A stretch of 64,000 bases of DNA from Theobroma cacao (taxonomy: Eukaryota > Streptophyta > Magnoliopsida > Malvales > Malvaceae), in contig NC_030855.1 of NCBI RefSeq assembly GCF_000208745.1, positions 22,907,748-22,971,747 on the forward strand. Direction: 5' to 3'. Shown piece by piece: positions 1 to 64,000 of the stretch. The notes below the pieces were generated by a model. The model saw nothing but the letters and a program-made list of their open reading frames with translations. It ran no database searches and was not told the DNA's origin. The number at the start of each line of letters is the position of its first letter. Positions within the stretch are counted from its first letter, which is position 1. The position numbers were made by a program, and so were the translations under genes.

Positions 1-2917
1 TTTTTGGGAGGAACCATATCCCCAAGCATCCAAATGGAAACCTTTTGCAGATAGAAAAACTCCAACAAGCCCAGGTAAATACCTTGCTTTGGACTTCATC
101 TATTTGATTTGTACAGCAATATCTAGTGTTCGGCCAACAATGAAAATGTCTACAAGTTATTATGATTAAGTCCTTTGACTTTCGTTGTTGAGACAGGGAA
201 GCCAGAAAAAAGCAACGGCTATATATTGGTCAGTGCAAATGGTGGTCTGAATCAACAACGAGTAGCTGTAAGTGTCCGATTTGCCTTTTGATCTCCTTCT
301 TTTCATTGTTCATTAGGGAAGTTCAAAGTTGTATTCAATGAATAAATTCACCTGTGAGTTCTTGAAAGGTAGAGTTATCTGTCAATAAGTGGCATCCCCA
401 GCAAATTGCACATAGCTTTTCAGACCAGATTGCTCTGATAATTCCATAAACAATTCTTTATACGACAAAAGCATTCTGCTCACTCTTTCATTTCGCAAGA
501 CAAGCACCTATCGACATATTTACAATCTCTATTTGATCTTCCTGCACTCCTGCATTCATTATTGCTGTTATTTGCATTGTAACATTGTTGTTATTGTCTT
601 CAGATTTGCAATGCAGTTGCCGTGGCATCTTTACTTAATGCAACTCTGGTTCTTCCTATATTTCTTTACAGCAATGTATGGAAGGATCCCAGGTCTGAAA
701 TCTAGTCTCACACGGTCAAAGTTATCTTCTAGTTTCTGTTAATTTTTATTGTTCAGCACACTTTGTTTGGCATTCCTGTTTCAAACTGTTTTTTTGTTCT
801 CCTTTGATGAAATTGGCAAATATTTATTCTCAAGTTGATGCCTTCAAATTTTTTCCATTGTTTTTATTTCCACATGTTTATGCAATAGATAATCAACAGC
901 ATACTTAATAGTGATATTCAATGGAAGTGCAGCCAGTTTGGTGACATCTATCAAGAGGACTATTTCATGCGCATCTTGCAGGATGACATAGATATTGTAA
1001 AGGAACTTCCTCCCCATTTGAAGTCCTTAGATATTGAAGTCATTGGTAGCCTAGTACGTTGTCTTCTAAGTTCTATATTTGCATTGAAAGCCTGCCTTCA
1101 GTCTCCAGGAAAATCTTAAACCTCTAACCTTGCTTTTCTATTTTGTTGCCTCAAAACAGATTACTGATGCAGATATTGAGAAGGAAGCAAAGCCCAATGA
1201 TTACATAAGAAGTGTACTTCCCCTCCTTGTGCAGAACAGAGTTGTTCACTTCCTTGGATTTGGCAATCGACTTGGCTTCGATCCATTGCCTCCTGACCTC
1301 CAGGTCCGTGATCATATCCCTTGCACGTTTAATTATTGCAGGATAGATAGTTGTGCGATAGGACTTCTATCTCAAGGGGTATTACCCAATCATGGAACCT
1401 TCAGAATCTTCCTAGATACCACCCTCCCCTTCTCCGCAGGCTTATTTCTTGACTGTGCATTCCTGGCAGAAAGGGTGTAGCACCTCCCATTCCCATCTAT
1501 GTTTCAAATGACAAGGTAGTAAAGAAACCAAGAGCAAGACTCAATAAGAATTGTTAACCCCTCAATTTACAAACATTTCCAGCAAAATTTATATGTTTCT
1601 TACCTCAACATGAACTATTCTTTAGGACTCAACCAGGAGAAAACAAGCAATTAGGGTAGTGAATTTATAGGAGCCACTAAATCATCGTTGTATATACCAT
1701 TCTCCACAGATGAGCGGGCAATATTACAATGGAGCACATACATGTTAGCTTCTGAAGCCCTTAACTTAATAATTTTATTCTTGGAGTTATATTTAGGTGA
1801 TATACTTTGCTTCATTGCAGAGACTGAGGTGTAAATGTAACTTCCATGCATTAAAGTTTGTGCCAAAAATTCAAGAAGTCGGTTCACTGTTAATCAGAAG
1901 GATAAGGAAATACTATGCTGCGAAGCGTCAGCTGGATAAACAACTCCTTGGAGATTTCATGCCCAGTATTTCCTCCAAAACGCATAATGCTGCAAGAGGC
2001 CCATCCAAATATCTTGCCTTACACTTGAGATTTGAAGAGGATATGGTGGCATACTCCCTATGTGATTTTGGAGGTGGAGAATATGAGCAAAAGGAGCTTC
2101 AAGCCTACAGAGAGGTCCATTTTCCTCTGCTCATCGAACGCTTAAAGAACTCGAAGTATGGGCCTACCTGTCTTCTGGTATTGTGATGTTACCTGATATT
2201 GTTTTCATGCACATATTCGACATAGCCGATCTGTTCTTTCTATCATTGATGCTTGTAGGCCTGTTTACCCAGTGGAGTTGAGGAAGTTTGGGAGATGCCC
2301 ATTGACACCTGAAGAAGCAGCACTTGTTCTTGCTGCTCTTGGTTTTAAGCGTGAAACTTATATTTATCTAGCAGGTTCTCATATATATGGGGGAAGTTCC
2401 AGGATGCACCCCTTTACCAGTTTGTACCCTAATTTGGTCACCAAGGAAACATTGCTCACGACCAATGAACTTGCTCCCTTCAGAAATTTCTCTTCCCAGG
2501 TATGTTAGGATTAAACAATTTTTTAATAATTGTAACATTTTTTCTCTTACAATTCTACCATGTCTTAAAACAACTTTCGGAAAAAAAAATTTTTCGCCTT
2601 GGAAGCAGCTAGCGGCGTTAGACTTTATTGCGTGCGCAACTTCAGATGTTTTTGCCATGACAGACTCTGGAAGCCAACTATCATCCCTGGTATCTGGTTT
2701 CCGAACATACTATGGTGATGGACATGCTCCAACCTTGCGGCCTAACAAGAAGAGGTTAGCGGCAATTTTGTCGGAGAATAGCACAATAGGATGGAATATT
2801 TTTGAAGACAGAGTAAGAAAGATGATCGAGGAAGGTCAAAGGGTGCGGGTGAGGGGTTCTGGTCGAAGTATTTATCGACAGCCAAGGTGCCCAGAATGCA
2901 TGTGCAGATCTCAGTAG
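1..2917 (+). CDS. Plant O-fucosyltransferase family protein (GT106, DUF246), 5' end outside window
   Basis: This is the C-terminal part of a plant O-fucosyltransferase-like glycosyltransferase, a family of type II Golgi membrane proteins that includes cell-adhesion factors such as FRIABLE1. Exons read from splice sites and phase are <1-74, 197-267, 604-692, 933-1053, 1160-1303, 1821-2155, 2259-2499 and 2609-2917. The first visible exon begins FWEEPYPQASKWKP, so the cytoplasmic tail and membrane anchor lie upstream of the window. Family hallmarks are the GDP-fucose-site-like stretch NGGLNQQR, the block LHLRFEEDMVAYS, the block CPLTPEEAALVLAALGF followed by YIYLAG and IYGG, and a C-terminus rich in Arg and Cys (YRQPRCPECMC). 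The reading frame is open through all eight exons, so I see no sign of decay. The acceptor substrate cannot be predicted. The exact family member is not resolved. Confidence 0.9.
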
Positions 2918-3567
2918 GTTGGCTGCGTTTGACTTTGCATGAGTCATGCCATTTTGTGCTGATATACTCAAGTGTTTATACTTATTATTCTTTTTTGTCT
3001 TCTTCATCCTGAATCTCCTCCTCCACTAAAGGTCAAAAGGGTGGGTTGTTCTTTCCCTTTTATATATGTATATGATTCAATAATATTTCATCGCTGTAAT
3101 TCTATTAGATTGCTAATAAACTATGATGATCATTTCTCACAATTTCCTTCAATGTTTATAGATTTTTTTTCCATTAGGAACACGTTGTTATAAAGAAACC
3201 TATAAACACATCTTGGCTTCTGAGACACGGATTCTGGTTGATTTAGAGATACTGTCATTCCTCAAAGTGCATCGCTACATCTAAATTTGCCGAGTTCTTG
3301 CAAATTCACTTTTGCAAAAACTGTTCAAAAGCAGCAAGCTCTGTTTGAAATTACACCCCAAAAAATTTGCTTAATTTAAAAACTAATTGGATTAAACCAG
3401 AATAACCCAAAGTCAAAATATACATAGGACCGATGATGGGAGATCCTGTCTCAGAAATGTAGAACACATGAAACCCCGTTTCATCCTTCACTAAAGGCTG
3501 TGATCATCATCGCATATGTCTTTCTGGAAGCAGTGCTCTTTCCTTGCATCTCTTTGATGATGACGAT

Positions 3568-6500
3568 TTATGATGGTGGGAAGAAACGATTGAGGTTGAA
3601 AGGGAGTGTGTAAAACTCCTCATTCCGGTTATCTCCTTTAAATGTACGGAATTTAACCCACCATGGCATTCCTCTATCTCTGGCACTGTCTTTATAGTCG
3701 AGTGTATTGTCTAGGAATACAGCGATAATTAATGCAACAGTTGGGGATGAAAAGAAGATGGTGTTAAGGAAATCATTGAACTGCATGCCAAAGAAGAAGA
3801 AGTCAAGGCTATGTTTATCAGCAGAGGAGGTAAATAAGAAGTGCCACAGGGACATTTAACTCACCCATTCACCCCTGGTATGAGCAGGACCATGAAGAGC
3901 CTTGGCGGTGTATTCTCTAAAGTACTCAGGAACAGACAAACCTAAGAACAGGGCAACACCAGTGATAAAGAGGTTCCTCATGGAGTTCATGTTTGTAAAT
4001 TGCAAGAAGGACAGCCCCACCGAAGCTGAAAGCAAATAAATAGAACAATAGTTAGAACTTAGAAGCAAAGCAACATAGCTAAAACTAGATCCCGCAAAAG
4101 GAGTTTGACTTGTACAAGAATGATTTTGAGATACTCACCAACAAGACCAAACAAAACACAATACACGGCAGCAAATATGGTGAAAGGTATCGATGCAAAT
4201 AAAGCTCCAAATTTTCCTGCAAAGATGAAAGAAATCAACTCTTAAGTCAATGCCAGAAACCATGACAGACAGAGATTCTAGAAAATCGCCTATTTAGTAA
4301 GTTGTGACTCACCTAGTATCGAGAAGAATATCATAAAGCCAGCTGAGATTTGAATGACTCTGCGGCTTCCAACACGAGTGCTTCCAAGAAGCCCCACATT
4401 TTCTCTGTTGTTTTTCCTGGAATTAGTATATTTGCAAAAAGAGAATTTTTCAGAGCAAAAGCAAAGATGCTTACACAGAGACTGTTGAACCGGTCAGTGT
4501 TCCAAATAATCCGTCCAGAAGGATCCCAATGCCTTGCCAACCAATGCCACGGCTAAGAACATGAGCTGGAGGTGGTGTGGCACTGGCTAGACGTGAGGCA
4601 GCCTTGTAAGCTCCGGTTGACTGCCAAAGGAAATATTATTAGCTTTGAGTTACTAATTAAATACATCTATTTAATTTATTTTCTAGTTTTCAGGACCAGT
4701 ACCTCAATCAATGAGACTAAAACCGCAGCCATCATTCCAAAAGCATGACCAGCATCAAAAGTAGGAGCACCCCACTGTAGAGGATAAGGTATCTTTATCC
4801 TGATCGAAACAATTTCAGTCAGATAGGTAATACACTAAGAATTCAATTGGATTCAATTTTCTATACTCTCTCTTTCTCTCTCTCATAATTTTAAATTGTC
4901 TTATGTTGTCTCAGCATGCATAATTCAACTGGTAGGAAACAGCTTTAGTACTAACCATGGAGCAGAAGAAATGAGGTTGGCCTTGTCAGTTCTGCAATTT
5001 AATTGGGTTAATTGTGGACGATGTTTGTATGCACCGCTTGCTGTCAAGAGATGTGCATATGCCCATATTACTGTGATCGATATGAGGAGACCAAACCGCT
5101 CCAGTATTGGCAGTTGTTTTGTGAGGAAATTCTTCAGGTACTGTTTTTGACAGAACAGAATAAACAAAAGAATCAACTATTGGCATATGTTTTGTATTAC
5201 ATGAATGTGACTTGCAACTTAGAATCTGACTATGGAAATCCAAATGCACTTTGAAACAGATGAAGACACTTTGCAAGTGTAGTCTTTCGTCTTTAAAACC
5301 GATTAGATACAATATGCAAGCCACTTGTTCTAGCAACCACCTTTTGCCTTTCCATTTGACATAACTGCTTTTAGTGCAAAAATGTTAGTCTGTACGTTAT
5401 ATTCCTAGAATAAATAGCTGTACCTGGGAGAACGCTATAAATAGAATAAGCATTGGGATGCCAATTTCCACGCAGCGACCAACCTGATACAGAGTTCATA
5501 AAACTACAGGAGTGAATAAGACAAGAGGAAATTCTCACTTAAGAAATCAAATTAGCATCATAGGTTCTATGTTATACCACAGGGAAGCCTCTGTCAAACA
5601 AGCCAAAGCCCACTAGTGCAATAACTGGAACCATTCCAAGGGGGCTGAAGAACCTGAAAAGGAGAAAGGTACATTAAGTAAATAGTTCTCAAATTGTGTT
5701 TCCTGAATTTTGACACTGAAAATTTATTTAAGATCAAAGTTGCACCTGGAGCAAATGGCCCACATCTGACTGTATCCCAAAATAATTTGTATGCTTGATG
5801 CTACTATTAGTGCACCTTGGACAGCCCTCATAGTGTTTAGAAATCTCTGCATACACATAAGACCAACTAATATTGAGTTACCACCTCTTATTCTTTAGTC
5901 TGAAATACTAGGTGCCACCCAGCCCAACTAATAAAGTGTCCTGAAGCTTGTACAAGGGACCTAGTACAAAATATGTCTCCAATTAAAGTTTTGTTTGGTT
6001 TAGGAGACATAAGAGAAGCATGGTGCACCATGCTGATAATTTCTTGTGCTTATTAGATTTATCAATAACGCCAAACAGTATAGGCAAAGGCAGGATCACA
6101 ATGACTCTGATGTGACTCATTTGAAGACTTGAGTGCATGCTAGCATTACAAAATCAATACGAGATATGTTTAGTTAATAAAAATAAAATCCAACTGAGCA
6201 AGTGGGTCACACAAATATTGACATTAGTCCTCGAGGACTCTCATTTTCCACAACAAGATTGAACTTAATGAGAAAAAAGCTACTGTTACAAAGTAGGAAG
6301 ATAGGGTAACCCGGCCACAGAATTGTACTCACCACGTGGTTGTCCTCGATACTCGTCAAGGAAGTATCGTGAATTATTGATATAATGGGAACCATGAAGG
6401 CATAAGACCCCCCAATCACGGTAGGTAGTCGAGTCCCAAACAGTGTCTGTAGAAGTGTATTGATCCCTTCAACAAATAGCAGTGTCTGCACCACTCTTAC

Positions 6501-6974
6501 TTTATCATCCTAAACCATCAAAAAGAAAAATTCACGTTAAATAACAAACAATAAAAGTTGAAAATTTTCATTTTTTTTTTGTTGGGTTCATGGATGAATC
6601 AAATAAGTTGGCTAGTGAATATCCCAAGCTCCTGATGAAAAGAAAAGTAAAGAGAAGAGAATCAATGAAGACTGTTATCATTACAAGTCAAAGTGACATA
6701 CATCAGTTCCTCCCATCAAAGGAACAAGAAAAGAAGGGATCATCACAGCAGTTCCTAAGGCCAAAATGTAATGTTGAAACCCCAAAGCTATAGCCTCCCC
6801 TGCTTCCACAAGCAAAAGAAAGCGTTACAAACGCAGAACAAACCAAAAAGATGCAGCTGAAAAAGATTTAAAAATGGACACACCCCAAGAAGGATTTGAG
6901 TCAATGCAGTACTCTAGGCCTTGAAGTTGGTCCATTGGTGGGTGGCTTATTTCTTCAGGTTTCGGAGCTGCCAT
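3568..6974 (-). CDS. NAT2: Nucleobase-ascorbate transporter, NAT2-like, 13 exons
   Basis: This gene encodes a complete 524-aa NAT/NCS2 permease, the same length as I recall for Arabidopsis NAT2 (At2g34190). These are multi-pass plasma-membrane carriers for purines, uracil or ascorbate; plant substrates are poorly defined. Exons from the start codon are 6884-6974, 6702-6799, 6333-6509, 5746-5846, 5578-5653, 5424-5483, 4956-5140, 4703-4799, 4475-4620, 4313-4404, 4139-4216, 3865-4025 and 3568-3780, and all phases join. The N-terminus MAAPKPEEISHPPMDQLQG is NAT2-like. The TM1 Gln-His pair (residues 39-40, in GFQHYIL) and the NAT signature ENVGLLGSTR (about residue 345) are present. The segment before the signature reads GTLTGSTVS where I remember GTGTGSTVS in NAT2; this is probably tolerated. 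The C-terminus EEFYTLPFNLNRFFPPS is canonical. Subfamily assignment is strong and substrate is unknown. Confidence 0.95.
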
Positions 6975-8757
6975 AGCTTAAACACCTGCTTTTTACCCTC
7001 TAAACTCAACTGGGTATTCACCAAATGAATCAAAGAATCGATAGGTAAAGCTCAAAGCAGAGAAAAAAACAGGTGAATATCCACTCAAAACCTTTTAGCC
7101 TTAGTGTGTCATGAATCAACAAGGAAAAGAAAAGGAGAAGAAACTGAGAGCGCGAGGTACATAAAAGAATCAATTAATGCTATAGAAACAAAAGAAGAGA
7201 GAGAGAAGCAAAAGAGAGACTGAGAAAAAAAGGGCTGTATAGAGACTAGAAACGAAGTGAGAAAGCAATGAAAAATTAGGCACTTTGCCGCCCACTATAG
7301 AAGCTTTCTTCCCCTCAGCCTTCACTGCCCTTTACTCACACTGTAGAGTCAGTTTTTTCTCTCTCTTTCCTTTGTGTTTTTCCCTGCTTTTGATTTGTAT
7401 ACAAAAAAGTTCCGTTAACTTTTTCTGTTATCCCCAAATTACCCCTTAAGCATCCTGCCAAACCCAATGTTACCGTTGGTCCCATTGCTCATAAACAATA
7501 AATATTATTACAACTCAACTTTCTTTAATACATGTCCCGGATTTTGTTTACCCCAGCCAGGGTAATAACAGCAAATTGCATGTAAGAAACTGGAATTTAA
7601 TTTTGTTTTTGGTCATAAAGTGAGAATGGCTTCCCCATTTTGCATTTATTTGTAATTATTGTTATAATTTTTTTATTGCCTTGAAAGGAGAGAAAAAGGA
7701 GAGGTGGGGGCATTGCCCTTTCAGTTTCAGTCAAAAAAGAGTTTTAGTGGATGATGATCCTACAAAAGTAACGCATTAGCTATGGAATACCATCTGAACC
7801 GTCGGTTTGCTACTTGCTATACATCAACGGGGCTATAGTGATCTTTAGAGAGAGATAAGCTCCTCACCTTTTTATTTCTCTTTTCATATTTTCTGAGGAT
7901 ATGTTAATTAGGGTTTAAATAAAGAAGAATCTGACTAGGCCCCAACGTGGGCAGGGAGGGGCGGAGGGGGAACAGTGTACGATTCTCCAACGTCTCTAAT
8001 TTGATGCCAAGACAAGCAGCATAGATCTTTGAGCCCAAACCATCCCTCCCTCTCTATATATTGCTCATTTTTTCACTTTTTTCTTGCAATTTTGGCAGCA
8101 AATTTCATGCTATTTATGCCTCTCTGTCTCTCTCTGCCTGCGCACACCTAACTGACCAACCAATCATCTTTCAAATAAATAAATAGTACTATAATTTTAT
8201 CATATGGCTTTAAGAAGGAAAAAAAAAAAAGAACGAAGGGAATGGAAATAAAGAAAAGCAATTCCCATTGGTTCTTTTTCCTGGTTTTCTGCTATGGGAT
8301 ATAGCCGGTACTCTCATAGGTGGTAGTATTACAGTATTGAATATGTCCAGACTTAATGAACTGAAAACCTTTATGATTGCATAATTTTCTTTTTGGTTTT
8401 AGGCAATGAGAGGAAGAGGAAAATATTAGTGCACAGACATTCTGTTATTTGAATGTTAGATTATTTTTTCAACTACAAGTGAGACGAAGGAATCAAATTG
8501 TAGAAGAAAAGGATGGGAGCAGTAATTCAAAAGGAGACATGGCTCTGCAATCTGTATGTTTATATATTTCTTCATGTGAGCCGTCAATCTCTCGCTGTAC
8601 ACCAGGCTTTATGTAAATGTACGGGAATTCAGTGTCGAACATGTCAACTTGGGTCCACTTTACCTGGAAAAGGGTGTGAAAGGGAACGGCCAGAGAGTGC
8701 ATGCATTTAACTATTGTCGTTACCCACAGATGGGAAGCCCTGTTTCAGGACATCAAA
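6975..8757. other. Intergenic: NAT2-like upstream region
   Basis: This is the spacer between the NAT2-like start codon and the tRNA. It holds pyrimidine-rich and purine-rich tracts around 7180-7380 that fit the leader of the minus-strand NAT gene, followed by AT-rich DNA. I find no convincing protein gene here. The 65-70-codon ORFs at 8493-8710 overlap on opposite strands and match nothing I know. Confidence 0.6.
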
Positions 8758-8797
8758 GTTGAGATGGCCGAGTTGGTCTAAGGCGCCAGATTAAGGT

Positions 8798-8830
<33 letters not shown>

Positions 8831-8838
8831 TCTCAACA
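8758..8838 (+). tRNA. tRNA-Leu (anticodon AAG)
   Basis: The segment folds as a class II (long variable arm) nuclear tRNA. The acceptor stem GTTGAGA (8758-8764) pairs with TCTCAAC (8831-8837), and A8838 is the discriminator base. The anticodon stem CCAGA (8786-8790) pairs with TCTGG (8798-8802), and the loop TTAAGGT places AAG at 8793-8795. The internal Pol III promoter is visible: the A box is within TGGCCGAGTTGG and the B box is GGTTCAAATCC. A CAA trinucleotide lies 2-4 nt upstream, as is common at plant tRNA start sites, and a T5 run at 8850-8854 is a typical Pol III terminator. The CCA end is not encoded, as expected for a nuclear tRNA. Confidence 0.97.
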
Positions 8839-8849
8839 TCACTGACATG

Positions 8850-8854
8850 TTTTT
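8850..8854 (+). terminator. Pol III T-run terminator of tRNA-Leu
   Basis: A run of five T residues begins 12 nt after the discriminator base of the tRNA. This is the usual RNA polymerase III stop signal. Confidence 0.75.
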
Positions 8855-9944
8855 AACTTGCCTAATGGTAATGGTAGTCTGAAGAAAGAAAGTCGTTGTT
8901 GGATAGGCAGAGCCCCCATAAGCTTTAAAGCTTTAATGCTCAAAAGATATCCGAGATTCAAGACAAAAAGAGGTCAAATGACGGGGGAAACCAATCTATG
9001 TACCATATTACACCAAAAGGACATACTAGAGGGAGCATATCAGATTCATACAAAGAGAATTTTCAGTACCAGTCGGCGTCTACTAATTGACTAGTTTAAG
9101 TTCCATACAGAGACAAACATACAAAACGCACCACCTAATAGCATGGGGTGAGAGAAAAAACAGTTGGAAGCATATCTCACTCGAGAAGAAAAAGATACAT
9201 AAACTGGCATCAAAGGCCACGAAGTATCGTACGAGGATAATAGGGATTCAGATCATGCATGCAATCATGGAAATTCATGTCTTTCACGGCATAGGACAAA
9301 GAGCTGGTCGGAACCAAGGATCATTTTGTCGATAGGAAGGCAAAATGCTTTTTGATTCTTGTAGCTGACCGGAGGAGTACCCAAGAGTAAAATGAAACGA
9401 ACTGCCTCCCATTATGAGTGAAAAACATCACCCAAGAGACTAGAGAGAGCCCTGTGAATACAAAAGCGAGAATGTGCTTGATGGAGAAGACAATGCGGGT
9501 CATTATACCCCCATTTGAATTATTGCATTCCTTTCGGTTACGACTAGCAAAGTGAGTATAAAGGGATGATTTTGACTTTGTGAAATGGAATTTTTAAATA
9601 CTGCAAAAAGATGCCTCCGATCTTTCCTGTTAGCAAATAAGAATGCATGCTCTTTCGGCATTTTAACTTTATCATGAAGATGGGTCAAGGTTGCTGCGTG
9701 AAAGCTGGCGCGCAAAAGTTTAAACCTTCTCAATACAGCTGGACAAGTCTTAAAAGGTTAGTCCTGATATGAACAAGGGATCCGTTCATAACAGCTGTTT
9801 TTCCAAAATATTGGCCTGAGTTCTGCTATCAATCAAAGGATATTTCTCTTTCACAAGAAAAACTTTTAAAGGATTTCCCTCGGACAGTTGCACTCTGCCA
9901 GAATGAAAATCAAGCACAGACAAAAAAATTACAGCTCTAGACAT

Positions 9945-9968
9945 GAGAGAGAGAGAGAGAGAGAGAGA
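9945..9968. repeat. (GA)12 microsatellite
   Basis: This is an uninterrupted GA dinucleotide tract in intergenic DNA downstream of the SAP30BP-like gene. It is a simple repeat and likely length-polymorphic. Confidence 0.95.
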
Positions 9969-10166
9969 GGACAGGCTGATCAAAGCATGCATTATATCAC
10001 TAAAGCATCAATATGAGAGTTACAATTAGGTAAGTGATCTACAAGGTACAATGTAGTTGTATAAATTTTACTGTTGGCATTATAGAGGTGGAAAAACACG
10101 GAAGTATGTTGTTTAGCCTCAAAAAAGTTTTTGGGAATACTCTTCCAATAATTAAAAAAGATCAGC

Positions 10167-12726
10167 TCAAGATCTTCTGTCCAACCTCCTTTCACTGGAT
10201 CTCTTCTCTTCTGTCTCTCGCCGTTTTTGCTGCCTGCCATTTACCAACAAAATCAATTAATAAGCAATAAGCACTAGCTCTAAGTTGGTTCCTTTAATAA
10301 CTAAAACCATGTAGCCATGAAGATGAAACTCTAGTCCAGGTGGAAAATGCATGAAATCAAGGAGGGAAGATGATAACAATTTTCCAGCAAGTTGTGGGAC
10401 TTACGCAAAAGCTGTGTACCCAGTTCCAGCATTAGCAGCTGATAACAGAACTGTATGTGCTCCAACAGTAGATAGAGAATCCTGCGCTCCAACAGGAAGA
10501 GGATTTCTTCTATCACTATCCACCTGGAATTTAAATAAAACAATGAGATAGTGACTTAATTGATATCAGATATCTTATATGTGAGAGAGCTGCATAGACA
10601 GGTTAGAACCTTATCCCATTTTGATTTCTTGTTCTGTCTACCCTCCCGCACAATGTTATCAACTGCAGTTGGAGCAGAAGGCAAGCCACCAGCAGCCACA
10701 GCTGAAACACCTCAATATCACTCAATATAAGAACACCATCACAAGATCTTGCACTAAGAACACTGACATGAGAAGATATTTTCCACCAAAAACAAAAAAA
10801 TCCACCTGCAATAGGCAGGCCAACTTTTGGGGCAGTAAGAACTGCTCCGGGTTGACTACTGCCAGATACAAATTCGACCTTTTGATTCTTCTTGCTTTCT
10901 TGTTCCTTCCTCTCCCTTTCCCGTTTCATATCAGCCTCTGCATTAAACAAACAGGTATACAGAAAAATTAAATTTAAAAAGAGTGAGAAAGCCTAATGGG
11001 ATCAACAGCAAAAGCTTTGATGAAAACAATTAAAAGAAAGTAAAATTCAACAGTTAATACTTTGAATACATTCAATGTCATTAAAACATGGTAAGTGTTT
11101 TCAATAGATAAGGGAGAGAATTATAGAAGGAAATGCTCTAACCTATTTCATCATAGTAGTCGCTTTTGTCATATCCATGAGGATCAAATACATCTTTACT
11201 GAAGCAAGATCCTATCTGATCAATATCTTGATACCTCACAGCATGCAGCAAAAAGTCAGGGTTCCGATAATCCTTCCTATTACGAACTTCTGCATTGAAG
11301 CTTTTTCCAGCTCGCTTCAAAAGGAGAAATTTATCTATCTTCCTCTGCAGTAACATGACAGAAAGACATGAAGGTCATGATAATATAGAACTGAAAACAA
11401 AAGGAACATCGTTTAGATCATTTAAATTGTGTCAACAAGGGATACGTTCATTGAGCTAAAAAGTGCAATAGGAGCACAACAACCACTACACGTCTAAGGA
11501 TTCAATATCATGAGCTACCTATCTTTCAGTCAGCAGCAAAGAGTGGGGATAACTGACATTGAAATTAACTAAAAACCAAATGAAGTTCAAAGCAAACCAG
11601 GCTATAAATTAGACAAACCTAACTCAGCCCCATGAAAACCAGAATCAAAAAGAGCTGCATCTACAACTGACACCGTGTTGAGTATCAGCAAATCTTCATA
11701 TAGCAAAAACAAATGCCTTAGCTACACTTACCCTATTTCATATCTCATAAATAGCACACAGTGCCAACACAACATTTTCAGTCCATCTCAACATTATAGC
11801 ATCCACGTGGTTTACACAGGACTATGCAGGGTTCAGGTCAGGCTGTTTATATAAGATCCAAAGAATTAGAATAACTGACCGCTAGCGAACGAAAGACACT
11901 TACTTGTAACTCCTCTGAGCACTTGGCTTTCGGTGGCGGGGGAAGAAACTTATCCAACGGATCAACATTCTCCACAGCAACAGGTTCTTCAACTTCTACA
12001 CCTTCTGACTCGGTCACAGCATTGTTCATGGTCTCAGGTTGTGATGGTTCTACATTGGATAATTGCGGAGTCACCTGAACAGCTGCTGGTGGCGTTTTTC
12101 CTTGAAAATCACCTGCAAACAAATACTAAATTAGAAAGCTAGCTATTTCGTGAGTAACATTTTAAGTTAAATTTATCAAATTAAGAAAAAAAGAGAGAAA
12201 TAAATAAATAAGTACCATTAGTAATTTGATGCTCTATACTACTTCCTAATTCCCCTTCCTGCACTTGAACAAGAAAATCAATCTAAACCACACGTCATTA
12301 AAAAATCAAAGAATTCACAAAAAAGACCCTGCCTTTGGTGCGGCGGAGAGGGGTTACCTCGGGCTCCGGTGACATGGCAGCTTCATCATGGCCGTAATCA
12401 ACAATGGTCAGCCTTCCTCTACCACTTCTCTTCGAAGAAACCACTCGCAGCTGTTGCTGCGGCGAGGAAACAGAAGGCTGAGGCGGTTGTTGCGAAGGAG
12501 TGGAGGTTTGGTAAGGAAACGGCGGCGTATCATCATTGGTTCTCGCATCTTCTTCCAGGTTTGATCCTCTGTACTCGTTTTCTTGTTCTGGTTGTTGCTC
12601 TTCTTCTATACCTTGTTGATGCTGTTGATAGTAGTCTTCTTCGGCGTCTTCCATTTCTTCATCATCTTCATCGTTGTACATGGATAGCAAGGCAATTCCT
12701 TCGGATTCTTTCTTCCTCGACGCCAT
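10167..12726 (-). CDS. SAP30-binding protein / HCNGP-like, 8 exons
   Basis: This gene encodes a 410-aa nuclear protein of the SAP30BP/HCNGP family (Arabidopsis At1g29220-like, from memory). Animal members bind the SAP30 subunit of histone deacetylase complexes and take part in splicing; the plant role is not established. Exons from the start are 12358-12726, 12216-12258, 11904-12112, 11143-11344, 10806-10937, 10610-10701, 10405-10523 and 10167-10233, all in phase. The N-terminus (MASRKKESEGIALLSMY) is typical and is followed by an acidic and Gln/Pro-rich stretch. The HCNGP core spans about residues 208-275 (RKIDKFLLLKRAGKSFN, then NPDFLLHAVRY and FDPHGYDKSDYYDEI). A basic, Glu/Arg-rich coiled segment and an Arg-rich tail ending RRLDRRS follow. 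Every hallmark is intact. Confidence 0.93.
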
Positions 12727-14696
12727 GGAGTCTAGGGATCCTGATGTTTGGCGGATTTAGAACTGGATTAGAAGTTGGTGAAATTAATATCGAATTAGGG
12801 CTTTGGATTTGAATAGTTGGGGTTTAGTTTTTCGGAATCGGCTGATATTGCCGCAATGCCAATAATTTGTGGGGCGAGGGTGGAGGACCGGGCAATGGGA
12901 GGCTGATTTTCGAGATGCGACTGAAATCGGGATACGGCTCGCTGGGCTGGAATCTGGATCTCAAAGTGGGCTAGCGTCCAAACACAAGACTGAACCGCAC
13001 AGTATTTTTGACTTATATAAGCTGAGAAAACCATGGGCTCTTCAAGAAGAGTGAGGCTTCGGCTTAGTTTGGATCAGATGGCCCATTGGACTTGGACCAT
13101 GTGAAATGTATAGAGATTCCAGCCCAACCCAAGCGGCTCGTTTTAGCTATATTGAGTGGAAAAAGATTGAAACTGAATGATTGGATGACATAAATTCCCC
13201 TTACTTTGGACCTCCATAACTGTACATATGACTGTCAAACTTGCACTTTGCTATATCTCTAAGTAGGTACTGCTAACTTAGACCCTATGCTTTATAATTA
13301 GCTTTAACAAGCTTACCAACCTTTACAGTTAAAGCGAGTCGATCCCAAACCCAATTCAGAAACAACCAACAATTTCAGTGCAGTATTTCCACGCATCTCT
13401 TTTCCTCTACACATCCATGGCTATTTCCTTTTGGCTATTCTCAAGAAAAAGAAACACATGGAAACAAACAAACAAAAGTCTCATTGAAGCTTCCTTTGCC
13501 TTTTCCTTTTGCATCTCATGTCATGTACTTCCAAACAACTTTCAGCTAGAAAAAAAAAAAAAAAGATGAGAAAATTACGACTGTGAGATCTTTCACATCC
13601 AGAGGACTCCATGGACCGCTAAAAACTTTTCATATGAAGATCGATTACGTTAAGAGAAAGACTCTAAACAAAATTAGACAGTGACATTTCGATGCATTGT
13701 TCTTTATCAAGGAAGCTTTGCCCTTACAGCAATCATACATGAATATGTGTTTGTTTTTGTTTTAGCACTTTTGGCAGGTTTTTAGACCATTCTATGCCAC
13801 GATGATCTATGCATCGCATACAAACTTTTCTAAGGACTGGTTAAAGCTCGTTTCGTTCTCCTTGTTTGAATGTTTTCATTCTGTAAACCTTTTGTAAGCT
13901 TTATCGTGTAGTCTGGTAGTGGTTATATGAGGGAATTCCACAGAATAAACTATGAACGTGTTCATCCCACTAAACCAGACATTGGATTGGACACTGCCAG
14001 GGGACAAGAATAGCCCACAAATTTGACTGAAAGCCATCTTCTATCAGCCTGTCTGCAGAGCCACCATGCCGCCGGTCGATTTGAAGCCAGAAAAACTACA
14101 TCATAGATTGATATACCAAGCTTGAAGGCAAAAAACTGTTCTTCCAAGCTTGAAGCATCCCCCCAGAGGCGGCTGGAACGCGTGGGTGCTGATATTGACA
14201 CTGATAATGATTCATGAGATTATGTTACCAGTTATCACATTTTACTTTTCCAAAATGAAAGGGATAACCATGACAGAAGAGAAAAAGAAAAGACATAAAA
14301 CAAGTATTTAAAATTTTAAAATAAATGAATAAAGAAGAGAAATTAAAAGCATGGAGATGATGAAGGGTCCCCGTGAGAAGAGACAAGCAATAAGTGGGAT
14401 TCTCTCCCCTCTTTTAGCTTACCCCACCTCCTTTTGTCTACTTTTTTTTTTTTTTCTCTTGTCATTTTCCTTTCTTTTTGGGCCCATTTTTCCTTTTTCT
14501 TTTTCAATTTTTAAAGCCTTAAATTCTTGTCTTTATATACACCACAAAAGCAAAAAAGAAAAAATCCAAATCGAGAGACACCCAGGCATGGTCCTTTCCA
14601 AAAATTAACTTCATTTCATTTCTCATGTATTTTCACAGCGCGTGATGTAACCTCGGAAAAGTATTGGGGCGTGGGTGCTACTTTTTACCCATGAAA
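12727..14696. other. Intergenic: SAP30BP-like upstream region and CaMRLK 3' flank
   Basis: The first ~350 bp are GC-richer and contain GGGCTT/GGCCCA-type elements (for example near 12940 and 13080), which fit a housekeeping-type promoter for the minus-strand SAP30BP-like gene. From about 13150 the sequence is AT-rich, with homopolymers near 13550 and 14440. No gene is recognised. Confidence 0.5.
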
Positions 14697-17081
14697 TCAG
14701 TTGAAATCAATTGCTGGATGTATGTCTTTGAGTAAACCGAGAACTTGCTGTATGGTGGGCCTTTTCGCAGGTAACTCCGCCGTACACAAGTATCCAACTC
14801 GGAGACTCTCCACCATCTCACTCTCTGATTCACCGCCGAGTCTCAACCTCGAGTCCAGCGCGTCAACTCCGACTCCTTCCTTCACTAGCCTCCTCACCCA
14901 CTTCACGTTCTCCTCCGTCCCCTGCTTCCCCGTCAAAAGCTCCAGCAACACAACACCAAAACTATAAACATCCATTTCCGCATTTTTTTCATCTTTTTTA
15001 TCATCCCTTTCCTTTTTACACCCGATATTCCTAATCCCGAAATCGGATATCCGAGGTTCGAGGTTGTCGGACAGTAGGACATTGGAAGCGACGAGGTGGC
15101 CATGGCTGGAACCCACGTGGTGGAGGTAGGCGAGCCCACGAGCAACTCCGACTGCGATGCGGTGGCGCGTGAGCCAGTTGGTTTTCTCGGGCGAAGAAGT
15201 CTGGGACCCCGCTCCGTGGTGATATTCCCACGTGTCGGTGCTCCAATCCTCCACGTTGGATGGCCCCGTTGGAAGCTCGTGTAACCAACGGTGTAAATCC
15301 CCGTTTGCCATAAATTCATGTAATACAAGCTTCTCCTTACCTTAAAGAAAAGTTAAAAAAAACGAAAAGGAAAAACATCAAAGATTTTGTTGTCAAAGGA
15401 TGCTGTACTAGATGTTTAAAAGAAAAAAACAATTCATAGTTAATGAGGTAGCAGAAAGAGCTATGCATGGGATCCAAAAGAACCGCCAAAATTCACGAAT
15501 GTCAACATATGTAATGATGGCATGAGTTAGATTTACGTGACAATAGATGCCAAGCAGTCTATGCAGTACGACAGCCGACTGATGTTTTCAAATTTTCAAA
15601 CAAACCCGTGAGGCTATTTAATGCAAGAACCTTTGTTTAGTCAAATACCAGAGATGTAATAATAACGATTTGGTACAGTTACCTGCAATGCAATAACCGC
15701 AGAGAGGCAGCAGGTTAGAGTGTTTGAGCCTGGAAAGGTCTTCAAACATGGCTATAGCGTCATCATGATCAACATCTCTGGCATGTTCAAGGACTTTGAT
15801 TGCCACGTGGAGGTCACCTGGGAGGATGGCTCTGTAAAGGGGTCCACATCTGCCTTCGGCGAGTACGGACTCCTTGCCGAAGTGTGACGTGGCGGCCATC
15901 AGGTCCTTGAAGGTCAAGTTCATCAATGGTTTGGAGGACATGATCACTGGTGCAGAAGTTGGTTCTTTGATGTCTGCTACCCACGATGAGCCCGATTCTG
16001 TCTCGAAAGAGAATGGCCCTGATTTTTCCATCTTGAAATTTGGTTGAACCGGTGTGGAGATTGCCCATTTGTTTCTCCTCGCGAGTTTTTTTCTTCTATA
16101 CGTACAGAAGAAGCAAAACACGAGTGAAGCAAGAAGAAACCCTGTACCACATGACAAACCAATGACCAAAGCTTTGGTCTTTGAGTTGGTTTTATGTTTT
16201 TTGCTGTGTGTTTTGAGGGGTAAATGTTTGTGGAAGACTTTGTGATTTGGCGTCAAGGAGTGAGTTCTAGTGTGATTGCTTGGTGTTCTTTTTGAAGTAT
16301 TGAAAACGAAATTTCCACCGTGAAAAAAAGCAGATTTGCCAAATCTTTGCAACTTGTCGAAACCAACTGAACCGGTGAAGTGGTTGAGCGAAATGTTTAA
16401 GAACTTTAAGCTATTGACTGGGGGGAAATCAGAAGGGAAAGTACCGTTCAGGGAGTTGTTTGATACATCTAAGTACTTCAATGAATGAAGAGCTGAAATG
16501 GGCTTCATGCTGCCGGAAATCTTGCAACTTGAAACATCAAGGTGCTCGAGCTTGGTAAGGTTGGTGAACCCAGAGGGAAGAGTACCAAGATCATTGTGTG
16601 AAAGATCGAGAAATTGAAGGTTGGAAAAACCAGAGAGTTTAACCGAGTTGGTGAACCTGTTAGCTGAAAGGTTTAGCAACCGCATCGATGAAGACGAACC
16701 ATTTCCCGAGGTGGGTTCAAACCCAATAGTCCCTCCAAACTTATTTTTGGACAGATTGACCTCAACCAGCGTATGAACAGACCAAAGCCAACCTGGAACG
16801 GAACCTTGAAGGGAATTGTTGGAGAAATCAATCGTATGCAACTGCGACATGTTCCTGAGAAATTTCCATGAAACGTTACCAGTCAAATTCTTTGAAGGAA
16901 ACTTTAATACCTTTATTGGGGGATATGAGCAGTTCACGTCCTGGGATTTCAACCAAGAGATATTGAATCCAGAGACTGATTTAAAAGCTTTAGAAACCAG
17001 TCCGTAGTCGGTACTGTTGCACGTAGACTGTACCGCTACCACCAGGGAAAAGAGAAGTAACGATCTGCCAAAAACTTCCAT
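14697..17081 (-). CDS. CaMRLK: LRR receptor-like pseudokinase, CaMRLK/MEE62-type, 2 exons
   Basis: This gene encodes a 680-aa plasma-membrane receptor-like kinase from two exons (15683-17081 and 14697-15340), joined in phase at a Gly codon. It resembles Arabidopsis At5g45800 (CaMRLK/MEE62), described as a calmodulin-binding receptor kinase. A signal peptide occupies about residues 1-20. The ectodomain has N-glycosylation sites and leucine-rich repeats (about 55-240). A His/Lys/Ser/Thr-rich juxtamembrane linker follows, then a membrane helix (about 304-328) and the kinase-like domain (about 395-675). The VAIK lysine (K429) and DFG (566-568) are present. The HRD motif is replaced by His-Gly-His (546-548), the glycine loop is degenerate (AEGRCGP), and the segment after DFG is short with no APE motif. 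It is therefore probably a signalling scaffold rather than an active enzyme. The frame is intact. Confidence 0.93.
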
Positions 17082-20000
17082 TTCTTCACTTCAAGCATCG
17101 ACCTTTATTGCACTTCTTATGCATTTCCATGCTCAGAGATAGAGGAGAAGAAAGGAGGGGGGTAGAGTGAAGACCGACATGAGAAAAAATTGTATTATGC
17201 TTGACTTTATCTTTACGGGTGCGAGGCGAGGGAGAGAAAGAGTAGTTGGTTACTAGGTCTTCTTTTATCTCCGAGGGACTGCGAAGTTCATAGATTAGTG
17301 AAGTAGGATTGTGGAAGTTAGCGGCGTTGGGTTTTAAAAGGGAACAGTTAACGGTGTTAAATGTATTAAAGTGCTTGCTGGGGTTGACTGCATAATTTAT
17401 CACTTGCGACTGACTTCTGCCTCAGGTAGTCATAAATATCACCATTTGCTGATGCGGTGATTGCTGAAAAAAGAAATCCTTGCATGGACCAACACCCTTT
17501 GGTTTGCTTGCGTTTGCTTCTTTGCACTCTTGGTGATGGAGTTTGTTGCTTTAATCTTTACTGCGGTGCTCGTTTCTTTGCATAGTTTGGACGGTTTAAC
17601 CATACACAACCAAGCTTTGCTTCACCCCGAGTGACAAAAATAAGCTCATTGTTTTGTCAATGGGCCCCGTTATTGATCAATGGCAGTACGAAGCTTTCTC
17701 AAGAACAGAACGACATCATGGTGGGCATGCAAATGATGCACCCCCCATATGCATTTCTTTTTGGGGTCAAAGTTTGGTGTTCTTTCTGATAAGTTGGATA
17801 CTGGAGATTAATGCAGTGACTGGGTCTTTGCAGATGGTGAGGTCTAGCTGTCTCAGAAAAGAAACTTCCTTATCAAAGTGGGAAACATTGTCATTGGGTG
17901 CTGCGGATCAAGCTCCACATTTGGGTCATGATTCTATTTCAATCTTCAATTTTGGACATATATTTTGAAATAATCACTAGTTCTATCTGCTTTTTGACCC
18001 TTCACCATAACACAATTGCAGTGTATTTCACAAAGTTTGTGTCTACTTCCTGTCTCTGTCTTTTTATCTACAGCTAGCATCCAAGCAAAAAATCTATCTC
18101 CACTTGGATTTTGCTTTGTTATCTCACATTGGAAAATGTCGTTCTTCTTCAAAATCAAAGCCTGCACTTCATATCTCAGAGAATCCTTACTTGAAATGTA
18201 CTCTCTTTCCAAACTCATTTGTGTAGTCAAATCAAATATATTTGAAGAAAGATAATCGAAAAAGTTGCAAGCATTTGTTAATACTCAGGTTGCAGCTTTT
18301 TACTAATAATCGTGCTGCATGCTTATTTGTTTAACAAGTTGAATATCCATTTATAGATTAGTATATAGTTTTAAGAAGTTGAACAAAAAAAATATGATGT
18401 GAAAATGATCAAAGAGAATAGTTGCTTCTAATCATCACTTTCTAGATAATGAAGAATTTTTTTGCACTGAAAAAAGGCATTCCCCCCTTAACGAACCCCA
18501 ACCACAACAATTCCCCCACTACTCTCTCATCTAGCAGTAATGGGCAAACAAATCATTAATGAATTAATTTGCTTTAATTATCACATGACATGAGTGATTG
18601 CAGCGGCTCCACTACAATTCTTCTGTAACTGTTTGACAATAAAGCAAATCTACTTTATCAATGAAATGAGAGTGGCACAAACCTGGATATATATATTCAG
18701 ACCATCATGCTCAAAGAACTTGACCCAAAAATTTAACAATAGTTCCATCATACTATCCAAATTCTGCTCATAGTTAATGTTCTCCTTTAACGTCTCGTTT
18801 AGTATAATTTTTTCATAATTATGCGTTACATGTTCATTTTTATATCATTAACTAAAAACCTTAATTTTAAAATCTTTCATTTTAAACTCCAAAATTTTAA
18901 ACTTTAAATATTGATATGAAATATGTTAAAAATACCTGAAGTAAAATTATAAAAAAAAAAAAGCTGCAAGTAAAGATAAAAGATCCATATTCACCCAAAG
19001 AAAGGAGTCAATTATATGCATTCAAATTCAAAGCATTTTCTCTAATTAAACAGAACCCACCATAATTTTGGCTTAATTTATGCCCTGATGAAGTACAATT
19101 AATAAGCAATAGAAGGTGGGTTTGGAAGGAGGCAGGCATAACTTGCCCCATGGTTTCCGTCTGCAGACCTCACCCTTGTCCCCTCACATGATTTTTGGCT
19201 TAATTATTCCATCGTTTTTCTTTTATCATCATATATAAAACCATATACTCCTAGTAATAAAATAATATAGTCGTATTTGAACTTTGTTTGGAGGGTAAGT
19301 TGATGGTTGGAACGGATTCACCTAATCCACAAAATTCCAACCCAACATTCCAAAAGAATGACAACTAAGTTTAAGCCCTGCCCTGATCCCACCTAAAAGT
19401 TGAGGGGCAGAATGTTAAGAACTGCTATTTTTATGTATTTTATCATCATTATGTTCAAATTGATATAATAATCCATCTATCTTTCTACCTAGTACACCTT
19501 GGCAGGTTAATATAATTTTTTATTTACCTGTGAGCATGAGTAGTGGGTGACAGCCCAGTAAAAGTTGGAAATCTGTACTGCTTTTGGCTACATGTATAAT
19601 TGAAACGAATAATTTACAAAATAACTAGCAAACAAGAAGAACTATAGAGTATGCTACAGTCTATGATGATGCCGTGTGGTTTACCCATGAGAGAACCAAA
19701 CCCTACTTTACATGGATTAAATTATCATCTTGATCGTGATTGATTCATTATTAAATAGAGATATCCATCGTGAATGTGAATTGGGTTAGGAATGCAATTC
19801 CATTTTGCAACGCTAGACCAATCAAAACAACGAACTGTGGGGGAGAGTGGCCTGGGATTGTTGATGGATCAACATTCTTAGCCCAAATAAAGTGGGCTAC
19901 CACAATCAATTACAATTTTCTGGCCCAGAAGACTAATCCCATTTATGAATTGGGAAAGAAGACTAGTACAAGCATGACATGACAATTACCGAGTGGGGGA

Positions 20001-21194
20001 AGACATGAGTAGAGAAATCTAACTTGGGTTTTTAGTATTATCTTGCATGTGGATTGGTTTTATTTGTTATATAGCAACATGCTAAATATATATGATTGGA
20101 TTCTTGTAACGCTAATGACGTGATCATCACTCACAAAATAATTAAGCAACAAAAATTAATTTTGTAAAACGACGAGTCATTCATGGACACCAACAAACTT
20201 GCAAAAAAGGGTCAAAAAGAGCTGGAGATTAATAATCTTTGAAGCAATCTTTTTCTTACACCAATCTTGTCCTTGCAAATATATGGAAGGTTAAAAGTTG
20301 AAAACCTAATCAAAGTATGCATTACACTTTATATATACATATATATATATATAGACAAAAAAATATTAAAAATTATAATTAAATCAAGTACTCGTGTATA
20401 GTTTTTTTTTTGAATTATTTTAAATATACGTATCATTATCCTTCCATACACTTCGTAAATAATGCTAATGGGATAATATTTTACATTTCTTATGCTAATC
20501 TTGATAAGTACGGAAGACAAAGTATGAAACATATACAAATTTATTTGAGAAAACTAATTGTCTTATCGTATCTTCCTTAGACTTTAATGAAGATATTTAA
20601 ATTATTTTGTCCTCAAATTGATTAGATTTGATATCTTGGGTAGATTTTGAAATGGAGTCACAACTCAGAAGTGTCAGCAAACACACTTTCTACGGAATTC
20701 TGGAAAAGATTTCACCAACTTTCCGAAAGACGTAATAAACAACAGAAATAACCATGTTTATCCTTGCATGAGGGCCAAAGGCAGATTGTCAAGGCACTTT
20801 TTGATTCACGCACTTAAAACATTCATCATCCCATCCAGCAATCACCCAATCACATGGAGTGCAATCATCAAAATGAAAGAGGGGGGCACAATTTTTTTTT
20901 TAAATTTATTTTACTCATTTGATTATAAGTTCACTACTTCCTCGAAAATGAAACAGGCAAAAAAAAAAAGAAAAGTCAAAGTTCTCTTATTGGTTGCGCG
21001 TCTTTAATTCATCACCGACCATCAGCCTGACTTCCGCATATCCACGGCAACACCACAGTTATAGCCCTCGGATCCCAAAAGAAATCTCGCTCTATGTCAT
21101 ATCTAGCGGTGATTGAATGCAGATTGCTACATGCTGAGTTGATTTGGGCGGCAGGGGATGAGGAGAAGGGCGAGGTTCAAAAATGAGATATGCC

Positions 21195-21448
21195 GACGTG
21201 TAGTGCACGTATCCTCATACGCACCGTTAAGGAAGGAACACGTGGTGACCGGCAAATTGGGAGATCGGGCTGTTTGGTAGGGGCGGAATAGTTTGGTTTG
21301 TAAAAGATGGTTACTGGTCGGGCCTGTGTACGCTTCACAAAGAGTGACGTAATACGTTACACTTATACATCGATCGCTGTCCTCCCGAGTGTGTTGAGCT
21401 GTCACGTGGAAAAGGTCTCCGCGTCTCTCTCCTCGTTAATCCCCACGT
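21195..21448. promoter_or_regulatory. Cluster of ACGT-core motifs upstream of CIPK12-like gene
   Basis: Seven ACGT cores occur within about 255 bp. They include two full CACGTG G-boxes (21239-21244 and 21403-21408), one GACGTG near 21195, one GCACGT near 21206, a GACGTAATACGT pair near 21347, and a CCACGTAG near 21444. ACGT cores are binding sites for bZIP (ABRE-binding) and bHLH factors. The island is GC-richer than its surroundings and lies 1.4-1.65 kb upstream of the CIPK12-like start codon. Regulation by ABA or light is an inference. Confidence 0.45.
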
Positions 21449-21642
21449 AGATTCCTCCCGTTGTTCTCTTTAATCAAATGAGAGAAAATCATCAAATTAT
21501 CATAATAATAATTTTTTTAAAAGATCATAACAGTAAATATCAAGCGGGGAAGGTTTATGTTAAATCAAAAAATTATTGTAAATGTAGAAAATTTCCACCA
21601 ATGAATGATAGCCATTTTCAATAATTTGAATAGTGGTAGTTA

Positions 21643-21651
21643 AATAAATTT
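21643..21651. repeat. Left 9-bp target site duplication of MITE
   Basis: The sequence AATAAATTT directly abuts the left terminal inverted repeat of the foldback element. It is identical to the 9-mer after the right end at 22132-22140. Confidence 0.65.
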
Positions 21652-22131
21652 GATATAATATTTAAATAAACCTTTAAACTATTTTTAAAATATTTAAATA
21701 AAATTTTATTTTTTTAATGTGTTTAATCAAATTCTTATATTTTTTTTGAATCAAATAAATTCTTATAATTAATTATTGATTAATTATTTTTAGTGAAAAT
21801 ATCATTTGTCATTTTATATCTATGTGGCATTGACATATTATTAATGTAATAATGAAAAATATCACATAATTATGTTATTATATCAAATTAGTATGTCATA
21901 TAATTATTAATTATGATATGTTAATATATCATGTCAGCGTTACGCGGTATAAAATGACAAATAAGATTTTGACTAAATTATTAATCATAAAGTTTTATTT
22001 GATTTAAAATAAAAATAAAAATATTTATTTGACTCAAAATAAAATAAAAAACTTGATTAAACATATTAATAATATAAAGACTTATTTATATTTTTTAAAT
22101 GATTTAGAAACTTTTTTTTATATATTATATC
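21652..22131. mobile_element. Foldback MITE with 9-bp target site duplication (MULE-type)
   Basis: The two halves of this ~480-bp AT-rich segment are imperfect inverted repeats of each other along almost their full length. Outer ends read GATATAATAT and ATATTATATC. Matching inner blocks include TTTGTCATTTTATA (from 21805) against its complement ending near 21960, and TGTTTAATCAA against TTGATTAAACA. The turn is near 21885. Immediately outside both ends lies the same 9-mer AATAAATTT (21643-21651 and 22132-22140), the duplication length typical of Mutator-like elements. There is no coding capacity, so it is a non-autonomous element. Low sequence complexity is the main caveat. Confidence 0.75.
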
Positions 22132-22140
22132 AATAAATTT
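22132..22140. repeat. Right 9-bp target site duplication of MITE
   Basis: The sequence AATAAATTT directly follows the right terminal inverted repeat and matches the left copy at 21643-21651 exactly. Confidence 0.65.
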
Positions 22141-22778
22141 TTATAAACAAAAGATTATACTCTCGTAGAAGACTTTTTTTAATTAGGGAACTGTTTTTTT
22201 TTAAGTAAACTCCACCTTTAATTTTGTGTTTTTAACTTTTTTTTCCTTGTAGTATCTATTTTTCTTAATCAATAGCATGTGAATATTTTTGAATGATTAC
22301 ATTGTCTCAGACTACCGATAAAATTATCAAAATATTTTAAATTTAAAATTAATATATTTATTCACGCTTAAAAAGTATTTTGTAATTTTACTAATAAAAA
22401 ATTAATACACCCCTAGTAATTTCAAATTTTTTAAAAATTAAATTCTACCTACATAGCTTGTAATTTCAATTTTTATCACATTTTGTGTTTTTAATTTTCC
22501 GATTAACATCGTGTGATTTTTTTTTAAATGATAACTTAGAATTGTTGAGAAAATTCTTGAAAAAAACCTGGCATGTTAACATGTAAGTTCAAAGAACCCT
22601 CTAAAACAAAAACTAATAAAAAAAACCTAAAATAGAAAAACAAACACAGAGTATATTCCCCTCTTGTTTAAAAGCATCTCCTTTCTCCAACCCCTTAACA
22701 AATTCAATTTCTTTAGACCACTCAGTCTCCCACCCAATAAAAAGGTTAAAACGAACACTCTCAGTTGTCCTCCTTCGA

Positions 22779-22793
22779 ATGGCCAATCATTAA
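22779..22793 (+). promoter_or_regulatory. Four-codon upstream ORF before CIPK12-like CDS
   Basis: An ATG followed by GCC AAT CAT and TAA (peptide MANH) ends 49 nt before the start codon of the CIPK12-like gene and is in a different frame. If the transcript begins upstream of it, it could reduce translation of the kinase. The transcription start is not known. Confidence 0.4.
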
Positions 22794-22842
22794 CCATTCA
22801 AATTTCATTCTTTCAAATAACCAAACCCTAACCTCCACCGCA

Positions 22843-24261
22843 ATGGATTGCAGCTCCGTCGCCACCGCCAAGAAAGACGCAAACGGTGGCCAAGCTCTTC
22901 TCTTAGGACGCTACGAGGTCGGGAAACTCCTCGGACACGGCACTTTCGCTAAAGTTTACCATGCGCGCAACGTCAAATCCGGTGACAGTGTAGCCATCAA
23001 AGTGATCGACAAGGAAAAAATCCTTAAAGGTGGCTTAATCGCTCACATTAAGCGCGAGATCGCCATCCTACGCCGCGTTCGTCACCCGAACATCGTCCAA
23101 CTCTTCGAAGTTATGGCCACCAAATCCAAAATCTACTTCGTCATGGAATACGTACGCGGTGGCGAACTCTTTAACAAAGTTGCCAAAGGCCGATTAAAAG
23201 AAGACGCCGCCAGAAAATACTTCCAGCAATTAATCTCAGCTGTCAATTTTTGTCACGCGCGCGGCGTTTACCATCGGGACTTGAAGCCCGAGAATCTACT
23301 GCTAGACGACGGAGGGAATTTAAAAGTCTCCGATTTCGGGTTGAGCGCGGTTTCGGATCAGATCCGGCAAGACGGTTTGTTTCATACGTTTTGCGGGACC
23401 CCTGCTTACGTGGCACCGGAAGTTTTGGCGAGGAAAGGATACGATGCGGCGAAAGTAGATATCTGGTCTTGCGGGGTAATATTATTTGTTTTAATGGCGG
23501 GGTATTTACCGTTTCACGATCACAACGTTATGGCTATGTACAAGAAGATTTACAAGGGTGAGTTCAGGTGTCCGAGATGGTTTTCACCTGAGTTAACTCG
23601 GCTACTTACGAAGCTTCTGGATACGAATCCGGAAAAGAGAATAACGATTCCGGAAATCATGGAGAACCGATGGTTTAAAAAGGGGTTTAAACATATTAAG
23701 TTTTACATTGAGGATGATAAATTATGCAATGTTGAGGAGGACGACGATGACGTGGGATCATGTTCGGACCAGTCATCATTGTCCGAATCAGAAGCTGAGT
23801 TCGAAACTAGGAGGAAAGTTACTTCACTACCGAGGCCGGCTAGTTTAAATGCGTTTGATCTTATTTCGTTTTCCCCGGGGTTTAATTTATCTGGATTGTT
23901 TGAGGAAGGAGAGGAAGGAGCGAGGTTTGTTTCCGGGGCGCCGGTTTCGAAAATTATATCCAAATTGGAGGAGATAGCGAAGGTGGTTAGTTTTACAGTG
24001 AGGAAAAAGGATTGTAGAGTTAGCTTGGAGGGTTCTCGAGAAGGGGTGAAAGGGCCATTGACAATTGCTGCTGAGATATTCGAGTTGACGCCTTCTTTGG
24101 TTGTTGTGGAAGTGAAGAAGAAAGGAGGGGACCGAGGAGAGTACGAGGAGTTTTGTAACAGGGAATTGAAACCTGGGTTAGAGAATTTGATGCTGGAGGA
24201 ATCACGATCTACTGCTGTCGCTGCTGCCGATGTTTCACATTTACCTTCGGATTCGGAATAG
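22843..24261 (+). CDS. CIPK12: CBL-interacting protein kinase, CIPK12/19-type (intronless)
   Basis: This is a single-exon gene for a 472-aa SnRK3/CIPK serine-threonine kinase. CIPKs are activated by calcineurin B-like Ca2+ sensors and phosphorylate ion channels and transporters. The kinase domain has the Gly loop GHGTFAKV (31-38), VAIK lysine K53, HRD 144-146, DFG 164-166 and APE 191-193, with Thr182 in the activation loop. The regulatory half has an Asp/Glu-rich linker, the NAF motif (336-338, in [18 protein letters not shown]) and a PP2C-interaction region (from about 370). It matches the intronless CIPK12/18/19 clade, and the tail ending in PSDSE is like CIPK12. I chose the ATG at 22843 because it gives the clade's usual N-terminal length and has G at -3 and +4; no in-frame ATG lies upstream in the open frame. 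It is divergent from the CaMRLK-like gene. Confidence 0.96.
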
Positions 24262-27200
24262 AGAGAGAGGGGGCAGGGAAAAGGGTAAGCCTTTCTCTTT
24301 CTCTCTGTTTTCTTTTTCTTTTGCTAAGGCTTTTGTATCATAAAAAAAGTTATTCTTTTCGATTTTCATTTTATGTTACTTAGGCGGAGCTTTAGATGAC
24401 TTGATATATTTGTATGATCCATTCTCGTATCGGGAAGGATAGATTAGATTACAGAGAATTGAATACGAATTCCTACTAATCTTGGCAATTGGGTTTCTGG
24501 CTTGTATATTTGATATTTCCATCCACTTTATTGAGAAATGAATTAATGAGAAATTTAATTTATATATAGCCTTATAATTTTGACAATACTTTGCATTAGC
24601 ATCTGGTATGGATGTATTTTTTTTTTATTCATCTGTTGCTGAATTTCTACATGCAACTAGCGTTTATGTTATCTTGATTATGTGGACTTTGGCTTGTTTG
24701 CTTTAAGGCAATAGCATATGGGAAGAATGACCTGACTCATAAACTTCACTCCACTATTTTAATAGCCTTAATCTCAAGCTACTTGAGGATTTGGAATAAT
24801 GATTTTGTAGAAAAATAAAAACTCTAACCAGCAGAGTTTAGTATCTGCTGCTGGTAACAGAAAGTTTGTAGTTCTTCTTAGTTTCAAGTTTAACTGGAAG
24901 AAGTAAAATCTAATGTGAACCCATAATAGATGCGTAGCAGCTTTTGATTTGGAGGTTTTTGTATAAATATGGGCCTTCGATCCAATCTAGTTGAGTTGTT
25001 TTTCTTATGAGTTTCTCCTGACCGCTCAAAGTTTTGCTAGATAGGTAGGCAGGGCTCACTCTGTACGCACTTTTGACCCTTAATAAGTGAAGCAGAAAAG
25101 TGTTGACATCCTAATGTTCAATGGAAAATGTGTACAAGGAATCTACCTGTCTAAATTTGAAAGCATGTTCATAAACGGTTATAAGTCTCTAGCAAGAATT
25201 GCATGCCATGTCTCTTCTCTGTCCATGAGTTGCACATTGCTGAAATGCGAGCCACACAAGTAACATCTCAATTCAATTTCAGCTAATTTAATTTCATGCC
25301 AAATTACTCTAAACCCTCAGTTAGAGCTCCAACTAGTTGTCTGATGGAGTGTTGCTTTTCTATAAGACGGAGGTGGTTGAAAGGAAAAGGACTGCCGTGA
25401 GGATTGAAATCAAGTCTTTTATGCACTTCCGCTCCTTTTAATTTTTTTTGGGTACAATAAAAAGATTTACTTAGCATTTAATTCATCAGTTCGTTTATGT
25501 CTATTGATTTGAATTTGGCCTCTAGGATGCATTGGTAAAAGGCAATTGTACAGTTCGGCCATTTATGAGACATTGTTTTGACATTATTGATATGTGGCCC
25601 TCTGTTGTCCAAAGGGTTGCAACTATCACAACCCTGAAAATGAATATTGGAACCATTATATGCATGTATGGACAAATTACAGTCACAAGTTATTGCAATC
25701 AACAGGAATGGACTATTCGTACTCTTTTCTTCCTCTTTATCCTTGATGTCATTTTATGGGTCCGGGAGGTCATCCATGCAATGGCCTAAAATTAAAAAAT
25801 AGCCGTAAACCAAGCCAGTTGGATCAGAATCTTCTGGCAAATGGTTCTGGCTTGATTCGATTATTATTACTCCGAGTAATGCTAGATGCTTCCTCTTGCA
25901 AATCAAGCTATTAATTAGCGATATGTTCATTTCGCAAGTTGCTTAAACGAATCTGACCCCGATGATTGGACTAATTGTTCCAACAGGCGTTCAAGAACAC
26001 GACAGAAACCTTAAACAGCAAATTAAATAATGCCTTTGGTTTATTCTGTTATGGTATTTTGTTCATGCAATTGCCAATGTGCTTACCAAAAATGCCAGTT
26101 GGGTAGGCAAAGAGTTTATGGCTTTCCATTACTATTAGACCACCATAGGGATTCCTTGTTTCCGTCAAGATTCATTTGGAGAGAAGCCTAGATTCATGAG
26201 CAGCGAGCGGGGATGTAGATAGCATGTGCTTATTTGTACTAAAAAATATTGACTTATGGATCAATTTGATTGCCTTTACAGATGGTTTAACTTTAGTCAC
26301 GCGAGTAGGTACTTGGGTAGGATTTATATTTTGTTTTTGTGGGATTTAGGTGGACCAATTTTCTGGGTCAAGTGCATTTTTTTCTGCTTGTAGGAGGCTT
26401 TAGCTATCAGTATACTATTCATTAGCACAGCCAAAAAATTAATGGACCACGTGCAGGAATTATGACATTAGTATGCGACTTGAAAGTTCAAACTAGCTTT
26501 CCCCTTTTGTCATTTTCTTTCTACAGTTTCAGTTATTTATTTATTTATTGAATGGACGACCTTGAATGAAATGGAGACACATAGATCAGAAAAGAGTGAA
26601 AGCCAGCATCACCGATTGAAAATTCATTGGAATTTTTTAGGCTTTGTTCGGATTCTGGACACATCTTTTGTTAACATTTTCTAGTGGAGATATTGATTTA
26701 ATTAATCATGTTTTTTTAACGTTTCGGTTGTTTTGGTCAGCCGAAATCTTGAAAGGATTGAACTTTAAAAAACTGTCAGTATTTTGTTGTGCTGTTTCTG
26801 TTTTTTCTTGGCGCATCTCAATCCAAAATCTTTTTAAAGTGTAGATTTTCCATTTAATTGTCATTTTCTGACGGCGTCAAATTTGTCTTGTTGCAATGTG
26901 AGTATAGATAACTGGAGTCTCTGTAACTCAGCTTCGTTCATGAGATTAGATAAAAGGGTTGATAGCTGCAATGGGAGTTTTGGTGGAAGCAGGCATAAGT
27001 GAGTTCATGGTGTTCTTACTTCTCACTGAGTCCTTGGGGTTGCAGAGCAATGTCGCCAAAGTTTGACCACTCGGCTTATGCTGGGGATTATAGTCTTGCA
27101 ATTGAGAGGAGACATTCAAACCTTGGCTTAATAATAACATGCACAAAGAGAAAGGTCCAGCGGCCAACTCACAGATATCAGATAGTATGAAATTTAATGA

Positions 27201-28551
27201 CATGCGAGAAGCACTACTGACTGATGCAGGTCTAATTTCCAGTTGGGTTCTGTCGGAGCTTTGGGGAAAAAGGCAGGAGAAACTTCATATTTTTTAATGA
27301 CAATTCAATTCACTTGCCGAACCTGAAGAGGATTCTTTCTTCAAAAGTAGGAATTCATGAGCTTGAAGCTGGGGATTCTTGGTTTGAATAGGTTGCCACA
27401 CTTGGTCCTGAATTTGCAACTTATCTGACCATGCTGCAGAAGACGAATACCCCAACTACAAAATCCTGTCAGAGATTTCAGCTCTGGTGCCGATCAACAT
27501 CCTACTAATTTATTTTCCAAATTGATACTACGGTATTGTCTTAAAGGGTATAGTGCATGTAGCTTTAATAGCTCGCAGCCTAGTCTGGCTGATACCAGGA
27601 AATTTTTTCACAATTCTGTAACTGCAGCCGACACTCAACTTTACTTTCAAGTTTCAACTGCTGAACCCACCTGCCTGGTGCTGCCGGTTCTTCTGCGGTG
27701 AAGTTAATGTCTCTTTTTCTTTTGGGGACAAGAAATTAAAATCTTTACTACTTTGAAACAAAGTACAAACTTAAAGCAGTTCATTATATGGTTATATAAT
27801 GAACCTATCCTTGCCTCCTAAGGTAACATAACAGTTTTATGGCCCGGACATTAAAGGTAGCAAGTGCCTGTTTTGCTTTAGAAAATTCAATGCTGGGAAT
27901 TGGTAAGAACATGCACATATCCATTTGTGGCCTGTGGGCCGTGAATCAGGACGCACCCTGGACTGGTATTGAGATTCAATTTAACAGCCAAATCCTCGTC
28001 TGCCCTAAAACATGAGCAGACTTATTCAACTTGGCCTTTGATCAGCTTCCAGTAACTATCAAAACTTGAGTTCAAGTTCACTGGCTCGGGGACAGATCAG
28101 AACCTCTAGTAACAAGTAAGAACTTACAGTAGAGGAACCAGAATGAGTGGCATCCTCCATGTATTGCACTTTGAAATCAGTTGAACTAATGCACCCCGAC
28201 TTTTCCCAACAATTAAAAAAGATATATATGAGAAAGAAAATCAAGTCATCTGGACTCTGTTAGTGCTAACTGGTTAAATGCCATGGCGAGTTGATAGAGC
28301 CTTGGCATGTAAATCTCAGGCCGGACTTGTTTAGAGTCATCTTGTTTATAATTTTCGCAGAAAAGTTAATTTGTGCATAAACTAAAACCCTCTTTGGCAG
28401 AAATTCAATCTACAAGATAGGAAAAGCAATTGAAACTCACTGAGGGCAGGAAGCTCTATTTGGCAGCAATTACATATATATTTGAACCAAAAAAAAAAAA
28501 ATTGTAGACACCCCTTCTATACAGGAAAAGAAAACCCAAAGCAGGTTCTGG
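24262..28551. other. Intergenic between the two convergent CIPK genes
   Basis: The CIPK12-like and CIPK20-like genes converge on this 4.3-kb stretch, which holds their 3' UTRs. CT-rich sequence follows the CIPK12-like stop codon. I find no recognisable protein gene, RNA gene or repeat family. ORFs of 60-90 codons at 25478-25789, 26644-26844 and 26946-27203 look like chance. Confidence 0.6.
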
Positions 28552-29904
28552 TTATGATTGTTGCTGCTCATTTCCTTGCCAAGTCCACACTATATCCTTC
28601 AGCGAAGGCTTCAATTCTTGGTTACAGAACTTCTTATATTCCAAGGTATCCCCGGCGGTTTTGTTCAACTCTACCACATAAAAAGAAGGCGTAACTTCAA
28701 AAATCTCAGCATCTATAGCAAGCAGTCCTTTTCTCCCTTCCTTGCTGCCCTGCAATTTTACCTTTCCGTCCTTATTCTTGATGCTAAAACTCTCGGTCTG
28801 AGCTATTTGTTGAAATTTAGAAACGATATCTGTGGCTGGTTTTCTGGTCGTAAATCGTGAATAATTTCTTTGATCCAAATCTTTCTCAAACAAGCCTGAT
28901 AAATCAAAACCTTGTGAAAGAGAGATAATATCAAAAGCATTGAAAAAACTCGGCCTGACAGGGCTTGTTGGCACTGCTGCTTCGTTCTGAGAACTGTTTT
29001 CACGACCTGAAGAGTCAAAGACAGCATGAACATCGCTAATTAACAAGTCTATGCGACGAGCGTGAGGGGATGGTGGTGGGCTATCGATATGTTTATACCC
29101 CTTCTTAAACCAACTGTTCTCCATGAGCTTAGCCACCGTGATTCTTGGGCTTGGATTCGGGTCAAGAATCCTTGAAAGAAGCTTCCGAACTTCTGGTGGA
29201 ATCCATTGTGGGCATCTGAATTCTCCTCTGCATATCTTTCTATACATTTCCATGAGATTCTGATCATGAAAAGGAAGAAAACCTGCCAACAGAACGTAAA
29301 GAATGACCCCACATGACCAAATATCAGCCTTGGCTCCATCGTAGCCTTTCTTGTTGATGACTTCTGGTGCAACATAGGCTGGTGTTCCACAAGTCGTGTG
29401 AAGAAGGCCATCTTGTCTCCTTGATTCTTTCAAAGCACTCAAGCCGAAATCCGAAACCTTCAGATTCCCATTTTCATCAAGGAGGAGATTCTCTGGCTTC
29501 AAATCCCGATGATAAACCCCCCTGCTATGGCAATAATCAACAGCTGCAATCAATTGCTGGAAATAGTGTCGGGCGGCATCTTCCTTGAGCTTCCCTTTGG
29601 CAACCTTGTTGAAAAGCTCACCACCTCTAACATATTCCATGACAAAATATATTTTGGCCTTGCTAGCCATGACCTCGTAGAGCCGAACAACATTGGGATG
29701 CCTGACAAGGCGCATAACTGAGATTTCACGCTTGATTTGATCTATTAAACCCCCTTTCATTATCTTCTCTTTATCGATAACCTTAATGGCGCAGCTTTGC
29801 CCTGTTGTCAGGTTTCTGGCATGGTAAACCTTGGCGAATGTCCCTTGCCCGAGTAACCGCCCAAGCTCAAACCTGTGCATCAATATTACCCCTTTCTTCT
29901 CCAT
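28552..29904 (-). CDS. CIPK20: CBL-interacting protein kinase, CIPK20-type (intronless)
   Basis: This is a single-exon gene for a 450-aa CIPK closest, from memory, to Arabidopsis CIPK20 (At5g45820, also PKS18, linked to ABA sensitivity). Shared traits are the N-terminus [20 protein letters not shown], the linker block [12 protein letters not shown], and [20 protein letters not shown]. Catalytic residues are complete: K41, HRD 132-134, DFG 152-154, and the activation loop [13 protein letters not shown]. The NAF motif is at 322-324 and the C-terminus reads [15 protein letters not shown]. The chosen ATG (29904) has A at -3 and G at +4 and gives the family's normal N-terminus. The frame stays open upstream to 30027, and another in-frame ATG at 29976 would add 24 residues. 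It is convergent with the CIPK12-like gene. Confidence 0.96.
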
Positions 29905-32900
29905 AATCTCTCCTTCTGCTACACAAATCAATGCTGAAGGTTCTACAGGTAACAATGAATTAATGGATAAAACCATGCACTTTCTTGAACATTTTGCTAT
30001 GGTTTCTTTGGTTAAGAACCGAGACAATCAGTCCTTTTTGGACAAAGGACGAGAGAAGGGGCTAGGGGACTAAGCTGATTCAAAATTTGCCCTGCCAATC
30101 GGCACTAGGCCCGGTAAGAAATATTAATCCCCTTTGAAAATGGCACAAAACTTGGTATATTTTCTTTGTGGCAAAACTGCAAAAATCTTTACCAGAATTC
30201 CCCCCCCAATAAAAAAAAGACAGACAAAGAAAAACAGAAAAAGCAGACTTGTTCAAAAATAGCACAAGATGGGTGAGCCTCTATTATTGAAGGTCTGGAC
30301 ATAATATCCCTCCTATATATAGTCACTTTCAGAATGCTGATGTTTTGGATCTTGTAAACAGGGATCGGACGGCTACAATTATTATCTGGGTAACGTTTGG
30401 TTTTCATGCAGCATACATAGGAACTTCGAAGAAAATGCTTTCTCTAGACACGCGGCTGTTAAATGGATTAACATTGAATGATGAGATGAACATGAGAATC
30501 AAGTGGTGGACATCTCCAGCCAGTAAAAAACGAACTTCGGGAATATTGTGTATATACAAAATTCATGGAAATCCGCACAAATGGCACAAGATTTTTAGCA
30601 TGTGTGGGAAACGGGGTTGCCCCGCTTTCATTTGATTAACTACTAGATAAGCTTGATTTCCTTGGCAGTTGCTTTGGTAGAACAAGCTGAATCAGATCCT
30701 TTGTATTTGGTAATCTAGCTTGGTTGCGGGTATAATTGTATTTGGCAAGTCAGAATAGCTTTCTTTTGGTAAGTCAATTAGTGATTGTTTTCAAATCCTA
30801 ACATAATGATCTCATTCTTTCGTAATACATTGATTGCATTACATCATAAGTTTGGCAAAAACTATATCCAATAGCTACCAGGGAAAGTGCTTCGTTCCCT
30901 GATTGATGGATTAGAATCATAGCGGCTGGATAAAAAAGATCAGTAAAAATTATAAGGGTCTGCTGCTAATGATGAAGCTGAGCTTATGGTTCAATATGTT
31001 CCCCTAAAGCAGGAAAGAAAAGACTTCCAGTGCTGTGAATCTCTCTCCACTAAGCTATTCTGGCTACTTCATAAAAACTTCCCTCGGTGGGTTCGGGACG
31101 TTCAACATCACTGAAATTTCGGATCCATGCTTCTACCACCTCCACGTGGACGCCCAACAATCAAATGGGTCCATCTTAACGGGACCATAAGCCTCTCGCT
31201 TCCCCTTGAGATTTTCCAAGTGGGCGGACCACGTGGGTACAGTTTGGCCAACTGACCCACATATGACCAATGCTTTTAGCCACAAACACAACACAAGTTC
31301 CTGATATGAAGAGAGAAGAGTTAGTCGCTGGAATATCGATTCTAGGCAGCAAACGACCTTATCACGCGGGCATCCCTCGGTTGTTTGTCTTGGAGCTGGT
31401 CGACCTCAACGTCATATCACATCTTGAGCAGGTCGTTGTTCATTCTTGGGCCACATATCTGCACTACGCTCTTCTTTCGGGTTCATTAGAATCACTCATC
31501 TGTTCAAGTCTTCTTCTGCCCTATTTATGGACAGGTAGTTGAATTGAAACCTTTGCAACGTCCTTAGTGGACCTAACCATCCAAGTCTTTGCGCGCCCTG
31601 GCCCATACAGGCATACAGCCATACCCTACAGTGAGTTGAGATCTCTTGCTTCTCTAAACATGATTGTGGTTGAAACACGTGAACTCTATACAAGCTAGCT
31701 ATAAGATTAATAAAAAAAATCTAAACTGTCTGGGAATCATTTAATCACCTGATCAGGAGCCAATGTCGTCATTTAAATCGATGTTTGGTTATAAGGAGCT
31801 TGGTGGACACCACAAAGCTAATTTTGAATTATTTCGCCAGGTTTGGCCAGAAAATAATCTTGCATTCGTATCGCTCATCTTTGTTGTTCTTGTCCTCCTC
31901 TTGCTATATATTACTAGCTGTGAAAGATTCACGTAGAGACCAATTTGGATTGTTGAGTCCATGACAGGTGATAGAAGAATTCATTCTTTTGTACAAGCAC
32001 AACTGTCTCCCTGCTTGTCCTTCGGGGTAGACTGCTATGCCCATACCTTGGTGTTATCCTCTTAGAGGATTTCAAAACAATTGGTGGAGAGGGACCATCT
32101 TCTGAGCATTTCAACCACAAATTTCTCAGCTCACTATGGCACAAAAGATAGTGTTGCAGCAGGACACGGCAGAGGAAACAGGCTTCGTCAGTGCCACAGC
32201 GTATGGAAAACAGTCAGCTCTTTTTACCAGGTTGCACCTGGGATGAATCTTGCTGCCGCATCCATCGCACATAGCCCAGGATCATCCCATGGAAACCGGA
32301 TTTAACAAAAATTATCTGCACCAAGGAAGCAATAATATCGCTATTTGCACACTGCACGTTGCAGTCATTAAACTTCCAGAATTCCTTCACAAGGGGCACA
32401 CTCCACCGCCCTGATCCCTGCCCTTCCAAGACATTTGGCACCAAATAAATCAGTTCTCAGTACAACAGAAACATAGCAGAGTCATCTCACCACGAACAAA
32501 GTTTCATTCCCCTGTAATGGTAGTATTAAACTTGACTTGAATCCTCTACGAATTAATGGTCATATGTTTGGACTTTCTCACTTTATCCTGTTCATGGTTA
32601 ACAATCAATTGGTGGTACATGGTTATTTTTGTTTTGATCAAACTTTGCCTTCAGAATTTTGCACTGCGTGGATATTCTGTATGATTTCTATATTATGGGT
32701 TTGTAAAGAGCCCCAACCATTGGTTTGTCCCATTTCTGGGATGACTTGGGATGTCGCAAGAGCTTGAAACTGGATAAACAGCAGTGATGAGCCATTGACC
32801 GCCTCCCTTCCGTTTTTTACTTTCCCCTTCTCTTTAACCTCTAACCAAAATAATTCTGGATCATGTAACAGTGGATTTAAGGCATAATCCTATAGTCTTG

Positions 32901-33711
32901 TATGAGGCATTGTGGGTTTTACTGCTTTGGAGCACACTTAATTAATAAATAAGATAAACTATAAATAAATTAAAATTGTCTTTTTTCTTTCTCTTTTAGA
33001 GAATTAAAGAACATATTTTGTGTTCGGCTGGCACAAAATTTGGGTTTAGATCTTTTAGAATAGTGGTACAAGTTTTCGTATAATTTTAAGCATTAATTAA
33101 TAAGACTCATCCATGGTAATACACACTCTCATTTACCTAAGGGATGACATATCTATTTTTACATTAAAAATCTCAAATTTTAATTATTGAAATATTTTTT
33201 TATATATAAACGTATATTGATAAATTAATATTAAATTAATTAGCTGGAATAGTGAAGACTCCTAATAAATTTTCAATCCTAATAAATTAATATTAAATTC
33301 AATTAGATTTTTTTTTTTATTTTTCAAACCCAATAATCGGATGGAATACTTACACCTATAGAGATTTTTCAAACCTTTTTTTTTTTGGAACGTTGTAAAA
33401 TCTTATAATAGTATATATAGATAATTTTAGAATATAAATCTTATTTTTGCTTCACTTTACGTTTTTATTTTTATTTATTTGGGCAGGCCGCCTGTGGGAA
33501 TTAAGATGGGATGCCCGGCCCTTACTTTTATTGTTTTTTTTATATATTTCCTTTCTCGAAAAGAAAAATTGAGAAAAAAAAAATTCAATAGATACTACTA
33601 TTATATAGTTTTGCTTATACATCGATAGTACTAGCTAATTGCATTCAGATCAACTAAAACAATTACATTAAAATTTTTACATGCTTATGCTATAGATTAT
33701 ATATAGAATTC
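29905..33711. other. Intergenic: CIPK20-like upstream region and DOG1-like 3' flank
   Basis: The proximal part (29905-30100) is the probable leader of the CIPK20-like gene. Two G-boxes lie at 31143 and 31230. A 90-codon ORF with an ATG start (31270-31542) matches nothing I know. From about 32900 to 33700 the DNA is very AT-rich, with a direct repeat of AATAAATTAATATTAAATT (near 33221 and 33285). No gene is recognised. Confidence 0.55.
31143..31235. promoter_or_regulatory. Paired G-boxes upstream of CIPK20-like gene
   Basis: Two CACGTG motifs, both followed by G (CACGTGG, the ABRE form), lie at 31143-31148 and 31230-31235. They are about 1.24 and 1.33 kb upstream of the CIPK20-like start codon. 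This would fit ABA-responsive bZIP control, but distance and lack of expression data make it tentative. Confidence 0.4.
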
Positions 33712-34461
33712 TTAGTTCCTACCATGCCTATGATCTCTCGTCTTTCCCCACTCATGCATGCAAAGGTGAAGCTTCTTACTTGCCGCGAGAAAATCCACTC
33801 CCTGCACTGGTGTTAATATGCCAAGTAATTCCTTTAGCGTGCTTAGCCTCAGCTTATCAGCCTCCTGGAGTATGTTCGCCATAGAACTCTCGTGCTCGTC
33901 CAGTGCACGATCTACTTCCCCACTTGATTCACCGACCCGGCACAACCTTTTTGCAATCACGGCTATGGGCTGGTCTGCTATGTTCTCCTGCAAGCTCGCC
34001 AAGTTATTCGACAGTCTCTCTTCTTCCTTCATAGTCTTCATGTGCAAATCGTTTATCTTTCCCAGCTGTGTTGCTGAAATCTGGCCAAGGTCTCCCCTGG
34101 CTAAGCCCTGGAGGATTTCAAGGAGCTGGAACTCGACTTGTGACCCACAGAGTGCGTAAGTGAGTCGAATGTACATTGAGGGTCTGCAACCCCCAATCCA
34201 AAGCAAGGAGTTCTCCAAGGCAGTGTTCCATGAGGGTGCAAAAAGGCCTGAAACATCCTGGCGAGACAGTTGGTTTCTTTTGTCAATGTATTCTTGGAAA
34301 CTGTTGATGGACTTCTCAGCCAGTTTGGCATACGTGTTTTCGGATGAGTTGACATCATTTTCTTTTAGGTTGAGGGCTTGGAGGAGCTCGCTTAACTCTT
34401 GTTCTTGAATGGTCATCCATTCCTGGAAACAACATTGTAAACGTTGGTTATCGCTAGCCAT
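33712..34461 (-). CDS. DOG1: DELAY OF GERMINATION 1 (DOG1) homologue, single exon
   Basis: This gene encodes a 249-aa DOG1-domain protein. Arabidopsis DOG1 sets seed dormancy by binding AHG1/AHG3 PP2C phosphatases and haem. The N-terminal motif CFQEWMTIQEQEL matches the SYLEWMSLQ region of Arabidopsis DOG1. The block PSWNTALENSLLWIGGCRP, then LTYALCGSQ, and the C-terminal TPVQGVDFLAASKKLHLCMHEWG are very close to it. The two histidines reported to bind haem are conserved (H232 and H236). The start ATG at 34461 gives the normal length. The coding region is continuous, whereas I recall introns in Arabidopsis DOG1. Position next to a CIPK20-type gene, as in At5g45820-At5g45830, supports orthology. 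It is divergent from the DOGL4-like gene. Confidence 0.93.
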   Translation of the reverse strand: MASDNQRLQCCFQEWMTIQEQELSELLQALNLKENDVNSSENTYAKLAEKSINSFQEYIDKRNQLSRQDVSGLFAPSWNTALENSLLWIGGCRPSMYIRLTYALCGSQVEFQLLEILQGLARGDLGQISATQLGKINDLHMKTMKEEERLSNNLASLQENIADQPIAVIAKRLCRVGESSGEVDRALDEHESSMANILQEADKLRLSTLKELLGILTPVQGVDFLAASKKLHLCMHEWGKTRDHRHGRN

Positions 34462-34530
34462 TTCAATTGTGCTAATTAAGCGATGAAACCAAGGGATTAT
34501 ATTTGGGGGTTTGGGTTGTTATTACATGCG

Positions 34531-34660
34531 TGTCCTTTTCCACATGTGAAGCCAAGGGATCCAAAGCTAGAAAAAGAAAAAAGAGGGGATGGGATTGTGT
34601 ACTTTTGTGTGCTTCAATTTGGGTTGTTTCTTTGATCTTTTTCACATGTGGAAAAGGACA
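34531..34660. repeat. Perfect 20-bp inverted repeat upstream of DOG1-like start
   Basis: The 20-mer at 34531-34550 (TGTCCTTTTC plus CACATGTGAA) is the exact reverse complement of 34641-34660, with a 90-bp loop. Each arm contains the palindromic E-box CACATGTG. The element lies 70-199 bp upstream of the DOG1-like ATG, so it is in the core promoter or 5' UTR. Short direct repeats accompany it: TTTGGGTTGTT at 34510 and 34618, and CCAAGGGAT at 34489 and 34552. Confidence 0.85.
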
Positions 34661-35218
34661 AAGTTTTCAATCTTGCTACCGGATCGATACCAAGGCTACA
34701 TTATCTTACTAGCAGTGGAGTAGTATTTTACTTCAGTTTTCGTTGGCTTATTTTACAGGTTAAAACACAAGCTCCCCTCCGCTTGCAGGGGAGTTGATCA
34801 ATAGCATTCATTACTTTTCCCTAAAGCCACTTAAAGACTGATCAGGTGGGTGAGGGTTGAACTTTGAATGGACTTCCCACCGACACTCTTGTCCAGGCGT
34901 TAAATATATCGTTATAGGATCCCTAGGAGAAGGATAAAGCTTTGGCGACACAAGCAAGGCTCTAGCTAGGTCGGCTCCGGTGGTAAGAGAAGCATTAATG
35001 GAGGTATGATTTAACACATAATGCTTTACGCGATAGTTGAGAAACATGTAGAAATATTCAAATTGCATGATGTAGTTGAACTTAATTCAAACTACGAGAT
35101 CATGAAACTGAATCTAGGCTTGTTGTCAATAAGCTTATGATCAGATAGTAGTAAATAGTAATTCATGAACGGTGTATGGTTATCTAAGTATTACATTTAT
35201 CAGTCGAATATGCGCATA

Positions 35219-35285
35219 CACGTGGAAAATGTTTACTATGACTCACCCACACAAAGATAACTCACTCACCCCACGTGCCCATGCA
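35219..35285. promoter_or_regulatory. ABRE/G-box plus RY composite in the DOG1-DOGL4 spacer
   Basis: Two CACGTG boxes (35219-35224, in ACACGTGGA, and 35272-35277) lie 53 bp apart. The second is followed after only two bases by CATGCA (35280-35285). An ABRE next to an RY element is the known architecture of seed promoters driven by bZIP factors with B3 factors such as ABI3, FUS3 or LEC2. It lies about 0.8 kb upstream of the DOG1-like ATG and 1.8 kb upstream of the DOGL4-like ATG. Confidence 0.55.
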
Positions 35286-36401
35286 ACACGATTAAAATCA
35301 ATGCGAGTCTTTGCCAAATGCCAATTCCTTTCTCTGTTGTCTCGTTTCTGCTAACCCTTTTTTTCATTTTCCTGAAATTGTCGTTTCTGTTGTCCAATAT
35401 TCAAGCTTGGGGGGTGGGCTTTCATTTTGTCAGGGAGGGTTCAGGCAGCGGTTGTATAGGGTGGATGGTTTATGTGGCCTGTGCAACTTTTACAAATTTA
35501 TGTAATAAAATAGTTCATGGCTTAGCAAAAAAAATAAAAAATTTCAAGCTTGGAATAGAAAAACTTTTATCAGGTTCAGGTGGTCTGCAGGGATGGATAT
35601 TAATTTGTTAGACGAAAAATGAACACAAACCATCAATTACCGTCTGTTCAAATGCAACAACAGGGAGCAGGGCTTTATTCTGATCAGCATATAAACTACT
35701 TCTCTCAAGTTCCAAATAAAATTCTTCGTCTTTTTTCTTATGGAATGGAATCCCAACTCTCCCAGGCGGAGAAATATATATGGATAGGGAAATTGTGTTC
35801 TCTCATAACAAGATTCGGCCCAAGAAGTCTAGAGGGCCTAGGGTTGAAATGTGAGAATGAATTGCCAATATTCACATGTGCAATCATAGGAGTGTGATCA
35901 AGCGTAGAGCCTGTTTGATTTGGAAGGCTTGCATGAATATCAAACATCGTACGCCAAGGATCAAGAACGGAAGCTCGAGTTCAGGCCAATTTGAGTCCAA
36001 CCAGCTCATACCTAGCTTTTGGTGTTTTGTTTTTTCAATATTTTTCTTTAAAGAAAAAGCTTTAAAGGCGTTAAGGTACCAACATATGATCTTTACTTGT
36101 CCCGAATTGCTATTCTCACCAATCACTTGATTCCTGTTCAAAAGATTTGAGTACAGACTTTGGAGGTACAAATTAAAATTTTACATTAATAGTACTAATA
36201 TATTTGTATTTATTTTATATATTTAATAAATGTCATAACTAGCCAGAAGATTAATCTTATGTAAAAGTTTTAAACAGGAATAAATGTTTTGGTGAATTGT
36301 TCTGAGTATATGACATGCTACTTTGAACAAGAGCAAAAATTAAATATCAAAGCTCACGGAGTATAAATGCTTAAAGAACATGGTGAAGCAATTCCCAGAT
36401 G

Positions 36402-36407
36402 CACGTG
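36402..36407. promoter_or_regulatory. G-box upstream of DOGL4-like gene
   Basis: A CACGTG palindrome (in GCACGTGTTT) lies 650 bp upstream of the DOGL4-like start codon. It is a potential ABRE/G-box. Confidence 0.4.
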
Positions 36408-36685
36408 TTTTGTAATGGGCAGAATGATTTCCTTAGTTCCAGAAAACCAAGCACGAAGCAAGTTCTTAACGACAAAAAATATAAAAACAGAAACTAGGCG
36501 CAAAGGTATTTTGCACCGCAGCCAACCAAAGCCCCTATCAGTGCCCGGTTCATAGAAGATAAAAGGGTGGGACCCGATGAAGTTTTGTGAAGGAACATCC
36601 GGAGCGAGTTCCACGTTGAACCAAGATTCTTTCCTGTGACGACACGTTTGTCCACACTAGAACCTCAACACCAGCTGGTGAGACG

Positions 36686-36693
36686 CATGCATG
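36686..36693. promoter_or_regulatory. RY element CATGCATG upstream of DOGL4-like gene
   Basis: CATGCATG, the core RY repeat bound by seed B3 factors, lies 364 bp upstream of the DOGL4-like start codon. This agrees with the seed-specific, ABA-induced expression reported for Arabidopsis DOGL4. Confidence 0.5.
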
Positions 36694-37056
36694 ACTCCTC
36701 AAGGCAGTCAAAGGTTGAATGGAACTAAGGGTTCGAGAGAGAAACAGAAACTACATGGACTCATGTCATCCCTCTTTTGCAAAGCGTCATATATCAGCTC
36801 AGCCCTCCCCTGCAAAATCCACTACTAGGTCACTGCTGCGCGTAAGCCATGCACTACCCTTTCTCACTCTAACCGTGTCCTATTCTCCTTTGTCCATCTG
36901 TTCTCTCCCTCAAACTTCCCCTTTACTACATGTATATATCTGTCGCATGCTGGCACATTTTTCTTCCAAGTCCTAATTAAGTCATCTTAATTAAGTCATC
37001 TCTATAACCCACACTTCACTGCCCCTTCGATTACCTGCAAAAGGTGAAAAAAAACA

Positions 37057-37812
37057 ATGAAGACCCCAGTTGGAGAAAGGTTCTCCCAGTTCTTCGAGAA
37101 GTGGATTTGTCAACTTGATGATTACTTGCAACAGCTTCTCAGGGTGTCCAAAGAAAGTTTAAGTAGTGAAGCTGATGAACAACAAGCTCTGGTGTCAAAA
37201 CTGACAGCCCATTACAAAGAATTCTACACTGTCAAATGGACTGCTGCTCATGAAGATGTGCTTGCCTTCTATTGTCCAGTTTGGTTAAGCAAACTAGAGA
37301 ATGCTTATTCATGGCTTACTGGTTGGAAACCATCTATGATATTTCGACTCGTTGAGTCAATGAGGAGGACTCGGGTGCCTGGCCCGGGTTTGGCTGAGTT
37401 GACGGAGGAGCAGCTAAGGAAGATAGAGCAGTTAAGAATGAAGATAAAGTTAGAGGAAGAGAAGGTGGAGAGGGAAATGGAGAGGCAGCAAGTGGCATTG
37501 GCGGACCGCAAGATGGTCGAGCTGGTTCGTATGGCGAGCCGAATAAGGAAAGGGGAGTTGGTGGGTCAGGTGGACGGGTTGGTTGAGGTGGCGATCAAGG
37601 GTATACTGGCAGGGCTGGAGAGGGTCATGAAAGCTGCTGACTGTGTGAGGCTCAAGACTCTGAAAGGAGTTTTGGATGTTCTGAACCCATCGCAATCTGT
37701 GGACTTTCTGGCTGGGACGTGCATGCTTCAGATTCAGCTGAGGCAATGGGGCCAAAGAAGGGATGGCCAGAACGGGCCTAGATTGGAACCACACAACAAT
37801 GCTCTTTTCTAA
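37057..37812 (+). CDS. DOGL4: DOG1-like protein, DOGL4-type, single exon
   Basis: This gene encodes a 251-aa DOG1-domain protein that resembles Arabidopsis At4g18650 (DOGL4) more than DOG1. Arabidopsis DOGL4 is reported as seed-expressed, ABA-induced and imprinted, acting on seed-storage genes. The N-terminus FSQFFEKWICQLDDYLQQLL has the DOG1-family F..W pattern. The central PVWLSKLENAYSWLTGWKPS aligns with the DOG1 block LENSLLWIGGCRPS, and the C-terminal block is LNPSQSVDFLAGTCMLQIQLRQWG. The haem-ligand histidines of DOG1 are replaced by Q225 and R229. A Glu/Lys-rich coiled-coil-like segment spans about 115-150. The next gene is the MDIS/MRH1-like receptor, as in the At4g18640-18650 order. 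Confidence 0.92.
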   Translation: MKTPVGERFSQFFEKWICQLDDYLQQLLRVSKESLSSEADEQQALVSKLTAHYKEFYTVKWTAAHEDVLAFYCPVWLSKLENAYSWLTGWKPSMIFRLVESMRRTRVPGPGLAELTEEQLRKIEQLRMKIKLEEEKVEREMERQQVALADRKMVELVRMASRIRKGELVGQVDGLVEVAIKGILAGLERVMKAADCVRLKTLKGVLDVLNPSQSVDFLAGTCMLQIQLRQWGQRRDGQNGPRLEPHNNALF

Positions 37813-38792
37813 GAAAAGTTACTACTGAGTTTTGTAACTGCAAGTCATGGTCTATTCTGTTCATCTGTCATCTGTCTTATCCATGAATTTGCACGCTTTA
37901 CTTTCAGTTGCAATTTAGGAGTAATTTTCTTTTAAGGGAAATTTGAGATGTTGCGTCAAAGAATTGAGTAAACGACCATGGCCTGCCGGGGTGAGCAAAC
38001 AGTAGCAAAAAGACTGATTTCGGCAGAGCCATGCACATTGTTGATGATTACCACTAATTGTGGCAACAGGGGTGGGACGTTCACATTCTCAAAACTTTAC
38101 TTTTAGTCTGTCACTTATAAAGTCACTGCTTTTGCTTTTTTGCTTTTCCTGCATTTAGTTATTGAAATTCCTGACTACGGAATAAATTGAAACTAGCTCG
38201 TGACAATGGCGATCAACAATTATACAGACAGTCAATCTTTCTCAGGGTCTGAAGTATTGAAACAAGCTTTGTGTCTTGGACCAATAGTGCATAAACCCAA
38301 CGAATGAATAATGAACATAAACAGAGCATTAGGGGTTCACTAATAACAAAACAACTGAAACCAATAATATTAATTTGGAATAAAAAACAACCCCCAAAAT
38401 TTTACGTGTCAAATATCAAATACTGTGGCAGAAGTTTTAAAAAAACCTCAACAACCTAATTATATTTAAGGGGGAAAAAAGAATGTCAACAAATTGATAT
38501 GTTTGCTATGTTAGTTTTTTACATCACAGACTTTAATCACAAAATACATACATCTATTACAATTCGGTACACAATCCCCATTAATGAGTATGCAACAAAC
38601 TTTTATTGCAATGAAGTGTTGAGGATTGATGGGGGAAGAATATTAAACAAATGAATAAATAGGATATGTAATATATGGAAACAAAGTGACCAAAAAAAGA
38701 AGTGATTTGGAAACCAATTATAAGGAAAAAACTATTCCTTTGCATTTTGATACAAAGTAAGAGAGAGACTTTGACTTACAACACAGAGAAGT
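37813..38792. other. Intergenic between DOGL4-like and MDIS/MRH1-like genes (convergent 3' ends)
   Basis: This ~1-kb stretch holds the two convergent 3' flanks. It is AT-rich and contains no ORF or repeat that I can support. Confidence 0.6.
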
Positions 38793-41700
38793 TCAGCCCA
38801 CTGATAAAATCTCAAGTTCAGCCCACCACAAGGGGGAAAGTCTTGGGGTAGCTTGCTCAGGTGGGACATTAATCACTTCCCTTAATTTCGAAGTCACATC
38901 CTTCATCGTTGGTCTTTGCCTTGGATCTACTTCGATGCACTCTTGTATAACCTCACAGATTACATCAAGCTCGTTATTTTTGAAAGATTTGAGGGTTGGA
39001 TCAATCATGTAGCTGATGCTCCGTTTATCATTCAAATATTGAGCAGCCTGGCAAGCAAGTTCATGATTATTAGTTTACCAAAAAGTACGGTACAGCAAGT
39101 CAAGTGTAGCTTTTGCCTTGCGGCCAAGTTTAGAAAAGGGAGGGATGAGAGTGCACTACAAAATCATTAGGTCATGAGGGTGTCATCCTGAACATACCCA
39201 TTTCTCAAGAGGCCCTTGCTCTTCAGAGTAAGGAAGCTTTCCGGAAATGATTTCGAGTAACAATATTCCAAAACTGTAGACATTCACTTCAGGGTCAGCG
39301 AAAGGTGGCAATTCAGAATGCTCTGATTCAGCATCACCTGAGGTTTTCAACTTAAGTGCAGGCTGCGAACTACAGATTTCCGCAACCTGCAAATGTAAAC
39401 GAGTAAAGAGGATGAGTGTCTTATAATGGCAAGAACCTGAATAAAGCCAATTGACACAGAAATTGCTGTACCTTCGCAGCATAATCATCTGTTAGAAAGA
39501 TAGCAGCTGAATTTAAGTTTGTATGCGCTACGGGAGGATTCAGATCATGGTGCATATACTGAAGACAATAAGCTACACCCATGATGATTCTCATCCTTGT
39601 ATTCCAATCAAGATGTTCCATTTCTTTAACTGAAAGCACAAATAAATATTTAACCTCATTTTTCAAATGAGAAGAATCAACATTGAGTAAAATATCCACC
39701 AGGAAATATGCATGTAAGTGAAAATATAACCATGCAGATGCTCAAAAAGGGTTCCATTTGGAGCATATTCGAACACCATCATCCTGTTGAAAGGTTCATC
39801 CTCCTCGCAGTAGCCAATAAGGTTGACAAAGTTCTTATGGTTAACTCGTGACAATGTATCAATCTACAGTAAGCACCAATAAAATAATTGATTAAAAAGT
39901 TAAAATAAAAAAGATGATCAGGAGATTTAAAGTATAAAATTCACTTGTGTTATGGCCAAAAACTGTCACATTTATATTTTGTAAACATAATAACAACAAA
40001 CCTTTCTCCGATAGGCCATCTCTGAGCTCTTTGACCACACTTTCAAAGATGAAACGTTGATTGATGCAACAGCAATCTCAACCCCGCTGGAAAGTGTCCC
40101 TTTGTACACTGTACAGCACCCAATTGTGTCAATTATATTGCTAAAATCCTCACAGGCTGTTTCCAGTTCTGATCGGTTTAGCTTAGGCACCCCTGCATTT
40201 CAAATAAACAGATAATTAAGGTTTTTCTGCATTCAACAAAAATAGTACCAGGGTTATCATGCCAATGGATTCAAACTGGTCTGGACATTATCTCAGATCA
40301 AGGCACCCATGCTAAGTATATTAAAATCAGCAACATCAACTGATATCTAGCCCAAAAATTAGACACTGGATAAGTAATGAAATCCAATGACCCTACCATA
40401 TGTTTCAAAGCACATTAAGCAAAGTTTCCATTCTCCAAATTTGGAAACCAAAATAACTGGGGCCCTCATCAAATGTGACAAAGATGAACATTAAGGCTTT
40501 GTCAATTGAAAAAATATCTTTAAGAATCTTTTGATTAAGCATTGCTAATTCCTACCATAATCAAACCATGGATTATGGAATAAAAAATCTGAATGATCAA
40601 ACTATGCAATTTCCAAGGAATAATGCATTTGAATTATCTTCATAAGCATATAGGATGTAATGCCATTGTGAAGATATAATTAGATCAACTAGCAATATTA
40701 ACAGGCTCACCAATCAACAGTATAACTAGACAAATCATTTGGCTTGTAACACATAATCAAGCAAAGCATTTAACAACTACCTGTAATAAAAGCTTTCTGC
40801 AGCTGTCCGCTTAGTCCAGTTTTCCAGGGACCAATGGTTTTTGCTGCTCGTTTCCGGCACATGATAACCATGGCCACAACCACAAGCAAGACTACCACAC
40901 AGGGAATGACAATGAGATATTTCCATATATTCCCAGAAGGTGAAGGTTGTTGAGCAGTTGGCTCAGCATTAGAGGTTTGGGATGAGTGGTCCACAGGCTT
41001 TGAATCAGTCCCTTGAAGGGAAGAATGAAGCTGTGGGGCTGGGGCATGAGATTGTTTCTTTGTTCCCTTTGGCACAGCAGGGAAAGTCCCACTACTTCTG
41101 GCAGTTGGGAGAGAAATGATCTGTTCAGTGGAAGACACAGCAGCAGCAGGTGCAGCTGGGAGGTTCTTCGACTGCTCAAGCAGCCTACGCCGTGCAAAAG
41201 GGACAAGATTCCTTATGTTATGGGCCATTTGTTGCTCAGATGAACCTAGTAAGAACAAAAAAAGTCATTGTTTCCCAGAAGCCATACTTTGCAGTCCAAT
41301 GGACTGAGATTTTGCAATTGTTTTACTCACCAGGCACATCACTGCAGCAACTGTCTTGATGCTCATCCAGAGAGTCCTTTTGCAACTTGAACCTTGTAAG
41401 AAGGTAAATCATGTGAATAAAGTAAACGAGATGATTACAAAAACTAAAATAACATAACCAACAATAAAAACAAACATAGGACAGTAAAAACAAATAATGT
41501 AAGTTCATACAGTGGTAATGGCAAGGCATTGAGGTAATGTATAAGAGCTCCTTTAATTGGGATTAACAATGACTCTGCCTGGTTCAGTTGTTTCAAACTG
41601 CTCTGCCAGATGCTGTCAACTTGGGCAATAAATAATCAGAAAACTAGAGGGCTAGAACTCTTGATAAGTTTAATTCATTGGTTAAAAAGTAACAGAGCTG

Positions 41701-43788
41701 TAAAATTTAGCATATTAATCTCCCACATGCCACATTTCAAAGCAAATTTACAAAAACATTTTCTAGAATCAAGTCCAAAGTATTTTAGACGAAAATAGGA
41801 CTATATAATAATTCTGCTAGCAGCACTCTAAGTCTGAGAATATGTTGGGGCCATCACTTGGCATGGTGTGCTATGACCTAATACTGAAGCTTATCCTAGC
41901 ATAACTTACTAATTCAAATTGCTTACTAGGAATATGAAATATGCGTTATCTAGATATGCTTATAGACTGATTCTCACATGAAATTCAATATTTTGTCCAT
42001 CCAAACTCCAGAGTTTGAACAGCAAAATGAGGCAGAGCAATGAATGATTCCATGATACCCCAATTAACGTATGCACTAGAATTAACACTTCACTTGGGAA
42101 TACAAGGCAGTGATGTAGATTAGAGAGGCATGTTAAATGATTTTAAAGGGAGTTCATCTCCTCCCTTATTTTCATATAATTGTGTTGCAGTTAGACCCTA
42201 GAAACTAGGCATTTAAAGAAATTTTAGGCCAATGAACCTCAAAAATCAGTCTGCTTTGTTTATATGTATCTTCTTCTAACCTATCTCTAGCCAGGAAATA
42301 ATCAAATTGATGCCATATTCATAAGGTCAACACAAAGATGGCTCTTACCAAAGTCCAAACTTTCTATTTACACAGCCAATTCCAGTAGCCGACGTCAGTG
42401 TAAGATTTTCATCAAACTGCAAATCAGAGAGCAAGTTTAGCCTCCCAAGATCTGAAGGAATGTTCCCCTCAAATTTGTTGCCACAAAGTAACCTAAGGTG
42501 GAAAGGAAATTTAGTTAAAGGTAAGAACATAGAAGAAAGCCTCATGCACAGCATAAATTTACAAAAGTGAACTCACAAACGTCTTAGAGACAGCATTCTG
42601 CCTATTTCTGCAGGAATTGTTCCACCCAAGTTATTTTCCCTTAAATCCAATAGCTCCAGCTTCATAAGTGCGCCAAACTCCTTTGGAATGGCACCAGAGA
42701 AACGGTTTTTATAGAGCACACTGTTAATATAAATAGCAAGAAAAAGATTCAGAATGTTTAATTAGGTTAAGCAAGCATTCGGATTTTATCAAACATGCGG
42801 CTGCATAGTAAGACCTACATACAGTGCCTCTCATTAACAGAATTCCTTGAACTCACAATAGGTTAATCTATTGCAGATGCATAAAACCAGGGTGAGAGGA
42901 AAGTTATGCGCGAATGACAAAAAAGAAAACCAGTAAACAAGAATTGAAATGTGAAAGATATGGCAGAATTTTGTATCCAAATCATATATTGGGACAAAGT
43001 AGTAATTGATAATCACAACATCAGATGATGCTGACCATCATCGGGATTGTTGGTCGTGTGAGAAGAACAAAAGTTAAAAGTAGATAAAGAATTTCTGAGA
43101 AAAAAAAACAAAAATCCACTTATTTGCAGCAAGATTGTGAATCCTTACAGTGATCTTAAGTCGCTTAATTTCCTGAGCTCAGGCGCCAGTGTTCCTTCCA
43201 AAGAAAGGGCACTCAAATCCCTAAAAGCAAACAACAAAATAGACATTAGAACATTCATCCGTTCACAGTTTACAGCATAAGGAACTTCTAAAATGAAAAC
43301 TCTTTAACTAAGCTCCATACTCCACTTTGACAGACCATTCCCATACTAAAAATTAATTACCTATCAAAAGAAGAACATAGCAGGGATTCTTCTCTAAACA
43401 AACGTATTTCTTTAATGAGTATCCAAGGGACTTACAGCATTTGCACTTTACTGTCGACACAATGAACCCCGAACCACATGCAGGGTGTGCTGTCATTGGA
43501 ATTCCAATTTTCAAACGCACCATAAGAATCAGAATCAATTTTCGCTCGAAATTCTAACAAAGCCAAACCTGCATCTCCAAATCCAATTAAAATCAAAACA
43601 AACAAACTAGAAGAAGAAAACAAACAATTAAATTCAACAGCATTGTAAAAAAAAAAAATCAAACAGAAATACCCGAAGAAGGAATTACCTTCAGAGTTAA
43701 TGGCCAAAGACTCTTGAATCATGAAACTTGGAATGAAGAACAAGAAGCTTAATAAATGGAATCCAATTGGGTTCCATCTACCCCCCAT
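38793..43788 (-). CDS. MRH1: LRR receptor-like pseudokinase, MDIS1/MRH1-type, 13 exons
   Basis: This gene encodes a 715-aa receptor-like pseudokinase of the MRH1 (At4g18640, also MDIS2) and MDIS1 (At5g45840) family, linked to root-hair growth and pollen-tube attractant perception. Exons from the start are 43689-43788, 43436-43568, 43149-43220, 42577-42720, 42349-42492, 41511-41612, 41331-41392, 40781-41245, 40002-40192, 39731-39863, 39472-39629, 39198-39386 and 38793-39047. LRR exons are 72 bp or 144 bp (2 x 72), one repeat per 72 bp. A signal peptide, an LRR cap with CMWFGVHC, about five LRRs and a Ser/Pro-rich stalk lead to the membrane helix (about 361-381). The VAIK lysine is Ser451, HRD reads AHT, and DFG is absent, so it should be catalytically dead, as known for this family. 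All exons join in phase. Confidence 0.93.
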
Positions 43789-45244
43789 TGCTTGATAAAC
43801 CAAATGCTGCAGCGGTGGAGGTAGCAACAATATCTGCCAACAGCCAGGACGCTATACAGAATCGCCAGGTTTCCTTAAACAAAGCACCCTCTGTTCCAAA
43901 CTCACTCTAGGAAACGAAACAATACCGCCAACAACAGAAAAGAAAAAAGAAAAAATCTCTACGCTCCCTTTGGTTTACAAGAAACCGTGAAAGAAGACAA
44001 TCTTTGTTTTTTTACTACAATGCAAAAACTATATTACAAATAAACGTAAATTCACCGCCTTTAGTGATGATCACATCAGGGTCTCTCATTTTTTTTTTTA
44101 AATTTGATCTTACAACACCCTTTTTCTTAAGAAGTGCATGCGAATTATCAACCGCTGAAACTTAACTTCTCCTTACTATCTCCAGAGAAGCTGAAAAAAA
44201 AAACACGCAAAAAAAAATGAAGAAAAGTTAACAAAAGAATGACCTCGAGAGCAAGCAATCCAAGAAAAGCAAAAGGGTCTTCAAAACAATAAAGACATAC
44301 TTGAATTTACCATAAAGGGTGCACAAGATCAAAACTTTTTTTGCTTTTTTTGATGCTGTTGTTGCAATGGTAATATTGGGATTTCGGCTGAATTAATGAA
44401 AAGTACAAAAAAGTAGTTTGTTGATAGGTGTGGGGGTGGTGGTGGTGGAGAGGAAGTGTCTGATAGAGACTCAAAAAGGCAGCAAAGAAAAAAATATGTA
44501 AAAAAGTTTGGAATTTAAAACAACAAATTAAAAACAAAACCCAGAAATTTTTTTCTATTACTGCCCTTTTTTACAGGATGATCTCAGAGCAGTAATTCCC
44601 TCTCTTCGACCATCTTTGCTCTCTCTCTCAGCAATGGGGGGGCTTCAAGCTTCTTTTTCTTTGTAGGATCAACTTTTTCTTGTTAATTTTTTTTTCTTTC
44701 ATACAAAATTTTCCAGAGATTTTCTTCCTCTTTTCTTTCTTCTTCCTAGCTGGAGCGTGGAGCCCCCACCAGCCACCCCCACAGGCTGTGTTCTGTTTTA
44801 CTTTCTTTTCCTCAATAGTTTTTTTTTTCCTGTTCCTCGTCCATGTTTGTTTGTTTTTTTCAAGGGTCATAATAAAATTTGCCATTTTTTGAGGTGTTTA
44901 ATTTTGGGGGTTAGGGGAGGGGGTCCACATAAAAAAGTATAATTAGTGTTGGAAAGTTTTGGCGCGAAGGATTAAGGAGAGGACTAACTGTCAAGTCTGG
45001 CCCCCACACAAATGAAGAATGGTCGTGAGGGCCCCCACTTCCGTTGTACTCGGACGCGCTTTTTTCCTTTCCTTTCCATTTCTTTTAATTAATTCTTTTT
45101 TTTTCCACCTTTGACTGGGCCCACAATTTGCGTGCTTCCCTCTTTCTAACATGGTTAACTGACTCTGAGAATAATTATTTTATAAGAAAAAAATGGATTA
45201 TGAGAATAATAATATATTAATTAATATTAAACCTTTGGAAACTC

Positions 45245-45262
45245 CTCTCTCTCTCTCTCTCT
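45245..45262. repeat. (CT)9 microsatellite
   Basis: This is an uninterrupted CT dinucleotide tract in the spacer between the MRH1-like and cysteine oxidase genes. Confidence 0.9.
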
Positions 45263-46610
45263 CCCCCTTGTGTGGCTTCCCACCATCTTAACCCTACTTC
45301 GACGGTTGCCTTGTTCCGTAGTTCAATTCTTTTCTTTCTTCTTCAAACACATCATCAACTATTTTAATAAATTAAACCGGTAAGTCAAGCAATTGTTGTT
45401 CCAATTTGATGATTTGTTCCCATAAACAAGTCCTTTTTGTTCAAATTATTGATAGTCTTTTAGTATTTTCTAGGTATAAACCTCACTTCAATTAATCAAA
45501 AACGATTAATACTTTCAATTTAATTTCAATTTATTTGGTATACTTTGAATGTTGCTTTGTTGTTGACAAATTTGAAATTTTCAAAATTTGTATGTAATGT
45601 AATATTAATGTGTATAATGATAGTGTAAAGTTCATAAGTTCACAGTGTATTAAATATAAACTTAATTTACTGTTTAAAATTCAGTTAAATCCGATTTTGG
45701 TGGCTGTATATAACCGCATATATTAATTTTTTTTATGTGATTGGTAAATTTCGGCTGCTTTTATGGACCTTTCAAATACGTCCAAAAACAGTAAAAATTC
45801 TCTTATAGTTCATGCACTTTGAATTAGAAGAGTAGGTGCATGAATATTACTATTTGAAGGATAATAAATTCAAATTCAAAGTAAAGATTTACATATGAAT
45901 ATTTGATTTATTAATTAATATATTATCTTACTTAAAAATTAAAATTTCAATTCTTTTCTTTTAGTTAAAAAAAAACCCAAAATACAAATTTTTCTAAAAC
46001 CTTTTACAATTCCCCATGTTGTGGTTGGGTACTGTTTGGAAGTGATGAGAGAAAGTGAGCAACCCAGTACCTTGGCATTCAAAGTCCATATCCGAGAGAG
46101 AACATCTAAACTTAGCCCAAATAATACAGGAGCTTGTGAATTTAAATAGGCCACTTAGCTCGTCAGGACTTGTATCCAAAAGAGTTTGCAATTGGGCTAT
46201 TGGCTTTAGCTAGTTTTAGCTCATTTTATTTATTAAGTTTATTTTTTTGTAATCTCTTGAAATTGGGATTTGGGAGAGGAGGCAAAGACTTTGAATGGAA
46301 TAAAGGTCCAATTATATAATTATTACCAAAAAAGAATTATATTATCACTTGAAAAGACATCACGACGCGTTTTAAAATTTTCAGATTCAGAGTTTAAGGT
46401 TCAATGATTTTAAAAAAGAAAATAAAATAAAAAGGAAAAGGAATCCAACCGTATTATTATCACTCAATTTTTGTCTATTCATCAATAGTTAGATTTCTTG
46501 AGGGAAATAAAAGTCAATTAATTAATATATATTTAATAAAACAGTATTACGAGTTGAAAATGTGGAACATTAGTTATATATATAAAATAAATTATTAAAA
46601 AGAAAAAGGA

Positions 46611-46631
46611 GAAGAAGAAGAAGAAGAAGAA
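46611..46631. repeat. (GAA)7 microsatellite
   Basis: This is a pure GAA trinucleotide tract about 1.1 kb upstream of the cysteine oxidase start codon. Confidence 0.9.
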
Positions 46632-47532
46632 GGAAAAAAGCGGCTCATGATGCGTTGCTATCACCTAAAATATTGAAAAAGAGGGATGATGCATTGAATT
46701 AGAGCTCGTGAGCCAAAATCAGTGCCAGTTGCGGCATACGACGTGGAAACATCGGACACCCGAGAGAAACAAACATTCCAGGCTAGACACACAACAGTAG
46801 TGAAGTACGAGCAACTTTTAAAGCACTGACAAACTTTGCTTGTTAACATTGAACTCCTCTCTTCCACTTTCTCATGCTAGACCCAAATCCCCCCTGATAC
46901 TCCTCTCCAAACCTCTGTCTCTGTCTATTGTTATTCTCTATCTTAAATTATGCTCTAGTATGTTTATCTTTTGTGACATTTTTAAAGTTTTGATCTCGAC
47001 AACCGCAGCTGAAGGTTCTGTTAAATGATGGTACGTTGTTATTGCTACTCTTTTATGCTTTATATCTTCTTCTTCTTCTTCTTTTGTTTCAGTTTAGACT
47101 GGGATTGGTTTTGAGTCCAATCTGTTAAGCCAGCAAATGCCTGTGAAGTTTGTAACTGTATCTTCTGACATGCTTGATCATTGTTTTCTGTTTGTTTCCA
47201 GGAAAAACAGAGAAGGGTCAAAACTTTTGTCTTTATGCATAAACGCATGTTCAATTTTTGCTTTTCTGTTGTTTAATACTCTAATTCAATCCCAAGGAAA
47301 CAAGAAATTCATTTTGAAATCTTTTTGATTGTTAAGGACGTGTCAATTTGAATATACAAGGGTTTTGATTATGTAAACACACAAAGGAGTGGCTTTAATG
47401 TGATTTTTTTTTTGTTTTCTATTTCTGTTTATGAGGATTTGGCATGATATTGTTTTGTTTAATTTGGCGTGTTTTCTTTGTATGTTTTGTATGCTAGGTG
47501 CGATTTCTTGAGCTTGGAGAGGATAGGATTAA

Positions 47533-47584
47533 TTAACTACCATGCATAACCTTTAAAAAAAAAAAAATTTAACTACCATGCATA
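47533..47584. repeat. 16-bp direct repeat flanking a poly(A) micro-insertion (leader intron of PCO)
   Basis: TTAACTACCATGCATA occurs at 47533-47548 and again at 47569-47584, without mismatch. The 20 bp between them are ACCTTT followed by a run of 13 A and a T. The layout resembles a target site duplication around a very short retroposed poly(A) tail. Confidence 0.7.
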
Positions 47585-47665
47585 TATATTGCTGCCCTTT
47601 GTGTTCGCGTAGGACTGGTCTGACTGGATTTTGGGATTGTTGCAGAGAAAGGAAGTTGCTTTTGA

Positions 47666-47733
47666 ATGCTCTATCATAAAATTGAATGACATGGATTGTT
47701 CTTAGGATTGGGGTTAGGCATTTGATTCTTTGA
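47666..47733 (+). promoter_or_regulatory. Two overlapping uORFs in the predicted cysteine oxidase leader
   Basis: Downstream of the putative 5' UTR acceptor, a 7-codon ORF (47666-47689) overlaps the start of a 15-codon ORF (47686-47733). The stop of the second is 42 nt before the main ATG. They matter only if the mRNA leader includes this segment, which its position immediately before the CDS makes likely. Confidence 0.45.
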
Positions 47734-47775
47734 TCTTTCTACCTGTAATCTATTGGCCGGGTTGCTCCTCTAATC

Positions 47776-50700
47776 ATGCCCGTGGTTCAGAAACTGTATG
47801 ATACTTGCAAAGAATCATTCTCAACCAATGGCCCAATATCAGAAGAAGCTCTGGAGAACGTTCGTGCTATTTTAGGTGGGAAAACAGCTTTTTCTGTTGC
47901 TTTAATTGAAAGTTTCGTTATGAAGGCTGAAAACTTGCACTTGATCAAAATCATTTTATGGTCATCTAGTTAGTGTATGCTATCTTCTTTTAACGCTTCC
48001 ACATTATGCACCATTTCAGATGGATTGAAGCCTTCTAATGTGGGTCTCGAACAGGAGGCACAATTATCGCGTGGATGGAAAGGTTTGATAAATGGTGGCA
48101 ATGGGAGAAAAGGGCGTAATATCATTCATCAGTATCCACCTGCAATAAAATATTTGCACTTACATGAGTGTGATAGATTCTCTGTAAGCAATCCGATCAT
48201 TGCATGCTGTAACTGCTATGGTATTTATGCATTTGAACATTTTAAAAAGATCTTCATTAAGGAGGAGGCTTTTTTCTTCTCCTTGGGGGAAGGGGTGGGG
48301 GGGCTGCTGAAGGTCCTTTTGTCAATAATTGATGCTTGGTCCATTTTGGTGTTTTGTTGCAGATAGGGATCTTCTGTATGCCACCTTCCTCTATCATACC
48401 ACTTCATAATCATCCAGGAATGACCGTTCTGAGCAAGCTTCTGTATGGCTCGCTTCATGCGAAATCATATGATTGGCTCGATTTACCTGGTCATACTGAT
48501 CTATCTCAAGGTGCCCTTTCTATCTATCTTGGAGTTCCTATTTGGTTTATTTGGTACAAATAGTGGCAATTGCAATTGGTGTTTTCAAGTAGGCTTTGCT
48601 GTCCTTCAAAACATTGTTATCATTTTTTGTTGATTTCTAATAGTTTCTGGAAGGTGGAGAGTGTTGTGGCTTGTTTTGCAAGCAGATAGCAGAGATCAAG
48701 ATGAAATTAAAGTATTTTTCTGTGTTTTCCAAAATAGTAGTGTATGGATATTGGTGTCTAATACTTGATATCATTAGAATCTAAACATTCTAAAAGTTGA
48801 AAAGTAAGCTCATACGTAAAAAACTTGAAACCTCATGGCGGCATGAAATTGAAAAAGTAAATGATGGCAGATTTGGGCAATATGTTGGTATTTATGCTGT
48901 ACTGCAAACATTCTGAAAGACAAATAGAAGACCATTCTATTGAAAGATTGTATTACTTTCACACTTGGTTATAGTTCATAATATCTTCCATGATCTCTGT
49001 TGCCCTCTGCCTCTTGATGCATGATTAGTTTGGCATAACTCAATCATTGTATTTCATCATCTTTTCTCCAAACATGTTTATGCCCCTCCACTATTATATT
49101 TCTGCCCCATGGAATCGTTTTACGTCCTTTCTGCTGGCTTCCTCTTTCTCGATGCCTGTATGGGGTATCAGTGTGCACCCACATATGGAAGGGAAAATGC
49201 AATGTTGAATCAGAACTTCATACCTGTCAATGAAATGTAATTCTTTAGTACTAGACCACTTCAACATACTCATATTACTGAGAATCTGAAGTGCTCAAAA
49301 TGTATAAATTGTAATGTGTTTAATAATTAAAAACAGTTCAAACAGATACAAATGGATTGCTCTTTGCCTTATTGCAAGTGTCTTAAGATTGTCTTAAACC
49401 TTAACTTGTAGAAAACAGTTTATCTTTTAACTGCATTTTAGCAAAAGATAAGATACATGTGTCAGTAGAGCATCTCCTGTTTCCTTATGCTCTCAGGATT
49501 TGCTCTGATTATCTTTTAGACATTCTGATTCTGCACAGGTGTGAAATAAATGAAATTATTCAAAACTGTAACTTTGCTTCAAAATGAACTGATTATCATG
49601 GTTGCTTCAATTTCAAAATGCATCTTGTGGGTTTTCTCAGATAAGGTCTAGAGACTAATTTTTAGTTTTTACAGCCATCATTTCCTACCATTATTGAAGC
49701 AAATAATTCAATTTATCATTTTCTCCATGGTGTTATCTTTTATAAGCCTTTATCTTAGTCATGGAATAGAGAAGTGCTTTGAAGAGGGAGTCAGTCTTTT
49801 TAACTTCTGAACAAAATCACACCTCTGCTTATACAATAAATTAATCTGTATCTTTGTAGTTTATTCATCTTTCATGCATTGATTACTATATATTACTATT
49901 TTCAATATTAAAGTGATAGTTCAGTCAATTTTTTTCAAATTGATACTCAGCTGCAATTGGTATCTATTGTGAAGTATGTTTGGGTGTCAGAGATAAAGCT
50001 TCAAAGACATGTTGCCATAGTCCAAAAGTATCAATTGGAAGGGCTACGTAGATTTTAAGATGTAAGGATTCATGGCTTGTGATACTGAATATTGATACAT
50101 GCATGCATTTCCCAGTATCTTAAGCCAAGAATATCGCATCCTTGGTATTAGTTGTACCTGGGGACTCTTGGTATTTGAATGTAAAATCAGACCCCAATGT
50201 TTTAGAGTTCCATTTAGGATGACACATGGTTATTTGGGTGTTGTTTTATGCTTGGCAGGAAATTTTGGTAATAGGAAAACGTGTTTACCTTAAGTCCATT
50301 ACAACCACCTCAACTGCCCCAGAAACTTTCTTAATTTGCCACTGATGCAACTACTTCTGCTTACCCCACATGGTTTTTATCTCCAAGTTTCCCTTAATTC
50401 AATGCAGTAAAGCATGGATTATTTTTCAATTATTAATGGTGGCCATATGCCTTTTTGTGTGCTCCCAAGGTTATGAAAACACTAGACAGGTGGGAATCGG
50501 ATGTTTTGCTGATGATGTTGGTCAGTTGATTTTTTGGGCCTTCTTGAGGGTGCAAAAACCCTGCAAGCATGTATATCTACTACAATGGCTATCTATATGA
50601 AATGTTGATGGTATAGTCATTTAACCCATGGTTGAAAATTTCTTACAACAGTTCAACAAAATCACAGGGTAATTTTCAAAAAAAAAAAAAATCACAGGGT

Positions 50701-51859
50701 GTTCTTTTGTCTTGCTTCTTGGTTTTATCATGTCAAGGGGATATGATGCAACAGCATGAACATGATCTGATCTGAAACACATAATATGCTTGCATAATGT
50801 TGTTGCTATGTAGTGAATTGCCATAAAATGTTATTACTGTTCAATATGGAGCTGTACTCTGGGCAGTTGCTAATTACTTGTGATAACAGACTAAGATTAC
50901 CAATCAGTTTGCCAAAGTACACTCAGAAGTTAATATTTGCATGGATTAGGTATACAATAAACAAATACTGATATTTTAATTTTGGAAGAATGCTGCTTTA
51001 ATATTTTACCATTCATCTCCTGTTGAGTAGGTTTTCTGTTTTTATAAATTTCCTTGGTACTTAGATACTTGAGGTGCCAGAATTTGAAAGGATCAAATAA
51101 TTTTTCAGCCATTATGTTTTTGTATTTATTAAAGTTCTTTGAAATTGAGGTCTTTGAATTCTCTATTGATTCTACACACAGGCCACCTTTTAGTTGTGCT
51201 TATTTTATTTAATTGGCCGATATTGTTGCATGGTCAAATGAACCTCCCCTGTTCTCTAGAAAACCTTGAAGTTGAGTTCGCATTGGTTGCAAGAGAAATG
51301 GGATGATATTGCATTGTTTTTATATAGTTGTGATAACTAATTTTTAGCCTATGAATTTGAGAGCCAACAAACGTATGAAAGTTATACCTTCATTCAAAGA
51401 ACGAATTGTTTCTCAATTTTCTTCAAAAATTAACTCTTGATTGGTGAAAATTTACAGCAAGACCTGCAAAACTTGTCAGAAATTGTGAAGTGACTGCACC
51501 CTCTGGAGCAACAATTCTTTATCCAACTACTGGTGGCAACATTCATTGCTTCAAAGCTTTAACTCCTTGTGCACTGTTTGATGTGCTTTCACCCCCATAC
51601 TCTTCGGAAGATGGGCGTCACTGCTCTTATTTTAGGAGGATCCCTCAAAGAAATCTGGAAGGTACTTTTTCTTGTATACACTCGTATTAAAAAAAATCAT
51701 TTAATTTTGATTAATTTGCCTCTGTGTTCTTCTCCCAAAGGTGTTGATCAGTTGTGTGGTGTAAATCCCTCCGAAGTGGCTTGGTTGGAAGAGATTCAAC
51801 CCCCTGAAAACTTTGTGGTCCGTAGGGGACAGTATAGAGGCCCCATTATTAGACAATAA
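47776..51859 (+). CDS. PCO: Plant cysteine oxidase (PCO), 5 exons
   Basis: This gene encodes a 244-aa thiol dioxygenase. Plant cysteine oxidases oxidise the N-terminal Cys of group VII ERFs, VRN2 and ZPR2 with O2, marking them for N-degron proteolysis, so they act as oxygen sensors. Exons are 47776-47875, 48020-48183, 48363-48510, 51458-51661 and 51741-51859, all in phase. The iron-binding histidines are visible at H103 and H105 ([17 protein letters not shown]) and H167 (GGNIHCFKA). The conserved Asp and Cys follow in [22 protein letters not shown]. The C-terminus [20 protein letters not shown] is typical. The short N-terminus is closer to the constitutive PCO4/PCO5 type (At2g42670, At3g58670) than to the hypoxia-induced PCO1/PCO2. 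Intron 3 is unusually long (2.9 kb). The downstream GARP gene repeats the At2g42660-At2g42670 pairing. Confidence 0.93.
50658..50700. repeat. 12-13-bp direct repeat flanking a poly(A) micro-insertion (PCO intron 3)
   Basis: AAATCACAGGGT occurs at each end of this segment. The bases between are AATTTTC followed by an A run that merges into the second copy. It has the same layout as the repeat at 47533-47584. Confidence 0.65.
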
Positions 51860-53734
51860 GGGGTTTTAGAGAGGACCATACCATTAGTCATATCGGCTAA
51901 AACAAATGAAGAGCCATTTTTCACACTTTGTTGGAATCTTAGCTGTCAATTCTGTTGGCAATAAATCCCAACATTAGCTACACGAGGAATTTGTTGTACA
52001 TATTACATAAGTATTATTTTATATGCCTGCTTAATGGTGAATGTCGATAGCAAGAACATGTTCCTCCTTCTTGTCAAGAATTTATTGCTAAGGAGGCGTT
52101 TTATTGTATCTTTACCTTGTGAAATTTTCTGATAGCTATAATTTCTGGTTGGTATTAGTACTTTTTGTTTTTCTTCACTTCTTAAATGTTACATGTCTCG
52201 GTGTAACTTCTGCCTTCATATACTGACCTATCCGGATAACGTTCGAGGTATGGGCTTTGAGAGGGTTGATATGTGAGTCGGTGGCTTAGTTACAGAAGGA
52301 AAAGAAATCAAGAAAATGAGTACTGCTACTGTATCTGTCTGGAGGGAGTGAAGAGAAAGACTAGACCACGGAGAAAGTGAAGAACAAGTACGACTCCACT
52401 AGCTGGAACCCATTGGGCCGCTGGAGTTGAATTCCTACTGATAACAACCGCTGAGGAGATGGCAGCCCTCTCACGTCCCATTCAATGATTACTAGATCCA
52501 ACAACCTGTCTAAATACAGGTAGAGGTTTGGTTTCCACACCTTTTTGAAGTAGATGCCTGAAATTATTTTCCAAATAAATCCGCCCATGACAGTGCTTCT
52601 GCAGTCTGTACCCTGGACAGGGCTGAACCCAAGCCACATGTTACAAACGTGCACAAACTAACATTTTTTGCCGGTTTTCATTTTTTATTTATTAACATTT
52701 GAAAAACATGTTTGGTAATCATTGAAAAACATCAGTGTTTTTCCTTGTAAGTTGATTGTACAATCTGCAAGTGACACCCATAAAGCAAAATTAATACCCG
52801 GGAGGCCCAATTGAAAGTAGTTGAAGATCAAAGGATTGTTAGAAATGGAAGAAAAATTCTGAGGCCCCAAAAGGTAAATGGTAGACATTTGATGTAGTGG
52901 TGCACGGTTCGACCTACCTCTACTGTTGGTGCTGTAATGCCGTTAATGGACAGTGACCAAAATTGAACAGCAGATTGGTAGACAGTGATAATTCCAGTGG
53001 CCACTTACAGAGGTGGTTCTATATGTGTAGATACGAATAATACTCTTATGCATGAACGAATCTTACGCATAAAGAACATTAATTTTTATGTCTATGTTAA
53101 GAGAAAGAATTTTCTCAAAGGGAACACTTTTTCTTTGGTACATTAACACTTTTTCTTTTCTTGGAAGAGTTCTCTGAATTCCAAAGAAAGTCAACAAGTT
53201 GCCCAACTCTCTTAAAGACAGTAAGCCTGGCTATATTTTTGTACTTAAGCAGGGTTTTTAGCTAGTATTTTATTTGTATGTAGCTATGTTTACAGGTTGT
53301 ATAGATGGAAAGGGGAAATAAGGATGGAAAAACAGAGGAAACAAAAGAAAGTTATTATGAGAATGTTGTCTATTAACTTTTCTTCCTTGTTTTCACATGG
53401 GTATATGGACCTTCTTCTTCAATGTTCTTTTTTACATTTTCTGGTAGTCGCCAACTCACCATGAAGAAGAATTATTTCAAGCAGCTATGTATAGGGAATT
53501 CCATGTACCCATATAATCTTAAGTTTCCTCCCTGTTTAATCTCTCTTTTAACTTGCCCCCATGTGCAAGCCTGCGCCCATGTAGTTGCATCTATTGAATT
53601 GGGAGAGTATTTTGTATTGGGCCAGCAAGGCATGCATGATGAAATCTATTACTAGCATTACTTTTCTTCAAAAAGTGGAAAACCCAGATGATGATGAAGA
53701 ATAAGCAAAAAGCTAAAAAAGGGGATGCGATGGG

Positions 53735-53758
53735 GGTGGTGGTGGTGGTGGTGGTGGT
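53735..53758. repeat. (GGT)8 microsatellite
   Basis: Eight consecutive GGT units on the + strand are preceded by extra G residues. The tract could form a G-quadruplex, but a simple repeat is enough to explain it. Confidence 0.9.
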
Positions 53759-56314
53759 TAGGTTTTTAACAAAATAATACAGCGTCAACATGAAAAGGTC
53801 TTCCCACCTTACCTTACAGTAACAAAGCAGCAGATAGGGGAATAAGAAATGTTGTTTTCCATCCATGGGGAACTTTTTCACCAGAGAAGTCTTTTCCTAT
53901 TGATTTTGAGAAAGAAAAATTCTCATTCCGGATTGGATAGATATCAAATTCAATTAAAAGTTCCATCTAGCTACCATTTGAATTAATATCATCAAATGAT
54001 GTAGACAGAAATATTTATGTTTATCATCAGCTTGCAATGAATTTACTCTTATTTTCCTTGGCCCTGAATTGAATTTGGGAGTACATATAGGTTAGATCTT
54101 AATCAACTTCAAAATTTTTGCTAATTATAATACTGCTTTCTTCGAAAAAGAATAGTCCATATCTAGCTCAGCAAGGTCTTCTGCCATTAATTAATTGCAA
54201 GTAAAACCATTGATGCCTCATCACGAGAGGTTGGTGAGGGTACAAATACCAAAATAAAATATACACACACCAAAGAACAAAAAAACAAAAAAAAAGGAAG
54301 AGAAAGGAATGATAGTGTTTGCTTAAGTCTATATGATCTATTCTCCCCTTTTGGCCCTCCCCTGCTTCAAGGGCACATGTCAAGTGCTTCAGTTTGCATC
54401 AACTGCTTTTTCAACATTTAAAATAGATCTTATTTAGATGAGGATTTTGTTTTTATTGTCCTTTAAATTTGCGGTGTAGCAGTATATCAGACTATCTTAA
54501 ATTGGAAACTCTAGTGTGAAACATACAAAAGCTATAGGATGACACTTGTTTCTGGATAAGCAAGTAAGGTTGGGGAAATACCCTTCTTGCAGACAAGAAA
54601 AGATACTTCATTATACAATTAAATGTATATAGCAAAGATTATAGATAATTTTCTAATTAATCTCAAAAGACTGAACTTTTCTGCCTTGTAGTCCAACAGT
54701 AACTAGCCACAGCACTTCATAATAGTAGACAGGTGATCATTGCATTTAGATATAAAAATCTTGTGGATGGTTTACTCTCTCATGACTAGTTTGAACTAAT
54801 CAAGTCCTAATTTGTTCCAACTACTCATATGAATGACAGATAGTAGTCTTTGCCATGACGATGGGCTAATGATTGTTCCTAACTCTTCAAAAGGACACAA
54901 CACAACTGCTCAAAATGCACTTTATTGACCTCTTTTTATCTCCACTTTTCATGCTTTTGAAGATTCGAATGACGCAAAATGGTTCTGATATAAATGAACC
55001 TTTTAGGACCATCTAGGCCGCTAAGAAACCCTTGCCTTCTCAAGGTTACTATTTAAACTCTTTAATGACCCTTCTTTAACAAAAATTTCTGTGCAGCATT
55101 TGTAAATATACTGGCAACGATCGATCTGTTTTGTAACCTGTCAATTAATTTTATATGGTTATGTTTCAGATTTTTATTCTTTGACATGCTTGTGTCTTTC
55201 ATGTCTATCGAGATGAGACCGTCCTGTATAGAATATCAGTTATAGTGTGGAAGCAGGCGCCCGAGGATGCAGCAATTTGGTGAGACGGTTCACCCAGTTT
55301 TAATAGGATACCAACGGAATCCTAATTGTGGAACACTATGAAAGGTCCAAACAGGAAGAGAAGAAAGACTAACAGTCATAAGCAACAAACAGAAAATAAC
55401 ACTAGATTATTGATATTAAAGTTGATTTATGGATTTATCAGCATGATTCTTCTTCATAATCAGTATAAAAAAATGTTCCCAAGAACAAATTTTCTTTCAA
55501 GGCCATGATGGGGCAGTGATGCTAGGTTGGATGTCTTCATCCATGAAATGATACAAAAGAAAAAGAAGTAATTCTTTGAAAGATTCGCAAGACTTTTAAA
55601 TTAACAACTCAGAAATGTCAACTCCCCCATGCACACGAGAAGACAAGAAACAAGTGTTTTCTAGCTACGTAGGGGGTGGGAGTCCTCCATTTTATTAAAG
55701 TTCCTGATGCCCATTTTTCTTCTCTAATTCCAAGTTGTTTTTCTCTGTTAAACCTCTTAATTTAATCCACAGAATATCTGTCATGTCTGCTTAGGAACAA
55801 AAATAATGCACATGTCACACATAACGAGCTACTTTTTGGATGTCATTTAGCCAAACCTAATCCTCTTAAGTTATTCCTCTTCTTTCCCAAAGACTGTGAA
55901 GGGAAGGCCCTCTCTCTCTCTCTCTCTTTCTCATGTGGTGACAAAACAGTCCAAATTCTATCTGATTAGCCTTGGAAAGTAAACCCCTTTGATGTAAGGG
56001 AAAAGGCTAAACCAATATCTTAATCTATTAGCATCGTCATACAGGAAAAATTTTGTATGTCCTTTTTCTTGCAAACTACCTCCACACCATCCTCTTTTAA
56101 TTCCATTTTCTTCCTGGTTTTTGAACAGTTTTTTAATAAACCATCTTTATTCAGATTTTCTTGATCAATATATAAAAAAACAATTGCACTTGAATTTTAA
56201 TTACCACCAGGAACAGAAGTTTTACATTGAAATTTGAAACTACACAAACTTTTGTATCTTAAATGCTTAAATAATAACTTCTTATATCTCACACATTCAA
56301 TCTATTAACAATAA

Positions 56315-56361
56315 AACAGTGGTTCTAGTTTTTTTTTTTTAAAGATAAACAGTGATTCTAG
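56315..56361. repeat. 17-bp near-perfect direct repeat flanking a poly(T) micro-insertion
   Basis: AAACAGTGGTTCTAGTT and AAACAGTGATTCTAGTT (one mismatch) flank a T run followed by AAAGAT. Read on the minus strand, the insert is ATCTTT plus poly(A), close to the ACCTTT plus poly(A) insert at 47549. Confidence 0.65.
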
Positions 56362-59300
56362 TTGTGTAGTTGTAACCATCTTTAACATTTACATTGTATC
56401 TAATTATATGTCAACTGCCATAATTTTTTCAATCTGTCATTTCTCCTGGATAAGCAAACTTCTTATTGGGCCAAAATGACACTGAATTGCCCTTTTCTTT
56501 TGGGGTGGTGTAAGGTAGAGTTAAAAAGCACCTACCTTAGTACCAAATATTTCACCGATTTATTTCCTTAGTAAGGGTAATTGAAAGTATCTCTTGCCAA
56601 ATAATTTCATAAATTAGGTACAGAAGTTATTAGTTCTCTATCTCTTTTCTTTGCCTTTAATAAGATGAAGAAGTGCATTTTGTGTCAGTACTGGACAAGT
56701 GAGCATGCTTTCAGCTGGTAATATATAAGTGTAGAGTAATTATCTACCCAACTAATCTTCTCAAATTTATGCTTAGAGGACAAAATGGGGACCCTCAATT
56801 TTTTTGTATTTTAGTGAGACTTAAGTATATGGGGGCATTTTCCATGGCTAAACCCTAAAATCATTTTCACCAAACTATACTCTAAATAAAGGACAAATAA
56901 ATTTCAGCCCTTACTTTTATTCCTTCCTTTCCCGATGAGATGGGGATGTTCAACTCTAGGTTTGGAACCAAGCTCATTCAATTAGACAAATCATATGGTA
57001 TACGTGCTTTTTTTTTTTCTTCCCTGGAATGGTTATAATCAGTCATTCTCTTTGCTCTGCTGCTTGCAAATTGAAAAACATTTGGAAAGTGATCTAGGCA
57101 ACTTGTTTGAATACACGAGACCCACCAAAATTGACTTAGTTTTTCTAGCTCTTGCTCGCCATTTGCGACCCCACAATAATTCTAGAGTTAAGGACGACCA
57201 ACTTTTCCCCTAATCGAGAACCAAATGAAATATGTAGCATCAAAGTCATAGCAACATATATTTGCAATGAAAGTTAAAGCTGTGGACTATGAAACAATAG
57301 GAACACGGGGACAAGACAAGAGGGTTGCTACAATTTAAGAAAAAGAAATAAAAAAAAAGTCTTCGTTTAGGTAGGAAGAAATTGATGGGTTGATGAAGAA
57401 ATGGCCCTCACATTTCTTATTACAAGCCATGTCTAATCTTTTAAAAGTTCTTTTGGGTTAATCATAATTAACAAATTAAGGAGAGGAGTCCCTTAAGACC
57501 ATGGTAGCGTAGGTCAAACAATTAGTTTAATCACCAAAGAAAGAGTTTCTACAGGGGACAACTGTCAAAGGAGAATGGCGATATAAGAAAAAAAGGGTGG
57601 AATAGTCACATGATATATGCAACAGTCGCATCTGTATCCATAATGTGAGAGACCATCTCATCATTTTAGCATTATAAAAGTGAACAAGTGGAGTGTCAAA
57701 ACATCGTTGATTTTCTTTTGGGGTTCTAAACCATGAAGATGAAGGTCTTATAATATATAAATTTTGATGACTTAGATTCCACGGTTCAGTGAAACCAAAT
57801 ACAAATATCCTTCAGACCAAGTTGAAAAACCTTACCCAGCTTCTTTTCTTCTTCTTCTTCTTTCTCTCTCTTGATCATTTGTTTAGAGGACGACCTAGTC
57901 GAAGCGAAATCTCTATATCCAGTGCTTTAGTCAGGATAATTTTTATATGAACCTCCTCAATTCTCAAGTTGAAGGGTTATCTGATGATCAACAACTTGGA
58001 AGGAATAGGCTGAGGAATCTTCACCATCAATGGTTTGTATCTTTGAGGGTTAATTTTCTTTTGGCTTCTGCTTTCTAGTTTCTACTGCTAACTCTTGTTC
58101 TTTCCTGTGTGTCTGTGGATTCATATTCTTTTTCCCCTTTGAACTTTAAAGCTAGGTTATAGATAATTATCAGAGTTTCTCTACAAGTATTCTGGAAAAG
58201 AAATGAAAAGAGTTTTCTTGAAATGAATGAAAGATGATGTTTACCAGAGTCCTAGAGATGAACTGCTTTAATTTCTCACTATCTCTTCACCTAAATTTAC
58301 ATTAAAAGGAACTCTATACCTCATGTTTTGATGATAACCGAAACACAGTTGCTTCCCAAAGAACAGTTTTTTATTTGAGCCAATCGTATTAAGGGCAGAC
58401 AAATCTCAACACGAGTGTAAAAGTTAGCTGCTGTTTTTCATTGGATTCCGGACTTGTATGTTTTCAAAGATGACAAATCTTCTTTCTCCCCCCTTCTGTT
58501 CTAATAACAAAAGCAGTGCAGTTGGGAGTTCCTCATTTTTTTTTTTTACTTCGCAATGCGTATAGATCAGAATCCAAACTCCATTACCATTTTTCCTACA
58601 CAGCGTACGGATTATACATGACTTACACTCATATATTTGCTAATTAATGTTACAAACCCACTATCTTCCTTATGGTACGATGTTGATCAGGTCTGTTGTC
58701 AGATCAACACAAAATAGCTAGAAAAACATTTTTATTTACTTTGGCAACTCCACCACTTTTGCAGAAACAGTACTACCGGATGTCTAGAATTTTCAAAAAT
58801 CTATAGGGTTGGCTTCACTGATTCACTCGAGCAAGATATGTAAGTGTGACACATAACCCTCCTTTTCCTTCTGTCATGCATTAATGCTTTTAGCAATAAT
58901 GTTTTTTACCTAAATGTTTTGAAATATAGAGCTCTTGGATGAACCTGGGGGATGACCTAAGTTGCCTACGTTTAATTTACTTGCTCCACATTCTGTCTTT
59001 GCCGAAACTCATTAATTTGGAGCTACTTCCATTTACAAAGGTGGATGATGCTGTTTATGCAAATGGTTTCCGCCATAAATGTCTTGACAAGTGGTTTGCA
59101 CTCCACAATAAGTTTTTGCAGTTAAACCCATCACCTAAAAATGGTCCTTAGAGCCATAGGATCCAATACTGGGGTGTTGTTGAAACGTTTTTAAACCTAA
59201 CAGCAAATGTTTGTGGAAAGCTACTTATTGTATTTCCAGGTACATTCCAACATGTTTACTGTATAACTTCATCAAAAATTTAACAATCTCCAAGTAATGG

Positions 59301-60137
59301 GGTCTAGTTTTAACAAAACATTACTAATCATATTAGACTATGAGTACACTGCATTAATGTTGACAATGCAGGTTTTTTTGTCTTAATTTTTTTTTCATTT
59401 ATGAAGCCACTGCTTAATGTCATGGAAACTTATGTTAACAAGGATCTATACTTAGCAAGTTGGGGATCAAAACAAAATTCAAGCCTTTTAATTACTTAGG
59501 CGTCTAATTAAAAGGAAACTAATTAAATCTAACCTAATTTTGCACTCAATTAAGCATGGGATCTTGTTGTTCTATGGAAAAAGCAGGAAAATTAGTGGAG
59601 GTTTTGGGGATAGTGCTATCTGTGATAAGAATTTCCTTTGGAAAATAAATGGTAGCATAAAGTTTTTTTTTTTTTTTGTTTGGATGAAATAAGGGAATTG
59701 AAGCTTTCATGGTATATTATAAAGAATTAAAAATGTACTTTTAAGAATACGGTAAATAGATATACTGACATCTTTCAATATTTTCTTTAATTTTAACTTG
59801 TTCTTATTGTAGCCATGACAAGCAGAAGAATTACTGAGAAACTTCTTTTCATAAAATTTTGTTGCATGGTCCACGTTTTACATTAATGTTGGAATTGGTA
59901 TTTTGCATGTAGAGGTATACGTCTTTTATTATTCATAAAAGATGGGTTAAATGTTAAAAAATGAGTGAGTTCAGCTTCATCTTTGAGAAGTTTTTGCATT
60001 TTGCATATCAATGTTTCACATACACGATAAACTGACGTGACAGTATCCTTTCCCCTTTTTCCATTTCTATACCAGAGAAGCAATTCCAAAAGCTATTTCT
60101 ACTGGGATTATTGAAAGCGAAGGAGCTAAGAAAAGCA

Positions 60138-62677
60138 ATGATAGAAGGCATAGAAAACCATGATGAAGAAAAGAGGGTTGAGAGTGAGGAACAAGCTGAA
60201 AACTTGTCTGCAGTGTCTTCCCCGAAGTGCTCGTCCTTCGACTTGAATGAAGAAGCTAGCAGCGAAGAGGATTATGATATCGACATTGCTAAGGAAAATG
60301 AAGTGAGTGTTGAAGAGGATGAGAAGAGAACCGAAGGGAGTTCCAGCAATAACAATGAAAGAAGAACAGTAAGGCAATATGTTAGGTCCAAATTGCCTAG
60401 GCTTCGGTGGACTCCTGATCTCCATCTCTCTTTTGTGCATGCTGTTGAAAGGCTTGGTGGACAAGAGAGTAAGTTCAGACAATCATTTCTTTTGCTTTTT
60501 GACTTTCTTATGATCCATCTTGATTAAGAAACGAAAAGAGAACACCATAAGGCAATTAATATCAAGTTTATTTACTCTAAAAACTTTCATTACTTTGTTG
60601 CAGGAGCAACCCCAAAGTTAGTTCTTCAATTAATGAATGTGAGGGGACTTAGCATTGCCCATGTAAAAAGTCACTTGCAGGTGAAAAACAAAAAGAATTT
60701 GATTTGACATTTCCTTGCCATAAATTTCAACATTTGTTTCCTTTATTTCACATCTTATCTGTATATATATTCCTCTTTCAGATGTACAGAAGTAAGAAGC
60801 TTGATGAGGCTGGACAAGGTGAAGTTCTTCTTCCTTATGCAGTTATACTCATTAAATGATAGTACTTGAAATTAAGGGCTCCAAATTCTATGCTAGGGAA
60901 ACATCTTTGAATCCTCAAGTATTACATATAGCACATCTACCGCGAAACAAAGAATGTGTAAACTCCTAAAAAGTGTGTCAAAAATTTGGGTTTCATTTTG
61001 ATTTTAATTTTACTAATTGATTCTTGTTATCCAGTTTTTACTCCTTTTAAAATTAGTAAAAAGAGAACATAATGATAAAAACAATCATAGTTAATTTGGT
61101 TAAAAAGGGTAGTTTTGTATTCACATTAGAAAAAAAAACAATTAAAATGTAAAACAGCAAAAGATAATTGTTCCATACAAAATTAAGTAAACTTTGTTAT
61201 TCATAGAAATATTTTTAAATTTTAATTGTTTAAATACTTTTTTTTTTTGTATTCAACACAATTTTTTTCCTCTGATTGATCATAAAAAGCAAGTAGCTAG
61301 CAAGGATAACAACTAAAAGAAACGCATACAAAATTTTTTGTTTTATTATATTAAATTAGTATATAATGTAAATTAATTTGCTTATAATAAGAGGAAGGAA
61401 AAATTAGGAGAAAAAATAAGAAGAATTCAGAAAGCAAATGGTGAAAAACTGGTAAAATGAAGATTTCATTGAATGGTAGTCCTGATGTCTTAGCTAGTAT
61501 AATCTTCAGCAGGAGTAAGAACAAATATTAATACCAAAAATAGGGAGCAATTTCAGTGAAACCATGAATCAAGTTATTAAAAAGGGAGAAACAATCAGAA
61601 GCAATTTGCTATAAATTCAACAGCTTACAAAAGAGTTAAGGGTAAAAGAAATAGCATATGGAAAAAAACTGCTTTCTGCTCATTTAAAAGACTTTGCTAA
61701 TTTTGTCATGCAGTTCTACGCCAAGCCAATAGACAAATTCAAGGAAGGGATGAATTTCGGAGCATGTTGCAACAGGTTAGCTCCAGTCCTCATCAACATT
61801 TCAGAATGGAGAATGGTGGGATTGTCTTAGCCAGAGGGTCTCTTGAAAATAACATCACTCGAAGTCTTTACAAATCTCCCTTCTACCAACGCCCATTGGA
61901 TTTCAAACCTAGCATTCCAAGGTAACAACCATGAAATTTCTCAAGTACCTAATGCTGAAACTTAAAATGCTAAAGCACTTTGACATCTCTCTTTCTATAG
62001 GCACCAACCAACTTCTTTCATAAGCAAAGCTCGTGGACAAGAAAATGGTTTCCCAAAACCAACAGCCTTGTACAATCAAGGCCAGTCAAACCAAATTCAT
62101 ACTATGGATACAGCCATGCGAGTTGGACCGATGAGACCAGGCCGATTTCTTGAAGAGAAGAGGTGGCATCCTTTTGAGCTGATTTGTAATAGATGGAGGG
62201 TTAATGGAAATATGACCAAGGACACCTTTGCTACTACCTGCTCACAATCTCAATCACCTTATTTTTGCACAAGACCAAGCTCAGATGGGGAAAGTTACTC
62301 CACAAGGCCAGCTGCAGGGAACCTTGGAACCAAGAAAATGATCGGGCAATTTGTTTCCAACAAGCACGATTCCTTGAGCAAATTCAGTAGCTGTAGACCA
62401 GAGTTTGAGGCCCCGTTATGGCTTGAGGTAACCGCTGGTGGAACTAATTTATTTGACTATATATATAAAATTAACAAAAATGGTTTTGAAATGCTTTTTT
62501 TTTTTACTTATTTTGTTATCATTGTTTGAAACACAGTTGAAGCAAGACAAACTGCTGAAGGACAGGGAATGGTTGCCTGATCTGCAGCTAAGACTAAGCC
62601 AAAGAATTGGAATTGACGATGAGAAGACCCATTGTAAAGGCACGGAGGAAATTAGCACCCAGCTTTCACTTTCTTAG
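60138..62677 (+). CDS. GARP/G2-like (KANADI-like Myb) transcription factor, 6 exons
   Basis: This gene encodes a 406-aa nuclear DNA-binding protein. Exons are 60138-60468, 60604-60680, 60782-60818, 61714-61921, 62001-62427 and 62537-62677, all in phase. The single Myb-like GARP domain spans about residues 85-141, from KLPRLRWTPDLHLSFVHAVE through TPKLVLQLMNVRGLSIAHVK to SHLQMYRSKK. The SHLQMYR ending is the KANADI-type variant of SHAQKYF. Two EAR-type repression motifs are visible: DLNEEA (35-40) and LQLRL (376-380, in LPDLQLRLSQR). The last residues, LSLS, may form a third. The protein is therefore probably a transcriptional repressor. Family members I recall are At2g38300, At2g40260 and At2g42660, the last being next to PCO4. 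The ATG at 60138 is the first in frame; a 5' UTR exon further upstream is possible. Confidence 0.92.
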
Positions 62678-63070
62678 CCTCAAATATCAAGCTATCAGGA
62701 CAAAATTCACGACCAAGCGAAAAGATTCAAGGAAATAATTGTCCAAATGAAGATATTGGTCTACTTACCAATTTACATATATGTTGCAACAAAGCCGGAT
62801 GAGGCTGAGTACTTAAGGATCTGACCATGTAAAAAGAAACCCACAGGAAGTGAGATCTTTCTAAGTACTTGTCGTAGAGGCTAGAGCCATTACAAGCATA
62901 GTGTTTTTTTTTTTTTTGTTAAATCAGTTTTGAATGATTTAGAGTACTCATGAACCTTCGGAGATAGGAAGGTTTGTGATTGACAGTTTGTTGAGGTGCG
63001 GTATATATTTGCACCAATATCATTCACATGCATGACTTTTGTTTTTAACTTGTAGATTGGGAGCCATGTT
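62678..63070. other. GARP gene 3' flank
   Basis: This stretch contains the probable 3' UTR of the GARP gene and a poly(T) run near 62905. I see no other feature in it. Confidence 0.5.
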
Positions 63071-63086
63071 CATGCATGCATGCATG
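63071..63086. promoter_or_regulatory. RY array (CATGCATGCATGCATG)
   Basis: Four tandem CATG units form overlapping RY elements, the binding motif of seed B3 factors. A TATATATA box follows at 63148-63155, so the arrangement looks like a promoter pointing right. Confidence 0.45.
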
Positions 63087-63147
63087 ATGAAACTATAATG
63101 ATCAGCTAACCCTGGCTAGAGTACTTTGGCTTGGGAAGAACCCTAGC

Positions 63148-63155
63148 TATATATA
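63148..63155 (+). promoter_or_regulatory. Candidate TATA box
   Basis: TATATATA, in the context AGCTATATATAGG, lies 62 bp after the RY array and 83 bp before the ATG of an 82-codon ORF. This spacing would suit transcription starting near 63180. Confidence 0.4.
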
Positions 63156-63237
63156 GGAACGGGATCGAGACCAATATCTTAAGTTACCATTAAGTAATAC
63201 AGCCATGACCTTTGTAATCATTTACATTTAGTCATTA

Positions 63238-63486
63238 ATGATCTGGGTTGGGATTAATTTAGCAGAGAGAACATGTGAGATTGAATTTTCTTGTGTGATC
63301 ATTCTCATCCCTGGTGTCTTGTTCATTAAACTTTGCTTATGTGATATGGGCTCATGGATGCATATTTGCATGGAATCCTCAGTTCTGTCGGAGCATGCTG
63401 ATGAGAAAAGCTCCTTCACGTACGACTCCTCCCGATATGATTTCCCATCCGTAATGCATGGTGGGCTTGAAATTGTAAAAACATAA
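63238..63486 (+). CDS. Candidate small protein, 82 aa, unknown
   Basis: An ATG-initiated ORF of 82 codons lies just downstream of an RY array and a TATA box. The predicted peptide has a hydrophobic, possibly membrane-spanning stretch (about residues 18-36: FSCVIILIPGVLFIKLCLC) and a polar, Ser/Asp-rich C-terminal half. A short uORF (63204-63230) precedes it. It resembles no family I know. The coding status is uncertain because ORFs of this size also arise by chance. Confidence 0.2.
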   Translation: MIWVGINLAERTCEIEFSCVIILIPGVLFIKLCLCDMGSWMHICMESSVLSEHADEKSSFTYDSSRYDFPSVMHGGLEIVKT

Positions 63487-64000
63487 ACAACTTAATGCAG
63501 TTTTCTCTATTATTAGTACGTAGGAAGAAATTATCACAATTCAAATTTAGAGAACTATTTAACCTAATTCTAATTTGTAACAACTTGAACTAAGCTTCGA
63601 CGGCATATTTGAAAGAAAAAAAGACAGAAATATCGGAAAAGAAAGAGACAGCGGAAGGATTGGAGACCTTGATCTTCGAAAGACCCATACAATGTTTAGT
63701 TGTTTACTGTATTACCAACCTCGTTAAAATGGCAGTTTCGGTCTCAGGAATCTAGACCGACTGTGATTATATGGGCCGTTTGTCTGTTTCTTTTGCTTCT
63801 CGGTCGGAGAGTTAGATGGGCTCCACCATTAAAGTTCATTCCAACAGACACATTTCGAGGATCTTGCTGCTGCCCATGCTGAAACTTGGAAGCACCGCAA
63901 AGACGTTTATGGGCTTAAGGCTTATAAAAGGAGAAGACAATGACGCTATGGGTTTAAGAATTGGATGATCTACAAAAGCCCAAAAAAGAAGGATTCACGG
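63487..64000. other. Right edge of window, upstream-like sequence
   Basis: No gene is recognised. Near 63770-63960 there are several GGGCC/GGCTT-type boxes and a TATAAAAGG at about 63923, so a promoter for a gene beyond the window on the + strand is possible. Confidence 0.3.

What the first reader, a model, noticed from the sequence alone, without database searches (positions are those of the whole stretch)
14697..43788. Apparently unduplicated DOG1 supercluster: CaMRLK - CIPK12 - CIPK20 - DOG1 - DOGL4 - MDIS/MRH1
Six genes in a row match two Arabidopsis blocks that I recall as At5g45800-At5g45840 and At4g18640-At4g18700, each of which has lost part of the set. Here the CIPK12/19 type, CIPK20 type, DOG1, DOGL4 and both receptor pseudokinases sit together. 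The block joins Ca2+/ABA kinases with two dormancy factors. Its conservation through genome duplication suggests selection on linkage or shared regulation, although plain synteny would give the same picture.
Basis: partly seen in the sequence, partly recalled or inferred. Interest (0 to 1): 0.75.

Follow-up and report, generated by a model that had tools for sequence, protein, structure and literature searches.

The report
Old DOG1-neighbourhood gene block in cacao
Cacao keeps, in one stretch of chromosome, six signalling genes around the seed-dormancy gene DOG1; the core of this neighbourhood is inherited from early eudicots, which is ordinary shared gene order, with only a modest hint that the central genes share hormone-responsive control sequences.

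Summary
The six genes are there, at the stated coordinates; five have complete reading frames and the sixth (MRH1/MDIS type) was read exon by exon. The genome is cacao-like (DOG1 99% to T. cacao). DOG1 and DOGL4 fall in separate clades; cacao DOG1 has both histidines matching the Arabidopsis heme ligands, DOGL4 neither. Both receptors have degraded kinase motifs. CIPK20 was supported by tree; the CIPK12/19, CaMRLK and MRH1 names were not tested by tree.

Locus tags and contig lengths of homologues link DOG1, DOGL4 and CIPK20 in many dicots, apparently on one 138-kb scaffold in the basal eudicot Macleaya; 8-9 species per comparison showed no linkage. Cacao has two further convergent CIPK pairs without DOG1, so 'unduplicated' fails for the CIPK pair.

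Selection on linkage is not supported: Arabidopsis keeps DOG1 and DOGL4 on different chromosomes, six species show no DOG1 between CIPK20 and DOGL4, and cacao (recalled) had no recent genome duplication. Plain inheritance suffices. One lead: DOG1 and DOGL4 are head-to-head over 2.6 kb with three G-boxes; both CIPK upstream regions have G-boxes too, the receptors' have none. That excess is weak against the window's own background.

The parts
14697..17081 (-). CaMRLK/MEE62-like LRR receptor, two exons, 680 aa; HRD motif reads HGH (catalytic Asp absent), DFG and beta-3 Lys present
   Evidence: Pfam LRR_8, PK_Tyr_Ser-Thr; spliced model; name by position and At5g45800 in PMC5226650, no tree
20765..22764 (.). 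upstream 2 kb of the CIPK12-type gene with 2 G-boxes (21239, 21403)
22843..24261 (+). CIPK of 'CIPK12/19 type', 472 aa, intronless, intact kinase motifs and NAF
   Evidence: Pfam Pkinase, NAF; motifs; groups with cacao C9:38376727 and C4:23019942 copies 100/98; the CIPK12/19 name is untested
28552..29904 (-). CIPK20-type kinase, 450 aa, intronless, intact
   Evidence: Pfam; homologues named CIPK20 or CIPK20-like in Durio, Ricinus, Mangifera, Manihot, though many others in the same list are named CIPK5; trees
29908..33711 (.). CIPK20 upstream / DOG1 downstream region with 3 G-boxes (31143, 31230, 31676)
33712..34461 (-). DOG1, 249 aa, single ORF; H232/H236 match At His245/His249 heme ligands
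   Evidence: PF14144; tree; ligand columns; model and TGA fold
34462..37056 (.). divergent DOG1-DOGL4 intergenic region, 2595 bp, with 3 G-boxes (35219, 35272, 36402) and 6 RY cores
   Evidence: counts against shuffles and against window and C9 background
37057..37812 (+). DOGL4, 251 aa, single ORF, lacks both heme-ligand His
   Evidence: PF14144; 97% to Herrania 'DOG1-like 4'; tree; ligand columns
38793..43788 (-). MRH1/MDIS-type LRR receptor pseudokinase, multi-exon; beta-3 Lys absent (AVAS), HRD reads HTN, no DFG
   Evidence: LRRNT_2, kinase domain in joined exon pieces, exon frames; no tree, no full splice model

Best explanation
The six genes are an inherited gene neighbourhood whose core (CIPK20, DOG1, DOGL4) goes back at least to the early eudicots. 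Cacao shows it whole because its lineage had no later genome duplication (recalled); Arabidopsis shows it in two partial copies, most simply because each duplicate lost different members. The genes act separately. DOG1 (binds heme, reduces activity of the PP2C AHG1) and DOGL4 (seed storage programme, lowers ABA sensitivity when overexpressed) are a very old linked pair, head-to-head in cacao, that has diverged in function. The two CIPKs are catalytically intact kinases in a tail-to-tail pair. The two receptors act without normal kinase activity. Shown here: anatomy, clades of DOG1, DOGL4 and CIPK20, ligand residues, linkage in other species. Inferred: biochemical roles (from Arabidopsis papers), the history of loss in Arabidopsis, absence of selection on linkage.
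For: Gene content. The 33 DOG1-list rows form one side of a branch (SH-aLRT 99), the 25 DOGL4-list rows likewise (80); Magnolia and basal eudicots are in the DOG1 clade and basal eudicots in the DOGL4 clade. Linkage by tags or equal contig length: DOG1-DOGL4 in 26 species: 9 near, 1 on one small scaffold, 7 on one long contig (Protea 253 tags apart), 9 not shown. DOG1-CIPK20 in 24: 5, 2, 8, 9. DOGL4-CIPK20 in 27: 11, 2, 8, 6; two Hibiscus species that the script left out are not shown either, so 8 of 29. Macleaya: all three on contigs of the same 137,780-bp length. Tetracentron: DOG1 and DOGL4 at consecutive tags. Arabidopsis set from PMC5226650 (passages).
Against: No linkage shown for Vitis rotundifolia and Tetracentron (CIPK20), Camellia, Buddleja, Rehmannia and others; the lists were cut at 120 rows and clustered at 90%, and the Vitis DOG1 row is a divergent one. 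'Same long contig' is weak. In pepper the tandem DOG1-family pairs reported are DOG1-1/DOG1-2, DOGL5 and DOGL6 pairs, not DOG1/DOGL4 (PMC12251688, passages). G-box clustering in the centre of the block is more than plain inheritance predicts. No plant genome could be compared directly, and linkage of the two receptors and the CIPK12-type gene in other species was not tested.
Confidence: 0.8

Rival explanations
1. The core CIPK20-DOG1-DOGL4 (with the CIPK12-type gene) is kept together because the genes share ABA/seed-maturation control, DOG1 and DOGL4 through a common divergent intergenic region.
For: Head-to-head DOG1/DOGL4 over 2595 bp with 3 CACGTG (expected 0.16; 0 of 200 shuffles reach it) and 6 RY cores (expected 1.64; 4 of 200); 3 G-boxes upstream of CIPK20 (1 of 200) and 2 upstream of the CIPK12-type gene (0 of 200); none in 2 kb upstream of CaMRLK or MRH1. 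0 of 630 sliding windows in 160 kb of C9 hold 3 or more G-boxes. A cipk20 insertion may affect dormancy, or may affect DOG1 regulation (PMC5226650, passages).
Against: 45 motif-by-region tests were made. Against the window's own 14 G-boxes and 80 RY cores the excess is weak (G-box p 0.017, 0.047, 0.069; RY p 0.11), and 21 of 246 sliding windows of the window itself hold 3 or more G-boxes, some of them over CaMRLK coding sequence. DOG1 and DOGL4 are on different chromosomes in Arabidopsis. DOG1 is not annotated between CIPK20 and DOGL4 in 6 species. No expression data.
Confidence: 0.15
2. The three convergent CIPK12-type/CIPK20-type pairs are remnants of the eudicot triplication, the block having lost DOG1, DOGL4 and receptors in two of three copies. 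(This concerns the history of the CIPK pair and is compatible with the best explanation.)
For: Exactly three pairs (C6, C9, C4), all tail-to-tail. A tree joining the C9/C4/C10 copies with core-eudicot CIPK20 is not rejected, p-AU 0.25.
Against: In the best tree monocot CIPK20-type proteins are closer to the window copy than the C9, C4 and C10 copies are (88/86, not starred); identities 72-75% against 63-65%. The homologue rows were the nearest hits, which favours this. No other of 12 window proteins was found in 160 kb around the C9 pair.
Confidence: 0.3
3. DOG1 and DOGL4 in the window are a recent tandem duplicate, unrelated to the Arabidopsis genes.
For: They are adjacent members of one family.
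Against: Only 27% identical, each nested in its own dicot-wide clade, pair linked in basal eudicots.
Confidence: 0.01

Closest known systems
Arabidopsis chromosome 5 DOG1 region: MEE62 (At5g45800), CIPK19 (At5g45810), CIPK20 (At5g45820), DOG1 (PMC5226650, passages)
   Same: Same gene kinds by locus number; [quoted passage not shown]
   Different: DOGL4 is on chromosome 4; the MDIS1 position (At5g45840) is recalled
Arabidopsis chromosome 4: MRH1/MDIS2 (At4g18640; PMC5353636, passages) and the DOGL1-4 cluster (PMC7238029, passage)
   Same: MRH1 type and DOGL4 type, adjacent here too
   Different: Extra DOGL1-3 copies; At4g18650 and At4g18700 are recalled
DOG1 family groups DOG1, DOGL4, DOGL5, DOGL6 (PMC12251688, passages; Nishiyama 2021 is cited there and was not available)
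   Same: The two window genes fall with proteins named DOG1 and DOG1-like 4
   Different: In pepper no DOG1/DOGL4 tandem pair is reported in the passages seen
TGA transcription factors TGA3/TGA7, C-terminal domain
   Same: Same fold (TGA7: TM 0.73 by query, E 1.1e-8)
   Different: Pfam finds no bZIP domain in the window proteins

Membership tests
DOG1 | PF14144 domain above cut-off | tested here: met
   78.2 bits against 27
DOG1 | groups with dicot DOG1 proteins, apart from DOGL4 | tested here: met
   33 DOG1-list rows one side of a branch, SH-aLRT 99; includes Carica and one Brassicaceae row (Microthlaspi, no gene name); no Arabidopsis sequence was available
DOG1 | two heme-ligand histidines, At His245 and His249 (PMC5989226, passages) | tested here: met
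   H232 and H236 in cacao; both present in 83 of 110 aligned DOG1-list rows and 0 of 117 DOGL4-list rows. The match to the At positions rests on the spacing of four in the last helix, since the At sequence was not on hand
DOG1 | AHG1-binding motif DSYLEW (PMC5989226, passages) | tested here: inconclusive
   Of cacao CCFQEW only the last two letters agree; the Trp is as conserved in DOGL4 rows (117 of 117) as in DOG1 rows (103 of 110), so it does not discriminate
DOG1 | imposes seed dormancy | not testable with these tools
   needs genetics
DOGL4 | groups with proteins named DOG1-like 4 | tested here: met
   97% to Herrania and 89% to Durio DOG1-like 4; 25 DOGL4-list rows one side of a branch, SH-aLRT 80
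CIPK | Ser/Thr kinase plus NAF domain | tested here: met
   both genes
CIPK20 clade | groups with named CIPK20 proteins | tested here: met
   Durio CIPK20-like sister 100/100, Ricinus CIPK20 next 96/95; but the same clade holds many proteins named CIPK5 (Magnolia, Acorus, Ananas) and no Arabidopsis reference was on hand
CIPK12/19 clade | groups with named CIPK12 or CIPK19 | not tested
   no named reference obtained; place beside CIPK20 agrees with At5g45810
MRH1/MDIS receptor pseudokinase | LRR ectodomain and kinase domain lacking catalytic Lys and DFG (PMC5353636, passages) | tested here: met
   LRRNT_2, kinase domain, motifs read
MRH1/MDIS receptor pseudokinase | groups with MRH1/MDIS1 in a tree | not tested
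CaMRLK (At5g45800) | groups with At5g45800; calmodulin binding | not tested
   architecture only

The most novel reading that the evidence does not exclude
DOG1 and DOGL4 form an ancient divergent gene pair whose shared intergenic region, with G-boxes and RY elements, jointly controls two opposed seed-maturation regulators, and CIPK20 next to it is under the same ABA input; the linkage is then functional across eudicots and was broken only where duplicates allowed it.
Probability: 0.12. Interest if true: 0.65.

Novelty: new member of a known kind. Interest (0 to 1): 0.33.

Why it matters
It shows DOG1 and DOGL4 as an old linked pair, already present in early eudicots, of which only the DOG1 side carries the heme-ligand pair. 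It gives an outgroup locus for the Arabidopsis dormancy QTL region, in a crop whose seeds (recalled) have no dormancy, and names one intergenic region to test for shared control.

Tried and rejected
Recent tandem duplication of DOG1/DOGL4: rejected (27% identity; separate clades). A whole duplicated block at C9: of 12 window proteins only the two CIPKs matched in 160 kb at E up to 1e-4 (in that script the second exon of CaMRLK was out of frame, its first 466 aa were sound). The same check at C4 was not possible. RY enrichment: not significant against the window background. A first count of heme-ligand histidines by simple pattern was replaced by the aligned count. Papers: ten searches, of which 46, 47 and 51 found nothing; for the rest I saw listings, and passages of PMC5226650, PMC7238029, PMC5989226, PMC12251688 and PMC5353636. 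Nothing seen describes a DOG1-DOGL4-CIPK20 block beyond the Arabidopsis genes of PMC5226650; PMC12481868 and PMC12975751 were listed but not opened, and Nishiyama 2021 and Qiao 2024 were seen only as references. Recalled, not seen in any call: absence of genome duplication in cacao since the eudicot triplication, the names At4g18650, At4g18700 and At5g45840 for DOGL4, CIPK12 and MDIS1, the Criollo assembly size, and the seed behaviour of cacao.

Rows dropped: 10 of 120 DOG1-list and 3 of 120 DOGL4-list proteins outside 220-300 aa (Tetracentron DOG1 among them) were left out; 61 of its 230 rows were used in the tree. Davidia and Kalanchoe have no contig data and were not counted; Hibiscus cannabinus and H. 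syriacus (DOGL4-CIPK20, not linked) were left out of the script and are added in the text; two Hibiscus CIPK rows have cut-off species names. The Carya tag distance compares two assemblies.
Full report
Where it is. The window is part of a 324.85-Mb genome, at C6:22907748-22971747. Its DOG1 matches a T. cacao record at 99% over 86% of the query, so this is cacao or a very close relative; the assembly size agrees with the Criollo genome as I recall it.

The genes. Pfam and reading-frame checks confirm six genes in the stated order, strands - + - - + -. CaMRLK has two exons and a kinase domain whose HRD motif reads HGH. Both CIPKs have intact kinase and NAF motifs. The MRH1/MDIS gene lacks the beta-3 lysine, reads HTN for HRD and has no DFG, much as described for Arabidopsis MRH1 (PMC5353636, passages); its exons were read piecewise. 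Gaps between neighbouring genes are 5.7, 4.3, 3.8, 2.6 and 1.0 kb. Flanks: an O-FucT gene, a nucleobase permease, a tRNA-Leu, a cysteine oxidase, and a Myb-like gene that Pfam finds only below its cut-off.

DOG1 and DOGL4. Two protein searches (120 of 204 and 120 of 322 hits listed) fall into two clades in a 61-row tree. The cacao pair is 27% identical. Of the other cacao DOG1-domain genes three were placed in the tree and fell outside both clades; the rest are no closer in tblastn. DOG1 has the pair of histidines, spaced by four, that matches the heme ligands His245/His249 of Arabidopsis DOG1 (PMC5989226, passages): both in 83 of 110 aligned DOG1-list proteins and in 0 of 117 DOGL4-list proteins. 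A predicted model (mean pLDDT 86) puts both in the last helix and has the fold of TGA3/TGA7.

Linkage elsewhere. Locus-tag numbers and contig lengths in the homologue tables show a conserved neighbourhood. DOG1-DOGL4, 26 species: within 4 tags in 9, same 138-kb scaffold length in 1, same long contig in 7, not shown in 9. DOG1-CIPK20, 24 species: 5, 2, 8 and 9. DOGL4-CIPK20, 27 species: 11 (up to 11 tags), 2, 8 and 6; with two Hibiscus species that the script omitted, 8 of 29 are not shown. 'Same long contig' is weak evidence and includes pairs hundreds or thousands of genes apart (Protea, Liquidambar, Ulmus, Acer). Macleaya (all three genes on contigs of one 138-kb length), Macadamia (DOG1 and CIPK20 type, 80 kb) and Tetracentron (DOG1 next to DOGL4; its DOG1 was too long for the tree) carry the arrangement back to basal eudicots. 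Against it, the listed CIPK20 rows of Tetracentron, Vitis, Camellia and others are not linked, and in pepper no DOG1/DOGL4 tandem pair is reported (PMC12251688, passages). Orientation in other species could not be seen, and the receptors and the CIPK12-type gene were not followed outside cacao.

Duplication. NAF-domain places in the genome (23 matches) include three pairs of a 12-type and a 20-type CIPK, all tail-to-tail: the window (NAF places 4.9 kb apart), C9 (14.8 kb) and C4 (39.4 kb). The trees put the members in matching groups. Around the C9 pair no other of 12 window proteins was found in 160 kb; PF14144 has no match on C4 and none within 4 Mb of the C9 pair. The best tree places the split of the window's CIPK20-type gene from the C9, C4 and C10 copies before the monocots, but a later date is not rejected (p-AU 0.25). 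So the block is unduplicated for DOG1, DOGL4 and CIPK20 proper, while its CIPK pair belongs to an older duplicated set.

Does linkage matter? The Arabidopsis region is in print: MEE62, CIPK19, CIPK20, DOG1, with a cipk20 insertion possibly affecting dormancy directly or through DOG1 (PMC5226650, passages). DOG1 and the DOGL1-4 cluster are on different chromosomes in Arabidopsis (PMC7238029, passage), so linkage is not needed there. Motif counts give the one hint of shared control: G-boxes between DOG1 and DOGL4 and upstream of both CIPKs, none in 2 kb upstream of the two receptor genes, and 0 of 630 windows in C9 with 3 or more. The effect is weak against the window's own background (p 0.017, 0.047, 0.069; 21 of 246 sliding windows of the window itself hold 3 or more), and 45 tests were made.

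Verdict. A correct observation of conserved gene order, with gene assignments that hold where they could be tested; the evolutionary inference that fits is the ordinary one.

Noticed in passing
G000:C9:38361952-38376727 and C4:23019942-23059304: Two further convergent CIPK12-type/CIPK20-type pairs, plus a single CIPK20-like copy at C10:20985931.
   Followed up: partly
DOG1-list homologues: The heme-ligand pair is altered in several rows: HN in six (four named Solanum or Lycium, two unnamed) and RQ in four (Primulina, Rehmannia, Phlomoides, one unnamed), suggesting repeated loss of the ligand pair.
   Followed up: no
L037 (G000:C1:8082200-8084900): A DOG1-like gene whose C-terminal match to DOG1 continues in another frame: an intron, a frameshift or an assembly error.
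   Followed up: no
G000:C8:3644126 and C8:3815809: A NAF place and a DOG1-domain place 172 kb apart on C8; may be chance.
   Followed up: no
Hevea, Shorea, Rubus, Xanthoceras, Diplodiscus, Ulmus: CIPK20 and DOGL4 at consecutive locus tags with no DOG1 annotated between them; Xanthoceras and Ulmus have DOG1 rows elsewhere or in another assembly.
   Followed up: no
window 34462-37056: Head-to-head DOG1/DOGL4 intergenic region with three G-boxes and one CATGCATG element.
   Followed up: partly
window 47749-51850: Plant cysteine oxidase (PCO_ADO) gene pieces on the + strand beyond MRH1.
   Followed up: partly
window 8758-8838: tRNA-Leu (AAG) on the + strand, found by ARAGORN and Rfam.
   Followed up: yes
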